64,000 bases of DNA from Deltaproteobacteria bacterium. Its GTDB lineage: Bacteria > Bdellovibrionota > UBA2394. Where the stretch lies: positions 1-64,000 of the forward strand of contig JAFLCD010000011.1 in assembly GCA_017302715.1 (NCBI GenBank). The letters are read 5' to 3'. Made by a program: the position numbers and the translations under genes. Below the pieces are notes generated by a model. The model made no database searches. It saw only the letters and a program-made list of their open reading frames with translations, and was not told the DNA's origin. Shown here piece by piece: positions 1-64,000 of the stretch (positions are counted from its first letter, which is position 1; every line of letters begins with the position of its first letter).

Positions 1-173
1 AAATTTTCTGAATTTCTGAGACCAAGCTCAGCCAGTCTTGAAATAGATTTTTCTCTCGCTGTTGCCACGACGCGATGAGAGGTTTGGCTTAATTTTTTTG
101 CGATTTCTAGTCCGATTCCCGAACTCACTCCCGTCACCAATACGACCGCATCAGACTTTAGCCTTTCGCCCAT
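1..173 (-). CDS. Short-chain dehydrogenase/reductase, N-terminal part (runs off the window)
   Basis: Reading leftwards from an ATG at 173, the frame stays open to the window edge and gives the first 57 residues of a protein. It contains a hydrophobic beta strand followed by TGVSSGIG, the classical TGxxxGxG dinucleotide-binding turn of the SDR Rossmann fold, and then an amphipathic helix. SDR enzymes use NAD(P)H to oxidise or reduce small alcohols, ketones or sugars. The catalytic YxxxK part lies outside the window, so substrate and subfamily cannot be stated. It is divergent from the next gene, with only 77 bases between the two starts. Confidence 0.7.
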   Translation of the reverse strand, partial: MGERLKSDAVVLVTGVSSGIGLEIAKKLSQTSHRVVATAREKSISRLAELGLRNSEN

Positions 174-250
174 GCCCAATTAAAAAACTCCAACCACCGA
201 AAGGCAATCTCCTTTATTAAAGTGAGTGAACAAGTTTAAATAGATTTGAA

Positions 251-1006
251 ATGTCACAGCGATCACCACTGCGTGTTTTAAATTTGAATATGCATAAAGG
301 CTTTTCGAGTTTTAATCGTCGTTTTGTTTTGAATGAAATGCGTGAAGCTATTCGAAGTAGCGAAGCTGATCTCGTGTTTTTGCAAGAAGTGATTGGTGAG
401 CACAAATCTCATCAGAAAAATCATAAAAATTGGCCTGTGCAAACTCAGTACGAGTTTTTAGCAGATAGCATTTGGCATCATCATGCTTACGGACAAAATG
501 CTGTTTACCTAGATGGGCATCATGGCAATGCTTTGCTTTCTAAATTTCCGATTACGTTTTGGAAAAATATCGACATTTCTTGTCACGCTTTTGAATCACG
601 AGGATTTCTTCACTGTGTGATTGAAATTCCTGAGACGAGAGAAGAAATTCACTGCCTCTGCACTCATCTCGGTCTTTTCGATTATCATCGAAAAAAACAA
701 TACCAAATGATGAGCTCCTATATTCAAAAAAATATCCCCGAAGATGCTGCGATCGTTTTAGCAGGAGATTTTAATGATTGGCTTTTATCATCACGCTCAA
801 GATTTGCTCAGCCACTTGGACTTTTAGAAGTTTTCGAAAGCGTAGGATCTGAATTGCCTCGAAGTTTTCCTAGCTGGTTGCCCCTGTTAAAACTCGATAG
901 AATTTTTTGCAGGGGATTTAAAGTTTTGTCAGCTCAGACATTATCCGGAAAAATTTGGGCAGAGTTGTCGGACCACAAAGCATTATTGGCGGAAATTCAA
1001 AGATGA
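251..1006 (+). CDS. Endonuclease/exonuclease/phosphatase (EEP) family protein, YbhP-like
   Basis: A 251-residue EEP-fold hydrolase. The family blocks appear in order: an N-terminal NLNMHKG strand, FLQEV (metal-binding Glu), GNALLSKFP, THLG, AGDFND (catalytic Asp/Asn) and the C-terminal SDHKAL (catalytic His). The EEP fold cuts phosphodiester or phosphomonoester bonds with Mg2+; DNA, nucleotides, phosphoinositides and lipids are all known substrates. Its stop overlaps the start of a ClsB-like phospholipase D gene in an ATGA junction. The same EEP plus ClsB pairing exists in E. coli as ybhP-ybhO, so a role in lipid headgroup chemistry is a better guess than DNA repair. No signal peptide is seen. 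Confidence 0.8.
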   Translation: MSQRSPLRVLNLNMHKGFSSFNRRFVLNEMREAIRSSEADLVFLQEVIGEHKSHQKNHKNWPVQTQYEFLADSIWHHHAYGQNAVYLDGHHGNALLSKFPITFWKNIDISCHAFESRGFLHCVIEIPETREEIHCLCTHLGLFDYHRKKQYQMMSSYIQKNIPEDAAIVLAGDFNDWLLSSRSRFAQPLGLLEVFESVGSELPRSFPSWLPLLKLDRIFCRGFKVLSAQTLSGKIWAELSDHKALLAEIQR

Positions 1007-2163
1007 GTTTATGGACTAACGGAAATTCTCTTCAGTTACTAAACGGAGATGAATATTTTCAAGAGTTTTTTCAAGCGCTTTCAAATGCTAAAGAAGAAAT
1101 AAATGTCGAAACTTATATTTTAACCGAAGATGAAATTGGAAATGAATTTATCGATAAATTACTTCAGGCCAGAAAGCGTGGAGTAAAAGTTTTTCTTGTT
1201 ATCGATGGAGTGGGTTCCAGCGACCTCAGCACCGAATGCATTGAGAAAATGCAGAAAGCAGGAATTCAATTAAGAATTTTTCGACCCTACTCAAAACTCC
1301 ACAAGCTAAGAGAAATTTTTTTAAAACGTTTGCATCGAAAAGTTTCGGTGATTGATAAACAAATTGCCTTTGTTGGAGGAATTAATATCTCTCTCAACCA
1401 AAGCTCTCGGTTCGGCAAGGATTGTCTTTTAGATTATGCCGTTTCGGTAAAAGGGCCAGCCGTTGGACATATTCATCGAAGCCTTGAAAGTTTTTTTAGA
1501 AGACTCACGCAGGGCTGGAAGAGATTCGCTCACTTTTACAAACGAAAGCCTGATTTAAAAATTCCAAATGCTGGGAATATGCGAGCAGCTTTTATTTTAA
1601 GAGATAATATTTTTCACCGACGCGCGATCGAAGATCAGTATTTCGATGCGATTCGTAATGCTCAAACCGATATACTGATGGCGAACGCCTATTTTTTACC
1701 AAACTTTAGAATTCGACACGCTCTAAAAAAAGCTGCGCGAAGAAAAGTTAAAATCGGGCTTATCGTTCAAGGCAATGCTGAGTTTTGGTTTTTAAAAAGA
1801 GCGACTCGAGCTCTTTATCGAAGTTTTTTAAAATCAGGGATTGAAATCTATGAGTATGAGAAAGCGATTCTTCACGCCAAAGTGGCGGCCATCGATGGAA
1901 ACTGGGCCACAGTAGGATCGAGCAATTTAGAACCCTTTAGTTTATTTTTAAATTTAGAGGCCAATATGGTGATAGAAAATTCTGAGTTCGCTCAAAATTT
2001 AACTAAAAGATTAGAAAATGAGCTGAAAGAAGGGGCCACGAAAATAAATGCCCAAGCCTTTTTATCTTCTTCAAAATTTCAGCGCTTACTCGACAGACTT
2101 TGCTTTATATTTTTGCAAGGCCTTACTGGTTTATTAAAGCTGCTCCCGCAGAAACAAATCTAG
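1003..2163 (+). CDS. clsB: Cardiolipin synthase / phospholipase D family protein (ClsB-like)
   Basis: A 386-residue protein with two HKD-type motifs: the first in LHRKVSVID followed by GGIN, the second in LHAKVAAID followed by GSSNLEP. Paired HxKx4D motifs build one active site that transfers phosphatidyl groups, here probably forming cardiolipin from phosphatidylglycerol. The length and the lack of N-terminal transmembrane helices fit ClsB rather than ClsA. I start it at the ATG at 1003, which overlaps the EEP stop (ATGA); an in-frame TTG at 955 would add 16 residues that do not look conserved. The last 41 bases overlap the tail of the convergent gene on the other strand. Confidence 0.82.
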   Translation: MSLWTNGNSLQLLNGDEYFQEFFQALSNAKEEINVETYILTEDEIGNEFIDKLLQARKRGVKVFLVIDGVGSSDLSTECIEKMQKAGIQLRIFRPYSKLHKLREIFLKRLHRKVSVIDKQIAFVGGINISLNQSSRFGKDCLLDYAVSVKGPAVGHIHRSLESFFRRLTQGWKRFAHFYKRKPDLKIPNAGNMRAAFILRDNIFHRRAIEDQYFDAIRNAQTDILMANAYFLPNFRIRHALKKAARRKVKIGLIVQGNAEFWFLKRATRALYRSFLKSGIEIYEYEKAILHAKVAAIDGNWATVGSSNLEPFSLFLNLEANMVIENSEFAQNLTKRLENELKEGATKINAQAFLSSSKFQRLLDRLCFIFLQGLTGLLKLLPQKQI

Positions 2164-3157
2164 TTTCATCTCCTTGCGAAGCCCCACCAACTCTTGAAAT
2201 GTGAGTACGACAAAAACTTGATTCGACAGGAGGTAAAATAATATTTGGCGGCGCAAATACATTGAGCCAATTTTTTGCCACTTCTGGCTTCATTAAATCA
2301 CGAACTTCAGAACCATATTGCCCATCACCGATAATCATCTCTGCTAATTGCGTTTCTACTGAGCGAATCGTTTTGATCATTGAATCAGAAGATCCAAACA
2401 CAAGAGCAAAAGACGCCTCTTTTTTTAAAACTTTCAATTTTTTGAGAAAGGGATCCTGTTTATTTAATCCAACGGCGAGAAGACTTGAATAAATTTCTCC
2501 GATTTTATCTCTAATAAGGCTCAAATAATCCTTACGAAAATTTGGTGAAGTTTTCAAAAATTCATCTGTAATTTTTCCAGTAAAAAGACTCTGCAACCAA
2601 GCTGCACGAAGTTTTTGCTTATTAGGCACATTGAATCCGCGAAGTTTTAACCTATCCCAAAAAACATTTTCTATCTTACGTTGCTCTCGTTTTAATTTTT
2701 GAACTTCTCTGAACTGTGAAATTAAATCGGGAAGTAAAAATATGGCCGGTCCGCTTAACAAACTCGTCACGAAAACAGCAGAACCTAACGCCAGACTCGT
2801 TGACGTTGAAATGTCACGTTCAAGCATTTGAGCTCCGAATGTCATCGCAACAAAAGTTGCAAAACCTGAAAATATATAAGAGGTCTCCACCTGAACGTGT
2901 AATTTAGAATTGCGAAAAGGATTGATTGTGAACTCGGCCTGGGCTGCCTTCGCACTCGTCTGACTCTCATTAAAAACAAGAAGCTCTGAGGATCGGTCAG
3001 AATTTTCAACTGATGGGCGGGGATCGGAGTACATCGATTGCAATAAATTCGCGATTCGGTCCGCCTCTTGAATTGCGGCTTCCCTACTTTGAGCCTGTAT
3101 ATTTGAAGAACTTAAGAAAACTAAAACCCCTAAAATATAAAAGAGCGAATAGCGCAT
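2123..3157 (-). CDS. Exported protein of unknown function with two hydrophobic segments
   Basis: A 344-residue protein. It begins with a clear Sec signal peptide (MRYSLFYILGVLVFLSSS, cleavage near IQAQS). Two further hydrophobic stretches follow around residues 95-115 and 125-150, and the C-terminal half is charged and probably helical. I chose the ATG at 3157 because it puts the signal peptide at the very start; an upstream TTG at 3178 adds seven residues. I do not recognise the family. It ends inside the convergent clsB-like gene with 41 bases of overlap. It lies downstream of tRNA-Ile on the same strand. Confidence 0.6.
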   Translation of the reverse strand: MRYSLFYILGVLVFLSSSNIQAQSREAAIQEADRIANLLQSMYSDPRPSVENSDRSSELLVFNESQTSAKAAQAEFTINPFRNSKLHVQVETSYIFSGFATFVAMTFGAQMLERDISTSTSLALGSAVFVTSLLSGPAIFLLPDLISQFREVQKLKREQRKIENVFWDRLKLRGFNVPNKQKLRAAWLQSLFTGKITDEFLKTSPNFRKDYLSLIRDKIGEIYSSLLAVGLNKQDPFLKKLKVLKKEASFALVFGSSDSMIKTIRSVETQLAEMIIGDGQYGSEVRDLMKPEVAKNWLNVFAPPNIILPPVESSFCRTHISRVGGASQGDETRFVSAGAALINQ

Positions 3158-3215
3158 GCGAAGGGGATAAAGAGGCAACTAACAAAAGTCAAATTTTCCG
3201 TAGAAAATGAAAAAA

Positions 3216-3292
3216 TGGTGGGCCTGGGAGAATTCGAATCTCCGACCTCGTCCTTATCAGGGACGCGCTCTAACCAACTGAGCTACAAGCCC
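3216..3292 (-). tRNA. tRNA-Ile(GAT)
   Basis: A complete cloverleaf on the minus strand. The acceptor arm GGGCTTG pairs with CAGGCCC. The D arm (GCTC...GAGC) is followed by an anticodon stem CGTCC/GGACG around loop CTGATAA, giving anticodon GAT, then a T arm GGAGA/TCTCC with TTCGAAT. The CCA end is encoded and is followed by a run of T. This isoacceptor usually sits between 16S and 23S in an rrn operon; here it stands alone about 6.2 kb downstream of the 16S gene. Confidence 0.95.
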
Positions 3293-3362
3293 ACGCCATA
3301 CCGTATAATTCGATGAAACTACTTCGGACTTTTAAGATTCTCAAGATCTCTCTTCGAAAATT

Positions 3363-3815
3363 TTAGTTCAGCTTTTCGAGAGCTCGAACAAGTCTGTCCA
3401 CCCTCTCGCCGCTCATTAAGTCGCAGTAATCGGCATTTAGACCGCTCTCTTCATTAGGTCGGGCGAAGACCAATAACTCAGTGTTTTTGGTCCATTTTTT
3501 CAAAACTTGCTTTCCTGATTTGCCACTAATAGCAGTCTTGATCACAAAAGAATTTTGCTGATCTTCAGGTACTAAATCTTTTCCTTTAAACGCCTTTACC
3601 AGCTGAACATTCATTTCGACGCCGTGTGGATGTTCCTTCGGACGAACGCTTGGCAACCTTCCCGTTTGCTTTACTTTCAAAATTTTTACCACAGACACAA
3701 AGTCAGCGCCTTTTTGATAGCTAGGAATATCGAATGGCTCAAGACCTGGGCATTGAGCGAACAAAATGTTCAATCCTAAAAAAACAAAAACAAATATAGA
3801 AGTTAAAAATTTCAT
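3363..3815 (-). CDS. Small secreted protein of unknown function, possibly NTR/TIMP-like fold
   Basis: A 150-residue protein with a strong signal peptide (FLTSIFVFVFLGLNILFA, then Q-C). A good Shine-Dalgarno, GAGGAGG, sits 7 bases before the ATG. The mature part has two or three cysteines and alternating strands of the type VSVVKILKV ... VQLVKAFKG ... ELLVFARP, ending in YCDLM. This loosely recalls the beta-barrel NTR/TIMP-like exported proteins, but I cannot confirm it. Cys directly after the hydrophobic core is not in a canonical lipobox. It lies alone between a tRNA gene and a glycosyltransferase. Confidence 0.65.
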   Translation of the reverse strand: MKFLTSIFVFVFLGLNILFAQCPGLEPFDIPSYQKGADFVSVVKILKVKQTGRLPSVRPKEHPHGVEMNVQLVKAFKGKDLVPEDQQNSFVIKTAISGKSGKQVLKKWTKNTELLVFARPNEESGLNADYCDLMSGERVDRLVRALEKLN

Positions 3816-3863
3816 GAAAGTCCCTCCTCAGACAGAGAATAGTTTACGAAGAGCGGCTTGCAT

Positions 3864-5141
3864 TTACAAGTCAAAATGACGAGTCGCTATTTCAATAAGC
3901 TCCCTGGCTCGATGAAAATAAGTGTGTCGAGATCGAACTTTTTCTCTTCCTGCTGCAGATATTTTTTGTCGTTCCGATTCATGTGAGAGAAAATAATCAA
4001 TTTTCTCAGAGGCCTCTTCAATATTTTGATAAGTCGCGATTTCATTTTTTTTAAACAAACGCGGCAAATCACCTCGTTCATCCGTCAAAGGAAATCCACC
4101 TACCGCCAACACGGCTAAAGGCCGATCATGAACTAAATTTGTAAATTGCATTTTAGTCGCGCAAAATTGGATTTTTGCAGAAGCGAAAAAGGCATAAAGC
4201 TCATCATCACTCAGTCTTCGAATTTCTGATTTTTCTGGGTAACCTAAAATCCAAGGCCGCCATGTCTCTCCACCATAGATCTGAATATTTTTTTTCTGAA
4301 GGGCGTTTAGGTAAGCAACCAGTTGATAATAAGAATAAATATAAGAAGCTCGGCCAAAACTATATTGAATGTGTGAAAAAGCATTTTCGGGCAGTAAGGT
4401 CTTTAAGTTATTTTTAAAATTTTCGAGTGCAACTGTAAATTTCTTTGGATCGGAATAGACGATACTAAAGAGACGATCAATCTCAGGATGAAATTTATCG
4501 TACCAACCAATGATCTCCATTTCATTTTCATGAGTTAAATTTGGAAACAATGTGATCAGTTGATTGGTAAGCTCAATTGCATAGTGATTAATATGCCACA
4601 TTCGAAGCGGCTCAAAATTGTCTACGGGCGGATGCATATCCGAAAGAAAAGGTGTCCCCACAAATCCTAAAGTCGTACTCAATTTATTTTTTAAATCTTC
4701 CGAGATTTCTCGATTAAATAAGTCACTGTCAATCGCCAGAGGAAGCCATTCTGTAGAGAGGTTTCGCTCTTTAAAAAAATTCAAATGTTCAGAATCCGCA
4801 GTCAAAAATAAAATATCTTCCATGGGCTTTGAGCGGGGAAATCGATCGCGAAGCACAATCGAAGAACAAAGTGGAGCTTCCCAATGCCAGCAAATCAAAG
4901 GAATTTTTGAATGGGCAAAATATTTCTCTAACTCAACTCCACTTGCAAAATTATCGAAGAGATAAAAATTATTAGTTAGACAAAACTGCGGATTAAAATC
5001 TTTGAGTTGATTGCAAATTTTTTCGACTGAAAGTCCATCTTCAAGATCGATCGTTAAAACCTGATGCCCGAGTTTCTGAAATTCTTTGGTTAAAAATCCA
5101 AGAATGGGATCTTTCCATTTTAGAATCGCAATCGAAAGCAC
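3864..5141 (-). CDS. CgeB/DUF3880-like glycosyltransferase
   Basis: A 425-residue, soluble, probably GT-B fold protein. The N-terminal half resembles the CgeB/DUF3880 type: short beta strands, a CWHWEAP segment, then LTADSEH and a WLPLAID turn. The C-terminal half carries LGFVGTPF, a YGGETW segment and a nucleotide-sugar binding region (NLVHDRPLAVLAVGGFPLTDERGD), followed by a helix with the AGREKVRSRHTY pattern typical of group 1 glycosyltransferase ends. It probably adds a sugar to a surface glycan or protein; neither donor nor acceptor can be read from sequence. It is a single gene, with no other glycan genes adjacent. Confidence 0.72.
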   Translation of the reverse strand: MLSIAILKWKDPILGFLTKEFQKLGHQVLTIDLEDGLSVEKICNQLKDFNPQFCLTNNFYLFDNFASGVELEKYFAHSKIPLICWHWEAPLCSSIVLRDRFPRSKPMEDILFLTADSEHLNFFKERNLSTEWLPLAIDSDLFNREISEDLKNKLSTTLGFVGTPFLSDMHPPVDNFEPLRMWHINHYAIELTNQLITLFPNLTHENEMEIIGWYDKFHPEIDRLFSIVYSDPKKFTVALENFKNNLKTLLPENAFSHIQYSFGRASYIYSYYQLVAYLNALQKKNIQIYGGETWRPWILGYPEKSEIRRLSDDELYAFFASAKIQFCATKMQFTNLVHDRPLAVLAVGGFPLTDERGDLPRLFKKNEIATYQNIEEASEKIDYFLSHESERQKISAAGREKVRSRHTYFHRARELIEIATRHFDL

Positions 5142-5265
5142 ATCTTCAAGATTACGGGCAGCCGAAATAAAAGAAAAGTTTTAGACCGCAGAAGGCCAAA
5201 AAACCTGATCTAATTTTCTAAGTTTCACCACAATCGAAGGTCAGGTCACAAATGTTGATTAGCGA

Positions 5266-5271
5266 TATAAT
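5266..5271 (+). promoter_or_regulatory. Possible -10 element of the GAF histidine kinase gene
   Basis: An exact TATAAT lies 18 bases before the ATG at 5290, in the gap between two divergent genes. No good -35 hexamer is visible at 16-18 bases, so the call rests on the -10 match alone. It would give a very short leader. Confidence 0.3.
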
Positions 5272-5289
5272 AATGTTGAGGTGAGCGCT

Positions 5290-6537
5290 ATGAAACTTCA
5301 TTGGGCAGGGGCAACTCATCATTCTGAACCCCATTTAGATTTACCTTCTTCTCATTTTGAAGATTTTGTTGGAGTGATCCAACAACTTTCGCACTGTCGA
5401 GATCTTCAGTCGGTGATGACTGTCGTTCGAACAGCAGCACGAAAATTAACGGGAGCTGATGGAGCCACATTTGTTCTACGCGATAATGAGCACTGCTTCT
5501 ACGCTGACGAAGACGCTATTAGTCCGCTGTGGAAAGGACAAAAATTTCCACTCAAAGCCTGTATCAGCGGATGGGCTATGCTTCACCAAGAATCTGTTGT
5601 TATTGGCGATATATATACGGATCCGAGGATTCCCATCGATGCCTATCGCCCAACTTTCGTTAAAAGTTTGGTTATGGTTCCCATTCGAAAGGCTTCTCCT
5701 ATCGGAGCCATTGGAACTTATTGGGCTACGAAGCGAACTCCGACTTCAGAAGAAATTGCCACTCTTCAAGCGCTAGCCGACACCACTTCGGTCGCTATGG
5801 AAAATTTACAACTCTATTCAGATCTTCAAAATAAAATCTCAGATCTTAAAACGACAAATGAAGAGCTTAATCGATTTGCACAAATGACAGCTCACGATTT
5901 TCGAGAGCCTTTAAGAATCATAAGTACATATACTGCGCTTTTAGAAGCTGAGGCCGGAGACAAATTGAGTGCTCAAGAAAAAGAGTATATTCAGTTTGCA
6001 GAAAATCATGCACAGAGATTGCACAAACTCATTGAAAATTTAACTTTGTATTTTAATATCAGCGCTACAGATAAAAAATTTGAAAAAATTCATCTTCAGG
6101 ATGCCGTTCAAGCGGCCGCGGAAATTATTAATCCGCTTATGAGCGGAAGTCCTCAAGCAAAATTTACCTATGCCCATTTACCTCATGTGCATGGAAATCT
6201 GCCCATGCTCACTCAAGTTTTCGCGCATTTATTTTCTAATTCCATTAAGTTTAAAAGTGAGAAGTTTCCAGAAATTCAAATTTCGAGCAGAGAAACTGAA
6301 AAAGATTGGATCATTGAAGTTAAAGATAATGGGATGGGAATCGATAAAGTCGATTCCCAAAATATTTTCGATCTCATCCATCGCCTTCATCCACAAGATA
6401 AATACCCGGGAGCTGGAATTGGTTTAGCGATTTGTAAAAAGATTATTAGCCTTCATCATGGTCGAATTTGGGTGGATTCTAAACTTGGCCAAGGAAGCAC
6501 TTTCTCAATAGCGCTCCCCAGATTTCGTTTTTCCTAG
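5290..6537 (+). CDS. Soluble sensor histidine kinase with GAF domain
   Basis: A 415-residue kinase. Residues about 25-180 form a GAF sensor domain. A short helix leads to a HisKA dimerisation domain with the phospho-acceptor box AHDFREPLR. The HATPase_c domain follows, with a degenerate N box (HLFSNSIKF), DNGMGI (G1) and GAGIGLAICKKII (G2). There are no transmembrane segments and no receiver domain, so it probably senses a cytoplasmic ligand and signals to an unlinked regulator. GAGGTG sits 6 bases before the ATG at 5290, which I prefer to the GTG at 5281. It is divergent from the glycosyltransferase gene. Confidence 0.85.
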   Translation: MKLHWAGATHHSEPHLDLPSSHFEDFVGVIQQLSHCRDLQSVMTVVRTAARKLTGADGATFVLRDNEHCFYADEDAISPLWKGQKFPLKACISGWAMLHQESVVIGDIYTDPRIPIDAYRPTFVKSLVMVPIRKASPIGAIGTYWATKRTPTSEEIATLQALADTTSVAMENLQLYSDLQNKISDLKTTNEELNRFAQMTAHDFREPLRIISTYTALLEAEAGDKLSAQEKEYIQFAENHAQRLHKLIENLTLYFNISATDKKFEKIHLQDAVQAAAEIINPLMSGSPQAKFTYAHLPHVHGNLPMLTQVFAHLFSNSIKFKSEKFPEIQISSRETEKDWIIEVKDNGMGIDKVDSQNIFDLIHRLHPQDKYPGAGIGLAICKKIISLHHGRIWVDSKLGQGSTFSIALPRFRFS

Positions 6538-6574
6538 GATCGTTTCACTCCCCGGACTAAAATAACGGGTAGAA

Positions 6575-8149
6575 ATGCATTTTACTCTGTTTAGAAATAT
6601 TGGAATCATTATTTTCATCGGCATTCCGTTAACAGATGCCAAAGACAGTTCATCTTTTCAGAAAATATTCGAATATCCCAACCAAGGCGTTGCTTGGAAT
6701 AGCGCAAAACATTCTCACGATTATTCCAATTCAAATTTGCAAAACGAAGTTAGATCTAGCATTGATCTTTTAATTAATGATCCAAATGGATTTCAAAACA
6801 AAATTGATCAATTGAACTTGGAGCAGAGAAAGCTTCTCTCTGAGGACGATCTTAACTCACGAACGGACCCCATAGATTTACTTTCTTTAGAACTTAAAAA
6901 TCGAATTGAAGCAAAGTTATCAGAAGAACAAATTGATTTAACCATTTGGTCAATCGACCGCTCTCAGCTTTGGTCACTCGCTAAGTATCGACTCAAAACA
7001 ATATTGGACCCTTCCCTCAAACTAGGGTCTGGATTTTCTGTATTTAGAAAAAATGGCTTAGACAATCGAGAAGTTCTCTTTGCATGTGTGGACAGTGAAA
7101 AAACAAAATTCGATTTTTCAATAGCTGACATTCGATTTGAGAAGAAAAATTTCTCCGAAAAAACCAATCCATTAAAAAATTGGAAATGTAGAAACCAAAA
7201 TTTTCAAATCTCTTGGGAAAACGTTTCTCCTACTTTAAATTCTAAGGAAATTTCGGCTCTAGCGACTAATCCTCTTATTCAATTTAAAGATCGAAAAGAA
7301 ATACACCTTGTAAGCAGCATTACCTTAACGAATTCCATTTCCTCTTCTAGCCTTCAAATCACAAAAAAATTTTTAGAATGGGAGCTCGGCTTCAAAGAGA
7401 AAGAATTTCGAGAAAATATCCCACTTAAATCGAGGCTTTTAGAACTTCTACCAATCACCGATGTTTTTCTACCATTTCCTGACATCCCCAATGCCAATCA
7501 ATTTCAATTGAGCTTTCGAAATGCAAACGCGTCTGAATTGATTCTTGAAAAAGAAATAAGCAATCCTGAGCAGCCTCATTTAAAGATAAAAGTTTATTTT
7601 CATATTTTTCTTCCACTTCTAAAAAGCGCGAAAGCTGAAGGTGCAAATGGACTTAGCTTTTCTTTAAATGAAATGGCGAACTTACTTCAAAACAGGCTCT
7701 CTAAAAATTCTTCTCAGCTCACCATCTTTGACCTCGCCTGCTTTTCTAAAAAATACCTTTCTTCGTGGACACTCGCCTCTCGACTCACTCAAAGTAAAAA
7801 TATTCCAGTGCTGATCGCCTCTGCTGAAGGTCATCCCGCAGAAAATCCTGCACAAATTTTAATTCAAATGGATTTTATCATTCGCGGAATTAATCAAATT
7901 TTATCGGGGGGCAATTTATACGCCGTTCAGAGTGAACTTCAGAAATCCTCTATCAAATTAGATCTAATGAGAATGCTACTTAAGCCATTTCACGCATTTG
8001 GATTTTTTAAAAATCTGGAAATCGCAAAAACTTTTTCCCCCGTAAGTAATTTAGATGAATCTTTTAAAGATTTAATAACTTCTAAAAACTTTTGGGTTCT
8101 AAAATTAAAAACTTCTTCGACAGAAAAAATCTTCCCACCTGGAATTTAA
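6575..8149 (+). CDS. Exported protein of unknown function
   Basis: A 524-residue protein with a signal peptide (hydrophobic core IGIIIFIGIPLTDA) and no other clear membrane segment. GGGTAG precedes the ATG. The mature part is rich in Lys, Ser, Asn and Phe. A two-Cys region lies near residues 170-205, and a more conserved-looking stretch sits near residues 380-450 (FDLACFSKKYLSSW, IPVLIASAEGHP). I do not recognise the family. Possibilities are a periplasmic or surface-associated protein. It follows the histidine kinase by 37 bases on the same strand and ends 2 bases from a convergent SGNH hydrolase. Confidence 0.65.
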   Translation: MHFTLFRNIGIIIFIGIPLTDAKDSSSFQKIFEYPNQGVAWNSAKHSHDYSNSNLQNEVRSSIDLLINDPNGFQNKIDQLNLEQRKLLSEDDLNSRTDPIDLLSLELKNRIEAKLSEEQIDLTIWSIDRSQLWSLAKYRLKTILDPSLKLGSGFSVFRKNGLDNREVLFACVDSEKTKFDFSIADIRFEKKNFSEKTNPLKNWKCRNQNFQISWENVSPTLNSKEISALATNPLIQFKDRKEIHLVSSITLTNSISSSSLQITKKFLEWELGFKEKEFRENIPLKSRLLELLPITDVFLPFPDIPNANQFQLSFRNANASELILEKEISNPEQPHLKIKVYFHIFLPLLKSAKAEGANGLSFSLNEMANLLQNRLSKNSSQLTIFDLACFSKKYLSSWTLASRLTQSKNIPVLIASAEGHPAENPAQILIQMDFIIRGINQILSGGNLYAVQSELQKSSIKLDLMRMLLKPFHAFGFFKNLEIAKTFSPVSNLDESFKDLITSKNFWVLKLKTSSTEKIFPPGI

Positions 8150-8151
8150 TA

Positions 8152-9291
8152 TTAATTTGAATTATTAAAAATAAAGTCTCGCGCTGGCTTTATACCATTA
8201 TAGAAATCATTCGCAATTCGCTGCTGGCCCTCTTTAGACGGATGCCATGCATCTAAATCGTTTAAATCTTTCGCTCCCCCTAGTTGGGTAAGAGCTTCTG
8301 CATAAAAGAATTTAATAGGAGAATTAGGAGAATCAGGAGTGTTCCCATTCATTTCCTCTACTAAATTTTGAAGTCGAGAATTAATTCGAATTTGCAGAGT
8401 TTTAATTCCGTCTCTATAGCTACCAGGCTTAAGTGATTCAAAAGAATTGTATACCGTTTCAAAAAATGGATATTTTTTTGAATCTTTTCCATGCAATTCT
8501 TGAGCTTCATCTCTCGCTTTGAAAAATTCTTCAAATTGTGTAAGGCCAAAAATCACGACTGCAGATTTCGAACTCTTAGGCAAATGATTTGCCAAACGCA
8601 CAAGCTCTTCTCGATAGTGACGAATAAATGTCTCTTCAATCATTTTGAAAGTGACTTCGGGTGACTTGCGCTGCGCCTCATTCAGACCCTTCACCCAATC
8701 CAGATTATTATGACCAATCCAAATCAAAGTAATTTGCGGAGCTGGCTTTTGCGAAATCACATCATCGATTTGTTCAGAAAAACTTCGAATTCCAAAAATA
8801 TATCTTTGATTGGCAGTAAGTGGTTGAGGCTCATCAAAAACGGCTGCCATTGGTGTTGCAAAATTAGTCACCTTCACTGAAGTCTCAGCAGCCAATTTTT
8901 TAAATAAACTTGAAGAGGTCAATGCGTCTGGATTTAAAACCGCATTTTTATTTTGATGAGTGCGAATCTGCCAAATATTAGAAGTCATCGTGTCTAAATG
9001 AAAATCACTCGCAAGACTGTCGCCGATGACACTCACTCTCAAAGATTTACCTTCAATATAATCTGGAGTTTGAGCAGAAATAGGATTCGAATAAAAACAA
9101 ACTGCGCCTGTGCAAACCATAGCTCCTGCAACAGCGACTCCAACTCCAGCTTTGAGGCTCGATGTAAGCTTTTTACAAAACCCAGATTTCGCTCGCGAAT
9201 TTGATTCAGACGACGCAGCAAATCCAGGCGAGCTGCCAAAACTAGCCACCAAAAAACTTACGATTAAAATAGAAAGCCAAGAGCGTTTCAT
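8152..9291 (-). CDS. Exported SGNH/GDSL-family hydrolase
   Basis: A 379-residue protein. The SGNH blocks are visible: VIGDSLASD (nucleophile Ser, block I), a WIGHNNLDW segment in place of the GxND block III, and DAWHPSKEG (Asp and His of block V). This family removes acyl or acetyl groups from lipids or polysaccharides, including peptidoglycan and O-antigen. The N-terminus is a signal peptide ending near FAAS, followed by a second hydrophobic stretch (AGVGVAVAGAMVCTGAVC), so the enzyme may stay anchored in the inner membrane. I start it at the ATG at 9291; a GTG at 9300 is possible. No block II Gly was identified with certainty. Confidence 0.78.
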   Translation of the reverse strand: MKRSWLSILIVSFLVASFGSSPGFAASSESNSRAKSGFCKKLTSSLKAGVGVAVAGAMVCTGAVCFYSNPISAQTPDYIEGKSLRVSVIGDSLASDFHLDTMTSNIWQIRTHQNKNAVLNPDALTSSSLFKKLAAETSVKVTNFATPMAAVFDEPQPLTANQRYIFGIRSFSEQIDDVISQKPAPQITLIWIGHNNLDWVKGLNEAQRKSPEVTFKMIEETFIRHYREELVRLANHLPKSSKSAVVIFGLTQFEEFFKARDEAQELHGKDSKKYPFFETVYNSFESLKPGSYRDGIKTLQIRINSRLQNLVEEMNGNTPDSPNSPIKFFYAEALTQLGGAKDLNDLDAWHPSKEGQQRIANDFYNGIKPARDFIFNNSN

Positions 9292-9340
9292 AGAAGACAC
9301 CAGCTTCTACAAGACTTCATTCAAAACAGATAGATGGTTG

Positions 9341-9375
9341 ATAAAATAAAAAAGCCCACTCGGTTGAGCGGGCTT
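9341..9375 (-). terminator. Rho-independent terminator of the 16S transcription unit
   Basis: On the minus strand the arms GAAGCCCGCTC-type and GAGTGGGCTT (9366-9375 with 9352-9361, one mismatch, loop AACC) are followed by a T-rich run. It lies about 115 bases after the 16S 3' end, right after the trailer half of the processing stem, and before the SGNH gene. It ends the rRNA transcript without any 23S gene. Confidence 0.85.
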
Positions 9376-9380
9376 CAAAT

Positions 9381-9406
9381 CTATTCTTTCAAAACTAAGC
9401 AGCAAG
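9381..9406 (-). other. Trailer half of the 16S precursor processing stem
   Basis: The minus-strand transcript of this 26-base segment is complementary to the leader segment at 11201-11226, with one mismatch and two G-U wobbles. Such long-range stems bracket 16S rRNA and are the substrate of RNase III. The match shows that the leader and trailer of this copy evolved together. Confidence 0.75.
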
Positions 9407-9480
9407 TTGATCGGGCTCTCTCGAGCTTTCACAAATATTTAAGCATAAACCACTATGTCCATCCTTGCGGGATGACATTT

Positions 9481-11038
<1,558 letters not shown>

Positions 11039-11175
11039 TAATTTTGGATCCATCTATAAGCTGAGCTTTTAAAGGCCTAACTTAAGACTGTTTGAGAACT
11101 GGTTGAATACTCTTAAAAGCTTTTGAGGGCTTTTGTTTCAACGTTTACTCAATAAAAAAAACGAAAACTTAATAT

Positions 11176-11199
11176 ACTTTAGAAATAAATTTCTAAAGT
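11176..11199 (-). other. Perfect hairpin in the 16S leader
   Basis: ACTTTAGAAAT and ATTTCTAAAGT, 11 bases each with a 2-base loop, directly follow the leader half of the processing stem. It probably folds in the leader RNA; it has no T-run and is not a terminator on this strand. Confidence 0.6.
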
Positions 11200-11200
11200 G

Positions 11201-11226
11201 CTTGCTACTTAGTTTTCAAAGAACAG
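11201..11226 (-). other. Leader half of the 16S precursor processing stem, overlapping boxA-like site
   Basis: Pairs with 9381-9406 as described for the trailer. It overlaps the boxA-like sequence, so antitermination factor binding and later stem formation would use the same bases. Confidence 0.75.
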
Positions 11227-11536
11227 TTAAAAACAGAGGACTCATACCAGCCGAAACTGCTTAGTACGACAACAAATTTTTAGGAATTGTCGCCAGCGAG
11301 ACTCAGAATCCGAGCTCTGTATATAGGGAATTTTTTAAAGGATTTAAGAAGTTTGGCAACTCTTTTTCTTATGAATTATTAGAGTTTTTAAATTAATAGG
11401 AAAGCTTGGGAAAAATATCTCGTTTTCAATTTTATAAATTCGTCGTTTGAAAATCGAATGAGTCTAAAAATGAATTAGCAGCGGGGGGCCAGATGGCTTT
11501 GGAAGCCCTGGGAATGGCTTTTACTCAATTCCAAAG

Positions 11537-14272
11537 CTAGATTTGCGCCCAGTTCGGCCCAAAGCCAAAATCAACGATCAAAGGCACATCCAGTTTTTTT
11601 ATGGGTGTCTGCGAGAGATCCATCATCTCGTCGACTACCATTTTTTCTAAAAACTTTGATTCGTCGGGATAGGATTCAAAAACGAGTTCATCATGAACTT
11701 GAAGTAAAAGAGCGGATTTTTTATTTTTTAAATTCGCTGAAATTCTATTCATAGCGGACTTCATTATATCCGCAGCGGTTCCTTGTACCGGAGCGTTGAT
11801 CGCGATGCGCTCTGCAAATTGACGAAGCGTAGGATTTTTTGAGTGAATATCAGGAAGCAGACGTCGTCGGCCAAAAAGAGTTTGGGTGAAGCCAGATTTA
11901 CGAGCGCGCTCGATAAGCTCATCCATGAAAATTTTTAAACGCGGAAATTTTGTAAAATAAGCTTCGATAAATTGTGCAGATTCGGTGCGAGAAATCGAAA
12001 GTTGCTTTGCGAGACCAAAAGCTGAAATTCCGTAAATAATTCCAAAGTTGATAGCCTTTGCGCGCGCACGAAATTCTTTGTCATCAGAGCCGAAAATAAT
12101 TTTAGCAGTTTCAGAGTGAATATCTCGATTATTTTGAAATGCTTGAATGAGGTTTTCATCTTCTGACATATGCGCAAAAAGTCGAAGTTCTACCTGCGAA
12201 TAATCCGCCGAAAAAAGTTGAAAGCCTTTAGCCGGAATAAAAGCTTCGCGGATTTTCAAACCTTCTTCGGTCCGGATCGGAATATTTTGAAGGTTCGGAT
12301 CGGAAGAGCTAAGGCGACCGGTTGCCGTTCCGGTCTGATGATAATGCGTATGCAACCTGTGTTCTTTTTCATCTACAAGAGTTGGCAAAACATCGACATA
12401 GGTCGAAGTGAGTTTAGCGAGACTTCGATGCTCAAGAAGTAATTTTGGAAGTTCATGCTCTTCGGCCAAATCTTGAAGCACAGATTCGTCGGTTGAAAAT
12501 CCCGTTTTAGTTTTTTTGGTCGGAGTTAAGCCAAGCTTCGTAAATAAAATAGTTTGTAACTGCTTAGGCGAAGCTAAATTAAATTCTTCTCCGGCTAAGG
12601 TATAAACTTTCTCTACAATTTTTTTAATTTTAGCGTGCAGAGATTTTGAAAGCTTCGCAAGTGATTCAACATCAAGGCCAATCCCCTTAGATTCCATTTG
12701 TGCGAGTACGCGAACGAGAGGCATTTCAACTTCTTCAAAAAGCCATTTTATTTCGGAATGTGTTTTAAGTTCGGAGAAAAAGAGTTGATGAAGTTGGAAT
12801 GTCAAATGAGCATCTTGAGCGGCATATTGAGTCGCTTGCTCTGTAGGAACTTCTGCAAAATTTGTTTTTCCAGAAAGCAAATGATCGAGATCGCCTTTTT
12901 CCTGCTGTAAAAACTCGCGAGAAAGATTTTCAAGTGAAAAACTTCTACGATCCGAGTGAAGAAGATGGCCTTCAATCATCGTATCAAATGTAGGCCCAAG
13001 GACATCCATGTCTTCTTTCCATAGCATCTGCAGATCGTATTTTAAATGATGAGCTATTTTTGAAATAGATTCGTCTTCAAAAATTTCTTTTAAAATCTTG
13101 AGGGCTTTCTCTTCATCCATTTTAAAATCGATATGTCGAAGCGGAAGATAAAAGGCTTGCTCAGCATTGTAAGCAAATGAAAGCCCTACAATTCTCGCCT
13201 TCTGGCGATCGAAATCACTTGTTTCGGTGTCGAATGTAAAGCTTCCCGCTTTTTTGATATCTTTGATAAGTTTTTCAAGTTCAGAAATAGAAGCGATGGT
13301 TTTTAAATTTGCATTCGAAGTTTTAGGCGCTGAAGCAGCTTGAGAATCACCTGAAGATGTCGAATCTGAAGAAGATTTAGCGGATGAGGGGCTAGACAGA
13401 GATAGAGAATTTCCTACGCCTAATTCTTCTGCAAATTGAGAGAGGGTTCTACTGCAATCCCAATCTGCTAAAAAATCTCGAAAAGTTTTTGGAAAAGGTA
13501 ATTGAATTTCAGGAACTTTAGAGAATGGAATTTTTAAATCTTCTTTAAGCGCGATGAGTTTTCGGCTGAGAGCTATCTGGTCTAAATTCGGCTCCACTTT
13601 CTTTTTTATTTTTTCAGGAAGCGAATTTACTTTTTTAACAATCGCATCCAAAGATCCATACTCCTTGAGCCAAAGAGCTGCGGTTTTGGGGCCAACTCCT
13701 TCAAGACCGGGAACATTATCCGAAGAGTCCCCCACTAAACTTAAATAATCTCCCATTTGATCGGGACGCACTCCCCATTTTTCTTCGACCTCTTTAGGTC
13801 CCATGAATTTATCTTTAAACGAATCGAGCAGAACCACATCGTCCGTTACAAATTGAGTGAGATCTTTATCTGTCGAGACGACAACGATGGGATATTTTTT
13901 TTTGTACGTCGCGACGAAACTTGCGATCCAATCATCAGCTTCCATTCCCTCTTCTTGCAAAATCGGAAAATCTGCTTTTTTACACATCTCCATGACGGCG
14001 GCGATTTGATCTGAAATGTCAGGGGGAGCTTCGGCGCGATTGGCTTTGTAATCTGAGTAAATTTCTTTTCGGAATGAAGGCTTTTTGGAATCAAAAACGA
14101 CGATGCAAGAGAGAGGTTTTTTTTCGCGAAGAACTTTAAGAAGCATCGATGCAAAACCTGCAACCGCGTGAGAAGGTCGGCCTTTCGAAGATAGGGGTGC
14201 GAGAGCGTAGTAAGCGCGAAAAACAAAAGCGCTGGCGTCGATAAGATAGATAGCTTTTTGTGAGTCGATCAT
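11537..14272 (-). CDS. polA: DNA polymerase I
   Basis: A 911-residue, full-length polymerase I. The 5' nuclease domain (about residues 1-285) starts with YLIDASAFVFRAYYAL and has GMEADD and GDSSDNVPG. The 3'-5' exonuclease domain (about 340-520) keeps its metal ligands, with FDTETS, HHLKYDLQML and YAAQDAHLT, so proofreading is probably active. The polymerase domain has motif A DYSQVELRL, motif B RARAKAINFGIIYG and motif C VHDELVFE. It fills gaps in repair and removes Okazaki primers. A Ser-rich linker (about 290-315) joins the first two domains. No strong Shine-Dalgarno precedes the ATG. Confidence 0.97.
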   Translation of the reverse strand: MIDSQKAIYLIDASAFVFRAYYALAPLSSKGRPSHAVAGFASMLLKVLREKKPLSCIVVFDSKKPSFRKEIYSDYKANRAEAPPDISDQIAAVMEMCKKADFPILQEEGMEADDWIASFVATYKKKYPIVVVSTDKDLTQFVTDDVVLLDSFKDKFMGPKEVEEKWGVRPDQMGDYLSLVGDSSDNVPGLEGVGPKTAALWLKEYGSLDAIVKKVNSLPEKIKKKVEPNLDQIALSRKLIALKEDLKIPFSKVPEIQLPFPKTFRDFLADWDCSRTLSQFAEELGVGNSLSLSSPSSAKSSSDSTSSGDSQAASAPKTSNANLKTIASISELEKLIKDIKKAGSFTFDTETSDFDRQKARIVGLSFAYNAEQAFYLPLRHIDFKMDEEKALKILKEIFEDESISKIAHHLKYDLQMLWKEDMDVLGPTFDTMIEGHLLHSDRRSFSLENLSREFLQQEKGDLDHLLSGKTNFAEVPTEQATQYAAQDAHLTFQLHQLFFSELKTHSEIKWLFEEVEMPLVRVLAQMESKGIGLDVESLAKLSKSLHAKIKKIVEKVYTLAGEEFNLASPKQLQTILFTKLGLTPTKKTKTGFSTDESVLQDLAEEHELPKLLLEHRSLAKLTSTYVDVLPTLVDEKEHRLHTHYHQTGTATGRLSSSDPNLQNIPIRTEEGLKIREAFIPAKGFQLFSADYSQVELRLFAHMSEDENLIQAFQNNRDIHSETAKIIFGSDDKEFRARAKAINFGIIYGISAFGLAKQLSISRTESAQFIEAYFTKFPRLKIFMDELIERARKSGFTQTLFGRRRLLPDIHSKNPTLRQFAERIAINAPVQGTAADIMKSAMNRISANLKNKKSALLLQVHDELVFESYPDESKFLEKMVVDEMMDLSQTPIKKLDVPLIVDFGFGPNWAQI

Positions 14273-14364
14273 TCTGAAAGGAGAATTTCAGAAAGAAAAA
14301 AAAATGACTAGCGAGTTTTTAGTCCGCTAGTCATTCGTAGGTCTGTTTTTAATGAAAAATGAAA

Positions 14365-14718
14365 TTAAGAACGTTTGGTTTTTTTGGAGTCATCTAATTG
14401 CTTTTGAAGAGCGGCTACTTTTTTGCTGAGTCTCTCGAGTTCTTTTCGAGTAGGAATATGAATTTTTGTAAGCAAAAGATCGAGGCCTTCAACGGCTTTA
14501 GTTTCGAAATCTTTTCGCATTTGATCCGCTTGCTTGGCGAGCTTTGTATTTTTCAAAGTGCGAGCATGTTTAACGAGGTCTTGAATATTTTTCATCTGTT
14601 GAGTTCGAAAGCTTTGAGTCGATTTAAGAGCGTGGCGAATCTGTTTGCCTGCTAATTTTTCAGCCTTAGAAACTTTTTGTGAAATGGATTGAAGCTGGGC
14701 TTTTAATTTCGGTTGCAT
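14365..14718 (-). CDS. Small basic coiled-coil protein, phasin-like
   Basis: A 117-residue, Lys-rich, entirely helical protein preceded by AGGAG. Its C-terminal part has the pattern IPTRKELERLSKKVAALQKQL. This closely resembles the end of phasin and PhaF/PhaI-type granule-associated proteins (PTRKEx3Lx3Vx2Lx3L). Phasins coat polyhydroxyalkanoate granules and link them to DNA, but no PHA gene is in this window, so the role is unproven. It lies between polA and an HD-GYP gene on the same strand. Confidence 0.6.
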   Translation of the reverse strand: MQPKLKAQLQSISQKVSKAEKLAGKQIRHALKSTQSFRTQQMKNIQDLVKHARTLKNTKLAKQADQMRKDFETKAVEGLDLLLTKIHIPTRKELERLSKKVAALQKQLDDSKKTKRS

Positions 14719-14761
14719 ATTTTCTCCTAAGATTATGAATTTTGAAAAAACTTGAACGTTT

Positions 14762-15625
14762 TTATTTTTGAACTTCGCTGCGACCGATCGTTCCTAATTT
14801 TATCTTTTTCAAATCGGTAATCTTTTCTTTGCGAACGAGAGCGACCAATGCGCGAAGAACGTCTCCCTCGAATTTGCCCTCTTCTGTATCTTTTTTCAAG
14901 AGGTCGAACGCCTCTCTTGATGAGAATTTTTTAAAACGAAACGGACGCTCAGAAATCAGAGCGTCAAAACGATCGACGGCGCCGAGAATATCGAGAATCA
15001 GAGAATTGGTTTTGATTCCAGTAGGATAGCCTGTTCCTATGCGATCTTCGTGGTGATGAAGAGCGACTTCGGCGCAGAGATGATTCACGTCTCCCCAATA
15101 AGCAGAATTTAAAACAAAACTTGTTAAGGGATGTTCTTTGATGGCGCGACGCTCGAGATCGTTGAGTGTTTCGGATTTTTCGAGAATGGTTGCGGCGACA
15201 CGAGACTTTCCAAGATCGTGAAATAAAAATGCCTGAAAAGCTTTTCGCACAGTGGGCGCGGCTTTGATCCAGAGCTCGAGCATTCGTGAGCCCACCATCG
15301 TGATGATGAGGTTGTGGCGATAAGCGTAAGGATCGCGAGTGCGCTGAAGTTTAAGTTCGTCGAAGGCCATCGCAGGTCCGTACATTTCGCCGATCCACTC
15401 GCGAAGATTGGGGGCCCATCCTTCGAGGATATTGTTGTAAGGAGCAATTTGATAAACTGTCATGAGGTCTTCAACGAGTTGCGGATTTTCGCGAAATTTA
15501 ATTTTCTTTTTGAGATATTCGCCGGTGAGTGGAGCGCGCTTAGCCCACTCGAGAACATCTTTGCCTGCGTCTAAGAGAATTTTTCCTTTGAGATCTTTTA
15601 CAGGCTGACCGATCGTGACGTTCAC
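14762..15625 (-). CDS. HD-GYP domain protein, probable cyclic-di-GMP phosphodiesterase
   Basis: A 287-residue cytoplasmic protein. The HD-GYP metal ligands are complete: His104, His136-Asp137 (FHDLGK), His165 (KEHP), HHHE at 190-193 and GTGYP at 198-201. These are followed by the typical AVDRFDALISERPFR segment. Such enzymes hydrolyse cyclic di-GMP to pGpG or GMP. The first 90 residues are a family-unknown N-terminal domain. Its start overlaps the end of the Ser/Thr kinase gene by 4 bases, so the two are translated together and may act in one pathway. Confidence 0.85.
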   Translation of the reverse strand: MNVTIGQPVKDLKGKILLDAGKDVLEWAKRAPLTGEYLKKKIKFRENPQLVEDLMTVYQIAPYNNILEGWAPNLREWIGEMYGPAMAFDELKLQRTRDPYAYRHNLIITMVGSRMLELWIKAAPTVRKAFQAFLFHDLGKSRVAATILEKSETLNDLERRAIKEHPLTSFVLNSAYWGDVNHLCAEVALHHHEDRIGTGYPTGIKTNSLILDILGAVDRFDALISERPFRFKKFSSREAFDLLKKDTEEGKFEGDVLRALVALVRKEKITDLKKIKLGTIGRSEVQK

Positions 15626-16872
15626 TTCTTCAAAGTATCAAGATTTCGGAAGTCTTCAAAGAGCTTTGCGTGATCACCTGGAAGTACGGCGATGTGTCGA
15701 GTGACGTGGCGATGGTTTTGCTCGGGGATGATGATTTCGATGATGTGCTCACCGGAGGGGACGGAGAGACCGATGACTGGCGTTTCGTACTGTATCTGCG
15801 CGTTGACGTTAACGAAGATGACGGAGGAATACGGCAAAGTGTTCACAGTGATCTTTGCGCGGCGGGGTTGGAAGCTCGAAATAAAGGGGACGGAGACAAA
15901 AACACCGAGAGTTAGAAGGACCTTTCGATGTTTGTCGAAAAACGAAGGCCGGGGCGTCAGTTTTGTTTTGGGACGGAGTCGAACTTTCGGCTCGAGTTTC
16001 TCGGCTGGCGGCATGGGGGACAGACCTGGAAACCAACCGGATTCATCGAAGGATATGGGGGGCAATTCTCTTTGCTCCGTCACCCTCTTTAAAAGTTCGC
16101 GGTGGGGGGATTCTTCCGCTGCTGCGTCCCCAAGCAATTGCTCGAAAATGCGGCCAACGGCGAAGACATCTCCTTTATGAGAGGTTCCACCAGATGAGCG
16201 AAGTTCTGGGGCACGAAAATAATTTCGACCCGCAACCATAAAAGACAGGCTTCCCTCACCCTCTCGAGTCGCAACGCCAAAATCGAGGAGCTTTATCAAA
16301 CCGTTTTTCTGAATAATGATATTTTCGGGAGCAATATCCCCATGAACGATTCCATTTTTTCCGAGATAACTAACAACGGACGAAAGCTGTCCTAAAATTT
16401 CATACGCCCAATTTAACCGAGGGACGGAGTCAAGCGAGCGAACAAAATCCCAGAGCTCAGCTAAGCTGACGCCATCCAAATATTCTAAAAATAATACATT
16501 TGTAGTGCCGCCACCTAAGGCCGGTTGGGGACGGAGTCGAACTGGACGAATAATTAACGGATGATTCAGCTCCGAAAGAATTTCAAATTCGCGCCGCTGA
16601 AGATTTTCGTACTCGAGTTTTGTTTGATATTTGGGCGTAAGGCTTTTCTCTACTTCACGCCAACCATTCGAATAAATGAGGCGATAAATAAGAGCCGTTC
16701 CACCAATTGCCATCTCTAATCGACTAGCAAGTTCAATGACTTCTAATTGAGTCTGAGCACGCCCATGAAAATGAGACTGCTTTTTTTTAAAAAACTTAGG
16801 ACGAGACCAAACAAATTTTGTTGAGGCAGCAGACGAACTACTTCCAGGTTGAGAGGCATTGCTCGAATTCAC
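15622..16872 (-). CDS. Membrane Ser/Thr protein kinase with C-terminal PEGA-like domain
   Basis: A 416-residue protein. A Hanks-type kinase domain spans about residues 50-270, with a degenerate glycine loop, catalytic loop HGDIAPEN (177-184; Arg of HRD replaced by Gly), DFG (197-199) and APE (221-223). A Pro-rich linker leads to one transmembrane helix (about 317-334) and then a PEGA-like beta domain (about 340-400), probably outside the membrane. A loss of the HRD Arg is common in kinases not activated by loop phosphorylation. Three exact copies of the CTCCGTCCCC word (encoding SVP, SVP and LRP) fall in this gene, two of them in the membrane/PEGA part. Confidence 0.85.
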   Translation of the reverse strand: MNSSNASQPGSSSSAASTKFVWSRPKFFKKKQSHFHGRAQTQLEVIELASRLEMAIGGTALIYRLIYSNGWREVEKSLTPKYQTKLEYENLQRREFEILSELNHPLIIRPVRLRPQPALGGGTTNVLFLEYLDGVSLAELWDFVRSLDSVPRLNWAYEILGQLSSVVSYLGKNGIVHGDIAPENIIIQKNGLIKLLDFGVATREGEGSLSFMVAGRNYFRAPELRSSGGTSHKGDVFAVGRIFEQLLGDAAAEESPHRELLKRVTEQRELPPISFDESGWFPGLSPMPPAEKLEPKVRLRPKTKLTPRPSFFDKHRKVLLTLGVFVSVPFISSFQPRRAKITVNTLPYSSVIFVNVNAQIQYETPVIGLSVPSGEHIIEIIIPEQNHRHVTRHIAVLPGDHAKLFEDFRNLDTLKK

Positions 16873-16937
16873 CGAGGCTTTCTACCGCATTTTTAGGTAG
16901 GGTCAACTACCACGGCCAACAAGCCTCATTGAAAAGT

Positions 16938-17150
16938 CTAATTACCTGTTTCTTCTACACTTTCTTTAAATGAATCCTGTCGAATGAGTTTTTCTCTCTT
17001 GATGCGAAAACCTTGATTTCCAAAGAAATCTGCCTTCGTGGTTCGCGTCCATTTATTGAGACATTTTAAAAATAAAGAGAGCGTCAATGCAGTGATCAAA
17101 ATAAGACTGACCTCTAAAATTATCGCTCCTTGATTTCGAACTTTAATCAT
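16938..17150 (-). CDS. Small prepilin-like (TadE/Flp-like) membrane protein
   Basis: A 70-residue protein with a short basic head, then Gly followed by AIILEVSLILITALTLSLFL. This fits a type IV prepilin processing site, with cleavage after Gly and Glu at +5, and a hydrophobic helix. The tail is charged and hydrophilic. It overlaps the end of the upstream Flp-like gene by 8 bases. It may be a minor pilin or pseudopilin of a Tad-type system. No prepilin peptidase, secretin or TadA ATPase is in the window. Confidence 0.6.
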   Translation of the reverse strand: MIKVRNQGAIILEVSLILITALTLSLFLKCLNKWTRTTKADFFGNQGFRIKREKLIRQDSFKESVEETGN

Positions 17151-17391
17151 CGAAGTTATTCATATCTCGTTTTACTTTATTTGCGCCTTCTCGAATCAAT
17201 TCGCGACCGCGATCATGGTAATCACGAGTGCGTCCGTTCACCATCGCATCCGCTGATCGCATCATATGATTTCTAAAGACATCTCCAAGAACTTTCGCCA
17301 CCGGGATCGATGCGATCGCTAAAAGAGCCACCAAAATAATATATTCCATCATCGTTTGCCCCTTGTTTAAATGCTTCGGTTTTATTTTCAT
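17143..17391 (-). CDS. Flp/Fap-type pilin
   Basis: An 82-residue protein. A basic leader ends in KG, then QTMMEYIILVALLAIASIPV, matching the Flp prepilin site (cleavage after Gly, Glu at +5, Tyr at +6) and its single hydrophobic helix. The tail of about 50 residues is charged, longer than in the shortest Flp pilins. Flp pilins assemble into Tad pili for adhesion or motility. The rest of the Tad machinery must be elsewhere. It lies 164 bases downstream of an exported-protein gene on the same strand. Confidence 0.78.
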   Translation of the reverse strand: MKIKPKHLNKGQTMMEYIILVALLAIASIPVAKVLGDVFRNHMMRSADAMVNGRTRDYHDRGRELIREGANKVKRDMNNFDD

Positions 17392-17520
17392 TATTCTCTA
17401 CCTTTCATTGAATGCCACTTTGTTCATTATTAAAGACATTCGTTGCCACACGACGCGCAAGGGATGCAAAAGAGAGGCCAATTGTAGAAATGAATTTAAA
17501 GAGGAATATGAAAGTAGAAT

Positions 17521-17556
17521 GATCCGGAATTTATCCGGATCAAAAAAAATCCGGAT
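17521..17556. repeat. Cluster of ATCCGGAT half-palindromes
   Basis: GATCCGG ... CCGGATC forms a 7-base stem, followed by eight A and another TCCGGAT. Similar words (AAAAATCCGGATTCCGG and ATATCCGGATAATC) lie at 24252-24290 before the RAYT gene. It could be a terminator-like hairpin for the gene on the minus strand, although the T-run stands on the wrong side, or a second REP-type unit. Confidence 0.45.
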
Positions 17557-18218
17557 TATCGCTGACGAGTCATTACAGTTTGGGTGCCGTTTTGATCGAT
17601 GACGATTCGATCTAATTCGGGGACGGAGCCCGGGCGCTTTTGAAACCAATCCAAATATTCCGTCCATTTATCACCGTCGATGCGGACTATTCTTTGATCT
17701 CGAAGAGAAATATGAATTTTTACGGGAACTCCAGAGGTAGACTCCCATTCCCAAACCTCATTGGCAGTCTTTTTTCCCGCGAAAGCTTTTACTTCTTCAG
17801 TCTCTTCATCGGTTGCAGCGTCCTTAGAATCGGGGGACGGAGCAACGTGAACCGGACGCTGTAAATCCTCGGCGCGTCCAAACTCCAAACCCAGCTTACG
17901 TTTTGGATTCCAAGCCGTTAACCACGAACGCGTCTGCACCCACCATCGCAGGCTAAGAGGAACTAATTCGGAACAGATAGATTTTTGATCGACTGGACAA
18001 CTCCAGCCTTTATCTGTCCATTTCCAAATTTCACTCCGTCCCCCTTCTGTGACCTTCCAATCGCCAGCGGCGCGCAAATTAAACTCTCCATAAATTCGGC
18101 GTAGACGTTCTTTAGCTAAAGAGCTGTCTAAGTCTGCAAGCAAAAACTCATCCGCAGCGGATATATGATTTGCGAATCCGAGAAAACTTAAAAACCCAAA
18201 AAAAATAAAAACTTTCAT
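17556..18218 (-). CDS. Exported protein of unknown function
   Basis: A 220-residue protein with a signal peptide (FIFFGFLSFLGFANHISA, then ADE). The mature part is rich in Trp (WKWTDKGWSC, RWWVQTRSWL, WEWES) and holds two Cys. No family is recognised. Its start overlaps the galU stop in an ATGA junction, so it is translated with galU. Three exact copies of the 10-base word lie here, encoding SVP, PSP and, in the opposite orientation, GGRS. Immediately after its stop is a cluster of ATCCGGAT palindromes (17522-17556). Confidence 0.65.
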   Translation of the reverse strand: MKVFIFFGFLSFLGFANHISAADEFLLADLDSSLAKERLRRIYGEFNLRAAGDWKVTEGGRSEIWKWTDKGWSCPVDQKSICSELVPLSLRWWVQTRSWLTAWNPKRKLGLEFGRAEDLQRPVHVAPSPDSKDAATDEETEEVKAFAGKKTANEVWEWESTSGVPVKIHISLRDQRIVRIDGDKWTEYLDWFQKRPGSVPELDRIVIDQNGTQTVMTRQR

Positions 18219-19084
18219 GCCATGAATTCCTTCAATAAGTTTTGAACATCCGATTTCAGCGGACTTTTTAAATAGTAGTGCAAATTTGCCCTCAGAAAAC
18301 CTAAGCGATCTCCGGCGTCAAATCTAAGCCCTTGCAAATAACAACCATAGAGGCGCCCCTGCTCAGCCAACACATTAAGCGCGTCGGTCAGTTGAATTTC
18401 GCCTAAATTTCCAGGTTTCTGCTTTTCGAGAATTTCAAAAATATCACGGGGCAGAAGATAGCGACCTAAAATAGCGGATCGAGATTTTGTATCCGAAGGT
18501 TTTGGCTTCTCAATACAACGAAGAATACGACCGGGTTCCTTTGGATCTAATTCACAAATTCCATATTTAGAAACTTCTGAGTCCGGAACTTCGGTCAACA
18601 TGACTACGCCGATTTCAGATACGTCTTTTTTTAAAGATTTTGATTTTTCAAGAAGTTGCTGAAGACCTGGCACCTTTGCCTCAACCAAATCGTCTCCGAG
18701 CATCACACCAAATGGAGAGGTTTGAATTAAGTTTTTTGCCATCCAAACCGCGTGACCCAAACCCAAAGCTTCCTTCTGCCGAACCGTCTGTACGGCCGTC
18801 ATTCGCGAAAGATCATGCACGAGCTTATAAAGATCATTTTTATTTGCTCGCTTCAATGTGGCTTCGAGATCCGGCGCAATATCGAAATGATCTTCGATGA
18901 TGGATTTTCCACGTGAAGTAACCAAAACAATATTCTTAGCGCCCGACGTGACCGCCTCTTCGACTATATATTGGATGATCGGCCGATCGAAGACCGGCAA
19001 CATTTCTTTGGGGACGGACTTAGACGCCGGCAGAGAACGAGTTCCGAGACCGGCGACTGGAATAACGGCGGACAGTGAGGTCAT
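18215..19084 (-). CDS. galU: UTP-glucose-1-phosphate uridylyltransferase
   Basis: A 289-residue enzyme of typical length. The nucleotidyltransferase signature is clear: AVIPVAGLGTRSLPASK, then KEMLPVFDRPIIQYIVEEA with the catalytic Lys, GLGHAV, LGDD (metal Asp), and the C-terminal GNLGEIQLTDAL. It makes UDP-glucose from UTP and glucose-1-phosphate for envelope sugars. It is followed in the same operon by an exported Trp-rich protein through an ATGA overlap. The codon run for SKSVPK contains a one-mismatch copy of the 10-base word, which may be coincidence because VPKEMLP is a family motif. Confidence 0.95.
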   Translation of the reverse strand: MTSLSAVIPVAGLGTRSLPASKSVPKEMLPVFDRPIIQYIVEEAVTSGAKNIVLVTSRGKSIIEDHFDIAPDLEATLKRANKNDLYKLVHDLSRMTAVQTVRQKEALGLGHAVWMAKNLIQTSPFGVMLGDDLVEAKVPGLQQLLEKSKSLKKDVSEIGVVMLTEVPDSEVSKYGICELDPKEPGRILRCIEKPKPSDTKSRSAILGRYLLPRDIFEILEKQKPGNLGEIQLTDALNVLAEQGRLYGCYLQGLRFDAGDRLGFLRANLHYYLKSPLKSDVQNLLKEFMA

Positions 19085-19154
19085 TGAAAAACCTTCCGAC
19101 TTATTTTCATTTTGTAAGTTTAAAGAAAATCAGACCTAAATGAAAAGGAGTTTA

Positions 19155-19191
19155 GGGGACGGAGCAAAGGTGGTTAAAACCGGGGACGGAG
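19155..19191 (+). repeat. Direct pair of the 10-base word, GGGGACGGAGCAAAG form
   Basis: Two copies, 19155-19164 and 19182-19191, share the extended sequence GGGGACGGAGCAAAG with 27 bases between starts. They lie in the 150-base gap between the TPR gene and galU, so they are upstream of galU. Confidence 0.85.
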
Positions 19192-19234
19192 CAAAGAAAT
19201 ACTGAAAGATATGCGAGGGCTAAACGATAAGTTT

Positions 19235-20263
19235 TTACGGGTGTTGAAGTTCTAAGGATTTTTGAAGAACGAACTGATCGTTTGGATCGATGTCCTTCAT
19301 CTTGTTTAAAATGACGAGCATTTTGGCACGATCATTAAGAAGTGCCGCTGCCTGCCAACTTCCATTTAAAGCGCGAAACTTATCGTCCTTATGCGAAAAT
19401 CTATCAGAGGCCTCTATTCCTAAATCAAAAGCATTCGCATAACGGCCCTTACGGATTTCTTCGACAACTAAATTCTCTGTGAGCACGGGATTGCCTGGAT
19501 CACGTAGGTGAGCCTCTCTAAAAACTTTTTCTGCGTCTTCAACATTTCCCTGATCTCGCAATAATTGACCATAAATAGCGGCAGCATTTCCGTTTGTAGG
19601 ATCCTGCTCCATCAAGCGCTTCACATAATCTTCCCCTGCCTGCGTATCCCCTTTCATTTCTGAAACAGCAAGCAATCCATTCATTGCCGCTAAATTACGT
19701 GGGTCTTTTTGAAGAACATTCTGCTGAGTTTTAATGGCTTCTTCACTCTGGCCTTGAATAGCCAAAACTTCGGCTAAAGAGGTTTGGGCGAACATATTTT
19801 CGGGATTTAATTCAATTAAGCGCCGGATAGATTTTTCTGATTCAGCCCAATTACCTTCATTGAAATAATAGTCCCCTTTAAGAGCGACATACTCTTTAAC
19901 TTCTGGATTCGCGGCAATGAGTTCATTTAATTTTTTCAAAAACTCTTCGTCATGCCCTTGATCATAAAGCTCAACAAGAAGTCCTAAATTATTTTCAATT
20001 TCTGCACTTACCTTAAGTTGACCAACAGGCACTTGAGAGTCTTTAAGACGGGAGTCCTGCCAAATCGATTCATTGCCATCTACAGAATTAGATAAACGCA
20101 TTCCAGGTCGCTTCTGATGAGGATCCTGCTTCGTGGTACCGCGATTTAAATTTGACTCCGTCCCTTTAATTTCGTGGGAAAAAAAGAAGAGCCGGTAAAT
20201 CGCAAAAGTAGAAACCCCTAAGATCACACTTAAAATAGCTATAAAGATAATCCGCGACTTCAT
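19235..20263 (-). CDS. Membrane-anchored tetratricopeptide repeat (TPR) protein
   Basis: A 342-residue protein. One N-terminal transmembrane helix (IIFIAILSVILGVSTFAIY) is followed by a low-complexity linker and then about six TPR units from residue 90 on, with the family spacing of small and aromatic residues (e.g. NPENMFAQTSLAEVLAIQGQ, DPRNLAAMNGLLAVSEMKG). TPR arrays bind partner proteins; here it would face the periplasm if the N-terminus is inside. I start it at the ATG at 20263 because the helix then begins at once; a GTG at 20281 is possible. Target unknown. Confidence 0.8.
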   Translation of the reverse strand: MKSRIIFIAILSVILGVSTFAIYRLFFFSHEIKGTESNLNRGTTKQDPHQKRPGMRLSNSVDGNESIWQDSRLKDSQVPVGQLKVSAEIENNLGLLVELYDQGHDEEFLKKLNELIAANPEVKEYVALKGDYYFNEGNWAESEKSIRRLIELNPENMFAQTSLAEVLAIQGQSEEAIKTQQNVLQKDPRNLAAMNGLLAVSEMKGDTQAGEDYVKRLMEQDPTNGNAAAIYGQLLRDQGNVEDAEKVFREAHLRDPGNPVLTENLVVEEIRKGRYANAFDLGIEASDRFSHKDDKFRALNGSWQAAALLNDRAKMLVILNKMKDIDPNDQFVLQKSLELQHP

Positions 20264-20306
20264 TTGCCATGCTTTTAACACAATCCAGAATTTACGAATA
20301 GGTCGA

Positions 20307-20349
20307 CTCCGTCCCCCAACTTTAGGCCCCCGAAATTGACTCCGTCCCC
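20307..20349 (+). repeat. Direct pair of the 10-base word, GACTCCGTCCCC form
   Basis: Copies at 20307-20316 and 20340-20349 share GACTCCGTCCCC plus C/A-rich flanks, with 33 bases between starts. They sit in the gap between the divergent TPR and dnaK genes, upstream of the dnaK promoter. Confidence 0.85.
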
Positions 20350-20380
20350 AATTTTAAAGGGAAATCTATGAGATTTGAGG

Positions 20381-20408
20381 TTGACGTATGGGCTTTTGAA
20401 CCTATTTT
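20381..20408 (+). promoter_or_regulatory. Probable dnaK promoter
   Basis: TTGACG, 16 bases, TATTTT lies about 150 bases before the dnaK ATG. No CIRCE inverted repeat is seen in the gap. The spacing and -35 fit a housekeeping sigma factor; a heat-shock promoter cannot be excluded. Confidence 0.45.
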
Positions 20409-20554
20409 CTCTTTAGCGTATGTGATAGAGGTCTGGCCCCAATACCGGCCCGATTTTGACCTTAAAAATACACAAAAGTTAGACGCGAAAAATAGGAAAT
20501 TGAATTAACTTTTTAGAAAATTAGAACAAAGAGAAAGATAAAGGAAAAAATTAT

Positions 20555-22477
20555 ATGGGAAGATGCGTAGGAATTGACCTTGGAACAACAAACTCTGTCG
20601 TGGCGATCATGGAAGGTGGCCAACCAAAGGTCATCACAAACGAAGAAGGTGGACGAACCACTCCTTCCGTTGTTGGATTTACAAAAGATGGATCCAAACT
20701 CGTCGGCCAAGTTGCTAAACGACAAGCCGTCACCAATCCAACCAATACTATTTTTTCTTCTAAGCGATTTATCGGAAGAAATTTTGGCGAAGTCGCCGAA
20801 GAAGCTAAGAGAGTTCCTTACAAAGTAGTTAAAGGTGATAAAAACGATCCTCGGTTTGAAGTTCTCGGCAAAGCTTATACTCCTCAAGAAATTGCCGCTC
20901 AGGTTTTACTCAAACTTAAAAAAGCGGCTGAAGATTATCTCGGTCAACCCGTCACCGATGCGGTTATTACTGTTCCGGCTTATTTTAACGATTCTCAGCG
21001 CCAAGCAACTAAGGACGCGGGAACCATCGCTGGCTTAAATGTAAAACGTATCATCAACGAACCCACAGCAGCGGCGCTGGCTTACGGACTTGATAAGAAA
21101 AAAGATGAAACGATTGCTGTCTTTGACCTTGGAGGCGGTACTTTTGATATTTCAATTCTTGAAGTCGGCGACAATGTTGTCGAAGTAAAATCGACGAATG
21201 GTGACACTCACCTTGGTGGTGACGATTTTGATATGCGCATTATGGACTGGCTCATTTCGGAATTCAAACGCGATCAAGGAATTGATCTTTCAAAAGATCC
21301 AATGGCCGTTCAGCGTTTACGTGAAGCTTCTGAAAAAGCAAAAGTGGAACTCTCCTCTGTTTTAGAAACAGATATTAATCTTCCATTTATTACGGCGGAT
21401 GCTTCGGGTCCAAAACACTTATCAATCAAACTTACGAGAAGTAAATTTGAGTCGTTGGTTGAAGATTTGGTTCAACGCACTCTCACTCCTCTTAAACAAG
21501 CTTTGTCGGATTCTGGATTAACTGCAGATAAAATTGATGAAGTTGTTTTGGTTGGAGGAAGTATTCGTATTCCTCGTATTCAACAAGTTGTTCGAGAATT
21601 TTTTGGAAAAGATCCAAACAAATCGGTAAACCCTGATGAAGTTGTTGCCGTAGGTGCTGCAGTTCAAGCGGGTGTTCTTACGGGTGATGTAAAAGACGTC
21701 TTGTTGTTGGACGTTACTCCTCTGTCTTTGGGAATTGAAACTCTCGGTGGTGTGATGACAAAACTCATCGAAAGAAACACCACGATTCCAACGAGAAAGA
21801 GCGAAGTCTTCTCAACTGCTGCAGACAATCAAACGAGTGTGGAAATTCATGTTCTTCAAGGAGAGCGGGAGTTGGCTTCGGCGAATAGAACGCTGGGTCG
21901 ATTCCACTTAGAGGGAATTCCTTCGGCGCCTCGAGGCATGCCGCAAGTTGAAGTGACATTTGATATTGATGCAAACGGCATTTTGCATGTGTCGGCAAAA
22001 GATAAGGCGACTAATAAAGAGCAAAAGATTCGCATCGAGAGTTCAAGCGGACTTGCAAAGGATGAAATTGACCGAATGGTTAAAGATGCCGAAACGCATC
22101 GAGAAGAAGATAAGGCGAAACATGAACTTGTTGTGGCGAGAAACCAATTGGATCACCTCGTTTTTCAAACGGAAAAAATGTTGAAGGAACAAGAATCGAA
22201 AGTGGATCCCGCGACGAAGGATGCGATTAATGCATCTTTGGAAAAAGGTCGCGAAGCTTTAAAAGGCGAAGACTTAAATTCTATGAAAGCTGCGACGGAA
22301 GCAATTACATCGGCAAGCCATAAGATGGCGGAGCAAATGTATAAAACTGCCGGCGCCGCTGGTGGAACTGGCCCTGAAGGCGCCTCTGATGCTGGTTCAG
22401 GCAATGCGGGCGCTGCAAAAGCTGCAGATGACAACGTCATCGATGCGGAATTTACGGAACGCAAAGATAATAAATAA
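20555..22477 (+). CDS. dnaK: Chaperone DnaK (Hsp70)
   Basis: A 640-residue Hsp70 of standard length. The ATPase domain has [12 protein letters not shown] at the start, [15 protein letters not shown], and [13 protein letters not shown]. The substrate-binding domain follows the [16 protein letters not shown] linker, and the lid ends with the bacterial tail [11 protein letters not shown]. It binds unfolded peptides in the cytoplasm with DnaJ and GrpE, neither of which is adjacent. AAGGA lies 9 bases before the ATG. A strong terminator follows. The gene contains no copy of the 10-base word although it lies in the middle of the repeat field. Confidence 0.98.
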
Positions 22478-22501
22478 AATTATTAAAGGCAAAAATTGAA
22501 G

Positions 22502-22533
22502 AAGGCAGTTGGCATGAGTCAGCTGCCTTTTTA
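22502..22533 (+). terminator. Rho-independent terminator after dnaK
   Basis: AAGGCAGTTG and CAGCTGCCTT pair over 10 bases (one G-U) around an 8-base loop and are followed by a T run. It starts 25 bases after the dnaK stop. Confidence 0.88.
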
Positions 22534-22628
22534 TTTGGAGATTGTGGGATGATGTGTGAGTGGGAGAGAAAATCCTTAAATTGGGACATCAAAGTCCCAG
22601 TTTTATAAATTGTGGGTTAGGGTGCTTT

Positions 22629-22696
22629 GGGGACGGAGCAGAGAAAAAATGAGTGATTCTAAGTGGTTGTGCGGAATTGTATTTTACTCCGTCCCC
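22629..22696. repeat. Inverted pair of the 10-base word (BIME-like)
   Basis: GGGGACGGAG at 22629-22638 and CTCCGTCCCC at 22687-22696 face each other across 48 bases and could pair into a long hairpin. Inverted REP pairs of this kind are called BIMEs in enterobacteria. It is the only close head-to-head pair in the field. Confidence 0.8.
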
Positions 22697-22902
22697 ACGA
22701 TTTTAGGTTGGCATGAAGATTGCATTAAGGGCAGTCGTTCGAGTCCAAAGCTAAGGGAGTTTTGGAAGTCGAACGGAGTTGTATTGAGTATTTGGGAATC
22801 TTAAAAATTCACCAACGTGAGTGTAAAAATCTGTGAAAGCATGGGGACGGAGTCAATTCTGATTGGCACTCCAAGCTCTTAAGATTTCCTAAGGGAGTAT
22901 AT

Positions 22903-23508
22903 ATGAAATTTCTATCATCTTTGGGTGCGAGCGCACTAAGTATTGGATTGCTCTCGCTTACGGGTTGCGCAAGTGAAGGATCTGGAACTTCACCTGCGAC
23001 GACAATGAGTGCACAGACAAGTCGTATCAATCTCGGCAACACACAGATTCAACAGTACGAAGCTGCAGCAAGAGCCGATTATAATAATCGATTAAATAAT
23101 TTGAATAACACTATGGCCGCAAATGCCAATAGTGTTCCGGTTGCTCCACTGCCTGCAGTGGCGCCAACTTCCACAGCACAAAAATTAGGAACGGGAACAG
23201 TCATCATAACTGCCGCCAGTATTGGGGGATTGCTTCTCGCAAGTACTTTCGGAAAAGATCTGATCGATGGCGGAAAAGATGTTCTGAAAGATATTAAAAC
23301 AGATTCGGCGAAAGCTGACTCCGTCCCCACGTCAGAAACCAAGCCAGACGAAATAGCGGGATTAAAGCGTCGAGGAGGTTCGGCACGGACAGTTTCGGAT
23401 AAAGTCGCTTCGTTAGAATTATGTGAGAAGACTAATTCAATTTCTCAAATCAAAAGCGATGCCGATGCGATTATCAATAAAGCCCAACAGACGGGAGAAA
23501 AATCATGA
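22903..23508 (+). CDS. Lipoprotein of unknown function
   Basis: A 201-residue protein with a lipoprotein signal (LSLTGC lipobox, Cys at about residue 22), so it is probably anchored in a membrane. AGGGAG precedes the ATG. The mature part is Ala/Thr/Asn-rich, has a glutamine/asparagine helix (QIQQYEAAARADYNNRLNNLNN) and one hydrophobic stretch (TVIITAASIGGLLLAS). Its C-terminal CEKTNSISQIKSDADAIINKAQ-type region resembles the end of the next gene, suggesting an old duplication. It overlaps that gene by 4 bases. One copy of the 10-base word encodes SVP. Confidence 0.75.
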   Translation: MKFLSSLGASALSIGLLSLTGCASEGSGTSPATTMSAQTSRINLGNTQIQQYEAAARADYNNRLNNLNNTMAANANSVPVAPLPAVAPTSTAQKLGTGTVIITAASIGGLLLASTFGKDLIDGGKDVLKDIKTDSAKADSVPTSETKPDEIAGLKRRGGSARTVSDKVASLELCEKTNSISQIKSDADAIINKAQQTGEKS

Positions 23509-24182
23509 ATACAAAATTAATCAAAGAAATGAAAAAAGTTGTTTTCTCTACCTTAACACTTTCAGTCGTCGGTTTGATTGGATGCGGAAAATCTGAAAGC
23601 AAAACCGAAACTGCTAAAACTGTGCCTGCGACTGTATCGACAAGCACAGTTGCTCCGTCCCCAGCCATTGCTGCAGCTCCTTCGCTCGCAACGAACTTGA
23701 ATGACATGAATCAACAAATTCAGCAGCAAGCCATACAACGAGATTCTGCGATGAATGCATTTAAAAGTGCTGAGAATGAAAAAGATCGAGCATTTCAAAG
23801 TGCAGAGAGTGAGAAAAAGTTGGCTCTTCAGAAATCCGAGCAAACGATGGGAGTTTTTCAAACTGCAGTAATGGGAATGGTTGCATTAGAAAGCTTTAAA
23901 GCAGTCCCTCAATATAAACAGGATTGTGCACCGAGCACGCAAATAAATTCCTTAATGAGAGATTCAACACAGATTTTCAACAAGGCGGAAGCAAAGTCAG
24001 CAACTGTTACTAATCCAGCTCCGTCCCCAGCAACTTCGACAGCTAAGATTGAAAAACCAAAAGCTGTGGAGGCGAAGGGTAAGATTGATCCAGAACTAAA
24101 AGGACAAATTGAATCTGTTTTGAAGAGTGGATCGGAACATAAGTTCGGCTCCGTCCCCATGTTAGAAGAACGAAAAATTTAA
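23505..24182 (+). CDS. Second lipoprotein of unknown function, paralogue of the previous gene
   Basis: A 225-residue lipoprotein (lipobox LIGC, Cys at about 27). The start ATG overlaps the upstream stop (ATGA), with GGGAG 7 bases before it. A Gln/Glu-rich helical region (NQQIQQQAIQRDSAMNAFKSAENEKD) is probably coiled coil. A CAPSTQINSLMRDSTQIFNKAE region aligns with the C-terminal part of the first lipoprotein. Three copies of the 10-base word encode PSP, PSP and SVP in Ala/Pro-rich linkers. Function unknown; perhaps envelope structure. Confidence 0.75.
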   Translation: MNTKLIKEMKKVVFSTLTLSVVGLIGCGKSESKTETAKTVPATVSTSTVAPSPAIAAAPSLATNLNDMNQQIQQQAIQRDSAMNAFKSAENEKDRAFQSAESEKKLALQKSEQTMGVFQTAVMGMVALESFKAVPQYKQDCAPSTQINSLMRDSTQIFNKAEAKSATVTNPAPSPATSTAKIEKPKAVEAKGKIDPELKGQIESVLKSGSEHKFGSVPMLEERKI

Positions 24183-24196
24183 AGACGATCATATAT

Positions 24197-24233
24197 AAGG
24201 TCATGCGGACTTCGCTTAAGTTCGCATGACCTT
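24197..24233 (+). terminator. Strong hairpin after the lipoprotein pair
   Basis: AAGGTCATGCGGACTT and AAGTTCGCATGACCTT form a 16-base stem with one wobble and a 5-base loop, 14 bases after the stop. The T-run is short (CTTA), and the 10-base word follows at once (24235), so it could serve as a terminator or belong to the repeat element. Confidence 0.65.
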
Positions 24234-24234
24234 A

Positions 24235-24290
24235 CTCCGTCCCCAAAATCAAAAATCCGGATTCCGGCCAAAATACGAAATATCCGGATA
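24235..24290. repeat. 10-base word plus ATCCGGAT palindromes upstream of the RAYT
   Basis: CTCCGTCCCC (24235-24244) is followed by AAAAATCCGGATTCCGG and, 16 bases on, ATATCCGGATAATC. This combination stands directly upstream of the transposase gene, where RAYT-associated REPs usually lie. A related ATCCGGAT cluster is found at 17521-17556. Confidence 0.6.
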
Positions 24291-24363
24291 ATCACTTCCT
24301 CAAAAATGCATTAAAACCCTTTTCCACAGCTCGGCATATCTCGTGCATTTCCGAATGCCCACT

Positions 24364-25083
24364 ATGCCAAGATTACCTAGAAATTTAATTCTCGAAGACA
24401 AAAGTTTTTTCCACGTCACATGGAAATGCCACAACGAAGATTTTCTCTTACAGGACGAGCGAGCAAAGACGCACCTCTACGATTTGCTCCGACGATTCAA
24501 AGAAAAATATCATATAAAAATTTATGGATATTGTTTCATGGACAATCACCCCCACATCGTCGGCTACTGCGAATCCGTAAAAGAATTTAGTCGCTACTTT
24601 CAAGTCGTAAATGGAATGTTTGCGCGCTTCATCAATACGCAAATGGAACGGAAGGGTCAGGTGATCATGGATCGCCTACGCTCCCCTCAAATTCAGACCG
24701 AGCGGTATCTTCTCACCGTCCTTCGTTACGTCGACCTCAACCCAGTTCGAGCAGGAATCTGCAAAAATGCAAAAGATTATCGTTGGTCTTCCCACCGAAG
24801 TTACGCACACGGAAAGAAAGATCCTCTTCTCGATCCACTTCCTAGCGGCTTAAGCATTACGGAACATCAATATCAAATGCTTCATAGCTTTACTCTCGAG
24901 AAGCATCGCCAAAAAATTCCAGTTTACTATCGCACTTATTTTATTGGAGCTCCCTCATGGGTCAGAAAACGAAGAAAAACTTTGTTTCAAACTTTGTCGG
25001 CGAAGAAAATAATTCCACCGAACATAGTGACCCCTGCGCTACTTCAAAATCCTAAATCAAAAATAACTCAGACTAAAAAATAA
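24364..25083 (+). CDS. REP-associated tyrosine transposase (RAYT, Y1_Tnp/IS200-like)
   Basis: A 239-residue HUH nuclease. From the ATG at 24364 the two metal-binding His are residues 62 and 64 (DNHPHIVGY), and Tyr115 or Tyr122 (RYLLTVLRYVDLNPVRAG) is the catalytic candidate. The LNPVRAGI and YRWSSHRSY segments are typical of RAYTs rather than of IS200 itself. RAYTs are single-copy domesticated relatives that bind and nick REP hairpins. Upstream ATG (24355) and GTG (24343) would add 3 or 7 residues; none has a good Shine-Dalgarno. It is intact, lacks terminal inverted repeats of its own, and is followed at 12 bases by the YifB/ComM gene. Confidence 0.88.
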   Translation: MPRLPRNLILEDKSFFHVTWKCHNEDFLLQDERAKTHLYDLLRRFKEKYHIKIYGYCFMDNHPHIVGYCESVKEFSRYFQVVNGMFARFINTQMERKGQVIMDRLRSPQIQTERYLLTVLRYVDLNPVRAGICKNAKDYRWSSHRSYAHGKKDPLLDPLPSGLSITEHQYQMLHSFTLEKHRQKIPVYYRTYFIGAPSWVRKRRKTLFQTLSAKKIIPPNIVTPALLQNPKSKITQTKK

Positions 25084-25095
25084 GCAGGAACAAAA

Positions 25096-26754
25096 ATGCA
25101 TTCGAGCTATTCCAAATTAAGCGAAGTATCCACAACCTGCTACTCACGTGGTGAGCTACATCGAATTCAAGTTCAAGTACATATTCGCGGAGGTCTTCCA
25201 AAGTTTGACATCATTGGACTTCCACAAAATATGATTCGTGAGGGAAAAGATCGGATTCTATCTGCGCTCTCTCATCTAGGAATTGATGTTTCAACACAGA
25301 AAATTTTGATCAGTCTAAATCCGGGCGATATTCCAAAAGAAGGCAGTCACTTCGATTTACCTATGCTCGTTGGAATCTTAAAAGCGATGGGAGTTTTCTC
25401 TCAAATAACCCCATCTGAAAGTCTACATCCCTTCATGCAAGAGCCTTCGTTTTTCTGGGGCGAATTAGGTTTGGATGGAACCATTCGGCACTGCGATAAT
25501 CTTCTCGCTCACCTTCTTTATGCAAATCAGTTTTCACCAAAAGCTCTAGTAAGTGCGGGCCGCGAAAACAATATTAAATTTATAGACCCTTATCTTTCTA
25601 CACCGTCGACCATTATTAACCATCTCTCTGAACTCATCTCTCCTCATTTAGTTATCTCACAGCCTGTGCATAAATCAGCGCTCATCGAGGAAAATGAATT
25701 AACGAATGAAAACTCTTCTACGACATCTCATCCAGAAATTGACTCTGAAAAATTTTCTCAGTTTTTACTCAGTACGTGGGTCAGTGAAGATTTAGAAAAT
25801 TCTAGGTGGAATCAACTCAAAGGTAAACCTTCGCAGTTTTTATTTTGGTGCCTCGTTGCGCTTGGAAGATTGCATGTTTTACTAGAAGGCGCTCCAGGAG
25901 TTGGAAAAAGTTCCTGGTCATTTGCGATGAAGGAACTACAATTTCCACTTCCTTCTTCTAGTTGGCATAGACGTTTTTGTTTTCACTCTCATTTAAGTAA
26001 ACAAATTAAATCTTTAGGAGATCTATTTGCCGCACCATTTGAAAGTCCGCATCACAGCAGTAGTAAAACCGCCATTGTTGGTGGAGGAAGCAATCAAGTT
26101 TGCGCTGGCTCTCTGACACGAGCCAGCGGAGGAATTTTATTCTTAGACGAACTTTCTGAATTCAATCGAGATATTATCGAGTGCCTTCGAGAACCTCTTG
26201 AAACAAAATCGATTACGATTGCTCGCAGTGGTGTGAGTGCTTCCCTTCCAGCCGATATTCAGTTTTTAGCAGCAACGAATCCTTGTCGCTGCGGAAGATA
26301 TCGCTCAGGAGCAAATTGCACATGTTCAACCACACAGTATCATCAATACAAATCTAGAATTTCAGAGCCATTGAGAGATCGAATGCATTTTACTCCTTGG
26401 TGGGAATTTTTTGATATTGAAAGAGAAAAGCAATTCGATTTGAGAAATGTGCGAGCACATTTAAGTGATGCGTTAAAAAATAAATCACCCGATTTTAGTT
26501 CAATAGTAAATTTTTTTCCGAAAAGAAAAAATCCTAGAAAACAAAAAATATGGATACAAATTTTTGACTCATGGTGTCGATGGTTTGGAATTCAAAGTCC
26601 AACAGAAAAAAATATTTTAGAGTTTTCAAATTTTTTAAATGAAATGGAGGAAGTAAATGACGAACACAACAGAATGCAATTTGAATATCTTAGAGATCGA
26701 GAGATCGCTCGAATCAACAGAGCTACGAATGTTGGAAGCCATTTGGTCCCTTGA
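25096..26754 (+). CDS. YifB/ComM-family AAA ATPase, divergent
   Basis: A 552-residue protein. The N-terminal ChlI-like (Lon S5-type) domain includes GLPKFDIIGLP and LNPGDIPKEGSHFDLPM. The Mg-chelatase-type ATPase has Walker A GAPGVGKS (265-272), the family segment PHHSSSKTAIVGGGS, Walker B ILFLDE (347-352) and NPCRCG with further Cys (397-410). ComM is a branch-migration helicase that extends recombination of incoming DNA during natural transformation. The C-terminal helical domain is poorly recognisable and may be replaced. An AGGA site precedes the start. It probably shares a transcript with the RAYT. Confidence 0.82.
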   Translation: MHSSYSKLSEVSTTCYSRGELHRIQVQVHIRGGLPKFDIIGLPQNMIREGKDRILSALSHLGIDVSTQKILISLNPGDIPKEGSHFDLPMLVGILKAMGVFSQITPSESLHPFMQEPSFFWGELGLDGTIRHCDNLLAHLLYANQFSPKALVSAGRENNIKFIDPYLSTPSTIINHLSELISPHLVISQPVHKSALIEENELTNENSSTTSHPEIDSEKFSQFLLSTWVSEDLENSRWNQLKGKPSQFLFWCLVALGRLHVLLEGAPGVGKSSWSFAMKELQFPLPSSSWHRRFCFHSHLSKQIKSLGDLFAAPFESPHHSSSKTAIVGGGSNQVCAGSLTRASGGILFLDELSEFNRDIIECLREPLETKSITIARSGVSASLPADIQFLAATNPCRCGRYRSGANCTCSTTQYHQYKSRISEPLRDRMHFTPWWEFFDIEREKQFDLRNVRAHLSDALKNKSPDFSSIVNFFPKRKNPRKQKIWIQIFDSWCRWFGIQSPTEKNILEFSNFLNEMEEVNDEHNRMQFEYLRDREIARINRATNVGSHLVP

Positions 26755-26914
26755 AAGAGCAGGGATGGATCAGATGAAAACGATTCAAAAACTTAGTCAA
26801 AATATTGAACACATGCAGACATTTCTAAATCAATTTGATTTTGGATCAAGTCGCCTGAGCGCGGTTAAAAACAACAACCGATCTGCTTCGCCTACCCAAA
26901 GCGCTAAGGCATGA
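26657..26914 (+). CDS. Small helical protein overlapping the end of the YifB/ComM gene
   Basis: An 85-codon frame that overlaps the 3' end of the upstream gene by 98 bases in another frame. A very good GGAGGA site stands 6 bases before its ATG, which supports real translation. The product is acidic and helical at the start (LEIERSLESTELRMLEAIWSLERAG), has no membrane segment, and ends in a Ser/Asn-rich tail. A terminator follows 5 bases after its stop. No family is recognised; a partner of the ATPase is possible. Confidence 0.5.
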   Translation: MTNTTECNLNILEIERSLESTELRMLEAIWSLERAGMDQMKTIQKLSQNIEHMQTFLNQFDFGSSRLSAVKNNNRSASPTQSAKA

Positions 26915-26918
26915 TCCA

Positions 26919-26952
26919 CTGGCTCTTCAAGATGAAAATTTTGAAGAGCCAG
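26919..26952 (+). terminator. Terminator after the YifB/ComM operon
   Basis: CTGGCTCTTCAA and TTGAAGAGCCAG pair perfectly over 12 bases around a 10-base A-rich loop, then CGTTCCTTTTC. The T-run is interrupted, but the stem is strong and well placed. Confidence 0.7.
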
Positions 26953-27035
26953 CGTTCCTTTTCTCTTTGCGTCACAATCCCCCTTAAAAGCCTTTTTAAA
27001 TAGTTCTTTTTAAAACTTTGCCTCACAATATTTAA

Positions 27036-27701
27036 GTGAGAGCTACTTTAGCATTTGAAATCATTCTGTTTTTTTTATTTTCAGTGGAGGCTGGATTCTC
27101 TCAAAATTTATCGCCCACTTTAGCTCCGTCCCCAGAAACTAAAAATATTTCTCTCGATAATTGGTTTGAGCGATGGGGATTATCGGTCGTTCAAAAACCA
27201 CTCCGTCACCGGTTTGAAACCGCGACATTTAAACCCGCTTCAAAAAATTTAGAACTCAAAGTCTGGATGGAAGCTCCCGCTAAATTTAGTGGGGGGACGG
27301 AGCTGTTTTGCAATATTTCCTACAATCTTATTTTTGGGCGCGTTCGTCTGCAGAATAAAGTTCAAAAAGTTCCTTTGGATGCTGCTTTTTCTGAACTCCC
27401 CAAAATTGACTCCGTCACTCTCACTTATTTTCTGGTGGACTATGTGAATCGACCGAATCGCTCGAGTGCTTCTGCTCCGTCCCCAAAGTTGCGGGTGATG
27501 TGGAGTAGAGAAGAACGAATTATTCCCTACCTCACCATGACGATTACTCGAAAAGAGTGGGAAGCAATCAAGCCCGCAATGAAACTGGGAGTGAAAACCA
27601 CGTTCACTCACTACATGAATCAATATTGTGAGAGCGTTCTAAAGCAGAGTCCCGAATTTTATACGGATCTTTCAGCTCTTAAAGAGGCGGCCGTTAAATA
27701 A
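27036..27701 (+). CDS. Exported protein of unknown function, first gene of the cytochrome operon
   Basis: A 221-residue protein starting at GTG 27036 with a signal peptide (IILFFLFSVEAGFS). The mature part is a beta-rich, basic domain with two Cys (FCNISYNLIFG and QYCESVLK). I do not recognise it. It ends 2 bases before the 27-heme cytochrome gene, so the two are co-transcribed. It may be an accessory or chaperone-like periplasmic protein. Three exact copies of the 10-base word occur, encoding PSP, GTE (opposite orientation) and PSP, plus two CTCCGTCAC variants. Confidence 0.65.
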   Translation: MRATLAFEIILFFLFSVEAGFSQNLSPTLAPSPETKNISLDNWFERWGLSVVQKPLRHRFETATFKPASKNLELKVWMEAPAKFSGGTELFCNISYNLIFGRVRLQNKVQKVPLDAAFSELPKIDSVTLTYFLVDYVNRPNRSSASAPSPKLRVMWSREERIIPYLTMTITRKEWEAIKPAMKLGVKTTFTHYMNQYCESVLKQSPEFYTDLSALKEAAVK

Positions 27702-27703
27702 AA

Positions 27704-29980
27704 ATGAAAGCCAAGCTCATCATATGGTTAGGCGCATTCATTTTCTTGGGGGACGGAGCAAACGCTCAGGAGATTCTCAAAGATCTGCTTACCAGGTCAC
27801 CAGGCCCACTCACTCGAGCCCATCAAAGTATTGATAACGTTCAAAACTGCGGATCCTGTCATCAAAACAGATTGGGGGGAGAAGTTGCTTCAGAAAAATG
27901 CCTCACCTGTCACACCGATATCAAAATCAGACTCGAAAACGAAAAGGGCTATCACTGGAACAAACCTCAATGTAAAAACTGTCACTCAGATCATAAAGGT
28001 TTGAACTCTTCTATTTTTGCCCCGTCCAATTGGTTAAAAAACTTTGAACACGATGAAACCGGCTTTGAACTTCAAGGTAAACATAGCTCCGTCCCCTGTG
28101 CAGATTGCCACACGACAACTCGTCCCGCGGTAAAAGGAACGACTCCGTCCCCAAGTTATTTAGGAGCAAGTACGACCTGCCAAGGTTGTCACGAAAAGGA
28201 TTACAAACATCAGTTTTCTAAATCCGAGTGGGCGACCTGTACGGATTGTCATGCAGAATCAGCGACATCGTGGAAAAAAATGCAGAAAAAAATGCGTTTC
28301 GATCATACTCAAACAAATTATCCGCTTCAGGGCCTTCACCAAAACGTAAAATGCACCGACTGCCATAAGCCGATTTCGCAGGAGCGACGCTTAACAAAAT
28401 TTGCGCCACTCGCTTCCGGCCAATGTACCGATTGTCATGCAGATCCTCACAGGGGCAATCTCGGTGATAACTGCTCGAACTGCCATAATGTGTATCGAAA
28501 ATGGAAAGATGTAATTCCGTCCGAAGACCTTATTCCGTCCCCAAAAAAAGGAGCTAAGAAAGGAATCGACTCCGTCCCTAAAGGATTTGATCACTCAAAA
28601 ACGAGATATCCATTAACGGGTTATCACCAGGCCGTGTCTTGTGCGGGCTGCCATACAAGCGCCATCTCTGCTCCGTCCCCACAACAGCTAGGCAGTGACT
28701 CCGTCCCCAAGGTGGGCAGCTCCGTCCCCAAACAAAAGATGGGTTTCAAGGTCCCAGAAGAAGTGTTCATGCAGTGTTCAGGATGTCATGGGTTGGCGCA
28801 CGGCGAGCAGTTTGCAAATCAGAAATGCGAAAGTTGCCACACCACCGAGCGCCACTTTATGCAATCGACTTTTACTCTCGAGCGACACTCTAAAACAAAA
28901 TTTCCACTTACCGGCAAACATCTCGTTCTCGATTGCAATCGTTGCCATAGCTCCGGCAAATTTGAAAACCTCCCCTCCGCCACCTGCGCCGACTGTCATC
29001 GAAACCCGCACAGCGCGCGACAGATCGACAAAACTTGTTCCTTCTGCCACGTCACCACCAGTTTTTCGTGGCTGCAATTCGACCACAATAAAAATACGAA
29101 TTTCAATCTCACCGGCAAGCACCGCGCCGTCGCTTGTGTCTCTTGCCACACCAACCAAGTTTTCAAAGACATGCCGGCCTCGAACACCAACCCCAACTGC
29201 CAAGCCTGTCATGAAAACCCACACGGCTCCGCGATGCCAACCGACTGCGCCTCCTGTCATCGCACCGAAGGATTCAAACTCGTTGAAAATTTTGATCACC
29301 AAAAAATTGCCAACTGGGCTCTCGAAGGAAAACATCGCGAGATCTCATGCCAAAAATGTCACGCCGATCATTTATTAAAAAATTATAAAGTCTCTCAACT
29401 CAGCACAAATAATTTAACAAAAAAACTTTTCTCAAGCACCTCCGCCGTCAAACCCACGGACTGTGCGAACTGCCACGTCGATGCGCACAAAGGAACTTAC
29501 GGACTCAACTGCGCGAGCTGCCACAACAACACTTCATTCTCGGTTGAATACGGCGCCCGCGTTCATGATCTCGGCTACTTCAAACTTCAAGGCGCTCACA
29601 ACCAACTCGCCTGTACCGATTGCCATCGACCCAACACCAATCTGCAAGGAACAGGAATCACCTGCCAATGGTGTCATGAGAAAAATGATATTCACTTAGG
29701 AAAAATGGGAAACACCTGTGGCGATTGTCACGGCCAAACCGCCTGGGTGCCGACGAAATTTAAACACAACCAAACAGCCTTCCGACTTACCGGCGCTCAT
29801 CGATACGTCGAATGTCGTGCTTGTCACGTCAATCAAATTTACCAAGGGCTGCCGAATGATTGCGCTTTCTGTCACTCAGCTTCGAAAATATCTAATGCCT
29901 ATCATAATTCTGCGGCCATTGAAGATTGCGGCGATTGCCACTCTTCTATTTCATGGAAAGTTCGGAGAAATCTGCCATGA
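27704..29980 (+). CDS. Periplasmic multiheme cytochrome c with 27 CxxCH motifs
   Basis: A 758-residue protein with a signal peptide (LIIWLGAFIFLGDGANA, then QE). I count 27 CxxCH haem c attachment sites, spaced along the whole protein. A module recurs of the form FDH, 5-6 residues, a polar/hydrophobic L-x-G-x-H, then 5-6 residues and CxxCH; the distal His are likely haem ligands. No lipobox is seen. Such proteins carry electrons along a chain of haems across the periplasm. Six exact copies of the 10-base word occur, one inside the signal peptide (GDG) and five in linkers, three of them between haems 10 and 11. The next gene starts within its stop codon (ATGA). Confidence 0.93.
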   Translation: MKAKLIIWLGAFIFLGDGANAQEILKDLLTRSPGPLTRAHQSIDNVQNCGSCHQNRLGGEVASEKCLTCHTDIKIRLENEKGYHWNKPQCKNCHSDHKGLNSSIFAPSNWLKNFEHDETGFELQGKHSSVPCADCHTTTRPAVKGTTPSPSYLGASTTCQGCHEKDYKHQFSKSEWATCTDCHAESATSWKKMQKKMRFDHTQTNYPLQGLHQNVKCTDCHKPISQERRLTKFAPLASGQCTDCHADPHRGNLGDNCSNCHNVYRKWKDVIPSEDLIPSPKKGAKKGIDSVPKGFDHSKTRYPLTGYHQAVSCAGCHTSAISAPSPQQLGSDSVPKVGSSVPKQKMGFKVPEEVFMQCSGCHGLAHGEQFANQKCESCHTTERHFMQSTFTLERHSKTKFPLTGKHLVLDCNRCHSSGKFENLPSATCADCHRNPHSARQIDKTCSFCHVTTSFSWLQFDHNKNTNFNLTGKHRAVACVSCHTNQVFKDMPASNTNPNCQACHENPHGSAMPTDCASCHRTEGFKLVENFDHQKIANWALEGKHREISCQKCHADHLLKNYKVSQLSTNNLTKKLFSSTSAVKPTDCANCHVDAHKGTYGLNCASCHNNTSFSVEYGARVHDLGYFKLQGAHNQLACTDCHRPNTNLQGTGITCQWCHEKNDIHLGKMGNTCGDCHGQTAWVPTKFKHNQTAFRLTGAHRYVECRACHVNQIYQGLPNDCAFCHSASKISNAYHNSAAIEDCGDCHSSISWKVRRNLP

Positions 29981-31659
29981 GAAATATTTTAAAAAATATT
30001 TTCACTCCGCATACTTCTCGTACATTTTCTTTTCGCCATATAAATAAATTTATTCCGCCAAGATTTTTTAAGCCGTTCATCGTCTTATTATTTTTCGCAC
30101 AAATGATCGATGCAATTTACTCGCCACTCTTCGCCTTAGATTTCAAAGGTCGCGCGAATTTTTGGTCGCTCTATCAAACCGATGATGTCGACTCGACAAC
30201 CGTCGCCGTCGTGTACAATATCAGCGATCTCAGCACTCCCATCGGCGTAGTTGTCGGAAAAGATATCGCTATTGAATGTTCAAAACCTACCCACTCTTGT
30301 ACCTATAGAAAAATAGGTGAAGGTGGCGAACTTACACTCGAACACATTACCGACGCCGGCAGATCATCCTATGGAAAAATAGGTGGCGATAGTTTACTTA
30401 CCAACATCGGCATCAGCGGCAAAGCCACAGAAAAAAAATGGTCAGGAAATATCGACGGCAATTTTTCTAAACTTTTTTTAGATAACCGTGCACTTTTGGG
30501 CGGACAAAAAAATAGATTCAGATTTTACGAATTCAACGCTCAGTACGAAGATGCAAAATACGAAGTATCACTGGGAAGAAAATCTATTCAGGCTGATATT
30601 CTCGTCGATGGAGTCTCAGGAAAATATTTCTTTGGAGCCAAAGAAAATAAAGATTCTAAATCGATCGGCTTCTTTGCAGGATTCGCTCCAGACACCATCA
30701 CCAAAAATATTTCGAGCGATAGCTTTACGTTCGGCCCCACCTTTCACTTTGTTCCCGATTTTTCTTCTGAAGGCCCTGTAAAACTTTTGGTTGAAAGCTC
30801 TCTCGTTACTGAAATTTATAAAGGCGATATGAATCGTTTCTATCTTTTTAGTCGAGCCCACTTCACTCCTGTTAAAGAATTGAGCTTTTTTTCTTATTCA
30901 ACGCTTGAACTTCCCTGGATGAAGGACAATGCGAATCTCAAGAGTTCGCAATTCACTTTTCAAACCCTCTGGCATCCAAACGAAGAATGGTTTTTCTCGA
31001 TAGGCTTTTCGCAATTTGCAATCGATAGGTTTTTACAAGAACAAGCTGTTCGCTGGGTGACAGATAATTCTTCCAAATCAACTCGCGTCAGTGACAGCCT
31101 CGATAAATCTCAGCGCTATCGTTTAGATCTTCGCGCTTCGTTTAGACCCATCTACGAATTTCAACCTTTTATTCGCGCGCGATATGAGCGAAGAACTTTT
31201 GATTCGAATAAACTTTTTCTCAACTCTGTAACGGGTCAAACCCCTTCGCTTGATTTAGGATTACTCAATCGAAAAAATGCTTACTCCGGAACAGGAGGCG
31301 TTCGACTTTTTCTTTGGGAAGAATTCGAAACAGAAAGCTCAGCCACTTTTTCTCAGCGCTTTCAATCTTCTTCTTGGGAGGCCTACCAATTTTTTAGTTA
31401 CGATACTTCAAAACAAATAAGCTTCGATGCTTATTTTCAATTTGTTTCAAGTAATCGCACCATCAACAACTCCGTCCCCTCCGCAGCTGGAACAGACGAT
31501 CACGCTTATGATTTTTATGCCGGCACAGGAGTTTCTTATCGATTTCTATCGGACTTTCTAGCTCAAATCCGTTATGATTTTTCTAATGAAGATGAAAAAG
31601 TTTTGGATAGGCGTACCATCACTCACTCGGCTCTCGTTCGTTTGGATTATCGCTTCTAA
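29977..31659 (+). CDS. Outer-membrane beta-barrel protein, possible porin partner of the cytochrome
   Basis: A 560-residue protein. The ATG at 29977 overlaps the cytochrome stop (ATGA), and a signal peptide follows (FIVLLFFAQMIDAIYSPLFA). From there to the end are many alternating strands of 9-11 residues with aromatic girdles, and the last residue is Phe (LVRLDYRF), the usual BAM-recognised ending. The size fits a barrel of about 20 or more strands, as in MtrB/PioB-type porin sheaths, but no CxxC or other MtrB mark is found. Coupling to the cytochrome suggests a conduit. One copy of the 10-base word encodes SVP (31470). Confidence 0.75.
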   Translation: MRNILKNIFTPHTSRTFSFRHINKFIPPRFFKPFIVLLFFAQMIDAIYSPLFALDFKGRANFWSLYQTDDVDSTTVAVVYNISDLSTPIGVVVGKDIAIECSKPTHSCTYRKIGEGGELTLEHITDAGRSSYGKIGGDSLLTNIGISGKATEKKWSGNIDGNFSKLFLDNRALLGGQKNRFRFYEFNAQYEDAKYEVSLGRKSIQADILVDGVSGKYFFGAKENKDSKSIGFFAGFAPDTITKNISSDSFTFGPTFHFVPDFSSEGPVKLLVESSLVTEIYKGDMNRFYLFSRAHFTPVKELSFFSYSTLELPWMKDNANLKSSQFTFQTLWHPNEEWFFSIGFSQFAIDRFLQEQAVRWVTDNSSKSTRVSDSLDKSQRYRLDLRASFRPIYEFQPFIRARYERRTFDSNKLFLNSVTGQTPSLDLGLLNRKNAYSGTGGVRLFLWEEFETESSATFSQRFQSSSWEAYQFFSYDTSKQISFDAYFQFVSSNRTINNSVPSAAGTDDHAYDFYAGTGVSYRFLSDFLAQIRYDFSNEDEKVLDRRTITHSALVRLDYRF

Positions 31660-32926
31660 TTTTGCTTTTGCAGAAGAGATTTCTACCACCCCAAACTCCG
31701 TAACCGACAAACCTTCTCCTTCTGCAACTTCTCCAACAACTTCTGAAGAAGCCACAGTCACAGCAACCACTGTCACCGTCACAACAGAGCCAAATCCGCA
31801 ATCTTCTCCTGTCGTTCAACTTCGCCAAGGAGACACTCTTAAAATTCTCGAGAAAAATTCAACGTATGCAAAAGTGGAATATAAAATCGAAGGAGATTTT
31901 CCGGTTCAAGGTTGGATTCCCATTCAAGCATTGAGCTTAAACACTTTAGCCCAAGTTGCAGCGCCAAAGACTCAACCCTATGCACCCAAATTAGATGAAG
32001 AAAAAATTCAAACTCATATTGAAAATTTTCCAGACAAAGCTTTAACCGATAAAGCTCCTGCGGCGACGTTTGAAAAAAATAATGACAGACCTCAACTCGC
32101 GGTAAAATCAATAGCTCGAAATTTTTATCCTTGGAAATTCGAATTTCAAGCCGGATTTGGTTATTCGAATTGGGACGAAACTTATAAAACCAAAAATGCA
32201 AACACCGGACAAAGCTACGCCGGAAATTTTTTGAAATATTCTATGTCAGGGATGGCACTCGGTACTCAAGCGAATGCGGCCTATGACTTTCCTGAACTTT
32301 TTTGGCTGGGCGCTCAACTTCGTTATAAGTTTGTTTATTTTAGTGACTCTATTGGCTCGAACACCAATATCAATTCTGGAAACGTTCAAGCTCAGATGCA
32401 TGAAGTTTTTCTGGGCCCATTCATTCGTCAATCCTATACATTTAAAGAAAATTTTATTTTCGAACCCGAACTTCGCCTGTTGGGCGCCACTCAGTTTTTT
32501 GTTTCCAATCAGCTCGCTTCGAGAACTCAAAGTCAGCCGGTGATTTTTAGTTTCATGTCTTATTTTATAAAAACCGAATTTTCTCCCAAATTGAAATATC
32601 GCCTCTATTCCTTAACGCCTTCAATCGGAATGCTTTTCTTTTATAATTTTAGCGAAAGTCCTACGACCAGCGGAGCGACAGATGCACAGAGTTTGCGCAC
32701 AGGAAGCCCCACGGTCTCGCAATTTTTGCTCAGCTATGCTGCTACTTTTTCTTATGCCCTTGAAAAACTCGATTTTCCAAACTCAGAAGTTTATGTGTCT
32801 TATGCTTATACAGATTATTCTCGAACTTATTCAGGCGCAGGAAATAGAGCTGGAATAAAAACTCTCGACGCCGAAAATAAAACTTCGAGCACAGACATTT
32901 CTTTAGGATTTAAGCAGAATTTTTAA
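31586..32926 (+). CDS. Outer-membrane protein with N-terminal SH3-like domain
   Basis: A 446-residue protein whose 5' end overlaps the previous gene by 74 bases or more (ATG at 31574, 31586 or 31592). A signal peptide ends near NFAFA. A Thr-rich linker leads to a bacterial SH3-like domain (about residues 70-115: VVQLRQGDTLKILEKNSTYAKVEY ... GWIPIQAL), often a peptidoglycan-binding fold. The last 280 residues are a beta-barrel of the OmpA/OprD size class ending in Phe (LGFKQNF). It may tie the barrel or cytochrome to the wall. It ends 4 bases inside the convergent phosphatase gene. Confidence 0.7.
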   Translation: MKMKKFWIGVPSLTRLSFVWIIASNFAFAEEISTTPNSVTDKPSPSATSPTTSEEATVTATTVTVTTEPNPQSSPVVQLRQGDTLKILEKNSTYAKVEYKIEGDFPVQGWIPIQALSLNTLAQVAAPKTQPYAPKLDEEKIQTHIENFPDKALTDKAPAATFEKNNDRPQLAVKSIARNFYPWKFEFQAGFGYSNWDETYKTKNANTGQSYAGNFLKYSMSGMALGTQANAAYDFPELFWLGAQLRYKFVYFSDSIGSNTNINSGNVQAQMHEVFLGPFIRQSYTFKENFIFEPELRLLGATQFFVSNQLASRTQSQPVIFSFMSYFIKTEFSPKLKYRLYSLTPSIGMLFFYNFSESPTTSGATDAQSLRTGSPTVSQFLLSYAATFSYALEKLDFPNSEVYVSYAYTDYSRTYSGAGNRAGIKTLDAENKTSSTDISLGFKQNF

Positions 32927-33768
32927 GCGGCAACAGAGGCGGCTGCACGATCTAAGAATTTTCGAGCAGACCAGCCAAGTTTAGCTTCGCAGCGATCTAA
33001 AATTTGTTTTCGTCTTTCAAAAGCTGACATCCGAATCATTTGTCGATTGAGCAAACGCAATCTTCGTTTTAATTCGCGTCTTACATCCCAAAAAGAATCG
33101 AAGCCCACCGATTCGATTCCTTGCTGATCGCAATAAGTTTTCAAAAATCCTTTTGCAAAAACTAAATCCGCCAGTTGCACAGGACAAATATCCGTGTGTC
33201 CGTCTCCGATATAAACAATAAACGTCTGTGGATCTTTTTTTAGCTCCGAAAAAAGCGAAGACGATTTGCAGTGATTACACGCCGAGCAAAGTCTTTCGAT
33301 CTCACACGGAATTACTTTCCAAGACTTTCCAGAAACCTGCACATCATTGGCGAGAACCTTCACTGATTGCAAACCTTCGCGATCCATCAACGGTTGAATA
33401 AGTTTTTTAAAGCCGCCACTTAAAACACTTAAGCTGTGCCCTTCAAAATCAAGCCAGTCGGCGAAATATTTAAAACTTGGATCCAAAGAAACTTTTTTAA
33501 AAACTTCTTTCATCGCGCTCGGAAAAGAAATGTTTAAAAAATTAAATGCCTGTTGCAGTCCTTCGCGCTCGGCGATTTGACCAGACGCCATTCCTTCTTC
33601 AACAAATTTCCACTCGGGCGAAGCTTTTTGATTTAAGAGATGTTTAAGAGTGTCGAGATTGCTGATCGTTCCATCGAAGTCCGAAAAAACGACGACCTTA
33701 AAGGGCAAAGGCGTAGGCCCCCAAAACCGAGAGAACATCTTATGAATTTCAAAGCTCGAGACCGCCAT
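32923..33768 (-). CDS. HAD-superfamily phosphatase, MtnX-like
   Basis: A 281-residue soluble enzyme. HAD motif I is SDFDGTIS (nucleophile Asp and acid Asp), motif II SVLSGG, and motif III/IV lies in YIGDGHTD. The CSACNHCK segment matches the Cys-pair insertion seen in MtnX-like HAD-IB phosphatases, which dephosphorylate 2-hydroxy-3-keto-5-methylthiopentenyl-1-phosphate in methionine salvage. No other methionine salvage gene is nearby, so the substrate is uncertain. The C-terminal 60 residues are Arg-rich. It overlaps the convergent outer-membrane protein gene by 4 bases. Confidence 0.75.
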   Translation of the reverse strand: MAVSSFEIHKMFSRFWGPTPLPFKVVVFSDFDGTISNLDTLKHLLNQKASPEWKFVEEGMASGQIAEREGLQQAFNFLNISFPSAMKEVFKKVSLDPSFKYFADWLDFEGHSLSVLSGGFKKLIQPLMDREGLQSVKVLANDVQVSGKSWKVIPCEIERLCSACNHCKSSSLFSELKKDPQTFIVYIGDGHTDICPVQLADLVFAKGFLKTYCDQQGIESVGFDSFWDVRRELKRRLRLLNRQMIRMSAFERRKQILDRCEAKLGWSARKFLDRAAASVAA

Positions 33769-33840
33769 ATTAAGGTTTTATCTTCACAAAACGGCCTATG
33801 ACTTATCAAAAAAAAATCTCCTATGCACCTTTTTGAACCA

Positions 33841-33876
33841 AAAAAAAGGGCTGAATCACCCAAATGATCCAGCCCT
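33841..33876 (-). terminator. Terminator after the HU gene
   Basis: On the minus strand AGGGCTGGATCA pairs with TGATTCAGCCCT (one mismatch, 6-base loop) and is followed by eight T. It starts about 25 bases after the HU stop. Confidence 0.9.
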
Positions 33877-33901
33877 CTTTACGTAACTACTTAATTTATA
33901 A

Positions 33902-34180
33902 TTACTTATTCAAACTTTTCTTGAATTCAATGCTTGGTTTGAAAGTACAGGTTTTCGATGCTTTGATCGTGATCGGTTGACCTGTCTGTGGATTGACGCC
34001 TCGTCGAGCTTTTCTCATTTTGGCAGTCCAAGTTCCAAATCCAGGATAGCTAAATCGCTTATCCTTTTTGATGCCCTTGGCCAAAGTTCCAAAGCAAGTG
34101 TCCAAAACTTCGCCACAAGTTTTCTTGGAAAGTCCTGGGACTTCTTTGCAAATGGCTGAAATGAGATCGTGTTTAGTCAT
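33902..34180 (-). CDS. HU/IHF-family DNA-binding protein
   Basis: A 92-residue protein of standard length. It has the helical N-terminal half (KHDLISAICKEV, then LAKGIKKDKRFSYPGFGTW) and the family DNA-clasp arm, here RKARRGVNPQTGQPITI, with the conserved Pro at the tip, and FKPSIEFKKSLN at the end. HU-type dimers bend DNA and organise the nucleoid. GGAGG precedes the ATG and a strong terminator follows. A GC-rich hairpin lies in the 5' leader. Homodimeric HU is more likely than IHF because no partner gene is near. Confidence 0.93.
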   Translation of the reverse strand: MTKHDLISAICKEVPGLSKKTCGEVLDTCFGTLAKGIKKDKRFSYPGFGTWTAKMRKARRGVNPQTGQPITIKASKTCTFKPSIEFKKSLNK

Positions 34181-34199
34181 AATTCCTCCGTTAAAGTTA

Positions 34200-34216
34200 A
34201 CCCACCCGGTGGGCTT
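34200..34216 (-). promoter_or_regulatory. GC-rich hairpin in the HU 5' leader
   Basis: GCCCACCGGGTGGGTTAAC lies about 20 bases before the HU start codon on the minus strand. CCCAC and GTGGG form a near-perfect palindrome. It could be an operator (perhaps for autoregulation) or an attenuator-like stem. Confidence 0.4.
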
Positions 34217-34343
34217 TCAAAACTACCAAAAACTCTTCGGTAATTTGTAAAATGTAACCCGTTCATTCTCTAGGTTCGTGATCCTTCGTGTCAAATCTAA
34301 GTTTGCAAAAAGCGTCGTAAATACGCACAAAATCTGGGGTTTT

Positions 34344-34372
34344 TTGACCAAGTCAAAGCTTGATGAGATAAT
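34344..34372 (+). promoter_or_regulatory. Sigma-70-type promoter of prkA-yeaH-spoVR
   Basis: TTGACC, 17 bases, GATAAT, five of six matches in each hexamer, 66 bases before the prkA ATG. It points to housekeeping transcription; no -24/-12 site for the RpoN encoded in this window is obvious there. Confidence 0.7.
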
Positions 34373-34438
34373 AAGGATAAGCGCAGAACATCTCTCATCG
34401 GATTCAAATGGGACCAAAAAGAAGGAAGGAATCTGAGC

Positions 34439-36532
34439 ATGTCTAAAGAAGATTCAAATTTAAAATCCAACATTGAGCGGATTTTATCCGAATCCAAATA
34501 TGTTGAAGCCTTTAAAGAATTAGGCTGGTCAGGAAATTTTTGGGATTACCTAAAAATTGTTGAAGAGGATCCGAATGTGGCGCGTAACGCCCATCAACGT
34601 CTTTACGATATGGTGATGACCTACGGCACTCGCGACTACGTCGATGCAAAAAAAAATATCGTTCACTATAAATTTTTTGATGATCCAGATGATAACGGCA
34701 AAGATTCTATTTTCGGACTCGATGTTCCGCTGATGAAATTTGTCAGCGCTCTTAAGTCTGCCGCAAAAGGTTACGGAACTGAGCATCGCGTTTTGTTATT
34801 ACACGGACCTGTTGGAAGTTCAAAATCGACGATCGTACGTTTGCTCAAAAAAGGAATGGAAAAATATTCCAAGAAGCCTGAAGGCCGCATCTACACTTAT
34901 GTTTGGACGCTCAAGACTCCGATGATGTGGGAAGGTAAACCTCTTTTAGGAGAAGGCGTAACTGAAATGCCTTCCCCCATGAATGAAGAGCCACTCAAAC
35001 TTTTGCCGCTCGAAATTCGCGAAGAAGTTTTAAAGCAAATCAACAAAGGTCGATCTCCTGAAGATCAAATTGTCATCGAAGGCGAACTCAATCCTTGCTG
35101 CCGATTTATCTACAATGCGCTTTTAGAACATTACGATGGCGACTATCGAAAAGTTTTAGAGAACGTACGTATTCGCCGAATCGAACTTTCTGAAAAGAAA
35201 CGACAAGGTATTGCGACCTTTCAACCTAAGGATGAAAAAAATCAAGATTCGACAGAACTTACAGGTGACATCAACTACAGAAAAATTGCGATCTTTGGAT
35301 CTGAGTCGGATCCTCGCGCCTTTAACTTTGACGGCGAGTTCAATGTCGCAAACCGTGGGTTGATCGAGTTCATCGAAGTTCTTAAACTGGATGTGGCATT
35401 TCTCTATGATTTACTTGGCGCAAGTCAGGAACACAAAATCAAACCGAAGAAATTTCCACAGACCGATATTGATGAAGTGATCATTGGGCATACGAATGAA
35501 CCTGAATATCGAAAACTTCAGAACAACGAATTTATGGAAGCTCTGCGCGATCGAACCGTGAAGGTGGATGTTCCGTACATCACCAAGTGGACTGAGGAGA
35601 CTAAGATTTACAAACGAGATTACAATTCGACTCGTGTTCGCGGAAAACATATCGCACCACATACTTTAGAAATGGCAGCTATGTGGGCCGTGCTCACTCG
35701 TCTCGACGAGCCAAAAAAAGCAAATCTCACTTTGCTTCAAAAATTAAAGCTCTATGACGGAAAATCCTTAGCAGGATTTACTGAAGACAATATCAAGGAG
35801 CTGAGAAAAGAATCTCCTCGCGAAGGTATGGAAGGAATTTCGCCTCGATACATTCAAGACAAGATTAGCAACGCTCTTGTTTCTCAAGAAGCTGCATCGA
35901 TCAATCCATTTATGGTGTTGAATGAACTTGAAGGCGGATTGAAACACCACTCACTTGTTGCCAACGAAGACACTCGAAAGCGATATCGAGAATTGCTCAC
36001 CGTAGTTCGTCAAGAATACGAAGATATCGTTAAGAATGAAGTTCAACGAGCCGTAAGTTCGGATGAAGATTCGATTACTAAACTTTGCGCGAACTATATC
36101 GATTGCGTTAAGGCTTATACTCAACGCGAAAAAGTGAAAAATAAATTCACAGGTCAATATGAAGAGCCTGACGAAAAGCTCATGCGATCAATCGAAGATA
36201 AGATTGAAATTCCAGAATCTCGAAAAGACGATTTTAGACGAGAGATCATGAATTATATCGGCGCTCTTGCGGTTGAAGGTAAAACTTTCAATTACAAGAC
36301 TAACGAAAGACTTCATAAAGCTCTCGAACTCAAACTTTTTGAAGATCAAAAAGATTCTATCAAATTAACCAATTTGGTTTCGAATGTGATCGACAAAGAA
36401 ACCCAAGAAAAAATCGATATCGTTAAAACGAGATTGATTAAAAACTTTGGTTACAACGATGAGAGCGCCACGGATGTGCTTAATTTCGTAGCTTCGATTT
36501 TCGCCCGTGGGGACATTAAAGAGAAGAATTAA
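34439..36532 (+). CDS. prkA: PrkA-family AAA protein (YeaG)
   Basis: A 697-residue protein of normal PrkA length. The N-terminal AAA+ part has Walker [10 protein letters not shown] (about residue 122) and the sensor region; the C-terminal part is the PrkA-specific helical domain. PrkA/YeaG was first described as a Ser kinase and has more recently been reported to act as an AAA+ protease; it acts in sporulation in Bacillus and in nutrient stress in E. coli. AAGGAAGG precedes the ATG. It heads a three-gene operon with yeaH and spoVR, the order found in many non-sporing bacteria. Confidence 0.93.
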
Positions 36533-36562
36533 AGATCGGCGCTTTTGAGGAGGCGACATTAA

Positions 36563-37681
36563 GTGTTTCTGAAAATCAACACCGATCACTCACGCTTTCG
36601 CCAGATTATCCGCGGTAAAATCAAAAAAGATTTGCGTAAATTTATTTCGCGCGGCGAAGTCTTTGGTCGAAAAGGCAAGGATCTGGTCAGCATTCCTATG
36701 CCCTCGATTGATCTTCCCCACTTCGAATTTGGCGACAACAAAGGTCGTGGTATCGGCGCTGGAGACGGCCAGCCTGGACAAACTTTAGGACCGGGCGAAG
36801 GAAAAGAAGGCGAAGGTAAAGCGGGAAATGCCGAAGGACTTCATGTTCGTGAAGTCGACATCACCCTCGAAGAACTTGCGCAGATTTTAGGCGAAGAACT
36901 TGGACTCCCTCGCATCGAACCTAAAGGCGACAAACAAATGTCGTCTATGCGAGATCGCTACACCGGAATTAATAATATCGGCCCGCAATCTCTGCTGCAC
37001 TTTAAACGTACTTACAAAGAAGCGCTTCGCAGACAAATCGCAAACGGAACGTATGATCCTGAAAATCCTATTGTTACTCCTGAAGGAAGAGACGAAAGAT
37101 TTAGAACTTGGAAAACGAAGCCTGTCGAAAACAATAATGCTGTGATCATTTTGATCATGGACGTTTCGGGATCGATGGGTGATGAGCAAAAAGAAATCGT
37201 TCGCACAGAGAGTTTTTGGATCGATACCTGGCTTCGCTCTCAATATAAAGGCATCGACACTCGCTATATCGTTCACGACGCCACCGCTCGTGAAGTCGAT
37301 CGAGAGACTTTTTTTTCAACTCGTGAGTCCGGCGGAACGATTATTTCATCGGCCTATCAATTAGCAGATGAAATCATTCAAAAGCATTACCCTGCTTCAG
37401 AATGGAATATTTATCCTTTTCATTTTTCAGATGGAGACAACTGGAGTGCGGACGATACTCAAAAATGTTTTCAAATTTTAGAGCAAAAACTTTTACCTAA
37501 ATCGAATGTCTTTTGTTACGGCCAAGTCGAAAGTTTATACGGCAGCGGCCAATTTTTTAGAGATCTTAAAGAACATTTTCAGTCCGGAAAATCGGCGGCC
37601 GATCGTGTGATTGCTTCTCGGATTCCCAACAAAGAAGCAATTTACGATTCGATCAAAGAATTTTTGAATAAAGGTTTATAA
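36563..37681 (+). CDS. yeaH: YeaH/YhbH family protein (DUF444)
   Basis: A 372-residue protein starting with GTG at 36563, with GAGGAGG 9 bases upstream. A basic N-terminal region and a Gly-rich linker (residues about 60-95) lead to a von Willebrand A-like domain with the MIDAS motif DVSGSMGD. YeaH is co-transcribed with PrkA and SpoVR across proteobacteria and is thought to work with them in stress survival. It is 30 bases after prkA and 3 bases before spoVR. Confidence 0.92.
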
Positions 37682-37684
37682 AGA

Positions 37685-39196
37685 ATGGCAGATCTACCTA
37701 AAGAGCTCAGAATTTTTCAAGACGATATCGAGAAATATGCTCGCGATTACGGGCTCGATTTCTTCACGACCGTTTTTGAAATTTTAGACTTTGAGCAACT
37801 CAATCAAGTGGCGAGTTATGGTGGATTTCCCACTCGCTATCCACACTGGTCTTTTGGGATGGAATATGAACGGCTCTCAAAGAGTTATTCTTACGGACTT
37901 TCAAAAATTTACGAAATGGTAATCAACAATGATCCTGTTGTGGCCTATCTACTTAAATCGAATGCGGTGATGGATCAAAAGCTCGTGATGGCTCACGTCT
38001 TTGGTCACGCCGACTTTTTTAAAAATAATTATTATTTCTCAGTCACCAATCGAAAAGCTGTCGATATGATGGCTAATCATGGTGTAAAAATTCGCCGCTA
38101 TGTGGAGAAGTTAGGTTACGACAGAGTCGAGGCATTTATCGACACCTGCTTGACTCTCGAAAATTTAATTGATCCCCATGGAAATTTTATGAAGCGCACT
38201 CGAAGTCCTGAAGCCGATAGCGAGCAAGATTTCGATCCTTCGCGAATCAAAGTTCCAAAGCTCAGATCTAAGGACTATATGGATAAATTCATCAATCCAC
38301 CGGAGTTTTTAGAGCAGCAAAAGCAAAAAATAATCGATGAACAAAAAAGAGAAAGAGGATTTCCAGATTCTCCTCAGCAAGATGTACTTCAATTTTTAAT
38401 CGATTACGCGCCTTTAGAAAATTGGGAGAGGGATATTCTCTCGATCATTCGTGAAGAAGCTTATTATTTTCTTCCTCAAGGTCAGACCAAAGTGATGAAC
38501 GAAGGTTGGGCCAGCTATTGGCACACCACCATTATGACGAATAAAGCGATGACGGATTCTGAAGTCATTGATTACGCCGATCATCACTCAGGTACGGTTT
38601 CTATGGCGGGCGGAAGATTTAATCCTTATAAAATTGGATTAGAACTCTTTCGCGATATCGAAGATCGATGGAACAAAGGCAAATTTGGTTCTGAATACGA
38701 CAATTGCACCAATATGGTAGAGAAGAAAAATTGGGACCGAAAATTAGGTAAAGGCAAAGAAAAGATTTTTGAAGTTAGAAAAATTTATAATGACGTCACC
38801 TTCTTAGATGAGTTTTTAACTCCTGAATTCTGTGCTGAGCATAAACTGTTCACGTTTCAGATGAATCCAAAATCCAACGAATATGAAATCGCCTCTCGCG
38901 AGTTTGAAAAAATTAAGAAACAACTTTTATTTCAATTGGCCAATATGGGTCGCCCAAGAATTTTTGTGTCGAACGCGAATTACCAAAATCGAGGCGAACT
39001 TTATCTTTGGCATCAATTCGAAGGCGTTGAACTAAAGCTCGAAACTGCCAAAGAGACTCTGATGAATTTGCATAAGTGCTGGAGACGGCCCGTTCATATC
39101 CAGACTCGATTGGATGAGCATTATCGGCTCTTAAGTTTTGACGGAAAAGATCTCACCGAGCGCACCTTAAGCAAAGATGATGCCTACCAAGGTTAA
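37685..39196 (+). CDS. spoVR: SpoVR family protein
   Basis: A 503-residue SpoVR. Family marks include GFPTRYPHWSFGMEYE near the N-terminus, the AHVFGHADFFKNN segment, and NEGWASYWH with conserved metal-ligand-like His and Glu. In Bacillus SpoVR affects spore cortex formation; in other bacteria it accompanies PrkA and YeaH. The molecular activity is not known. This organism shows no sporulation gene in the window, so the role is probably in stress or dormancy, possibly in a developmental stage. Confidence 0.93.
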   Translation: MADLPKELRIFQDDIEKYARDYGLDFFTTVFEILDFEQLNQVASYGGFPTRYPHWSFGMEYERLSKSYSYGLSKIYEMVINNDPVVAYLLKSNAVMDQKLVMAHVFGHADFFKNNYYFSVTNRKAVDMMANHGVKIRRYVEKLGYDRVEAFIDTCLTLENLIDPHGNFMKRTRSPEADSEQDFDPSRIKVPKLRSKDYMDKFINPPEFLEQQKQKIIDEQKRERGFPDSPQQDVLQFLIDYAPLENWERDILSIIREEAYYFLPQGQTKVMNEGWASYWHTTIMTNKAMTDSEVIDYADHHSGTVSMAGGRFNPYKIGLELFRDIEDRWNKGKFGSEYDNCTNMVEKKNWDRKLGKGKEKIFEVRKIYNDVTFLDEFLTPEFCAEHKLFTFQMNPKSNEYEIASREFEKIKKQLLFQLANMGRPRIFVSNANYQNRGELYLWHQFEGVELKLETAKETLMNLHKCWRRPVHIQTRLDEHYRLLSFDGKDLTERTLSKDDAYQG

Positions 39197-39243
39197 TCTG
39201 AAATTCATTTACAGTTTTTAGAGATTCTTGAGATAGTCTTGAG

Positions 39244-40125
39244 GTGCCTAAAAAGTTTCGTCTCTTTGATCTTCAAGACAAAAGCTTAGATCTAAAATTT
39301 CCTAAAATTTTTTTTGAAACTATTCCTTCGGGTCCAGGTACTTATTCGTTCAAAGATAAATACGATATTCTGCTTTATATCGGTAAGGCAAAAAACCTCA
39401 GGAAACGGCTTAATTCTTATCGACAAGTTTCTCTCGATCGAAACTCTCGCAAAGTTTTGCGGATGCTTCATATGACGGACAAAATTGAGTGGATCACTTG
39501 CGAATCAGAGAAAGAAGCCTTGCTTCAAGAGAATAAACTTCTTCGATCGATGAGGCCCGCATTCAATGTACTTAATACTTATCCCGAAAATTATATGTTT
39601 ATTTGGGTGCGAATGCAGGGACGCAGTTTAGAAATGCGTTTGGCTTCTTATGCAAACGAAAATGAAGCTGAAAACTTTAAATCTTATGGATGTTTTAAAA
39701 ACCGCTCTCGAACGCGTTTAGGATTTTTAGCTATTTTAAGAAGACTGTGGCTGAAAGCACATCCACAATCGACAGAACTAGAAATTCCTTCTTCTTTAAT
39801 GAAAGATAAGCCCCCTTATCGTTATGTACTGGATTTCGATTCAGAGGCGGAAGCAAAACAAAGCTTTAAAAACTTGAGTCAGTTTCTTGCGGGCACCTCT
39901 AAAAAAGATATTTTGAAAATACGTTCAGTCGATGAAGGTGGTAAACAAAACTATTCTGGGTTTGTTCGAAAAATCATCGAAGATGATAGTGAATTTATCG
40001 AAGATTTTTTTAAGTATGGACCGAAAAGAAACCGATTTTTGCTTAAAAAATTCGCTCAAGAACGTCTGAAAATTAAAAAAATAATCGTAGAACAAAACGA
40101 AATCGACGATTGGCTTATTTTATGA
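39244..40125 (+). CDS. GIY-YIG nuclease, Cho/UvrC N-terminal type
   Basis: A 293-residue protein. The GIY-YIG catalytic module is residues about 28-105, with GPGTYSF, LLYIGKAKNLRKRL (catalytic Arg) and the downstream ENKLLRSMRPAFN with the metal Glu. The length fits Cho, the UvrC homologue that makes only the 3' incision in nucleotide excision repair; full UvrC is about 600 residues. The start is GTG at 39244. The last base of its stop is shared with an ATGA junction to the CoA-transferase gene. Confidence 0.82.
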   Translation: MPKKFRLFDLQDKSLDLKFPKIFFETIPSGPGTYSFKDKYDILLYIGKAKNLRKRLNSYRQVSLDRNSRKVLRMLHMTDKIEWITCESEKEALLQENKLLRSMRPAFNVLNTYPENYMFIWVRMQGRSLEMRLASYANENEAENFKSYGCFKNRSRTRLGFLAILRRLWLKAHPQSTELEIPSSLMKDKPPYRYVLDFDSEAEAKQSFKNLSQFLAGTSKKDILKIRSVDEGGKQNYSGFVRKIIEDDSEFIEDFFKYGPKRNRFLLKKFAQERLKIKKIIVEQNEIDDWLIL

Positions 40126-41366
40126 ATTTTATCCCACAAAAATCTAATCAAAATGTTTTTATCCACGGTTGCGCGGCGACTCCCTTTAAATTGATCGATG
40201 AACTTTTAAAAAGTGTGCCTCCACAAACGACGCTCATTCATCTACACACCATGGGCGATTTGCCTTGGACAGATGAAAAATACTCAAACTCAATAAAAGT
40301 TCGAAATTACTTTGTAGGCCATGGGTTAAGAAAAAAATTAGATTACGATCGCATCGATCATATCCCCTGTTTTCTCTCTGAGGTGCCTGAAATTTTTAGA
40401 TCGAAAGTTCAGCCGATTGATATTGCGCTTTTAAATGTTTCGCTTCCAAACAAAGATGGACTTTGCTCGCTTGGAGTTACATGCGAAGTCGCTAAAGCGG
40501 CGTTTGATTCTGCAAAGATCGTCATCGCTCAAGTGAATTCACAAATGCCTTTTATCGAAGGTGATGGTCTAATTCCTCTTTCAGAATTTGATCATGTCAT
40601 TGAGGTAAATGAGCCACTTCCCGAAATTCCATTTCGTGCTCCAACACCCGAAGAAAAGAAAATTGGAGATCTTATCGCAGGCCTTGTTGAAAATGGCTCC
40701 ACTTTGCAAGTCGGCATCGGGGGCCTTCCAGATGCGGTTTTACATTCACTCGAAAACCATAAAAATTTAGGATTGCATACTGAGATGTGGTCAGACGCTG
40801 CACTAAAACTAATTCAAGCGGGAGTGATCGATAATTCTCAGAAGAAAATTCATCCAGGAAAATCGGTTTCAAGTTTTCTGATGGGCTCCAAAAAACTCTA
40901 TGAGTTCGCAAATCAAAATAAAAATGTTTTGCAGCTTGAAGTCGACAAAACGAATGCGCTTCAAAATATTTCGGCCAATCCAAAAGCGGTGGCGATCAAC
41001 TCAGCGATTGAAATCGATCTCACGGGCCAAGTTTGTTCAGATTCTGTTGGCACACGAATGATTTCGGGATTTGGAGGACAAGTCGATTTTGTGCGCGGAG
41101 CTTCGCTTTCTCCGGGCGGCAAAGCCATCATTGCGCTCACTTCTCGCACGGCTAAAGGAAAGTCTCGGATTGTTCCTACACTCACTTTGGGCGCAGGTGT
41201 GGTGACTACTCGAGCTCATGTCAGATATGTAGTCACTGAGTATGGAATTGCGAATCTTTACGGAAAATCTTTGTCTGAGAGAGCTGCGGCTTTAACGGCG
41301 ATTGCGCATCCTGAGGATCGAGAAGAATTAAAATCTCAGTGGAAAAGACTTTGGAAAAAAAATTAA
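40122..41366 (+). CDS. Acetyl-CoA hydrolase/transferase family protein (4-hydroxybutyrate or acetate CoA-transferase type)
   Basis: A 414-residue enzyme of the AcH1/Cat1/AbfT type. The sequence GLHTEMWSDAAL holds the catalytic Glu that forms the glutamyl-CoA intermediate. A Gly-rich CoA loop (QVGIGGLPDAV) precedes it and a GFGGQVDF segment follows, as in 4-hydroxybutyrate CoA-transferases. It moves CoA between short-chain acids such as acetate, butyrate or 4-hydroxybutyrate. The ATG at 40122 overlaps the upstream stop. It probably supports fermentation or acid recycling; the exact acids are unknown. Confidence 0.88.
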   Translation: MNFIPQKSNQNVFIHGCAATPFKLIDELLKSVPPQTTLIHLHTMGDLPWTDEKYSNSIKVRNYFVGHGLRKKLDYDRIDHIPCFLSEVPEIFRSKVQPIDIALLNVSLPNKDGLCSLGVTCEVAKAAFDSAKIVIAQVNSQMPFIEGDGLIPLSEFDHVIEVNEPLPEIPFRAPTPEEKKIGDLIAGLVENGSTLQVGIGGLPDAVLHSLENHKNLGLHTEMWSDAALKLIQAGVIDNSQKKIHPGKSVSSFLMGSKKLYEFANQNKNVLQLEVDKTNALQNISANPKAVAINSAIEIDLTGQVCSDSVGTRMISGFGGQVDFVRGASLSPGGKAIIALTSRTAKGKSRIVPTLTLGAGVVTTRAHVRYVVTEYGIANLYGKSLSERAAALTAIAHPEDREELKSQWKRLWKKN

Positions 41367-41376
41367 TCTGCCGAAT

Positions 41377-42147
41377 CTATACATCCACCACTAAACTAAT
41401 CGGGCAGTGATCAGAGCCTTCGATTTCCTGATGTAATCGAATAGATTTCACTTTGTCTTTTAAGCGATCAGAGACAAAAAAATAATCGAGTCTCCATCCT
41501 TTGTTTCGCTGGCGCGCCATCTGACGATACGACCACCAAGTGTATTGATCTTTGGCATCGGGATAAAACAAACGAAACGCATCCGTAAATCCCGCAGCGA
41601 CCAATTGATCCATCCACTCTCGCTCTTCAGGCATAAATCCGCTCGTCCCATCGAGTCGAACGGGATCGTGAATATCGATCGCCTTATGCGCGATATTAAA
41701 ATCTCCGGTCATAATAACCGGTTTAGATTTATCTAAAGCTTTAAAAAATTTGAAAATATCTTTTAAAAATTTCATTTTAAAATAGTGTCGATCTTCACTC
41801 GCTGCTCCGTTTGGAAAATAGAGATTCACCAATTGAAATTTTCCATGATCCGAAACAATCACTCTTCCTTCGTTATCCACACTTTCAATTTCACATCCAA
41901 TATTTATTTTTTTTGGCTTTTCTTTAAAGAAATTGGCGACTCCGCTGTATCCTGGCTTTTTTGCGGAATGCCATTCTTGTTTAAAATCTCCGTAATGCGC
42001 GATAATTTCTTCGCATTGCTCTTTAAAAGCCTTCGTCTCTTGAAGACAAAAAATATCCGGAGCTTCTTTTTGAATAAACTGCGCCATGCCTTTTTTGGTG
42101 CAAGCACGAATGCCATTGACGTTCCACGAGAGAATTTTAGTCAGCAC
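41377..42147 (-). CDS. xth: Exodeoxyribonuclease III (AP endonuclease)
   Basis: A 256-residue Xth/ExoA enzyme. It has WNVNGIRA (Asn ligand), FCLQETK (metal Glu), GYSGVAN, GDFNIAH (catalytic Asp/Asn), RLDYFFVS and GSDHCPI (catalytic His). It cuts at abasic sites and degrades 3' ends in base-excision repair. Its start overlaps the tail of the upstream sigma-like gene by 11 bases, so they may be expressed together. It is convergent with the CoA-transferase. Confidence 0.95.
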   Translation of the reverse strand: MLTKILSWNVNGIRACTKKGMAQFIQKEAPDIFCLQETKAFKEQCEEIIAHYGDFKQEWHSAKKPGYSGVANFFKEKPKKINIGCEIESVDNEGRVIVSDHGKFQLVNLYFPNGAASEDRHYFKMKFLKDIFKFFKALDKSKPVIMTGDFNIAHKAIDIHDPVRLDGTSGFMPEEREWMDQLVAAGFTDAFRLFYPDAKDQYTWWSYRQMARQRNKGWRLDYFFVSDRLKDKVKSIRLHQEIEGSDHCPISLVVDV

Positions 42148-43738
42148 TAGTTATATCTCCCCCCTCAGAAACCGATTTAGCCGATTTTTTTTTCTTCGCA
42201 GTTGGCAGAGCTTTTCTAATTCCAACTTCAAGATTCTCTTTAAATTGAGCGTCGACAAAATTCATGGCATCCTTATGAATCTGCTCAAGTATTTCTGGAT
42301 CTGGGGAAGGCGCGCCACGTGCCATTAAGTCTTTAGAAATCCTTTTAAAATTAACCTTAACATTCTCTCTATAAATTCCATAAATCTCTCGAAGTAAAAA
42401 TTTCTGAGCAGGTGGGAACTGGTAGGATTTTAAGATCGTAAAAACTTTAATCTGCTGAAAACTCCATCTCAAGACTTTTCGCACTTGTTCTCGCGTGACA
42501 CCGAGCTCGGCACCCAACTCCTCCAATGTCTTGCTAGGCAATCCATCCAATCCATACCTGTGGGTAAGTATATATTCGGCATAGGGATGCCCTACTGTAT
42601 TAAACGAGGAATAAGGGCCTTGAACATCCTCGCCCTGTTTACGCTCCGATTTTAAAATTTCAATACCATCAAGAATAATTTTTGATCTAAATGCGTCTCG
42701 ATCTTTTTCAGAGGATCGAAAGAAAGTGTTAAAGTTCATGTCCACTGCTTCGAGACTTTCGCCAAATTCCGTTCCGTTGTGATTTGTGTAATTTAAAGAC
42801 AAAGGCCGTTTATCAAAGATCATACGATTTGCAGGGGATAACCGACTATAGGCTCGAGACATCGCTTGTTTTATCCATCTAGACGCATAAGTTGAAAATC
42901 TATTTTCGAGTCGAGGATCAAAACCTTGAACGCCTCTTCGCAAACCCATATTTCCCATTTGAATTAAATCAATAAGCTCGAGTCTACCGTCGAATTTTTT
43001 TGCAAAAGGCACGACAAGAGCAAGGTTATGCTCGACAAAATAATTAATAAGCTTTTGAAGCTCTTCGTAAGGCCTTTGAATTTTTTGCATTTCGCTATCA
43101 AGAACTTTGGTGTCGCTGCCATTAGATAGGCTCATCATTTTTTCTCTTAAACCAAAATAACTTTCTAAAAGATGTACATGCATAAATGCATTTGAAAGAG
43201 GTAAATCAAAAAGATTTTTCATCGCTTTTTCAAGCTCCGACTTTAATCTCTCGCGCTCGACACCTTCAGATTTATTGAAGCGAATAAAAGTCTCGCTCAT
43301 TTGATTTACAGTCTGAAGAAACCTCTCTCTCAAAAATGGATAATTTTCTGACTCCGATTTTGCACCCAGTACAATTTTTGTAAGATGCGATTTTTTGTAT
43401 TCAACTCGGTTCTTCCAAAACTCAAGCAAGCTAATCATGATCGGAGAGGTCGCAAGGCTTAAAAGAATTTCTTGATTGAGTTTAAGTGCACTTGTTCCTA
43501 ATTCAATTTCTCTTTCTGCACCTAAACCTTGATCGGGATTGAAACTCTTTACGTAATTTTGAAGATCTCCATTGATCTCGACTTTTGTTACCGGAGGTTT
43601 TTTTCGGCGTTTTTCAGGAGCGCTTAAACGTTTCGCTAACTCTCTACAGAGCTCGTCTTGATCGCGCGCAGAGACAGGCACTGAAAAGCTCAGGCAAAAA
43701 AGGGTTAAAACGGATTTGAAAAAAATCTTCGATGCCAC
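42137..43738 (-). CDS. RpoD-like sigma-70 factor with an N-terminal signal peptide
   Basis: A 533-residue protein. From a GTG at 43738 it begins ASKIFFKSVLTLFCLSFSVP, then VSARDQ: a basic n-region, a hydrophobic core and a VSA signal-peptidase site. Then follow a region 1.2-like segment (about 72-115), a non-conserved region, region 2 (about 237-297: NLALVVPFAKKF, LIDLIQMGN, FSTYASRWIKQAM), region 3, and a region 4.2 helix-turn-helix (about 405-430: LEELGAELGVTREQVRKVL). Region 2 is close enough to promoter-melting sigma factors to suggest activity. A later GTG at 43681 would give a cytoplasmic form. No good Shine-Dalgarno marks any start. Confidence 0.8.
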   Translation of the reverse strand: MASKIFFKSVLTLFCLSFSVPVSARDQDELCRELAKRLSAPEKRRKKPPVTKVEINGDLQNYVKSFNPDQGLGAEREIELGTSALKLNQEILLSLATSPIMISLLEFWKNRVEYKKSHLTKIVLGAKSESENYPFLRERFLQTVNQMSETFIRFNKSEGVERERLKSELEKAMKNLFDLPLSNAFMHVHLLESYFGLREKMMSLSNGSDTKVLDSEMQKIQRPYEELQKLINYFVEHNLALVVPFAKKFDGRLELIDLIQMGNMGLRRGVQGFDPRLENRFSTYASRWIKQAMSRAYSRLSPANRMIFDKRPLSLNYTNHNGTEFGESLEAVDMNFNTFFRSSEKDRDAFRSKIILDGIEILKSERKQGEDVQGPYSSFNTVGHPYAEYILTHRYGLDGLPSKTLEELGAELGVTREQVRKVLRWSFQQIKVFTILKSYQFPPAQKFLLREIYGIYRENVKVNFKRISKDLMARGAPSPDPEILEQIHKDAMNFVDAQFKENLEVGIRKALPTAKKKKSAKSVSEGGDITSAD

Positions 43739-43835
43739 GAGCGTAGAATACTGCAAATTTCAGGCCAGAAAGGCCAGTTGAAAACCCTTTAAAATGCCTT
43801 TAAAACTAAAGAAATGTGCAATGAGAGGTTTTAAA

Positions 43836-43849
43836 GTCGCAAGTGCGAC
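43836..43849 (-). terminator. Small hairpin after the PilZ-like gene
   Basis: GTCGCA and TGCGAC pair perfectly around a 2-base loop and, on the minus strand, are followed by TTTAAAA. The stem is only 6 bases, so it is at best a weak terminator. Confidence 0.3.
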
Positions 43850-43858
43850 AAAGCAAAA

Positions 43859-44434
43859 TCACTCTTCGGTCTTCTGACGATCTCGCTCTAAAGCCCGAGC
43901 GCGAAGCATCTCTCGCTCGCGAGCGATTACATAGCGGTGTAAAAACTCAACATCTTCGTCGTGAATAGCTACGAAATTTCCATCGATATAGTCATTTGCC
44001 AAAGAGCTTACTTTTAAAGCGGCCACCATTCTTTGCTCAGGAAGCGAAGGTAAAATCAAATCGAGTAAAAGCAAATCTCCAACTTTTACAGACTTAGTTT
44101 TTTCATGAGAAAACGAAAGTCCTTTTGCACCAAGCTCACCATGCACCCAATCGTAATTTTCTAAAATTTTATACTTACTCGAATCAGGGTTATACATCTG
44201 CTCTTCGATTCGTTCTAAACGTTGATCAATATTGAGAAGAATTTGAAAAGCTTTCTCGAGAAGATTTTTGGATTCATCTCGAATCGCCATCGCCGATAAT
44301 TGATTTTCGATTTGGCTTTTTAATGCGGAGTAAGCCGAAGGCCTCATGGCATAAGATCTAAAAACTTCGAGCTCGCTCTCTTCGATCGTACGAAATCGAA
44401 CTTGAAATTCACATGCTACTCTAAAGCCAGACAT
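43859..44434 (-). CDS. PilZ-like domain protein
   Basis: A 191-residue soluble protein. A helical N-terminal half (about 1-85, LLNIDQRLERIEEQM) leads to a beta-rich domain with a PilZ-like pattern: GELGAKGLSFS, VGDLLLLDLILP, an ALKVSS strand, FVAIHDEDVEFLHRYVIAREREML. PilZ domains bind cyclic di-GMP; the usual RxxxR is not clearly present (only VRFRT near the start), so it may be a non-binding variant. Possible link to the HD-GYP protein elsewhere in the window. Confidence 0.55.
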   Translation of the reverse strand: MSGFRVACEFQVRFRTIEESELEVFRSYAMRPSAYSALKSQIENQLSAMAIRDESKNLLEKAFQILLNIDQRLERIEEQMYNPDSSKYKILENYDWVHGELGAKGLSFSHEKTKSVKVGDLLLLDLILPSLPEQRMVAALKVSSLANDYIDGNFVAIHDEDVEFLHRYVIAREREMLRARALERDRQKTEE

Positions 44435-44472
44435 GATGCGTCACATACTCCTTCAATCTTCAACTCAGTCTA

Positions 44473-45543
44473 TCACGCCTTCACTAATCGCTTAAGAGCT
44501 TTGAATCTTCTCTCTGTTTCAACGCGGTACGCTTGCACTCGATCAAAACCTCTGGCGATCTGTTCAATCCAAAATGACGCGGAGTTTCGCATCGTATTTT
44601 CCCATTCCTTCAAATGAAGAGGGATCGATAACCCACCCTTGCCTACGGTCTCTGGCAACGCACCGCGGTCACTTGCAATCACAGGAATTCCCGCTGCCAT
44701 CGCTTCTAAAACCAGTCGACCAAAAGCTTCATCCCAAACACTTGGCATGAGTAATCCCTTGGATTTAGAGAAAACTTCAGAGAGGCCGTTTTGCCTTGGA
44801 AGTGTCGAAATATTTTTGGGTAAGTTCGTTGGCATCTCGGTCGCCCAATTTCCGACAAATAAAAATTTTTCATTGGGCATTTGCTTTGCAAGATCGATCA
44901 TAAAATCCACACCCTTCACTTGAGTCGGATTAACGAAGACCCAATAGACCGGAGATCTTGCCACAGGTTTTTCTGACACTGCATACACAGGATTAGGAAC
45001 GCAAATTGGTTTCGCCCAAGGTAAATCTTTGCGAACAGATTTCTGCATAAATCTCGAAGCCACCATCACTGTTTTAATTTTTAAATAATATTCTGATATC
45101 GAAGGAAAATCCTTGAGCTGAGCTTGGCGCGGATATTCATTATCCGTCAAAATCACCCAAGATTTTTGAGCGTTCCATTCAATCGCCGAGGTCACCGAAA
45201 AAAAATCGGTGTAATGAGCCCATACTAAATCTGGATTTTCTTTATTTAAAATGCCGGCGAAATAATTTTGCATGGGAGCTTGAGCCGTCAATTCGTGAGG
45301 ATGAAAATCTTTGTTGAACTCGACATCGCATCGAATGCCTCGAATTTGGTAGCCGCCATTTTCAAAACTCAGCTTCATATCCGATAAAATTTTCATCGAA
45401 TTCTCTCGGGCGAACTCAGGAAGAGCGATTTTTACCTGAACTTTAAAACCCCAAGATTGAAAAATCCCAAGCCTTTCAAGCATCGAAATTTCACCGCCAT
45501 TCGAGGGTAAAAGCAGATAAGGCTTTAGAAGAATAAGCTTCAC
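44473..45543 (-). CDS. Group 1 glycosyltransferase (GT4-like)
   Basis: A 356-residue GT-B enzyme. The C-terminal domain has [23 protein letters not shown], then [31 protein letters not shown], the standard donor-binding region with the conserved Glu in EAF. GT4 enzymes transfer sugars from nucleotide or lipid donors to surface glycans. It is divergent from the Rsm22 gene by 30 bases. Donor and acceptor are unknown. Confidence 0.88.
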
Positions 45544-45573
45544 TCTCTTTATTAGAGCATCTAGAAAGACGGA

Positions 45574-46632
45574 ATGTCCAATTTTGGTCAGGAAAAAGTT
45601 CGAATGTCAGCCGAGCTAGAGAATCTCGTTTTTGAGAATCCACTCAAAAAACGCGAGCTCGAATGCCTTCGCCAGCGCTGCGAAAGCTACCAAATGGGCG
45701 ACCCCAAAGAATGGACAGGCGATATTTTTCGCGCGTATTCGCGATATTTTGGCTTTTTAAGTTCGCTCAAAGTGAGAGCTGTTTTAAAAGAGCTCGACTC
45801 TTACGGTTATCTCGAGGCTCTTAAAGCACAACCTATTCAATGGATTGATTTTGGCGCAGGAACATTAGGGGCCAGTCTTGGAGCAGTCGATTATTTTAAA
45901 GAACATCAAATCAAAATCGAAAAAGCTATCAGCGTCGATCAAGATTTAAAACCCATGCAGTGGGCACAGAAAGAATTTCAAAATTTCCTCAATCTCGACA
46001 TCGGAATGCGAACCAGTTTGCCGGATCAAAATATTTATCAAAATACCATCTTCGTCGCCGTCGATGTTTTTAATGAAATGGGATTACTCGCCGAAAAGAA
46101 TGCGCTCGATGAAAAGGCTCCCTTTATTTCGATGCTCAAATCCATTCTTCAAAAGATGGATGAAAAAAGTATTTTGATTTTGATCGAGCCGGCAAGCAAA
46201 TGGATCAACCAAAATTTTTTAAGGTTGCGAAATATTTTAATTAAAGAAAGTCATTTGTTGCTTCCTTGCACGCATCAGCTCGCCTGCCCCGCACTTGAGC
46301 AAAGAGAATGGTGCCATGAAGATCGAGATTATTTGGCACCTTCGCAGTTTTGGAATTTAGTACATGAACTTGGATTTCAACGCAGCACCTTAAGTTTTTC
46401 GATGCTGTGCTTTTCAAAGCAACAAAATATTTTTCAAAAAACTAAAGCGCGAATGGTCAGTCGTAGAATCAAAAGTAAAGGCCGCTGCGATAAATGGCTT
46501 TGCTCTAACGGCAAGCGCTGGAAAGCGAGCATACTCGAACGCCACGAGTCCCCCGAAAATGCGGCTTTTTTCGAAGCTCAACGTGGGGATATCATCGATT
46601 GCGTCTCGACAGGTATAAAGTCTCCTGATTAA
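45574..46632 (+). CDS. Rsm22-like predicted rRNA methyltransferase
   Basis: A 352-residue protein. An S-adenosylmethionine-binding fold includes [10 protein letters not shown] (motif I) and [10 protein letters not shown]. The C-terminal part has the Cys/His cluster typical of Rsm22, PCTHQLACP ... REWCHED. Rsm22 is needed for small-subunit ribosome maturation in mitochondria and is widespread in bacteria without a firm function. It is 8 bases before lepB on the same strand. Confidence 0.82.
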
Positions 46633-46640
46633 ATTAATTC

Positions 46641-47351
46641 ATGGCAAAATCCGCGAAGAAAAAAGGTCCTTGGAGAAAATTTTTTGATGAGTGGGTGGTT
46701 ACCCTTGGTCTCGCCTTTGCAGTCGCTTTCTTTTTTCGCACCACGATTGCCTCTCCTCGACATATTCCTACCGGCTCGATGATTCCGACGATCAAAATCG
46801 GAGAATTTATTTTTGTCGGGATGTTTACCTACGATTGGCATATTCCGTTCACGCGAAAATCTTTGGTCGAACGCGGCCAACCTCAGCATGGTGATATTGT
46901 TGTTTTTGAATACCCGCTTGATCCCGATAAAGATTATATCAAGCGAGTGATCGCGATACCTGGTGATACAGTTGAAGTTCGCGACAAACGAGTGATTTTA
47001 AATGGCAAACCTCTCGAGCTTGAGCCCGTAAAAGATCAGCAAATTTTAAGAGATCTAGAGCCTAAATATAATCCTGAACTCATGTCGCTCTTTCGAGAAA
47101 AAATTGCAGATTCAAGTCATTACGTCGTTCATATGAATGATCGAATCTCTCGAGATCTCGAGCCTACGACGGTTCCTCCCAACTCCTTTTTTGTGATGGG
47201 AGACAACCGAGACGATTCTCAAGATTCAAGATATTGGGGAATGGTGCCGAGAGAAAAGCTGCTCGGAAAAGCAGGCTTCATCTGGTTTTCGTTTGATATC
47301 AATCACTTTCCGTTTTTGAGATTCAATCGGTTCTTTACGATGCTGCGTTAA
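46641..47351 (+). CDS. lepB: Signal peptidase I
   Basis: A 236-residue enzyme. One transmembrane helix (residues about 20-38) is followed by HIPTGSMIPT (catalytic Ser), GDIVVFEYP, YIKRVIAIPGD (catalytic Lys) and FFVMGDNRDDSQDSRYWG. It cuts signal peptides of secreted proteins on the outer face of the inner membrane. The length is normal for single-helix types. The convergent murB overlaps its stop by 4 bases. Confidence 0.95.
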   Translation: MAKSAKKKGPWRKFFDEWVVTLGLAFAVAFFFRTTIASPRHIPTGSMIPTIKIGEFIFVGMFTYDWHIPFTRKSLVERGQPQHGDIVVFEYPLDPDKDYIKRVIAIPGDTVEVRDKRVILNGKPLELEPVKDQQILRDLEPKYNPELMSLFREKIADSSHYVVHMNDRISRDLEPTTVPPNSFFVMGDNRDDSQDSRYWGMVPREKLLGKAGFIWFSFDINHFPFLRFNRFFTMLR

Positions 47352-48232
47352 TCCCGATCCGACCAAATCAAAATCTCGCGCTGGAGCTTCACGCCTGAAC
47401 TTTCGAAAACAATTTTTTCTACTTCTTCTATCAGTGCGAGTACATCATCAAACGTAGCGTCGCCGGTGTTCACGATATAGTTCGCGTGAATTTTTGAAAC
47501 TTGAGCTCCGCCTATTTGAAAATCTTTGAGACCTGCGTCTTCGATAAGCTTTCCCGGATAAATCCATTCGTCCTTATTTGCGCCGGGCAAACGAGTAAAA
47601 ATACTTCCAAGACTTGGCATGGCATAAGGAGTTTTTTCTTTTCGATAAGCCAGATTTTTAGAAATCTGCGCTTCGATCTGCGGAGTTGGTTTTTTTTGCA
47701 GACGAATTTTTGCGGATACAATCAACTGGTCTTCTTTTTCTTTGAAGCTCGAATGTCGATAAGTGAGTTTTGCTTCAGCCGCCGAATATGTTTTTAGTTT
47801 TTGAGTTTTAAGATCTAAAACATCGGCTGAAATTAAAATCTGCGACATCTCTTGTTCGTTCGCGCCAGCGTTCTGAACGATCGCTCCTCCTACCGTGCCA
47901 GGAACTCCCACCATATACTCGCATCCACTTAAGCCGTGACGAGAAGCCCATCGACAAAGTGTTGGCAGATAATTTCCGCCCGAAACTTTAAGCGTTACGG
48001 CTTCTTTAGTGTCTTCCAAAATTTCTGGCTCGGATGGCGGAAAATCTCTAACGACGATGACGGTTCCTTTGAGCCCTTCATCGTCGATGAGAATATTACT
48101 GCCATTTCCGAGCACGCGAATGGGCTGAGGAAGGGGCTCCTGAAGTTCATGAAGATCTTTTAATTTTAAAATTCTCTCAGCCGAACCTCCGATTTTTATT
48201 GTCGTAAAAGTTCGGAGGCTAAGAGATGACAT
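47348..48232 (-). CDS. murB: UDP-N-acetylmuramate dehydrogenase
   Basis: A 294-residue enzyme of the shorter type II MurB group. FAD-binding marks are TTIKIGGSA, LGNGSNILIDD, GCEYMVGVPGTVGGAIVQNAGA. The C-terminal substrate part has YRHSSF and SLGSIF. It makes UDP-N-acetylmuramic acid for peptidoglycan. The start lies 4 bases after the secG stop, so it is the last gene of the gap-pgk-tpiA-secG-murB run. Confidence 0.95.
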   Translation of the reverse strand: MSSLSLRTFTTIKIGGSAERILKLKDLHELQEPLPQPIRVLGNGSNILIDDEGLKGTVIVVRDFPPSEPEILEDTKEAVTLKVSGGNYLPTLCRWASRHGLSGCEYMVGVPGTVGGAIVQNAGANEQEMSQILISADVLDLKTQKLKTYSAAEAKLTYRHSSFKEKEDQLIVSAKIRLQKKPTPQIEAQISKNLAYRKEKTPYAMPSLGSIFTRLPGANKDEWIYPGKLIEDAGLKDFQIGGAQVSKIHANYIVNTGDATFDDVLALIEEVEKIVFESSGVKLQREILIWSDRD

Positions 48233-48235
48233 AAG

Positions 48236-48667
48236 TTACTGTGCCGGTGCTACTGGAGCCGGAGCAGGTGCTACTGGTTTGGGCGCTGGAGCTGGTACAG
48301 TTGTAGGCGCAGGTGTCGTCGTGCCAGGTGCTGCCGCTGGAGCTGCCGGAGTTGAAGCTGGAGCAAGTGGCTCAGAGACTGAAGTTCCGATACTCGATGA
48401 GCTGATTTCTTTAAAAATTTTGGCGAGCACGATTGAATTCACCATAAAGAAGGCCATGAAGATGACCGTTCCACGTACTAAAAATTTGGATGCTCCTCCG
48501 GTTCCTAAAATAGAGGAACTTCCGCCGCCGCCTCCACCGCCACCTAAAGCAGAGCCGATGTCATCGCCTTTGCCGGATTGGAGCATGATAAGAATAACTA
48601 AAACTAAACTGAATAAAGCCTGCAAAATAATAAGAGGCCATTTAAGAGCAATAAGAAGTGTGATCAT
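48236..48667 (-). CDS. secG: Protein translocase subunit SecG with Pro/Ala-rich tail
   Basis: A 143-residue protein. The first 75 residues are a normal SecG: helix 1 (LIILQALFSLVLVILIML), QSGKGDD, a Gly run, then helix 2 (GTVIFMAFFMVNSIVLA). SecG assists SecYE and SecA in export. The last 50 residues are Pro/Ala/Thr repeats (PAPAP-type) of unknown use. Located 10 bases after tpiA, as in many glycolytic operons. Confidence 0.93.
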   Translation of the reverse strand: MITLLIALKWPLIILQALFSLVLVILIMLQSGKGDDIGSALGGGGGGGGSSSILGTGGASKFLVRGTVIFMAFFMVNSIVLAKIFKEISSSSIGTSVSEPLAPASTPAAPAAAPGTTTPAPTTVPAPAPKPVAPAPAPVAPAQ

Positions 48668-48676
48668 CTAAATTAT

Positions 48677-49402
48677 TTAGCGGTTTGCGGCCGATTCGAC
48701 AATTTTTTTAAAGTCCAAAGCCTTCAAACTTGCGCCGCCGACCAAGAGGCCCGACACCCCTTCGACACTCAAAATCGAAGCCGCGTTCTCGGGTTTTACG
48801 CTGCCTCCGTACAATATACCGACGCCAGATTGCACTTTCGTTTTCAAATACCCATGAACTTCGCCGATCTCGGCCATCGTGGGAACCCTACCGGTACCTA
48901 TGGCCCAAACAGGTTCGTAAGCCAAAATGAAGCTGCGCTTTTCGCCTTCGACCACCTTCATTTGAGCATCCAAAACTTCGATTAATTTTCCGGAATCTCT
49001 TTGTTCGGCGGTTTCGCCTACACAAAAAAGCGGGGTCAAAGAGAATTCAAAAGCCCTATCCAATTTTTGCCTTAAACTTTGATTGGTTTCGCCGCCACGT
49101 TGACGTCTTTCGGAATGTCCAACCAAGACAGTCGTGCAACCGATTTCAGCAATTTGCTTAGCCGAGATTTCTCCGGTGAATGCGCCTGCATTCTCAGTGG
49201 AACAATCTTGAGCGCCGATGCTCAACTTAAAATTTTTCTGAGCTTTAAGTTGAAGAGCCTGCTCTAGATGAAGTGCACTGGGAAAAATTCCGACCTCCAA
49301 GTTGGAAGCGAAGCCAGTTTCATTCCAGCTCGAAAAAAAATCTCGAACGCCTTGAAGGCTCTGAGCCATTTTCCAATTGCCGAAAAACTTTAAAGATTTC
49401 AG
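48677..49402 (-). CDS. tpiA: Triosephosphate isomerase, apparently starting at CTG
   Basis: A 241-residue enzyme. Catalytic residues are present: His in GHSERR and Glu in AYEPVWAIGTG. The first ATG (49369) would remove the FFGNWKM strand with the essential Asn and Lys. The frame upstream of it (KSLKFFGNWK) has an in-frame stop before any ATG, GTG or TTG. The only useable start is CTG at 49402, which overlaps the pgk stop TGA as CTGA. The same 4-base layout with ATGA links many gene pairs in this window. Weak GGGTG lies 5 bases upstream. Confidence 0.9.
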   Translation of the reverse strand: MKSLKFFGNWKMAQSLQGVRDFFSSWNETGFASNLEVGIFPSALHLEQALQLKAQKNFKLSIGAQDCSTENAGAFTGEISAKQIAEIGCTTVLVGHSERRQRGGETNQSLRQKLDRAFEFSLTPLFCVGETAEQRDSGKLIEVLDAQMKVVEGEKRSFILAYEPVWAIGTGRVPTMAEIGEVHGYLKTKVQSGVGILYGGSVKPENAASILSVEGVSGLLVGGASLKALDFKKIVESAANR

Positions 49403-50652
49403 ACCGCACCCAGAGCTTCAAGTTCTCGATCGCGAAGTTTCAAAGCTTCAAATCCCGGAAGTGCTTTGCCCTCTAAAAATTCTAGCATCGCGCCACCACC
49501 AGTTGAAACATGATAGAGACTTTCTAAAGCTCCACGTTGTCCAACCGCCGCTACAGTTTCACCGCCGCCCACGGTCGCGCGAATTTTATCTTTTTCGATA
49601 ACTAAAAAATCGACAAGTCCGAGTGTACCATGAGCAAATGTCGGATTTTCAAACACTCCCATCGGACCATTCCAAATGACAGATTTGGCTTTTGAAAGCT
49701 GATGAGTCCAAGCTTTCAAAGTTTCAGGCCCGATATCAAATAACGAAAGGGATGCAGGCACTGGAGAATCTTTTGAAACTTGAATGACTTTCGCAGAAGT
49801 CGCATCGATTTTTTCGGCGGCCATACCATCGGTAGGAAAATGCATATTCACACCCAGTTGCTTTGCCTCGGCCATAATTCTTCGTGCAAGCGGCAGACTT
49901 TCTTCTTCGATCGAGGATTTTCCGAGCTGAACACCTTGAGCGGCTAAAAAAGTTTGGGCCATTCTTCCGCCGATAAAAAGATCTTTAGAGCGAGTCATTA
50001 AATTTTTAATGACTTGAATCTTATCTGAAATTTTGGAACCGCCTAAAACGGCCATCTGTGGCTGAATGGGAGAATGCAGAACTTGATTCAAAACTTCCCA
50101 TTCTTTCGAAAGTAAAAATCCTGCGGCTTTTATTTTTGCAAAATGCGTAATGGCTTCGATCGAAGCATGAGCGCGATGAGACGCACCAAACGCATCGTTC
50201 ACATAGAGATCACATTTTCCGTAAATTTTCTGAGCGAAATCTGAATCATTCGCTTCTTCGCGTGGATCAAATCGAAGATTTTCAACCATGATGATGGTTT
50301 TGCCGGGGCGGCCATCGAGAATAAGTTTTCGAACGGCATCTCCGTAAATTTCTTCGGCGAATAAAACTTCGTGATCCAAAATTTCAGCCAATTTCTCGGC
50401 GATCGGCAAAACGGTATAAGCTTCTCGGCTTTTTTCATCGTTGGGTTTTGGGCGACCAAAGTGCGTGGCCAAAATAATCAGACATTTATTTTCGAGCAGA
50501 TATTTAATCGTCGGAACGGCCTGGCGAATTCGATAGTCGTCCATCACCTTGCCGTCTTCGATGGGCACATTGAAGTCTACGCGAACAAAAACCTTACGAT
50601 GATTTTCATCGATTTTATTCCACAGAATTTCGTCGACTCGAAGAATTTTCAT
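49399..50652 (-). CDS. pgk: Phosphoglycerate kinase
   Basis: A 417-residue enzyme. It shows RVDFNVPIEDG near the start, the HFGRP substrate loop, MVENLRFDP, GAGHRAHASIEA-like (FGASHRAHASI), FLLSKE, VLGGSKISDK, and the C-terminal GPMGVFE and GGGETVAA. It makes ATP from 1,3-bisphosphoglycerate. Its ATG overlaps the gap stop by one base, and its stop is shared with the CTG start of tpiA. Confidence 0.96.
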   Translation of the reverse strand: MKILRVDEILWNKIDENHRKVFVRVDFNVPIEDGKVMDDYRIRQAVPTIKYLLENKCLIILATHFGRPKPNDEKSREAYTVLPIAEKLAEILDHEVLFAEEIYGDAVRKLILDGRPGKTIIMVENLRFDPREEANDSDFAQKIYGKCDLYVNDAFGASHRAHASIEAITHFAKIKAAGFLLSKEWEVLNQVLHSPIQPQMAVLGGSKISDKIQVIKNLMTRSKDLFIGGRMAQTFLAAQGVQLGKSSIEEESLPLARRIMAEAKQLGVNMHFPTDGMAAEKIDATSAKVIQVSKDSPVPASLSLFDIGPETLKAWTHQLSKAKSVIWNGPMGVFENPTFAHGTLGLVDFLVIEKDKIRATVGGGETVAAVGQRGALESLYHVSTGGGAMLEFLEGKALPGFEALKLRDRELEALGAV

Positions 50653-51695
50653 TAAATTTTAGATCCCATGAAATAAGTCATATCAACCATGCGATTTGAA
50701 AATCCCATTTCATTGTCGTACCAAGATAAAACTTTGATATAAGTTTTATCGATTACGGCGGTGCTTGCACCATCCACCGTCGAAGATTCTGAAGTGCCGT
50801 TGAAATCACAAGAGACCAATTCTTCATCGGTGACTTTTAAAATTCCTTTAAGCTCACCTTGAGCGGCGGATTTTAAAACTGCATTTACATCTTCTTTGGT
50901 TGTCGCCGTTTGAACTTCGACTGAAAAATCGACGAGCGAAACATTGGGAGTAGGAACGCGAATCGAGATTCCATCGATCTTTCCTTTAAGATGCGGGAGC
51001 ACCAAGCCGACCGCTTTTGCAGCACCCGTCGTCGTTGGAATCATCGAAAGTGCCGCAGCACGAGCACGACGAAAATCAGAGTGAGGTAAATCTAAAATTC
51101 TCTGATCGTTTGTATACGAGTGAATGGTCGTCATCGAGCCGTGAATAATTTTAAATTTCTCATCGATGACTTTAGCAACAGGTGCCAAGCAATTTGTCGT
51201 ACAAGATGCGTTGCTTACAATTTCATGTTTTGCAGGATCAAAATTTTGATGATTGATTCCATAAACGACCGTGATGTCAGCGTCTTTAAGCGGAGCTGAA
51301 AATAAAACTTTTTTTGCACCAGCCGCTAAATGTTTTGCGGTTTCAGCGCGATCTTTAAATCGGCCCGTACATTCCAAAACGAGATCTACTTTTTCTGCGG
51401 CCCACGGAAGTTTTGCAGGATCAGGAATCGCAGAAATATTTATTTTTTTTCCGTTAACAATAATTTGTTTTCCGTCGACTTGCACTTCGCCATTAAAAGC
51501 TCCGTGCACAGAATCATATTTTAAAAGATGAGCGAGCATCGCTGTGTCTGTCAGATCGTTAATCGTCGTAATTTGCAAAAGTCCGTCTTTAAATTCAGGA
51601 GTTTCTGCCATCGCACGCAAAACGCAGCGGCCGATTCGACCAAATCCGTTGATTGAAATTCTAAGGGGTTTTTTAAGGCTAGGACGATTATTCAT
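50652..51695 (-). CDS. gap: Glyceraldehyde-3-phosphate dehydrogenase
   Basis: A 347-residue enzyme. It has the NAD-binding INGFGRIGR, the catalytic SNASCTTNCLAP (Cys nucleophile), and HSYTNDQRILD with WYDNEMGFSNR at the end. It converts glyceraldehyde-3-phosphate to 1,3-bisphosphoglycerate and heads the gap-pgk-tpiA run. It is divergent from a small membrane protein. Confidence 0.96.
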   Translation of the reverse strand: MNNRPSLKKPLRISINGFGRIGRCVLRAMAETPEFKDGLLQITTINDLTDTAMLAHLLKYDSVHGAFNGEVQVDGKQIIVNGKKINISAIPDPAKLPWAAEKVDLVLECTGRFKDRAETAKHLAAGAKKVLFSAPLKDADITVVYGINHQNFDPAKHEIVSNASCTTNCLAPVAKVIDEKFKIIHGSMTTIHSYTNDQRILDLPHSDFRRARAAALSMIPTTTGAAKAVGLVLPHLKGKIDGISIRVPTPNVSLVDFSVEVQTATTKEDVNAVLKSAAQGELKGILKVTDEELVSCDFNGTSESSTVDGASTAVIDKTYIKVLSWYDNEMGFSNRMVDMTYFMGSKI

Positions 51696-51819
51696 AGACT
51701 TCGAAGCTAAAAAAGCTGAGCTCGAGTGTCAATGAAAGGCCCCTTTAATCGAGTGACTAAGCCGTCGAAGTGGTACTGACGCTGGTCAATGACGAAAAAT
51801 TTCGCTAAATCTTTGACCT

Positions 51820-52023
51820 ATGGACGCTCTCGCTCCACAACTCAGCTATATCAGCATCGTTTTGCTCGTGATCGCGACTGTCGATGTGGTGATTGGCTTA
51901 CTATTCCCTGTATCAAAAACCGCGCTCAAATGGATATGCGCTATCGGACTTTCAACTGCTGGAATGATGTCGGTCCTTTGCGGAATAATTTACGTTTGGC
52001 ATCACTATTATCGCTTAAGCTAA
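51820..52023 (+). CDS. Small membrane protein, two helices
   Basis: A 67-residue frame with two hydrophobic helices (ISIVLLVIATVDVVIGLLF and WICAIGLSTAGMMSVLCGIIYVW) joined by SKTALK, and a short cytoplasmic or periplasmic tail. This composition supports a real protein. No Shine-Dalgarno is visible before the ATG. No family recognised. It ends 4 bases inside a convergent gene. Confidence 0.5.
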   Translation: MDALAPQLSYISIVLLVIATVDVVIGLLFPVSKTALKWICAIGLSTAGMMSVLCGIIYVWHHYYRLS

Positions 52024-53018
52024 AGACCTAAAGTTTCTTTGACCGACAAATAATACCAAGATGTTCCAGCCCTATCTGTCAGAAAAATGGTTTCACCCTT
52101 GAGATCCGTCGTAAAGGGTTGCAAGTTACCTGCAGATTTCCAAACATGAGGTTTGCCATTTTTTCTTAAATCATAAAGTTGAAGCGAATCTTTATTCGCT
52201 ATCAAAATATATCGACGAAGTGGATCTCGAATTAATCGATCGCTCGAAATATCCGGAAACTTAGAGAGATCTGCATCACTTAAATTTTTAACGGGGATAT
52301 CGGGATGAGTAAAAATTGAAGAAGCTTGAGGAGCTTTAGGAATATTTACCGCCAAATCTCCTTTGATCATCTGGTAAAGCATGCTTACCCCTGAAGCGAT
52401 ACTTGCACCAGCCAACGCAACAACTCCTATGTGAGAAAAAATATTCTCTGGAATGATATTCGCTTTATCTGCCAAAGAAGTGGCAACAGCCCAACTCGAA
52501 GTCGACATAAAAGTCGAAATCGAATGTTCATTTAAATAATATTTAATTTTCTCTGCTAAATATTTTCCAGCCTGCAGTCGCTTAATTTTTGTTAATGCAT
52601 TTCCTTGAAAATCCAAGTCTTGTAAAAAAACTTTATCACCGGCATATCGAATAAGAGTTACAGCGTTAGGATAGCTTTTTGAAAATAAATGAATATTTGC
52701 CAAATCACGCCCGTCGATTTGATTTGCTTTTAAATCAATGACTCCAATCGGCTCCATTTTTTTTGAATCAATTTCAATTGCCGAAATGGTGAGTGCATCG
52801 TTTTTATCTGAATATTTAAGAATTTGTATGGACCTAGATTCAGAGTCCCAACGAGCATCCAATACTCCATCTGCAATTTTTTGTGGCTGAGGCAAGTTTT
52901 CAGGAAGTCTGCCCATGATTATACGACAGTCAGTCGAACCTTTTGCTGTCACAGCAAAAACAGGCAAAACCATGCAAAAAATAAGAAGATAAAATCTAAA
53001 TGAAGAAAAAGCAGTCAT
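52020..53018 (-). CDS. Exported protein of unknown function
   Basis: A 332-residue protein with a signal peptide (YLLIFCMVLPVFAVTA, then KGS). A possible second membrane helix lies near residues 185-215 (NIFSHIGVVALAGASIASGVSML). The N-terminal half has repeated short strand motifs of the ALTISAIEID, LKANQID type, suggesting a beta-propeller-like domain, but I cannot name it. It is unlinked to its neighbours by function. Confidence 0.6.
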   Translation of the reverse strand: MTAFSSFRFYLLIFCMVLPVFAVTAKGSTDCRIIMGRLPENLPQPQKIADGVLDARWDSESRSIQILKYSDKNDALTISAIEIDSKKMEPIGVIDLKANQIDGRDLANIHLFSKSYPNAVTLIRYAGDKVFLQDLDFQGNALTKIKRLQAGKYLAEKIKYYLNEHSISTFMSTSSWAVATSLADKANIIPENIFSHIGVVALAGASIASGVSMLYQMIKGDLAVNIPKAPQASSIFTHPDIPVKNLSDADLSKFPDISSDRLIRDPLRRYILIANKDSLQLYDLRKNGKPHVWKSAGNLQPFTTDLKGETIFLTDRAGTSWYYLSVKETLGL

Positions 53019-53102
53019 CCTTATAAATCCCTAACACCTTAAGAAGATGCAAAGTCCTTGCCAAGATATTCGTCGTTTAAATGAGTTTAAAGCGGATTAA
53101 AG

Positions 53103-53157
53103 CCCCATCAACATTCCCATGCGACCTTATAGTCGCGGAAAATGATGGGGTCGGGCC
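53103..53157. other. Nested stem-loop between secA and the upstream exported-protein gene
   Basis: CCCCATCA (53103-53110) can pair with TGATGGGG (53143-53150), enclosing a second stem GCGAC/GTCGC (53121-53136). GGGGTCGGGCCCC follows. It lies just after the secA stop on the minus strand. It could be a terminator without a T-run, or a structured element. Confidence 0.45.
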
Positions 53158-53164
53158 CCGAAAA

Positions 53165-55813
53165 TTAGCCTGTAGCCGAATTAGCCCCGTGGCATTTCTT
53201 ATATTTTTTGCCAGAGCCACAAGGACATGGATCATTGCGACCTACTTTTTCGGCTTCGCGTTTGACCGTTTCTGTTTTTGCAGGAGACTCCTTGGGACCA
53301 GAAAATAAATTAAGTTTTTGAACTCTCTCTTCGCGAGCTTGTTGTTCTTCTTCGATTTGTTTTTCGATTCGCTCGCGTCTCTGCTCTTGTCTTTGAGCAG
53401 CAACTTCATCACCTTCTTCAAAGTCTTCAGGCATCTGGCCCTGAGCTTGTAAACGAACGCGATAAAGTTTTCCTAAAAATTCTTGTTTAACAAAACCAAA
53501 CATCGTTTCGAAAATTCGAAAGCTCTCTTTTTGATAATCCAAAATCGGATCTTTTTGAGCGTAACTACGAAGGTTAATTCCCTCTCGTAAATGATCGATA
53601 TCAAGCAAATGATCTTTCCAACGATCGTCAAGTGTGTGCAACAAAAGCATTCGCTCTAAACGTCGAATAATTTCGAGGCCGATCTCTTGCTCTTTCTTTT
53701 GATAAAGAGCATCTGCAGCATCAAGCAAAAATTTAAAGAGTTCGTTGTCACTGGTGACATTGGATTTTCCGTTTTCAATCTCGATGCGCAATTGCTCAAG
53801 ACCAAGATCAGAACCAAAAATTCGATTGCACTCTTCGCTCAATAACTTCAAATCCCATTTAGATGGATTGGATTTAGCTGGAACAGCAACACTCACCAGC
53901 TCTTCTAAAACTTCATGAATCAGATCGAGAACTTCAGGTCGAATATCATCTTTGAAAAGAAGTTTCTTTCTCCAAGCGTAAACAATTTTACGTTGGTGAT
54001 TCATAATATCGTCGTACTTTAATAAATGTTTTCGAATATCGAAGTTTCTGCCCTCAACTCTATTTTGTGCATCTTCGATAGCACGAGTGATCATGCCCGC
54101 TTCGATCGGTTCATCTTCTTCCATGCCGAGAAAGTTCATGACCTTCATCAATCGATCGCCCGCAAAAATTCTAAGTAAATCGTCTTCGAGAGAAAGATAG
54201 AATTTAGATTTTCCAGGATCTCCCTGACGACCCGCACGACCTCGAAGTTGATTATCGATACGACGAGATTCGTGTCGCTCGGTTCCTAAAATATAAAGTC
54301 CGCCAATTTCTTTAACCCCAGGCCCGAGCACGATGTCGGTTCCCCGACCCGCCATATTCGTAGCGATAGTGACGGCGCCTTTTTGACCGGCGTTTGCCAC
54401 AATATGCGCTTCTTTTTCATGATGTTTTGCGTTCAAAACGACATGCTGAATGCCTTCGCGTTTTAAAAGTTCAGAAAGTCTCTCAGATTTTTCGATCGAA
54501 ACCGTGCCCACCAAAATCGGCTGTCCGATTGCATTGCAAGTTTTAATGTCATTTGCAATCGCTCGAAATTTAGCGCGCTCGGTTTTGTAGATTACATCGG
54601 CTTCATCATTTCGAATCATCGAACGATTGGTTGGAATCACCGTCACTTCTAATTTATAGATCGAAGAAAATTCTTCAGCTTCGGTATCGGCCGTTCCTGT
54701 CATACCCGAAAGTTTTTTAAACATTCTGAAATAATTTTGAAATGTGATGCTCGCAAGTGTTTGATTTTCGTTGGCGACTTCAACGCCTTCTTTAGCTTCG
54801 AGAGCTTGATGAAGTCCGTCAGAGTATCTTCGACCTGGCATCAAACGACCGGTGAATTCATCGACGATAATCACCTGATTATCTTTAACGACGTAATCGG
54901 TATCTCGTTTAAAAAGCACATGGGCTTTTAATCCCTGATCTACGTGGTGAACGAGTTCGATATAGCGAGGATCGTAAAGATTATCGATGCGAAGACGAGC
55001 TTGAACAATCTCGACTCCTTCATCCGTCAAATGAACGGTGCGACCTTTTTCATCGACCGTAAAGTGCACATCTTTTTTGAGGAACGGAATGATCCCATTT
55101 ACGAGTTTATATTTATCTGTGGTCTCATTTGTCGGACCCGAAATAATCAGAGGCGTTCGTGCTTCATCCACCAAGATGGAATCGACTTCATCCACGATCG
55201 CATAATGCAAATCGCGCTGAACAAGATTTTCAGCAGTGACTTTCATATTGTCGCGCAGATAATCAAAACCAAATTCATTATTGGTTCCGTAAGTAATATC
55301 AGCGGCGTAAGCTTCTTTTCTCTCTGGGTCGTCAAGCCCGTGAACAATCACGCCCACACGCATTCCAAGAGCTTCAAAAATTGGACTCATCCACTTCGCA
55401 TCCCGCTGAGCAAGATAGTCATTCACTGTCACCAAATGAACGCCCTTACCTTCAAGTGCATTTAAATAAAGTGGCAAAGTCGCCACCAAAGTTTTTCCTT
55501 CTCCCGTTTTCATTTCGGAGATTCGGCCTTGATGAAGTACCGTTCCACCGATCAACTGCACATCGTAGTGGCGCATTTTAAGTTGACGGCTCGAAGCTTC
55601 GCGAACAGCGGCAAAAGCTTCAGGAAGCAAATCATCTAAAGTTTCGCCCTTAGCAAGTCGCTCTTTAAATTGAATAGTAAGATTTTTAAGCGCTTCGTCG
55701 CTGAGCGCTTGATAGCTAGGCTCTAAAGAATTGATCCTCTCGACCAATGGTAAGATTCGTTTAATTTCTCGATCGTTACTCGTTCCAAAGACTTTTTTAA
55801 TGAATGACATCAT
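53165..55813 (-). CDS. secA: Preprotein translocase ATPase SecA
   Basis: An 882-residue SecA of normal length. It has the DEAD-like motor with MKTGEGKT (Walker A), [16 protein letters not shown] (Walker B), the preprotein cross-linking domain, DIVLGPG and [10 protein letters not shown], and the helical scaffold. The C-terminus carries the SEC-C zinc motif [13 protein letters not shown] that binds SecB or lipids. It drives Sec export at the inner membrane. Two Met codons open the frame; either may be used. Confidence 0.97.
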
Positions 55814-55837
55814 AAAATATAGAGTGACCTTAGCAGA

Positions 55838-56923
55838 TTAAAGCATTCGATCGAGAACGTATTTGCGTGGATCGACTGGAACACCATGAACAATAACCTC
55901 ATAGTGCAAGTGAGCAGCCGTTGAACGTCCTGAATTTCCTACAAATGCGATAACATCTCCTCGTTTAACTTTTTGACCTTGGCGCACATTAACATTTTCT
56001 GCGTGCGCATAAAGAGTTGAAATGCCATATCCGTGAAAAACCATTACGGTGTTTCCAAATCCGCCATTAGCTCCTGAAAAAGTGACAATGCCGTCCGCCG
56101 GAGCGAGTACAGGAGTGCCTTCCTTTGCCGCTACATCGAGCCCTCGATGCATAGCTCTTCTGCCCGTGAAAGGGTCCATTCGATAGCCAAAGTGAGACGT
56201 AATCCAACCCTGAACAGGAATAATCGAAGGAGTCGCTGCAATCTGAATTTCTCTACCTTTCAGCACTTCGAAAAGTTCTTCAACACTTTGCTCAGAAAGC
56301 TCTGAGTCTTTATAGAGTCGTCGCATCCAAGAATAAAGTTTTTGAAATAAAAAAACTTCGCGTCGATCGAGATACTTCGTTGAATCTTCGTCCATATCCA
56401 ATTGACTTGAATCCACCTGAAAATCTCCGAAATCAAATTTCTGGTTGGCCGGGTCTTCGACAACGCCTCCGCCTTGACCAATAGGACCTTTCATTTTTGC
56501 AAATTCTTTATCGACTTCAGTAAGGGCTCTCAACTTTTGATCGAAACGACTTACGCGATCCAAAGAAGTTTGAAGAGCATCCATATGATATTGGAGTTTA
56601 TTAAGTTCTTTTTTGAGCGAAGAATTTTCGGTCTTTAAAATCGAGCGTTCGGGCAAATGAATCAAAAAATCGATCAAAAAAATTCCGCTAAAAACAAAAA
56701 GAACAACCCCAGCGACCGAGGCCACTTTAATGAACCACTGATGAGTCGGTGAAAGGTGCAGCTTTTGTACTTCGCGGTGTCCCTTCGAAAGTAAAACCAA
56801 AGTAAGCTCAGCTTCAGGCTTTGAAGTGACTTTCTTCCAAAATTGAGTGGTAAAAAGATTCTTAGACTGCTTGAGCAATCCTAAAAGTCGGTCCCAATTC
56901 CATGGTTCTCTAGAACTAAACAT
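55838..56923 (-). CDS. M23-family membrane peptidase (LytM-type)
   Basis: A 361-residue protein. A cytoplasmic head (about 1-65) precedes one helix (VAGVVLFVFSGIFLIDFLIHL) and a coiled coil (about 100-145). The C-terminal M23 domain has HFGYRMDPFTGRRAMHRGLD (HxxxD ligands) and HLHYE. Active M23 enzymes cut peptidoglycan cross-links; all four metal ligands appear present. The head is longer than in most such proteins. It lies 24 bases upstream of secA and may share its transcript. Confidence 0.88.
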   Translation of the reverse strand: MFSSREPWNWDRLLGLLKQSKNLFTTQFWKKVTSKPEAELTLVLLSKGHREVQKLHLSPTHQWFIKVASVAGVVLFVFSGIFLIDFLIHLPERSILKTENSSLKKELNKLQYHMDALQTSLDRVSRFDQKLRALTEVDKEFAKMKGPIGQGGGVVEDPANQKFDFGDFQVDSSQLDMDEDSTKYLDRREVFLFQKLYSWMRRLYKDSELSEQSVEELFEVLKGREIQIAATPSIIPVQGWITSHFGYRMDPFTGRRAMHRGLDVAAKEGTPVLAPADGIVTFSGANGGFGNTVMVFHGYGISTLYAHAENVNVRQGQKVKRGDVIAFVGNSGRSTAAHLHYEVIVHGVPVDPRKYVLDRML

Positions 56924-56954
56924 ATAAGCTTAAGTTTTATCGTAGGAGGGGCAG

Positions 56955-58547
56955 CTAAAACAAAGCTTTTCTTTGAGAAGAAGGAAGGATGCCCAGCATT
57001 TCCCTGTATTTGGCCACCGTGCGACGCGCAATCTCAATTCCCTGACGTCGAAGCTCCTCTACGATACCTTGATCGCTAATAGGATTTTTATCATTTTCAC
57101 CTTTTACGATCATACGAATTTTCTCTTTTACGCTCTCTGCAGCGATATCGCCGCCATTAGATTTTTGAATAGCAGAGGAGAAAAAATACTTAAGCTCGAA
57201 AGTTCCCTGGGGAGTATGCACATATTTATTTGAGGTCACTCGAGAAATCGTCGATTCATGCATTCCGATATCTGAAGCGATATCTTTTAAAACCATTGGG
57301 CGAAGATGTGTAACGCCATACTCTAAAAATTCTCGCTGAGATTTTACAATACTCTCCGTCACTTTATAAATCGTTCGCTGTCGCTGATGAATCGAGCGAA
57401 TCAACCAAAGTGCTGCACGTAATTTATTTTGAATATATTCTTTAGGAGACTCTTTTGCATTTTTTGGAGCTGCTTCTGAGGAAACAGCAACTAAGCTAGG
57501 ATCCACTTCAGCTCCAACGGCCGATGATAAAACAGCAAGCTCTTGTTCAACGTTTTGAGATTTAGCTGCCATCGTAATAATTTTTGCAGCATCAGGCATT
57601 GTCTTTAGAATATTTCGATAGAGATTGCTGATTTTTAATTTTGGCAATCCATCTTCATTTAAGCTGATGACGTATTCACCATTCACTTTATAAATATGAA
57701 TATCCGGAGTGATATAGTTATTATCAATATCAACAAATGGCCGACCTGGTCTTGGTTCAAACTTCTGAAGCATCTTGATCACATCGCCAAGTTCATCCAT
57801 TTCAAGGCCCATCTCTTTAGCCATGGCTTTAAAATTCTTTTTTTCAAGATTAGGCAATTGAGTTTCAATCATCTGTCTCAATAACTCTCGGTTCGCTTTG
57901 TGACGAATCTTCATCGATTTAAGTTGAAGTAATAAACATTCTTTAAGATCTCGTGCACCAACACCGACCGGGTCGAATTCTTGAATAAGTTTTAAAGTAA
58001 GCTCGACCATTTCAACTTTGATCTTATTTTTCTTAGCGATTTCTTCGATGGGTTCTCTTAGATAACCCCACTCATCCAAAGATCCGATTACATGGTGAGC
58101 GATTTCTCTCTCTTCATCGTCGAGATCCGAAGTCGCAACCTGATCAAGTAAATGCTCCGCTAAACTTATTTTTTTTGTCGCTACTGATTCAAACCCTGGT
58201 CCATCTTCCGAACCATCATAGCCTCCCAAACCTGGCTTGCTTTTTCCGGAATATGAAAAACTTTGTTCTAAATAATTATCCCAATCAAAGTCAGGGTTTT
58301 TATTAGTGTCTGGAGAAACTTCTTTTACTTGATCGGAATTATCATGAGTTTCAACATCCGCTTTTTTTTGCTCAAGATCAGAAACTTCAGAGAATTCTTC
58401 TAAGAGCGGATTTTCGGTGAGTTCAGATTGAATAGTTTCGCTTAGTTCTAAACGATTCATCTGAAGCAATTTAATGGCGGCCTGCAGCTGAGGCGTCATC
58501 ACCATCTGCTGACCGAGCTTCATCGACAGTTTTAGATCAAAAGCCAT
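56955..58547 (-). CDS. rpoN: RNA polymerase sigma-54 factor
   Basis: A 530-residue RpoN. The Gln-rich region I is at the start (GQQMVMTPQLQAAIKLLQ). An acidic linker follows, then the core-binding region and a helix-turn-helix (LKDIASDIGMHESTISRVTSNKY). The RpoN box ARRTVAKYRE lies near the end. It recognises -24/-12 promoters and needs an AAA+ activator, none of which is in the window. Confidence 0.96.
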   Translation of the reverse strand: MAFDLKLSMKLGQQMVMTPQLQAAIKLLQMNRLELSETIQSELTENPLLEEFSEVSDLEQKKADVETHDNSDQVKEVSPDTNKNPDFDWDNYLEQSFSYSGKSKPGLGGYDGSEDGPGFESVATKKISLAEHLLDQVATSDLDDEEREIAHHVIGSLDEWGYLREPIEEIAKKNKIKVEMVELTLKLIQEFDPVGVGARDLKECLLLQLKSMKIRHKANRELLRQMIETQLPNLEKKNFKAMAKEMGLEMDELGDVIKMLQKFEPRPGRPFVDIDNNYITPDIHIYKVNGEYVISLNEDGLPKLKISNLYRNILKTMPDAAKIITMAAKSQNVEQELAVLSSAVGAEVDPSLVAVSSEAAPKNAKESPKEYIQNKLRAALWLIRSIHQRQRTIYKVTESIVKSQREFLEYGVTHLRPMVLKDIASDIGMHESTISRVTSNKYVHTPQGTFELKYFFSSAIQKSNGGDIAAESVKEKIRMIVKGENDKNPISDQGIVEELRRQGIEIARRTVAKYREMLGILPSSQRKALF

Positions 58548-58736
58548 AGTCCCCCTCTGAGTCGCCGCCCAAAAATGAAATGGGCAGACCTCTATGCAAT
58601 TATTATACCACGACTCGCAAAGTTTGAAGTGCCGCAGAATGCAGCTATTTTAAAGAATTTCGCGCCAAATAAATGACGCGATGCAAATTCCAAAGAATTT
58701 TTTAGGTCCTCTGGAATTTAATTGAAGTTTGAAAAA

Positions 58737-59642
58737 TTACTGAGGAAGCAAGCGCACTGATTCCCCGTCGGCTTTAACTTCTGGAGTTTCAACTTTTTTT
58801 ACATCTGCGCTTTGAAGTTGGTTGGATCCAGATACCGAAGATGGTGGACGAAACACGAATTGAAAACCCAACACTCCATTCATTCGAGCCTTCTTCACCA
58901 TATTCATAAAATCTTCGGGTTTATAATCTTCTAAAAGAGGAGCGTTTTCAAAATTAGGCGTAACGCTTTGATAGGCCCATAGAGAATACTGAGCGACATC
59001 CCGAGCTCGAATCGAATTCATTAAAAGTTTTTCATCTTCGGTGGGCTTTTTATACAGCACTTTAAATAAAAGATCGTCTATGAAACGCTCTTGCTCGTTT
59101 CTGTTTAACATTTCATATTCTGCATTCTCTAAAAATAACTTATTATTCTTTTCAACAATGGATCCAAGCGAAATCCTTTTAACTAAAACCCAAATTTTTT
59201 GATCGCCTAATTTAACCCTCGCTACTTTATAGGGATAACTTCCGCTCTCATCCCTGACAGAAGATTGATGATCAGGATAACCAGTTTGATAACCCAATTC
59301 ATTGTTTATGCCTCCATTCAAATCAAAAGCTAAAATTTGCGAGCCATCGATAGTTCGCTTACCGACTCTCACAAAAACTTTTTTGACCACTTGATGATTC
59401 TCTTCAACCTTTACAATTTCAGCTTTGAGAGGTGGAAAAAGAGAATAGGTATCCATGATACCTGCTTTTGTTTCTATAAGCCCCCCGTGAGGAGTGAAAT
59501 GAACAGCCGCTTCATTAAAAGTTTTAACTGATTTTTTTAACTCCGATTCGGCGGGCTGCTCTTGTTTGGTTTCCTGAGCCATCGCTTCTGCAGCAACGAG
59601 AAATCCTAAAATAAATGAAAATTTCTTAAAAAAATGCGACAT
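58737..59642 (-). CDS. Exported protein of unknown function
   Basis: A 301-residue protein. A perfect GAGGAG lies 7 bases before the ATG at 59642, which gives a signal peptide (FSFILGFLVAAEAMA, then QE) directly; a longer frame upstream lacks these signals. The mature part has a beta-rich half (residues about 60-190) with QILAFDLNGG and VRVGKRTIDG-type strands, and a helical end. No family recognised; location is periplasmic or secreted. Confidence 0.7.
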   Translation of the reverse strand: MSHFFKKFSFILGFLVAAEAMAQETKQEQPAESELKKSVKTFNEAAVHFTPHGGLIETKAGIMDTYSLFPPLKAEIVKVEENHQVVKKVFVRVGKRTIDGSQILAFDLNGGINNELGYQTGYPDHQSSVRDESGSYPYKVARVKLGDQKIWVLVKRISLGSIVEKNNKLFLENAEYEMLNRNEQERFIDDLLFKVLYKKPTEDEKLLMNSIRARDVAQYSLWAYQSVTPNFENAPLLEDYKPEDFMNMVKKARMNGVLGFQFVFRPPSSVSGSNQLQSADVKKVETPEVKADGESVRLLPQ

Positions 59643-59800
59643 GTAAATCTCCTCTAAAATTTCTAACGAGGACTTAGAGTGCAAAAGCCATGCCATTTGC
59701 GCACGGGGCGAAACAGACTTTTAAAGTTAAAAGGAATGAAATATGAGGCTTTAGAAAAGTTCTAAAACCTCATTTGAGGCAAACATGTCCCGATTAAGAT

Positions 59801-59878
59801 TTCTAAGAAACTTATCGTTTCTCGGTAATTGCCGAAACTTATCGTTTCTGGGCATCTCCCCGAAACTATCGTTTCGAG
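59801..59878 (-). repeat. Three-unit hairpin array at the 3' end of rpsI
   Basis: GAAAC-4/5 bases-GTTTC occurs three times on this strand, with starts at 59807, 59834 and 59862 (period 27-28). Between them stand two more stems, CGG/CCG and GGG/CCC, that differ in sequence but pair in the same place. The last unit overlaps the rpsI stop codon. It may act as a terminator, a stability element or an attenuator. Confidence 0.75.
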
Positions 59879-60252
59879 AATTGGAAGCTCTTACGGGCTT
59901 TTTTGTGTCCGTATTTCTTACGCTCAACAACTCGAGAGTCGCGAGTAAGCATATGAGCTTTCTTTAAAGTAGGACGATTAGAATCCGAAATTAAAGTTAA
60001 GCATTTTGCAATTCCATGCATGACAGCGCTAGCTTGAGCGGAGACACCCCCACCTTTAACGCTTACCGAAATATCGTATTTTGAATCAGCTTTAAGAATT
60101 TCTAAAGGCTTACGAACCACAGCTTGATAGTGATCAGCGAAATAATCTTTGTAGGATTTTTCATTTACCGAAATCGCTCCGCTACCATTGTTAACGTAGA
60201 CTCGAGCTACTGCGGATTTTCGTTTTCCTATTGCATGATAAACTTGGGCCAT
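59866..60252 (-). CDS. rpsI: 30S ribosomal protein S9
   Basis: A 128-residue S9. It opens with the IGKRKSAVARVYV motif and ends in the universal FSKR tail, which reaches the ribosomal P site. It follows rplM by 18 bases as in most bacteria. Its last three codons and stop form part of the hairpin array. Confidence 0.97.
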   Translation of the reverse strand: MAQVYHAIGKRKSAVARVYVNNGSGAISVNEKSYKDYFADHYQAVVRKPLEILKADSKYDISVSVKGGGVSAQASAVMHGIAKCLTLISDSNRPTLKKAHMLTRDSRVVERKKYGHKKARKSFQFSKR

Positions 60253-60270
60253 GAAAAATTACCTCTCTAA

Positions 60271-60879
60271 TTAAATCAAATTCTTTAAAAGATTTTTCTT
60301 TAAAGACAATGCTACTGGCTTTTGAGCCGCGGCATGTGGATGATCCTTGCCTTTATAAATTTTTAAGTGCGCGAGTTGATATCGCGAAAGTTTGTTCTTA
60401 GGAAGCATCCCTTGAACGGCTTCCCAAATCACTTCATCAGGTCGTCGCTCAAGTGCATGACGAGCAGATTCGGATTTGAGTCCACCCATATAGTGGGTGT
60501 GCCAGTAATAAATTTTCTTATCAGCTTTATCAGAAGTAAAAAATGCTTTGTCTGCATTGATTACTGCAACGAAATCTCCAGAACCCGCACCTGGAGTGTA
60601 AGTCGAGCGATGTTTTCCGGAGAGTAAAGTTGCGATGGTTGAAGCCAATCGACCGATCGCAATTTCAGAAGCATCAAGCACATACCATTTTGGTTCTACT
60701 GATTGAACAGAACCCGTTGAATGCTTCACTGAAAATTTTGTGTTTCTACTTCCACCTTTTGTGGTGCGACCAAACGTAGCCTGTTGAATAGGAGTATTCT
60801 GCCAGCCTAAAAATCGAGTGGTTTTTGTAGAAGTTGTTTTTTTCTCTGCGCTCGTTGTCTTGGCGCTTGCCTTTGCCAT
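60271..60879 (-). CDS. rplM: 50S ribosomal protein L13 with long N-terminal extension
   Basis: A 202-residue L13. The conserved part starts near residue 62 with WYVLDASEIAIGRLAS and ends HPHAAQ-type; standard L13 is about 142 residues. The first 60 residues are Lys/Thr/Ser-rich and probably disordered, resembling a nucleic-acid-binding tail. GAGGAA precedes the ATG, which supports this start. Confidence 0.93.
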   Translation of the reverse strand: MAKASAKTTSAEKKTTSTKTTRFLGWQNTPIQQATFGRTTKGGSRNTKFSVKHSTGSVQSVEPKWYVLDASEIAIGRLASTIATLLSGKHRSTYTPGAGSGDFVAVINADKAFFTSDKADKKIYYWHTHYMGGLKSESARHALERRPDEVIWEAVQGMLPKNKLSRYQLAHLKIYKGKDHPHAAAQKPVALSLKKNLLKNLI

Positions 60880-60958
60880 AAATTCCTCACTTATATTAAA
60901 GAATTAGAAGTAAACGTGGATGACCAGGTCGGTCAAGCGAGATGGGCTGAAATCTGCT

Positions 60959-63900
60959 TTAAATACGCTTCGAAATCAAATTTGAGGTAGCCGAATTCCA
61001 GCGAATTTCGACTCCCTTGAGGGGCTCTTTGAGTACCCAGATAACGTCTCTATATATAATAGTCACGCCCGGGTGGATGAGCTCCAAAACGGTCATGACG
61101 ACGTCCTTATTGCGAGGAACATCATTTAAAATGGCAGCCTTCTGCTTTTGGATCTTCTCGATTTGCATCAGGACTTCCTTACGTTGGTCAAAAACCATCT
61201 TATATTGCTCTTGAAGCTGCTGACTTTTGGTGAGGTCAGTCTTCGCGGCTTCAGGAATTTCGTCGTAAATCGCCTTTAATTGTTTATTAAGATCTTTGCT
61301 TTTAGCGTCGAGATCTAAGCGAGTGGCCTCAAGTCCCAAGTCTATGATCGACTGCTCAGCTTTTTTCTGCAGGAAAAAATTCTCCCCAAGTCTGATGACG
61401 GTCTGGGTTTCACTTCCCGCAGCTCCGATCGTCTTAGCGCGAAGGCCGTTATAGACGCAAATTTCTCCACCCATAATCGTGCCCGCACCTGCATCGCAAA
61501 ATAAAGTCCCCGCTGTTCGCACATTCGAATTGGTAATTTCACTTCCAATGAGAATATCTCCCACCGCTTCGACAGTGGCGCCCGACTGAATATAAAGAGC
61601 TTCGATCGTCGTACCCGCTACCACTCGGCCCTTGTTTCTTCCGATAATTCCGCCACGCACTTTGACGGACTCTCTGGATTCTACAAAACAAGCTTCAGCC
61701 ACTTTTTCGATCGTGATTTCTTTTTCGGAACTTACTTGAAAGTCTGGCAAAACAGCGCCGCGAATAAAAACTTGCGCGGCTCCGGCCTGAATATTTCCTG
61801 TTTTCAAACTGACATCCTGAGGAATTAAAAGTCCGGGAATAACTTGAATCGACTTTGGTAAAATTTCTACAATCCCATCTCGCGACGAACGAAATTCTAA
61901 ACCATTTGCAGAAACTTCAACTCCGGCCCCTGCCGTCATCTGCACATCCTGCCCAAAAGCAGCATGTACAATATTTCCCAATACATCACATCCATCAATT
62001 CCCGCGGTGGGCAAACGTTTAATCAGAAGCAATTGTCCCTGACGAACATTTTGAAAAACACTTTTAGTTTTGAAATCGATACTTCCGTCTTTTCGAAGTT
62101 CTCCCACCGTGTCACCCGTGTCGATGGAGTAAAAGAAAGAAGCGTCTTTGCCTCGAGTAGGCGATTGACCTTTGGCGACGATCACATCGATTTGAGCTTT
62201 ATTTTCCTCTCGGCAGTCTTCAATGGCTTGTCGAATTTCATCTTTTTTAATTCCCGCCTTCACTCCCATCCCATGAAGCATCGAAATGATTTTATCGACC
62301 GTGGGCTGAAACTTGGGATTCAAACTTGGATAGATCGAAACGCTCGCCGACATTTTATCTTTAGAAATTTTGACAGTATGGCGAACCAGTAGACGATTAT
62401 TTTCGACGACTGCAATTCCAGGATAAGGAAGAGAACAAACAAGCTTTAAGCCATCGGGTGATTTTTCAATACCATCACCATAGCTCCAAGCTTCATCTAC
62501 TCCTCTTTGAGAATTTAGCTTTCTCCCAAAAATAGATTTTCCATCTTCTCCATTCCCCGGAGGAGTTTTCACTCCAAGCAAATCACCCTTGGTGACCCAA
62601 TCACAAATGGCGGGAGTCTCATCGGCGTTTTTCTTTAGACCCACCGATAACAGAATGGGTTTGGCGTTGAACTGAATTTTGTATTCTAAAACAGCATCCG
62701 TTCCGTGCTTAGGTTCAATCATTTTTGCAATGGTTACACGTTGAAGTGATCCATCTTCAGTGCGAGCGCGGCGAAGGGCCTGCTCGATGGCAACGGTATC
62801 TAAATCAACCTTCACCCCTTCATCGACTGCAATTTTTTTAATCAACTCTAGTTTGATCGGCGTTTTAAAATGAGAAACTGGAGATATGTCAATCGCTACG
62901 GATTTTTCCTGATCGAAATGTAAACCTGATTTGATATCAATCAGGCGACCTTTCCAAATGACGGTTCCATATTGAGCAGCCCGATATTCAATTCGCAGTG
63001 GATCTTGAGTGCTACCCTCTTTGCCCACTTCTACTTCATTGATATTTTTTCCAGAATCAATGGCGATATCTTTGGACTCCATCCCCTTAGGGACAGGAAT
63101 TTTTTCTCTAAAAACATTGGTTCCCTCTTGAGCATCTATAGGAAGTATTTTTGTCAAAAGCAAATCATCCGGAACGGCTAAGAGGGATTTTTCGGTTTTA
63201 CGCTGAAACATCCCCTTCTCTTTAAAATTCTCAGGATCAAAATTGAAAATAATTTTCGCATCCTGACCCATCTGAAAGGATTTTCCGCGAGCTATAATAA
63301 AATTTTCGATTCGCTGACCCGCGGCGAAAGCGTCTGCCAAGGCGGGATCTAATTTTTCTTTCTCAAATCCAAAAAGAATATCGGCATCTCGAAGCAAAGA
63401 AGAGAAATCTTGAAAACTTAATTTTTTTTGAGGAAATAAATCAACAGTCACTTCCATCGAATCTTTAGAAACTCTTAAAATATTTTGAATACCCACACGA
63501 TCTTTATCGATATTTACTTTTCCATAGGCTGCAGCTTTAAAAAAAACTTCGATCGTTCCATTGGAGCGCGTGACTTTTTCTTGAACGACATTTTTCCCTA
63601 CATAGATAGGCATCTCATTGTAGGAGCGACCTTTTAAAACTTCTCCATATACCGTTTGTCCGCTGACAGGCTCTTTGGGAGGCGCAACTATCGCTAAAAT
63701 TTCTCCCGGAAAAACAATGTGATTATCCGCTTTAAGCTTATCGATCTCTCGATCGGATGCAGGTTTTAGATAAGGGTACGTCACCGCTCCTGCAGATCCA
63801 TCGACAGGCTCACTTCCCTCAGCAACGGTAATAAATGCCGGCCATTTTTTTGTCGCTTTAATTTGCGCCGTTATTTTATCTAATGCTAAAAATCCGTGTT

Positions 63901-64000
63901 TGATATTCTGTTCTTTGGCCATCGAAAGCAAATCATCGGCCGTGATTGCGGCGCCAGTGAAACTTGTTTGAGCGGTTTCGACAGCAGCTTTAATTCCGTC
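60959..64000 (-). CDS. FapA/DUF342-type polymer-binding-like protein (5' end outside window)
   Basis: At least 1,013 residues; the frame is open to the window edge, so the true start is outside. Three similar units appear, with marks VSGQTVYGEVLKG, DGKSIFGRKLNSQ and DGCDVLGNIVHAAFG, each the family's PGxDGxxVxG turn. The right-handed beta-helix part has GRVVAGTTIEALYI and IQSGATVEAVGDI. A coiled coil (about residues 910-960) precedes the end. FapA proteins (DUF342) are cytoplasmic; related ones are tied to flagella, c-di-GMP or polarity, but the function is open. Confidence 0.78.
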   Translation of the reverse strand, partial: DGIKAAVETAQTSFTGAAITADDLLSMAKEQNIKHGFLALDKITAQIKATKKWPAFITVAEGSEPVDGSAGAVTYPYLKPASDREIDKLKADNHIVFPGEILAIVAPPKEPVSGQTVYGEVLKGRSYNEMPIYVGKNVVQEKVTRSNGTIEVFFKAAAYGKVNIDKDRVGIQNILRVSKDSMEVTVDLFPQKKLSFQDFSSLLRDADILFGFEKEKLDPALADAFAAGQRIENFIIARGKSFQMGQDAKIIFNFDPENFKEKGMFQRKTEKSLLAVPDDLLLTKILPIDAQEGTNVFREKIPVPKGMESKDIAIDSGKNINEVEVGKEGSTQDPLRIEYRAAQYGTVIWKGRLIDIKSGLHFDQEKSVAIDISPVSHFKTPIKLELIKKIAVDEGVKVDLDTVAIEQALRRARTEDGSLQRVTIAKMIEPKHGTDAVLEYKIQFNAKPILLSVGLKKNADETPAICDWVTKGDLLGVKTPPGNGEDGKSIFGRKLNSQRGVDEAWSYGDGIEKSPDGLKLVCSLPYPGIAVVENNRLLVRHTVKISKDKMSASVSIYPSLNPKFQPTVDKIISMLHGMGVKAGIKKDEIRQAIEDCREENKAQIDVIVAKGQSPTRGKDASFFYSIDTGDTVGELRKDGSIDFKTKSVFQNVRQGQLLLIKRLPTAGIDGCDVLGNIVHAAFGQDVQMTAGAGVEVSANGLEFRSSRDGIVEILPKSIQVIPGLLIPQDVSLKTGNIQAGAAQVFIRGAVLPDFQVSSEKEITIEKVAEACFVESRESVKVRGGIIGRNKGRVVAGTTIEALYIQSGATVEAVGDILIGSEITNSNVRTAGTLFCDAGAGTIMGGEICVYNGLRAKTIGAAGSETQTVIRLGENFFLQKKAEQSIIDLGLEATRLDLDAKSKDLNKQLKAIYDEIPEAAKTDLTKSQQLQEQYKMVFDQRKEVLMQIEKIQKQKAAILNDVPRNKDVVMTVLELIHPGVTIIYRDVIWVLKEPLKGVEIRWNSATSNLISKRI

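Follow-up and report, generated by a model that had tools for sequence, protein, structure and literature searches.

Within the window (the whole 64-kb stretch of DNA that we analysed, from genome G000), the 10-nucleotide word GGGGACGGAG, which reads CTCCGTCCCC on the other strand, has 28 exact copies in the 15.7 kb from 15757 to 31479. An exact count on both strands found 0 copies elsewhere in the window, as originally predicted. Chance is rejected, as shuffled versions of the window held 0.03 copies on average and 1 at most. What is this word, and how did it reach a density above 1 per kb around a single gene? The midpoint of the field of words, at 23.6 kb, is next to a Y1 transposase gene of the RAYT family (24343-25083), which bears out the claim that it is centred near a RAYT. 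We will argue that the word is probably the recognition core of this nuclease, and that the enzyme probably spreads copies of it chiefly around the gene that encodes the enzyme.

A DNA word in genes and spacers

Our own gene calls place 20 of the 28 copies in genes and 8 between them. The spacers are over-used: the 8 intergenic copies lie in just 1986 of the field's 15723 bases (about 13%; P = 0.02). Copies lie inside seven genes, and the exact word is absent from galU, dnaK, comM and the RAYT gene itself (exact search); galU has a one-mismatch word at 19010. The coding strand reads CTCCGTCCCC in 17 of the 20 genic copies (two-sided binomial P = 0.0026), and all six coding frames are represented among the 16 genic copies that we aligned codon by codon. 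These counts in genes, orientations and frames are those of the original prediction. Because copies occur in all six frames, the entity that is kept is the DNA word and not a peptide, and peptide selection is rejected. A transcription-linked strand rule was also rejected: CTCC is on the coding strand for 17 of 20 copies in the window, but at locus L144 the preference is for GGGG (11 of 14 genic copies). Because the bias at L144 runs the opposite way, we infer that the coding-strand bias reflects codon tolerance.

Near-copies add to the picture. Between 15.0 and 32.5 kb there are 9 one-mismatch copies (0.4 expected from a Markov model), while two-mismatch copies are at background (5, with 7.3 expected). 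Judging from the sequence, this suggests that the field words are young or maintained.

It is extremely unlikely that the field is a foreign segment or an artefact driven by a Ser-Pro linker peptide. The genic copies do often encode SVP or PSP, but the word fills all six frames as well as spacers, shuffling yields almost none, and most of the gene order is common to stretches of two genomes of the same family, G004 (29.6 kb) and G003 (20 kb). These two stretches contain 0 words and no Y1_Tnp match.

Features of the word field and of the smaller word groups in the same genome (positions in the window unless a contig is given)
Feature	Position	Strand	Remark
Field, 28 exact GGGGACGGAG/CTCCGTCCCC + 9 one-mismatch copies	15757..31479	.
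Word, kinase gene (SVP)	15757..15766	+	Gap-free vs two orthologues
Word, kinase gene (SVP)	15886..15895	+	Gap-free vs two orthologues
Word, kinase gene (LRP)	16527..16536	+	Gap nearby
Word, gene 17556-18218 (SVP)	17619..17628	+	Gap-free vs two orthologues
Word, gene 17556-18218 (PSP)	17833..17842	+	Window shorter than orthologues here
Word, gene 17556-18218 (GRS)	18034..18043	-	Gap-free vs two orthologues
Intergenic word pair, same strand, 27 nt apart	19155..19191	+
Intergenic word pair, same strand, 33 nt apart, between TPR gene and dnaK	20307..20349	-
Inverted intergenic pair, 11-bp stem possible, z -2.3	22629..22696	.
Intergenic word	22843..22852	+
Four words, two small genes without Pfam match	23319..24158	-	Words at 23319; 23653, 24019, 24149
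Strong predicted hairpin, -14.8 kcal/mol, z -6.9	24196..24234	-	Directly 3' of minus-strand word 24235-24244
Intergenic word at hairpin foot, upstream of RAYT	24235..24244	-
RAYT (TnpAREP) family Y1/HUH transposase, 246 aa	24343..25083	+	N-H-P-H and Y-V-D-L-N-P motifs
Three words, gene 27036-27701	27124..27484	.	At 27124, 27293, 27475; gaps nearby
Word, multihaem cytochrome N-terminal signal-peptide region (GDG)	27749..27758	+	Window 3 residues shorter than both orthologues
Word, cytochrome beside CxxCH haem motif (SVP)	28087..28096	-	Gap-free in both orthologues
Word, cytochrome (PSP)	28143..28152	-	Codon alignment gap-free; 2-residue gap upstream
Three words, 24-residue cytochrome insertion	28671..28729	-	Insertion missing from both orthologues
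Word, gene 29926-31659 (SVP)	31470..31479	-	Gap-free vs one orthologue found
Small word group, 3 copies	C1 52.8-53.3 kb
Small word group, 4 copies	C2 1.1-1.6 kb
Small word group, 2 copies	C2 58.4-58.8 kb
Small word group, 3 copies	C5 49.8 kb
Small word group, 2 copies	C14 44.5 kb
Small word group, 2 copies	C16 123 kb

The 2.39 Mb genome contains 51 copies (the reversed word, as a control, occurs once), and the field holds 28 of them in 0.66% of the sequence, which makes it about 180 times denser than the rest (Poisson P = 1e-43 for 28 of 51 copies in 15.7 kb, computed post hoc). This whole-genome count, which the original prediction had proposed, refutes an equal density throughout. The 23 copies outside the field lie partly in six small groups, and we found no Y1_Tnp match beside any of these six. 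The word is thus not confined to the window.

DNA uptake sequences, which occur in Neisseria and Haemophilus, are words of 10-12 nt that are found genome-wide and in place within coding sequence. We consider it very unlikely that our word is such a signal, or another genome-wide signal that happens to be dense here. The word's length, its in-place occurrence in coding sequence and its tolerance in linkers do resemble uptake sequences, and the gene directly downstream of the RAYT, which encodes Mg-chelatase/ChlI domains, is one that we take to be comM-like. But uptake sequences are not known to be centred on a transposase, and instead of a genome-wide spread we found the clustering described above. 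Furthermore, four other genomes of the same family have few copies (7 in G001, 1 in G002, 4 in G003 and 1 in G004), and other RAYTs are accompanied by other words. The uptake-like alternative in the original prediction is thus disfavoured.

Alignment of the 51 genome copies gives a unit of about 14 nt, T-GGGGACGGAG-YMRA, with T at position -1 in 30 of 51 copies and 0.3-0.8 bit per column in the Y-M-R-A that follows the word. Instead of the two extended forms that had been described, there is one graded tail across the 51 copies. A longer hidden element around the word was rejected: the farther flanks have weak columns only, the strongest outside -1 and the tail being 0.33 bit at -31 (51 of 51 copies), and no conserved flank or palindrome is found across the 51 copies. 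When we folded five stretches, we obtained one hairpin beside a word, and in one inverted pair the two words could form an 11-bp stem. The field word thus appears usually to lack a hairpin and to have little common flank.

The RAYT gene and its nearest known systems

The transposase matches Y1_Tnp (PF01797) with E = 2.6e-7 and 31.2 bits, which is above the curated cut-off of 23; it scores 66 bits against NF047646 (the NCBIfam model for REP-associated tyrosine transposases), which is below the cut-off of 80. TnpAREP (PDB 4er8) was matched by sequence profile (E = 0.0014) and is also the best fold match of the predicted structural model (E = 4.9e-7; mean pLDDT 68). The Y-V-D-L-N-P motif is present. 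In the H-P-H motif, proline takes the place for which PMC6006769 gives L, V, I, F, Y or M; the relative L050 has H-P-H as well. With regard to the C-terminal helix-turn-helix domain of TIRYT/subclass 2.1 enzymes (see below), helices are predicted in our protein, with low confidence, at residues 172-187 and 204-220. We found no terminal inverted repeats within 700 nt of the gene, as the inverted matches there amount to one of 11 nt and two further 10-mers; the genome's other Y1_Tnp gene has a 37-nt perfect inverted pair. The nearest words lie upstream on one strand (24149 and 24235) and 2 kb downstream (27124). The hairpin at 24196-24234 would form some 100 nt before the start of the RAYT gene, with the word at its foot, as a REP guide would be.

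The closest known kind is the TIRYT genes with their TIRtrons (Di Nocera et al. 2013, PMC3733652), which are probably the same as TnpAY1 subclass 2.1, or Bertels group 1 (Quentin et al. 2018, PMC6006769). In the parts of these two papers on which we draw, the TIRYT share with our gene a length of about 240 amino acids, a Y---NP motif, a GGGG(A/T)C-type word, inverted copies that flank the gene at related loci, and repeat families that are moderately abundant in some genomes. Terminal repeats of subclass 2.1 carry GGGGWSAS (same parts of PMC3733652 and PMC6006769). The field repeat departs from this at one position, as GGGGACGG matches 7 of 8. It also differs in having no tight inverted pair at the gene, a unit of about 14 nt, 28 exact copies in 15.7 kb, and 20 genic copies of which several are apparently in place. 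Near subclass 2.1 genes, no REP-like sequences were found by Quentin et al. (2018, PMC6006769, in the part drawn on).

In P. fluorescens SBW25, REPINs form clusters beside RAYTs (Bertels and Rainey 2011, PMC3116915, here as in the next sentence in the portion drawn on). Our field resembles REP/REPIN systems in having a RAYT-linked short repeat, a word at a hairpin foot (once, at 24235) and a transposase like TnpAREP (PDB 4er8), but REPs and REPINs are palindromic, largely extragenic and dispersed, with a GTAG, and the field word has none of these traits (PMC3116915). Neither a palindrome nor a hairpin with a GTAG foot was found (51 copies aligned, five stretches folded), and 20 of the 28 field copies are genic. 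Of the original proposal of a REP-like word spread by the RAYT, the link to the RAYT stands, by correlation; a REP in the strict sense does not, given the missing palindrome, the mostly genic location and the in-place copies. CGTC-tagged repeats and the Rickettsia RPE also lie in frame within genes, but they are larger palindromic inserts that add residues, and they have no dedicated transposase known (PMC3733652, in the part drawn on).

Words at other RAYT genes

Other RAYTs have other words. In G002, of the same family, GGGGTCAGAG has 66 copies (control, 2) and lies beside 4 of 5 RAYTs: those at C44, C104 and C137 are flanked on either side by inverted copies no more than about 0.45 kb away, and one copy is just downstream of the RAYT at C144. 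GGGGTCAGAG has 0 copies in G000 and 0 in G027. In G027, AAGACAGACTT has 21 copies (control, 0), and one 9.6-kb contig that encodes a RAYT holds 9 of these; G000 and G002 have 2 copies each. In G097 (a rumen Clostridia genome), GGGGACAGACC has 169 copies (control, 1), 16 of which lie in an 11.6-kb stretch around the sole Y1_Tnp match. This locus has 16 exact, 3 one-mismatch and 4 two-mismatch copies (expected 0, 0 and 2.1). Most copies in G097 and G002 are scattered, not local. A G040 contig with a 31%-identical RAYT contains one exact and two one-mismatch copies of GGGGACGGAG in 4.4 kb.

The 10-mer is not exclusive to this system, as 66 of the 97 genomes searched hold at least one GGGGACGGAG: G021 has 39, G071 34, G008 17, G031 15 and G040 12, and G073 has 14 (control, 13) and G055 13 (control, 9). 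G021, G071 and G031 have no Y1_Tnp match despite these copies, and G008 has no word in the stretches of 20 kb and 8.6 kb that surround its two Y1_Tnp genes. The form in G021 differs, as the word is followed by G in 22 of the 26 copies that we read vs. 1 of 51 in G000. Word fields are not the rule at RAYT loci, because in only 6 of 71 loci does the flanking repeat occur at least twice more at distances above 1.5 kb. (The 71 come from 80 loci, leaving out L093, which was not entered, and 8 in which one side has less than 400 bp; among the 80, several with a tandem array as top word, including L127, L137, L163 and L172, were not counted as fields.)

Because the field brackets the RAYT, because two syntenic relatives lack both there, and because other RAYTs have other words, we link the word to this RAYT. 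Correlation supports this link well, and we infer that the RAYT caused the spread.

Inserted or written in place

Whether words were inserted or mutated into place, as the original prediction had asked, has a divided answer. Of the 16 genic copies that can be aligned with orthologues, 3 lie in one 24-residue insertion, which speaks for insertion; 7 are gap-free and were apparently written in place; and 6 are beside gaps. (The set leaves out 4 words in two small genes, at 22903-24182, which have no orthologue in the syntenic stretches of relatives.) The copy at 28087 appears to be the clearest in-place case. Copies favour gaps: 9 of the 16 lie in or beside one, compared with 33% of background positions (P = 0.04). 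The tolerance of variable stretches is thus a genuine confounder for the placement of copies.

Could these be ordinary short TIR or REP elements, inserted by the RAYT and later trimmed by deletion so that some sites look gap-free? The three copies in the insertion fit this, as do the same-strand word pairs 21-34 nt apart in the field and in G097, which point to a unit of about this length. Several of the genic copies in G097 are insertions or extend a terminus, and some copies in that genome are full palindromes. But gap-free copies by fixed motifs (CxxCH at 28087; L181:10111 and 11927 in G097) would each need an exactly compensating deletion, and no long flank is common to the 51 copies, so we consider this explanation unlikely.

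We are similarly doubtful that the words serve as binding sites (of the RAYT, in the role of a domesticated DNA-binding protein, or of some other protein) that arose by point mutation and were selected locally to regulate or organise the region. Point mutation would explain the 7 gap-free copies, and at the site aligned to 31470-31479 the G004 sequence is one mismatch from the word; the few decayed copies would reflect upkeep, and the over-use of spacers also fits. But seven genes contain copies, all frames are used, and three copies arrived in one insertion. Furthermore, orthologues at gap-free sites are not pre-adapted near-matches: they match the word at 3.9 of 10 positions vs. 5.3 of 10 for background in the field, and at 4.6 of 11 vs. 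7.3 of 11 in G097 (14 words, from genes whose orthologues are at least 45% identical; we assessed the rest by eye). Seeding from near-matches is therefore unsupported as a general rule, and 31470 alone fits it.

For the preferred reading, copying by the RAYT, we propose the following steps. The enzyme would nick single-stranded DNA at the word, and a short strand with T-GGGGACGGAG-YMRA would be joined into single-stranded DNA in the vicinity, or copied over it, at a fork, transcription bubble or repair gap. Action close to the encoding gene would produce the field; copies in constrained genes would be purged, leaving survivors in linkers, signal peptides and spacers. More tentatively, a domesticated HUH nuclease may overwrite stretches of 10-14 nt in its vicinity with the word that it recognises, at constant length, with insertion as a second outcome. 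The identity profile at words is noisy, with no sharp dip that would give the length of a replaced block; in G097, low identity extends about 25 nt beyond the word start.

Among the matches listed, we found no description of a dense intragenic word field in the RAYT/TIRYT literature (subscription papers were mostly outside the coverage) and, by title or start of abstract, nothing that bears on the word string. Such words would escape searches that target only palindromes around subclass 2.1 genes. The field bears on what RAYTs do for the cell and on how their words multiply: it preserves a natural record of the sites at which a RAYT-linked word turns up, in which distance dependence, target choice, and insertion vs. 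replacement can be measured. If overwriting is true, neighbouring genes would undergo templated mutagenesis over a short range and without a change in length, and if replacement is real, proteins could be changed in place by a fixed short sequence.

The word field and its RAYT gene

The original prediction placed all copies of the 10-base word GGGGACGGAG in the window in a field at 15757-31479, and our counts bear this out: the field has 28 exact copies and the rest of the window has none (dinucleotide shuffles give 0.03). As had also been claimed, 20 of the 28 copies are genic; the other 8 are intergenic, and the spacers of the field hold more than their share (P = 0.02). Nor is the word spread evenly over the genome (G000): its density in the field is about 180-fold that of the remainder. 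The whole assembly of 19 contigs (2.39 Mb) contains it 51 times, and the reversed word, our control, matches once. Outside the field there are 23 copies, 16 of them within six small groups of 2-4. Near-matches in 15.0-32.5 kb comprise 9 one-mismatch copies and 5 two-mismatch copies, against Markov expectations of 0.4 and 7.3, which implies that the copies are either young or maintained.

When the 51 copies are aligned (the 10-mer is invariant by construction), T is found at -1 in 30 of them and a tail, Y-M-R-A, follows the word at 0.3-0.8 bit per column. Other columns are individually weak (0.33 bit at most, at -31), so the unit, mobile or selected, is about 14 nt. Same-strand pairs recur (see table). 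In one of five stretches that we folded, a strong hairpin (z = -6.9) lies immediately 3' of a copy (24235). In a second, an inverted pair (22629/22687) could pair as an 11-bp stem (z = -2.3). The remaining three were no more than one or two standard deviations above or below the shuffles.

The product of the Y1_Tnp gene in the middle of the field scores 66 bits against the NCBIfam RAYT model, under the cut-off of 80. The TnpAREP structure 4er8 was its sole match at E ≤ 0.01 in a PDB sequence search (E = 0.0014) and also the top fold match of its predicted model (E = 4.9e-7; mean pLDDT 68). The inverted repeat around the genome's second Y1_Tnp gene contains GGGGTCGGG, and AGGGGTCGGG also lies within it. 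The 20 kb around that gene have no copies of the word and no other strongly repeated word. Thus, the two RAYTs of G000 are unlike: one is classically flanked and has no field, and the other is unflanked and has one.

Features of the window and of the second Y1_Tnp locus
Feature	Position	Strand	Details
Y1_Tnp protein gene	24343-25083		NHPH and YVDLNP motifs; Pfam match
Second Y1_Tnp gene of G000 (only other match)	C14:130351-130920 (L046)		37-nt perfect inverted repeat on both flanks
Recurrent same-strand word pairs, spacing 21-33 nt	19155/19182; 20307/20340; 28671/28699/28720		
Full 16S rRNA gene	9488-11038	-	

Two side observations concern genome organisation. No 23S or 5S match was obtained at gathering thresholds within the 64-kb window, and a 16S gene without them suggests unlinked rRNA genes. 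In locus L042 (G000:C1:43000-62999), TCACGTGAAACA is repeated 4 times and CTGTGCATAA 6 times; we take these to resemble parS and DnaA-box clusters, so the word group at 52.8-53.3 kb of C1 may be close to the replication origin.

Relatives and other RAYT loci

Gene order is mostly common to the window and two genomes of the same family, G003 and G004: an HD-domain gene, a kinase, the 17556 gene, galU, dnaK, comM, the 27036 gene, and a cytochrome (the names galU, dnaK, comM, and polA are putative assignments based on Pfam domains). The syntenic stretches of both lack a Y1_Tnp match, the TPR gene and two small genes at 22903-24182 were not found in them, and the exact word has 0 copies in 29.6 kb (G004) and 20 kb (G003).

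Several other RAYTs lie beside other words. In G002 (same family), GGGGTCAGAG has 66 copies (reversed control 2; 0 copies in G000 and G027). This genome has five Y1_Tnp genes. Those on contigs C44, C104, and C137 are each bracketed by inverted copies no more than about 0.45 kb away, and a copy lies just downstream of the fourth (C144); the contig of the fifth (C225) has none. In G027 (same phylum), 9 of 21 copies of AAGACAGACTT (control 0) are on a 9.6-kb contig with a RAYT at one end. A rumen Clostridia MAG (G097) has 169 copies of GGGGACAGACC (control 1), some of them full palindromes; 16 lie, mostly ORF-internal, in the 11.6 kb that surround the sole Y1_Tnp match of this MAG (L144). A 4.4-kb contig of G040, whose RAYT is 31% identical, carries 1 exact and 2 one-mismatch copies of G000's own word. 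Dense local repeats of other design were seen at RAYT loci L150, L114, L135, L161, and L165 (CCCCGGGGTC, GGGACTGTCC, GTGCCTGTCA, CACTTGTCGA, and AAAAGGGGAC). At the RAYT of L056 (G003:C78), a longer repeat, one side of which begins GGGGTCGGGAG, has copies on both sides and one more 1.4 kb off.

Among the best 80 RAYT loci of the genome collection (71 with enough flank; these are not family-wide frequencies), an inverted 11-mer is common to both sides within 700 bp at 42 of 71 loci, as compared to 81 of 327 control places. The most-copied shared 11-mer includes GGGAC or GGGTC on either strand in 16 of these 42. Only 6 of the 71 have at least two further copies beyond 1.5 kb, so fields are a minority state in this sample. 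Tandem arrays aside, the densest fields among the loci examined are the window (28), L144 (16), L114 (13), and L150 (13).

A similar word can also be plentiful without a detectable RAYT. The 10-mer has at least one copy in 66 of 97 genomes searched, and at least 12 in seven besides G000 (reversed controls in brackets): G021 39 (2), G071 34 (4), G008 17 (3), G031 15 (3), G073 14 (13), G055 13 (9), and G040 12 (1). There is no Y1_Tnp match in G021, G071, or G031, and the stretches around the two Y1_Tnp genes of G008 hold none of its copies. G021 and G071 represent another family with a similar word; in G021 the tail differs, the next base being G in 22 of 26 copies read.

Inserted and apparently in-place copies

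For 16 genic copies in the window we found orthologues. Seven of these copies are gap-free within 15 nt in every orthologue found (a single one at one site), 3 share a 24-residue insertion in the cytochrome, and the remaining 6 adjoin gaps, with the window protein being the shorter at 4 of the 6. Copies are enriched in or beside gaps (9/16, P = 0.04). The clearest in-place copy, 28087, is beside a haem motif (KHSSVPCADCH versus KHKSIECQDCH and KHQQVECADCH). Because orthologues of the word-bearing genes are only about 30-50% identical, gap-free sites could also reflect exactly compensated indels. In G097, 6 of 14 tested copies are gap-free relative to at least one orthologue (such as L181:10111 and 11927), and other copies are insertions or terminal extensions. 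At the protein site of one such insertion (L144:1722), locus L230 of another genome, G101, carries GPVPCPTCEKKQ inserted as a tandem repeat. The word that encodes this repeat, CCCCTGTCCC (7 copies in L230), is G101's own and differs from that of G097; the two lineages seem to have used this site independently.

For the window copies, orthologues at gap-free sites match 3.9 of the 10 word positions, versus 5.3 of 10 elsewhere; for G097 the figures are 4.6 and 7.3 of 11. Overwriting would predict such low agreement, and a preference for variable positions would predict it too.

Proposed RAYT action near its own gene

TIRYTs with GGGGWSAS terminal repeats (PMC3733652) and REPIN clusters beside RAYTs (PMC3116915) are already described, and subclass 2.1 is described as being without nearby REPs (PMC6006769). 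Our literature searches gave no account of a dense, intragenic, partly length-neutral field among the papers listed.

The link between words and RAYTs rests on correlation across several genomes. HUH Y1 proteins act on single-stranded DNA (PMC6006769), and from this we infer that the RAYT may write the words. That it would write them in place is the bold part of this reading. For the local field, the best explanation is that the RAYT acts near the gene that encodes it.

Follow-up and report, generated by a model that had tools for sequence, protein, structure and literature searches.

A sigma-70-like protein with a predicted Sec signal peptide and its leader-bearing counterparts across Bdellovibrionota

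The window analyzed here is a stretch of 64,000 nucleotides from a member of the Bdellovibrionota (assembly GCA_017302715.1, contig JAFLCD010000011.1, positions 1 to 64,000). On its minus strand lies a 533-codon open reading frame that runs from a GTG at 43738 to a stop at 42137, exactly as delimited in a preliminary description of the sequence. The features of this locus are as follows.

42137-43738, minus strand: gene for the predicted exported sigma-70-like protein (533 aa), with a GTG start; a TTG at 43756 is also a possible start.
43667-43738, minus strand: predicted Sec signal peptide, residues 1 to 24, with cleavage after V-S-A (rule-based scan).
43679-43681, minus strand: internal in-frame GTG (V20), the alternative start named in the preliminary description.
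43625-43648, minus strand: postcleavage cysteine helix motif C31-RELAKRL; the mature protein has no other cysteine.
43295-43516, minus strand: stretch collinear with RpoD region 1.2 and the start of the nonconserved region, residues 75 to 148 (-0.8 bits, not significant alone).
42842-43039, minus strand: sigma region 2 (Sigma70_r2), residues 234 to 299 (Pfam, 41.7 bits, cutoff 24, E 9.7e-11).
42449-42571, minus strand: sigma region 4 with a helix-turn-helix (Sigma70_r4), residues 390 to 430 (Pfam, 24.2 bits, cutoff 24.1, E 2.4e-5).
42140-42439, minus strand: C-terminal extension of about 100 residues (434 to 533) without a Pfam match.
41377-42147, minus strand: exonuclease III-like gene (PF03372), the downstream neighbor, which overlaps the sigma-like gene by 11 nt and lacks a signal peptide.

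The exonuclease III-like gene is probably cotranscribed with the sigma-like gene. On the upstream side, positions 43859-44434 of the minus strand encode a 191-aa protein that has no Pfam match at an E value of <0.001. Elsewhere in the window, genes for a PrkA kinase, a DUF444 protein, and SpoVR stand consecutively on the plus strand (34439-39196), a row that we take to be a widespread stress operon.

The preliminary description called the product RpoD-like and recognized regions 1.2, 2, and 4. For regions 2 and 4 this holds, since both Pfam domains exceed their gathering cutoffs; for region 1.2 the collinearity with RpoD is there, but the match does not reach significance. Among NCBIfam models, the protein exceeds the cutoff of the sigma70-ECF superfamily model TIGR02937 (60.6 bits; cutoff, 42.9), whereas its score of 90.2 bits against the RpoD equivalog TIGR02393 is far below the cutoff of 354, and the RpoS equivalog match is likewise far under its cutoff. 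The best PDB matches are SigA, RpoS, and HrdB, aligned to residues 217 to 298. When classes were scored with models built from local canonical sigma factors, RpoD was the best class (70 bits). Comparison of residues with Escherichia coli sigma-70 found region 3.0 (R451/H455/E458) to be absent. A canonical RpoD of 672 aa sits elsewhere in the same genome, which also encodes FliA-, RpoH-, and ECF-type sigma factors; thus, the gene in the window is an extra, divergent sigma copy, and its score, the missing region 3.0, and the presence of a true RpoD set it apart from RpoD equivalogs. A single-sequence AlphaFold prediction had a mean pLDDT of 38.8, and the model was not used.

Sigma factors are textbook cytoplasmic proteins. 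The N terminus of this one reads VASKIFFKSVLTLFCLSFSVPVSA/RDQDELC, in which the slash marks the predicted cleavage site, and the leader is followed by RDQDELCRELAKRL. The claim that region 1.1 is replaced by a textbook Sec signal is borne out: K4 and K8 precede a hydrophobic core, V-S-A occupies residues 22 to 24, and the rule-based scan recovers n-, h-, and c-regions with an AxA-type site, a build that recurs in the family. Two observations count against export, namely, that the hydrophobic core is the weakest among the 22 leaders assembled below (mean Kyte-Doolittle [KD] hydropathy, 2.14) and that no clear ribosome-binding site is present, a Shine-Dalgarno sequence being evident by eye at none of the three candidate starts. 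Processing as a lipoprotein by signal peptidase II is disfavored; no lipobox precedes the cysteine, which follows DEL in this protein, and most members of the set are alike in this respect. One member, G059:C4 (LGA/C), could be an exception.

No ortholog of the window protein was found in 59 relatives at an E value of <1e-20, nor in its family, order, or class, all of which consist of the same five genomes (four besides its own). A search of genome contigs gave a generic sigma factor only, and when region 2 alone was used as the query over 114 genomes, canonical sigma factors swamped the results. The preliminary description would count it as a refutation if every ortholog began past the hydrophobic segment; the nearest equivalents go the other way and do carry hydrophobic leaders. 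A paralog in the same genome, P0002 (G000:C13, 452 aa), shows a 465-aa alignment to the window protein at an E value of 4e-11 and begins MNEVCVQVSRSFSLLKFSIFVVVVATCSLSSAFA/FVECKK, with SSAFA before the cut. Each of the four relatives sequenced within the family encodes at least one signal-peptide sigma-like protein. Their leaders end in SLSFA/REKAC (G004:C59, 1,280 aa), ELSFG/C (G004:C66), ASLRA/DIC (G003:C19), TDAGA/IGRPLFGC (G003:C59), PSTNA/MSC (G001:C123), and PSVVWA/IKDQC (G002:C62), and G001:C50 holds a further leader-bearing sigma-like frame. In most of these family leaders, as in that of the window protein, a cysteine stands just past the cleavage site. Two other frames in these relatives deserve mention. 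Adjoining the signal-peptide sigma-like gene on G003:C59 is a gene for a 235-aa signal-peptide protein (L149 509-1216; ..SSCPENI..) with an RFSTNAR stretch, which may be a further eroded relative. On G004:C73 (L207), a frame of about 700 aa has a lipoprotein-like start (ALTLFAC/EKNRP) and a weak region-4-like helix-turn-helix, and it is possibly a lipoprotein variant of the exported sigma-like class.

To describe the distribution of such proteins in the phylum, 14 genomes were scanned with TIGR02937, and the frames were fetched and tested at all possible start codons against a handmade rule (a positive n-region, ten uncharged hydrophobic residues, and an AxA-type site). We obtained 22 sigma-like frames with a hydrophobic leader, 20 by the rule and two by eye, from six families of the phylum (f1, f16, f19, f20, f21, and f22). 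Two of the 22, G084:C31 (0.2 bits) and G059:C302, are only weakly sigma-like and may not be members of the class. None of 73 other sigma or helix-turn-helix open reading frames from the same and related genomes passed the rule. The best-core hydropathy is at least 2.14 in the leader set and at most 1.67 in these 73 frames, a contrast that is descriptive and not fully blind because the set was assembled partly by the leader rule. No such frames occurred among those examined in the sampled genomes of f6, f9, f12, f14, f17, and f18, and when 14 additional genomes were searched with TIGR02937, no obvious new candidate appeared in the list of frames, a minority of which were read. The ortholog searches made outside the family of the window protein had the same outcome: P0008, a member described below, had none within its own family, and the G118 protein had none among 60 genomes from its order, its own genus included.

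An AxA-type cleavage site is present in 21 of the 22 leader-bearing proteins. A cysteine lies within 20 residues after the cleavage site in 19 of the 22 but in only 4 of 33 other signal-peptide open reading frames (Fisher P = 3e-8), the latter being a small background of nonsigma frames from the window and the fetched loci and not a whole proteome. This cysteine is the sole one of the mature chain in many members, the window protein included, and the surrounding pattern is C-x-[E/T/D]-hydrophobic-hydrophobic. The only nonsigma protein flagged in the window for the same cysteine position is encoded beside secA (52020-53018, minus strand); it is a 332-aa signal-peptide protein with the sequence KGSTDCRIIMG soon after the predicted cleavage site. 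A separate observation concerns gene arrangement: on G084:C60 (L152 2732-4147), a gene whose product has at least 1,271 aa and no assigned family is followed immediately downstream by two neighboring ECF-like genes with signal peptides.

The leader-bearing proteins differ in the sigma class that they match. RpoD is favored for G110:C94 (P0008; 176 bits, versus 64 for FliA) and G004:C59 (79 bits), FliA for G004:C66 (74 bits, versus 27 for RpoD) and G001:C123 (69 bits), and ECF for G002:C62 (100 bits, versus -2 for RpoD), G097:C16 (66 bits), and G059:C40 (63 bits). G110:C111 is RpoH-like (52 bits). NCBIfam agrees for the proteins tested, with 196.8 bits for P0008 against RpoD_Cterm and 120 and 93 bits for P0006 and P0007 against FliA/WhiG. 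Since the matches fall in different classes, a hydrophobic leader was gained at least three times, on RpoD, FliA, and ECF backgrounds; RpoH is probably a fourth source. This apparent repeated conversion in several sigma classes was not foreseen in the preliminary description. The set also includes an unusual architecture, G059:C4 (L151 3792-7127), a 1,111-aa protein in which a signal peptide is combined with a single ECF-like region 2 and with several stretches, spread over its length, that resemble region 4; a shorter relative is found on G059:C167.

We then compared 24 positions that serve core binding and promoter contact in E. coli sigma-70. P0008 retains 22 of the 24, the window protein 13, and others as few as about 6. 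In region 2, the window protein keeps the equivalents of D403, Q406, N409, Y430, W434, and Q437 and lacks E407 and W433; thus, within the polymerase-binding set of region 2.2, D403, Q406, and N409 are preserved and E407 is replaced by M. In region 4, the equivalents of T583, R584, E585, and R588 remain (the -35 recognition helix, T-R-E..R). P0008 (L089 965-2503) is a 512-aa RpoD-type protein with a clear signal peptide (EPTYA/ARKKGNC), which makes it the best single candidate for asking if exported sigma factors can function. A gradient of this kind would be expected if the conversions differ in age, P0008 being a putatively fresh one. Because such a conversion still resembles a working sigma factor, the class, judged by its sequences, cannot be dismissed as decay. 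The leader and the cysteine are conserved in it, whereas sigma activity appears not to be.

On balance, we favor the view that the product of the gene in the window is extracytoplasmic and descends from an RpoD-type sigma factor by duplication, and that the class to which it belongs was recruited repeatedly, with a scaffold as the likely role. Among the options raised in the preliminary description, conversion to an exported protein is thus the best supported, and a later start and a membrane-held form are disfavored. The product made from the GTG at 43738 would be targeted to Sec by residues 1 to 24, and signal peptidase I would cut after V-S-A to leave a mature chain that begins RDQDELC. This chain would keep the folds of regions 2 and 4, having lost region 3.0 and some of the polymerase and promoter contacts. 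The class as a whole would have originated when RpoD, FliA, ECF, and probably RpoH proteins acquired a signal peptide together with a short helix bearing the cysteine, followed after export by fast divergence in which sigma contacts were lost to differing degrees. The most likely role would be that of an all-helical DNA- or protein-binding scaffold, repurposed outside the cytoplasm, in which the lone N-terminal cysteine might serve for attachment or for a disulfide. In Bdellovibrio, about 20 residues of Sec leader suffice to secrete a reporter into the medium (PMC12622784).

The scaffold role is strained by P0008, which keeps nearly all of the sigma contacts that a mere scaffold would not need. 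This brings up the less probable, yet appreciable, alternative that these are real sigma factors, either secreted to act on the RNA polymerase of another cell or secretion gated to report the state of the cell's own Sec system; to our knowledge, neither mode is known, and neither turned up in the open literature covered here. Of the two, the gated version is unlikely. It proposes that the signal peptide ordinarily clears the protein from the cytoplasm and that protein left inside by a saturated Sec system or a damaged envelope would join RNA polymerase and switch on a response, which would account for the coexistence of sigma contacts with a good signal peptide, as in P0008, and for the recruitment of several sigma classes. 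It has a precedent in ATFS-1, which monitors import into mitochondria by the same logic (PMC5835775, PMC7817664). However, most polymerase and promoter contacts are gone from P0002, P0005, and G118:C8, which nevertheless retain the leader and the cysteine, a motif for which gating offers no role, and neither a target promoter nor a regulon was found.

The secreted version, to which we give slightly less credence, would make these proteins effectors directed at another cell, be it prey, competitor, or host, whose RNA polymerase or DNA they would act on in the way that phage sigma factors do. Phage sigma factors act inside the infected cell, and an exported protein has no known route over a second cytoplasmic membrane. 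None of the proteins was found in the sampled Bdellovibrio-type genomes, and the contacts are eroded in many members. On the other hand, rapid turnover without orthologs, together with a common short N-terminal module on varied classes, resembles effector repertoires, and the region 2.2 polymerase-binding motif persists in P0008 and in several ECF-like members. The phylum also includes predators whose Sec-secreted proteins reach prey (PMC12622784).

It is quite improbable that the leader is an uncleaved anchor of a membrane-tethered pro-sigma factor from which regulated proteolysis would free an active sigma factor into the cytoplasm, the option that the preliminary description raised as a membrane-held and released form. 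Membrane-held sigma factors are established (PMC11486902, PMC8999054). Nearly all of the leaders here, however, have AxA-type sites and carry positive charge ahead of the core, a build for which an N-in/C-out topology is predicted, with the sigma part outside. Pro-sigmaK has the reverse arrangement, with its N terminus out and its sigma domain cytoplasmic (PMC11486902), and a tethered precursor is therefore disfavored; the window protein also lacks region 3.0. Least probable is an ordinary divergent, cytoplasmic sigma-like protein with a miscalled start, translated from the GTG at 43681, as the preliminary description proposed, or later: that GTG is in frame and no start has a clear Shine-Dalgarno sequence, but the paralog and sigma-like proteins of four other genera in the family begin with similarly built leaders, 21 other sigma-like proteins of the phylum share this build and 0 of 73 controls do, and the conserved position of the cysteine relative to the cleavage site would be left unexplained, so that, given the AxA-type sites and nearby cysteines counted above, the leader is most reasonably taken as real and recurrent.

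The gain of a signal peptide and a cysteine-bearing N terminus by each of several sigma classes would point to an unexpected extracellular use of the sigma fold or to a new kind of transcription control or delivery. Automated annotation of these genes as "sigma-70 family RNA polymerase sigma factor" probably misleads. A library of 5.39 million openly available papers yielded no secreted sigma factor and no sigma factor aimed at prey polymerase, and the papers retrieved from it contained no report of signal-peptide sigma factors; the exported sigma-like group is apparently undescribed in its phylum.

Several known systems resemble these proteins in part. The likeness to RpoD/sigma-70 (TIGR02393, NF004208) lies in regions 2 and 4 and in RpoD being the best class match of the window protein, which differs by a signal peptide in place of region 1.1 and by the lack of region 3.0, E407, and W433. 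Pro-sigmaK and pro-sigmaE of Bacillus share a hydrophobic N-terminal leader on a sigma-70-family protein. The pro-sequence of pro-sigmaK enters the membrane N terminus out and is cut within the membrane by SpoIVFB; in contrast, the leaders described here have the build of a Sec signal peptide (a positive n-region, a core, and an AxA-type site) and the opposite predicted topology. ECF factors with membrane extensions (IutY, ECF36, and ECF48/52/53) likewise couple a sigma domain to membrane segments; as described in the available part of PMC8999054, their extensions are anti-sigma extensions with at least one transmembrane helix that leave the sigma part cytoplasmic, and that part describes no signal peptidase I-type leader for them. 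Release of IutY by RseP and of pro-sigmaK by SpoIVFB are cases of regulated proteolysis. Nuclear-encoded plastid sigma factors also have an N-terminal targeting peptide and cross membranes to meet their polymerase, but the peptide is a eukaryotic transit peptide and the destination is an organelle of the same cell. ATFS-1, of the mitochondrial unfolded protein response, is an unrelated bZIP protein in animals, and the likeness is one of possible logic only: a transcription factor whose translocation signal reports on translocation.
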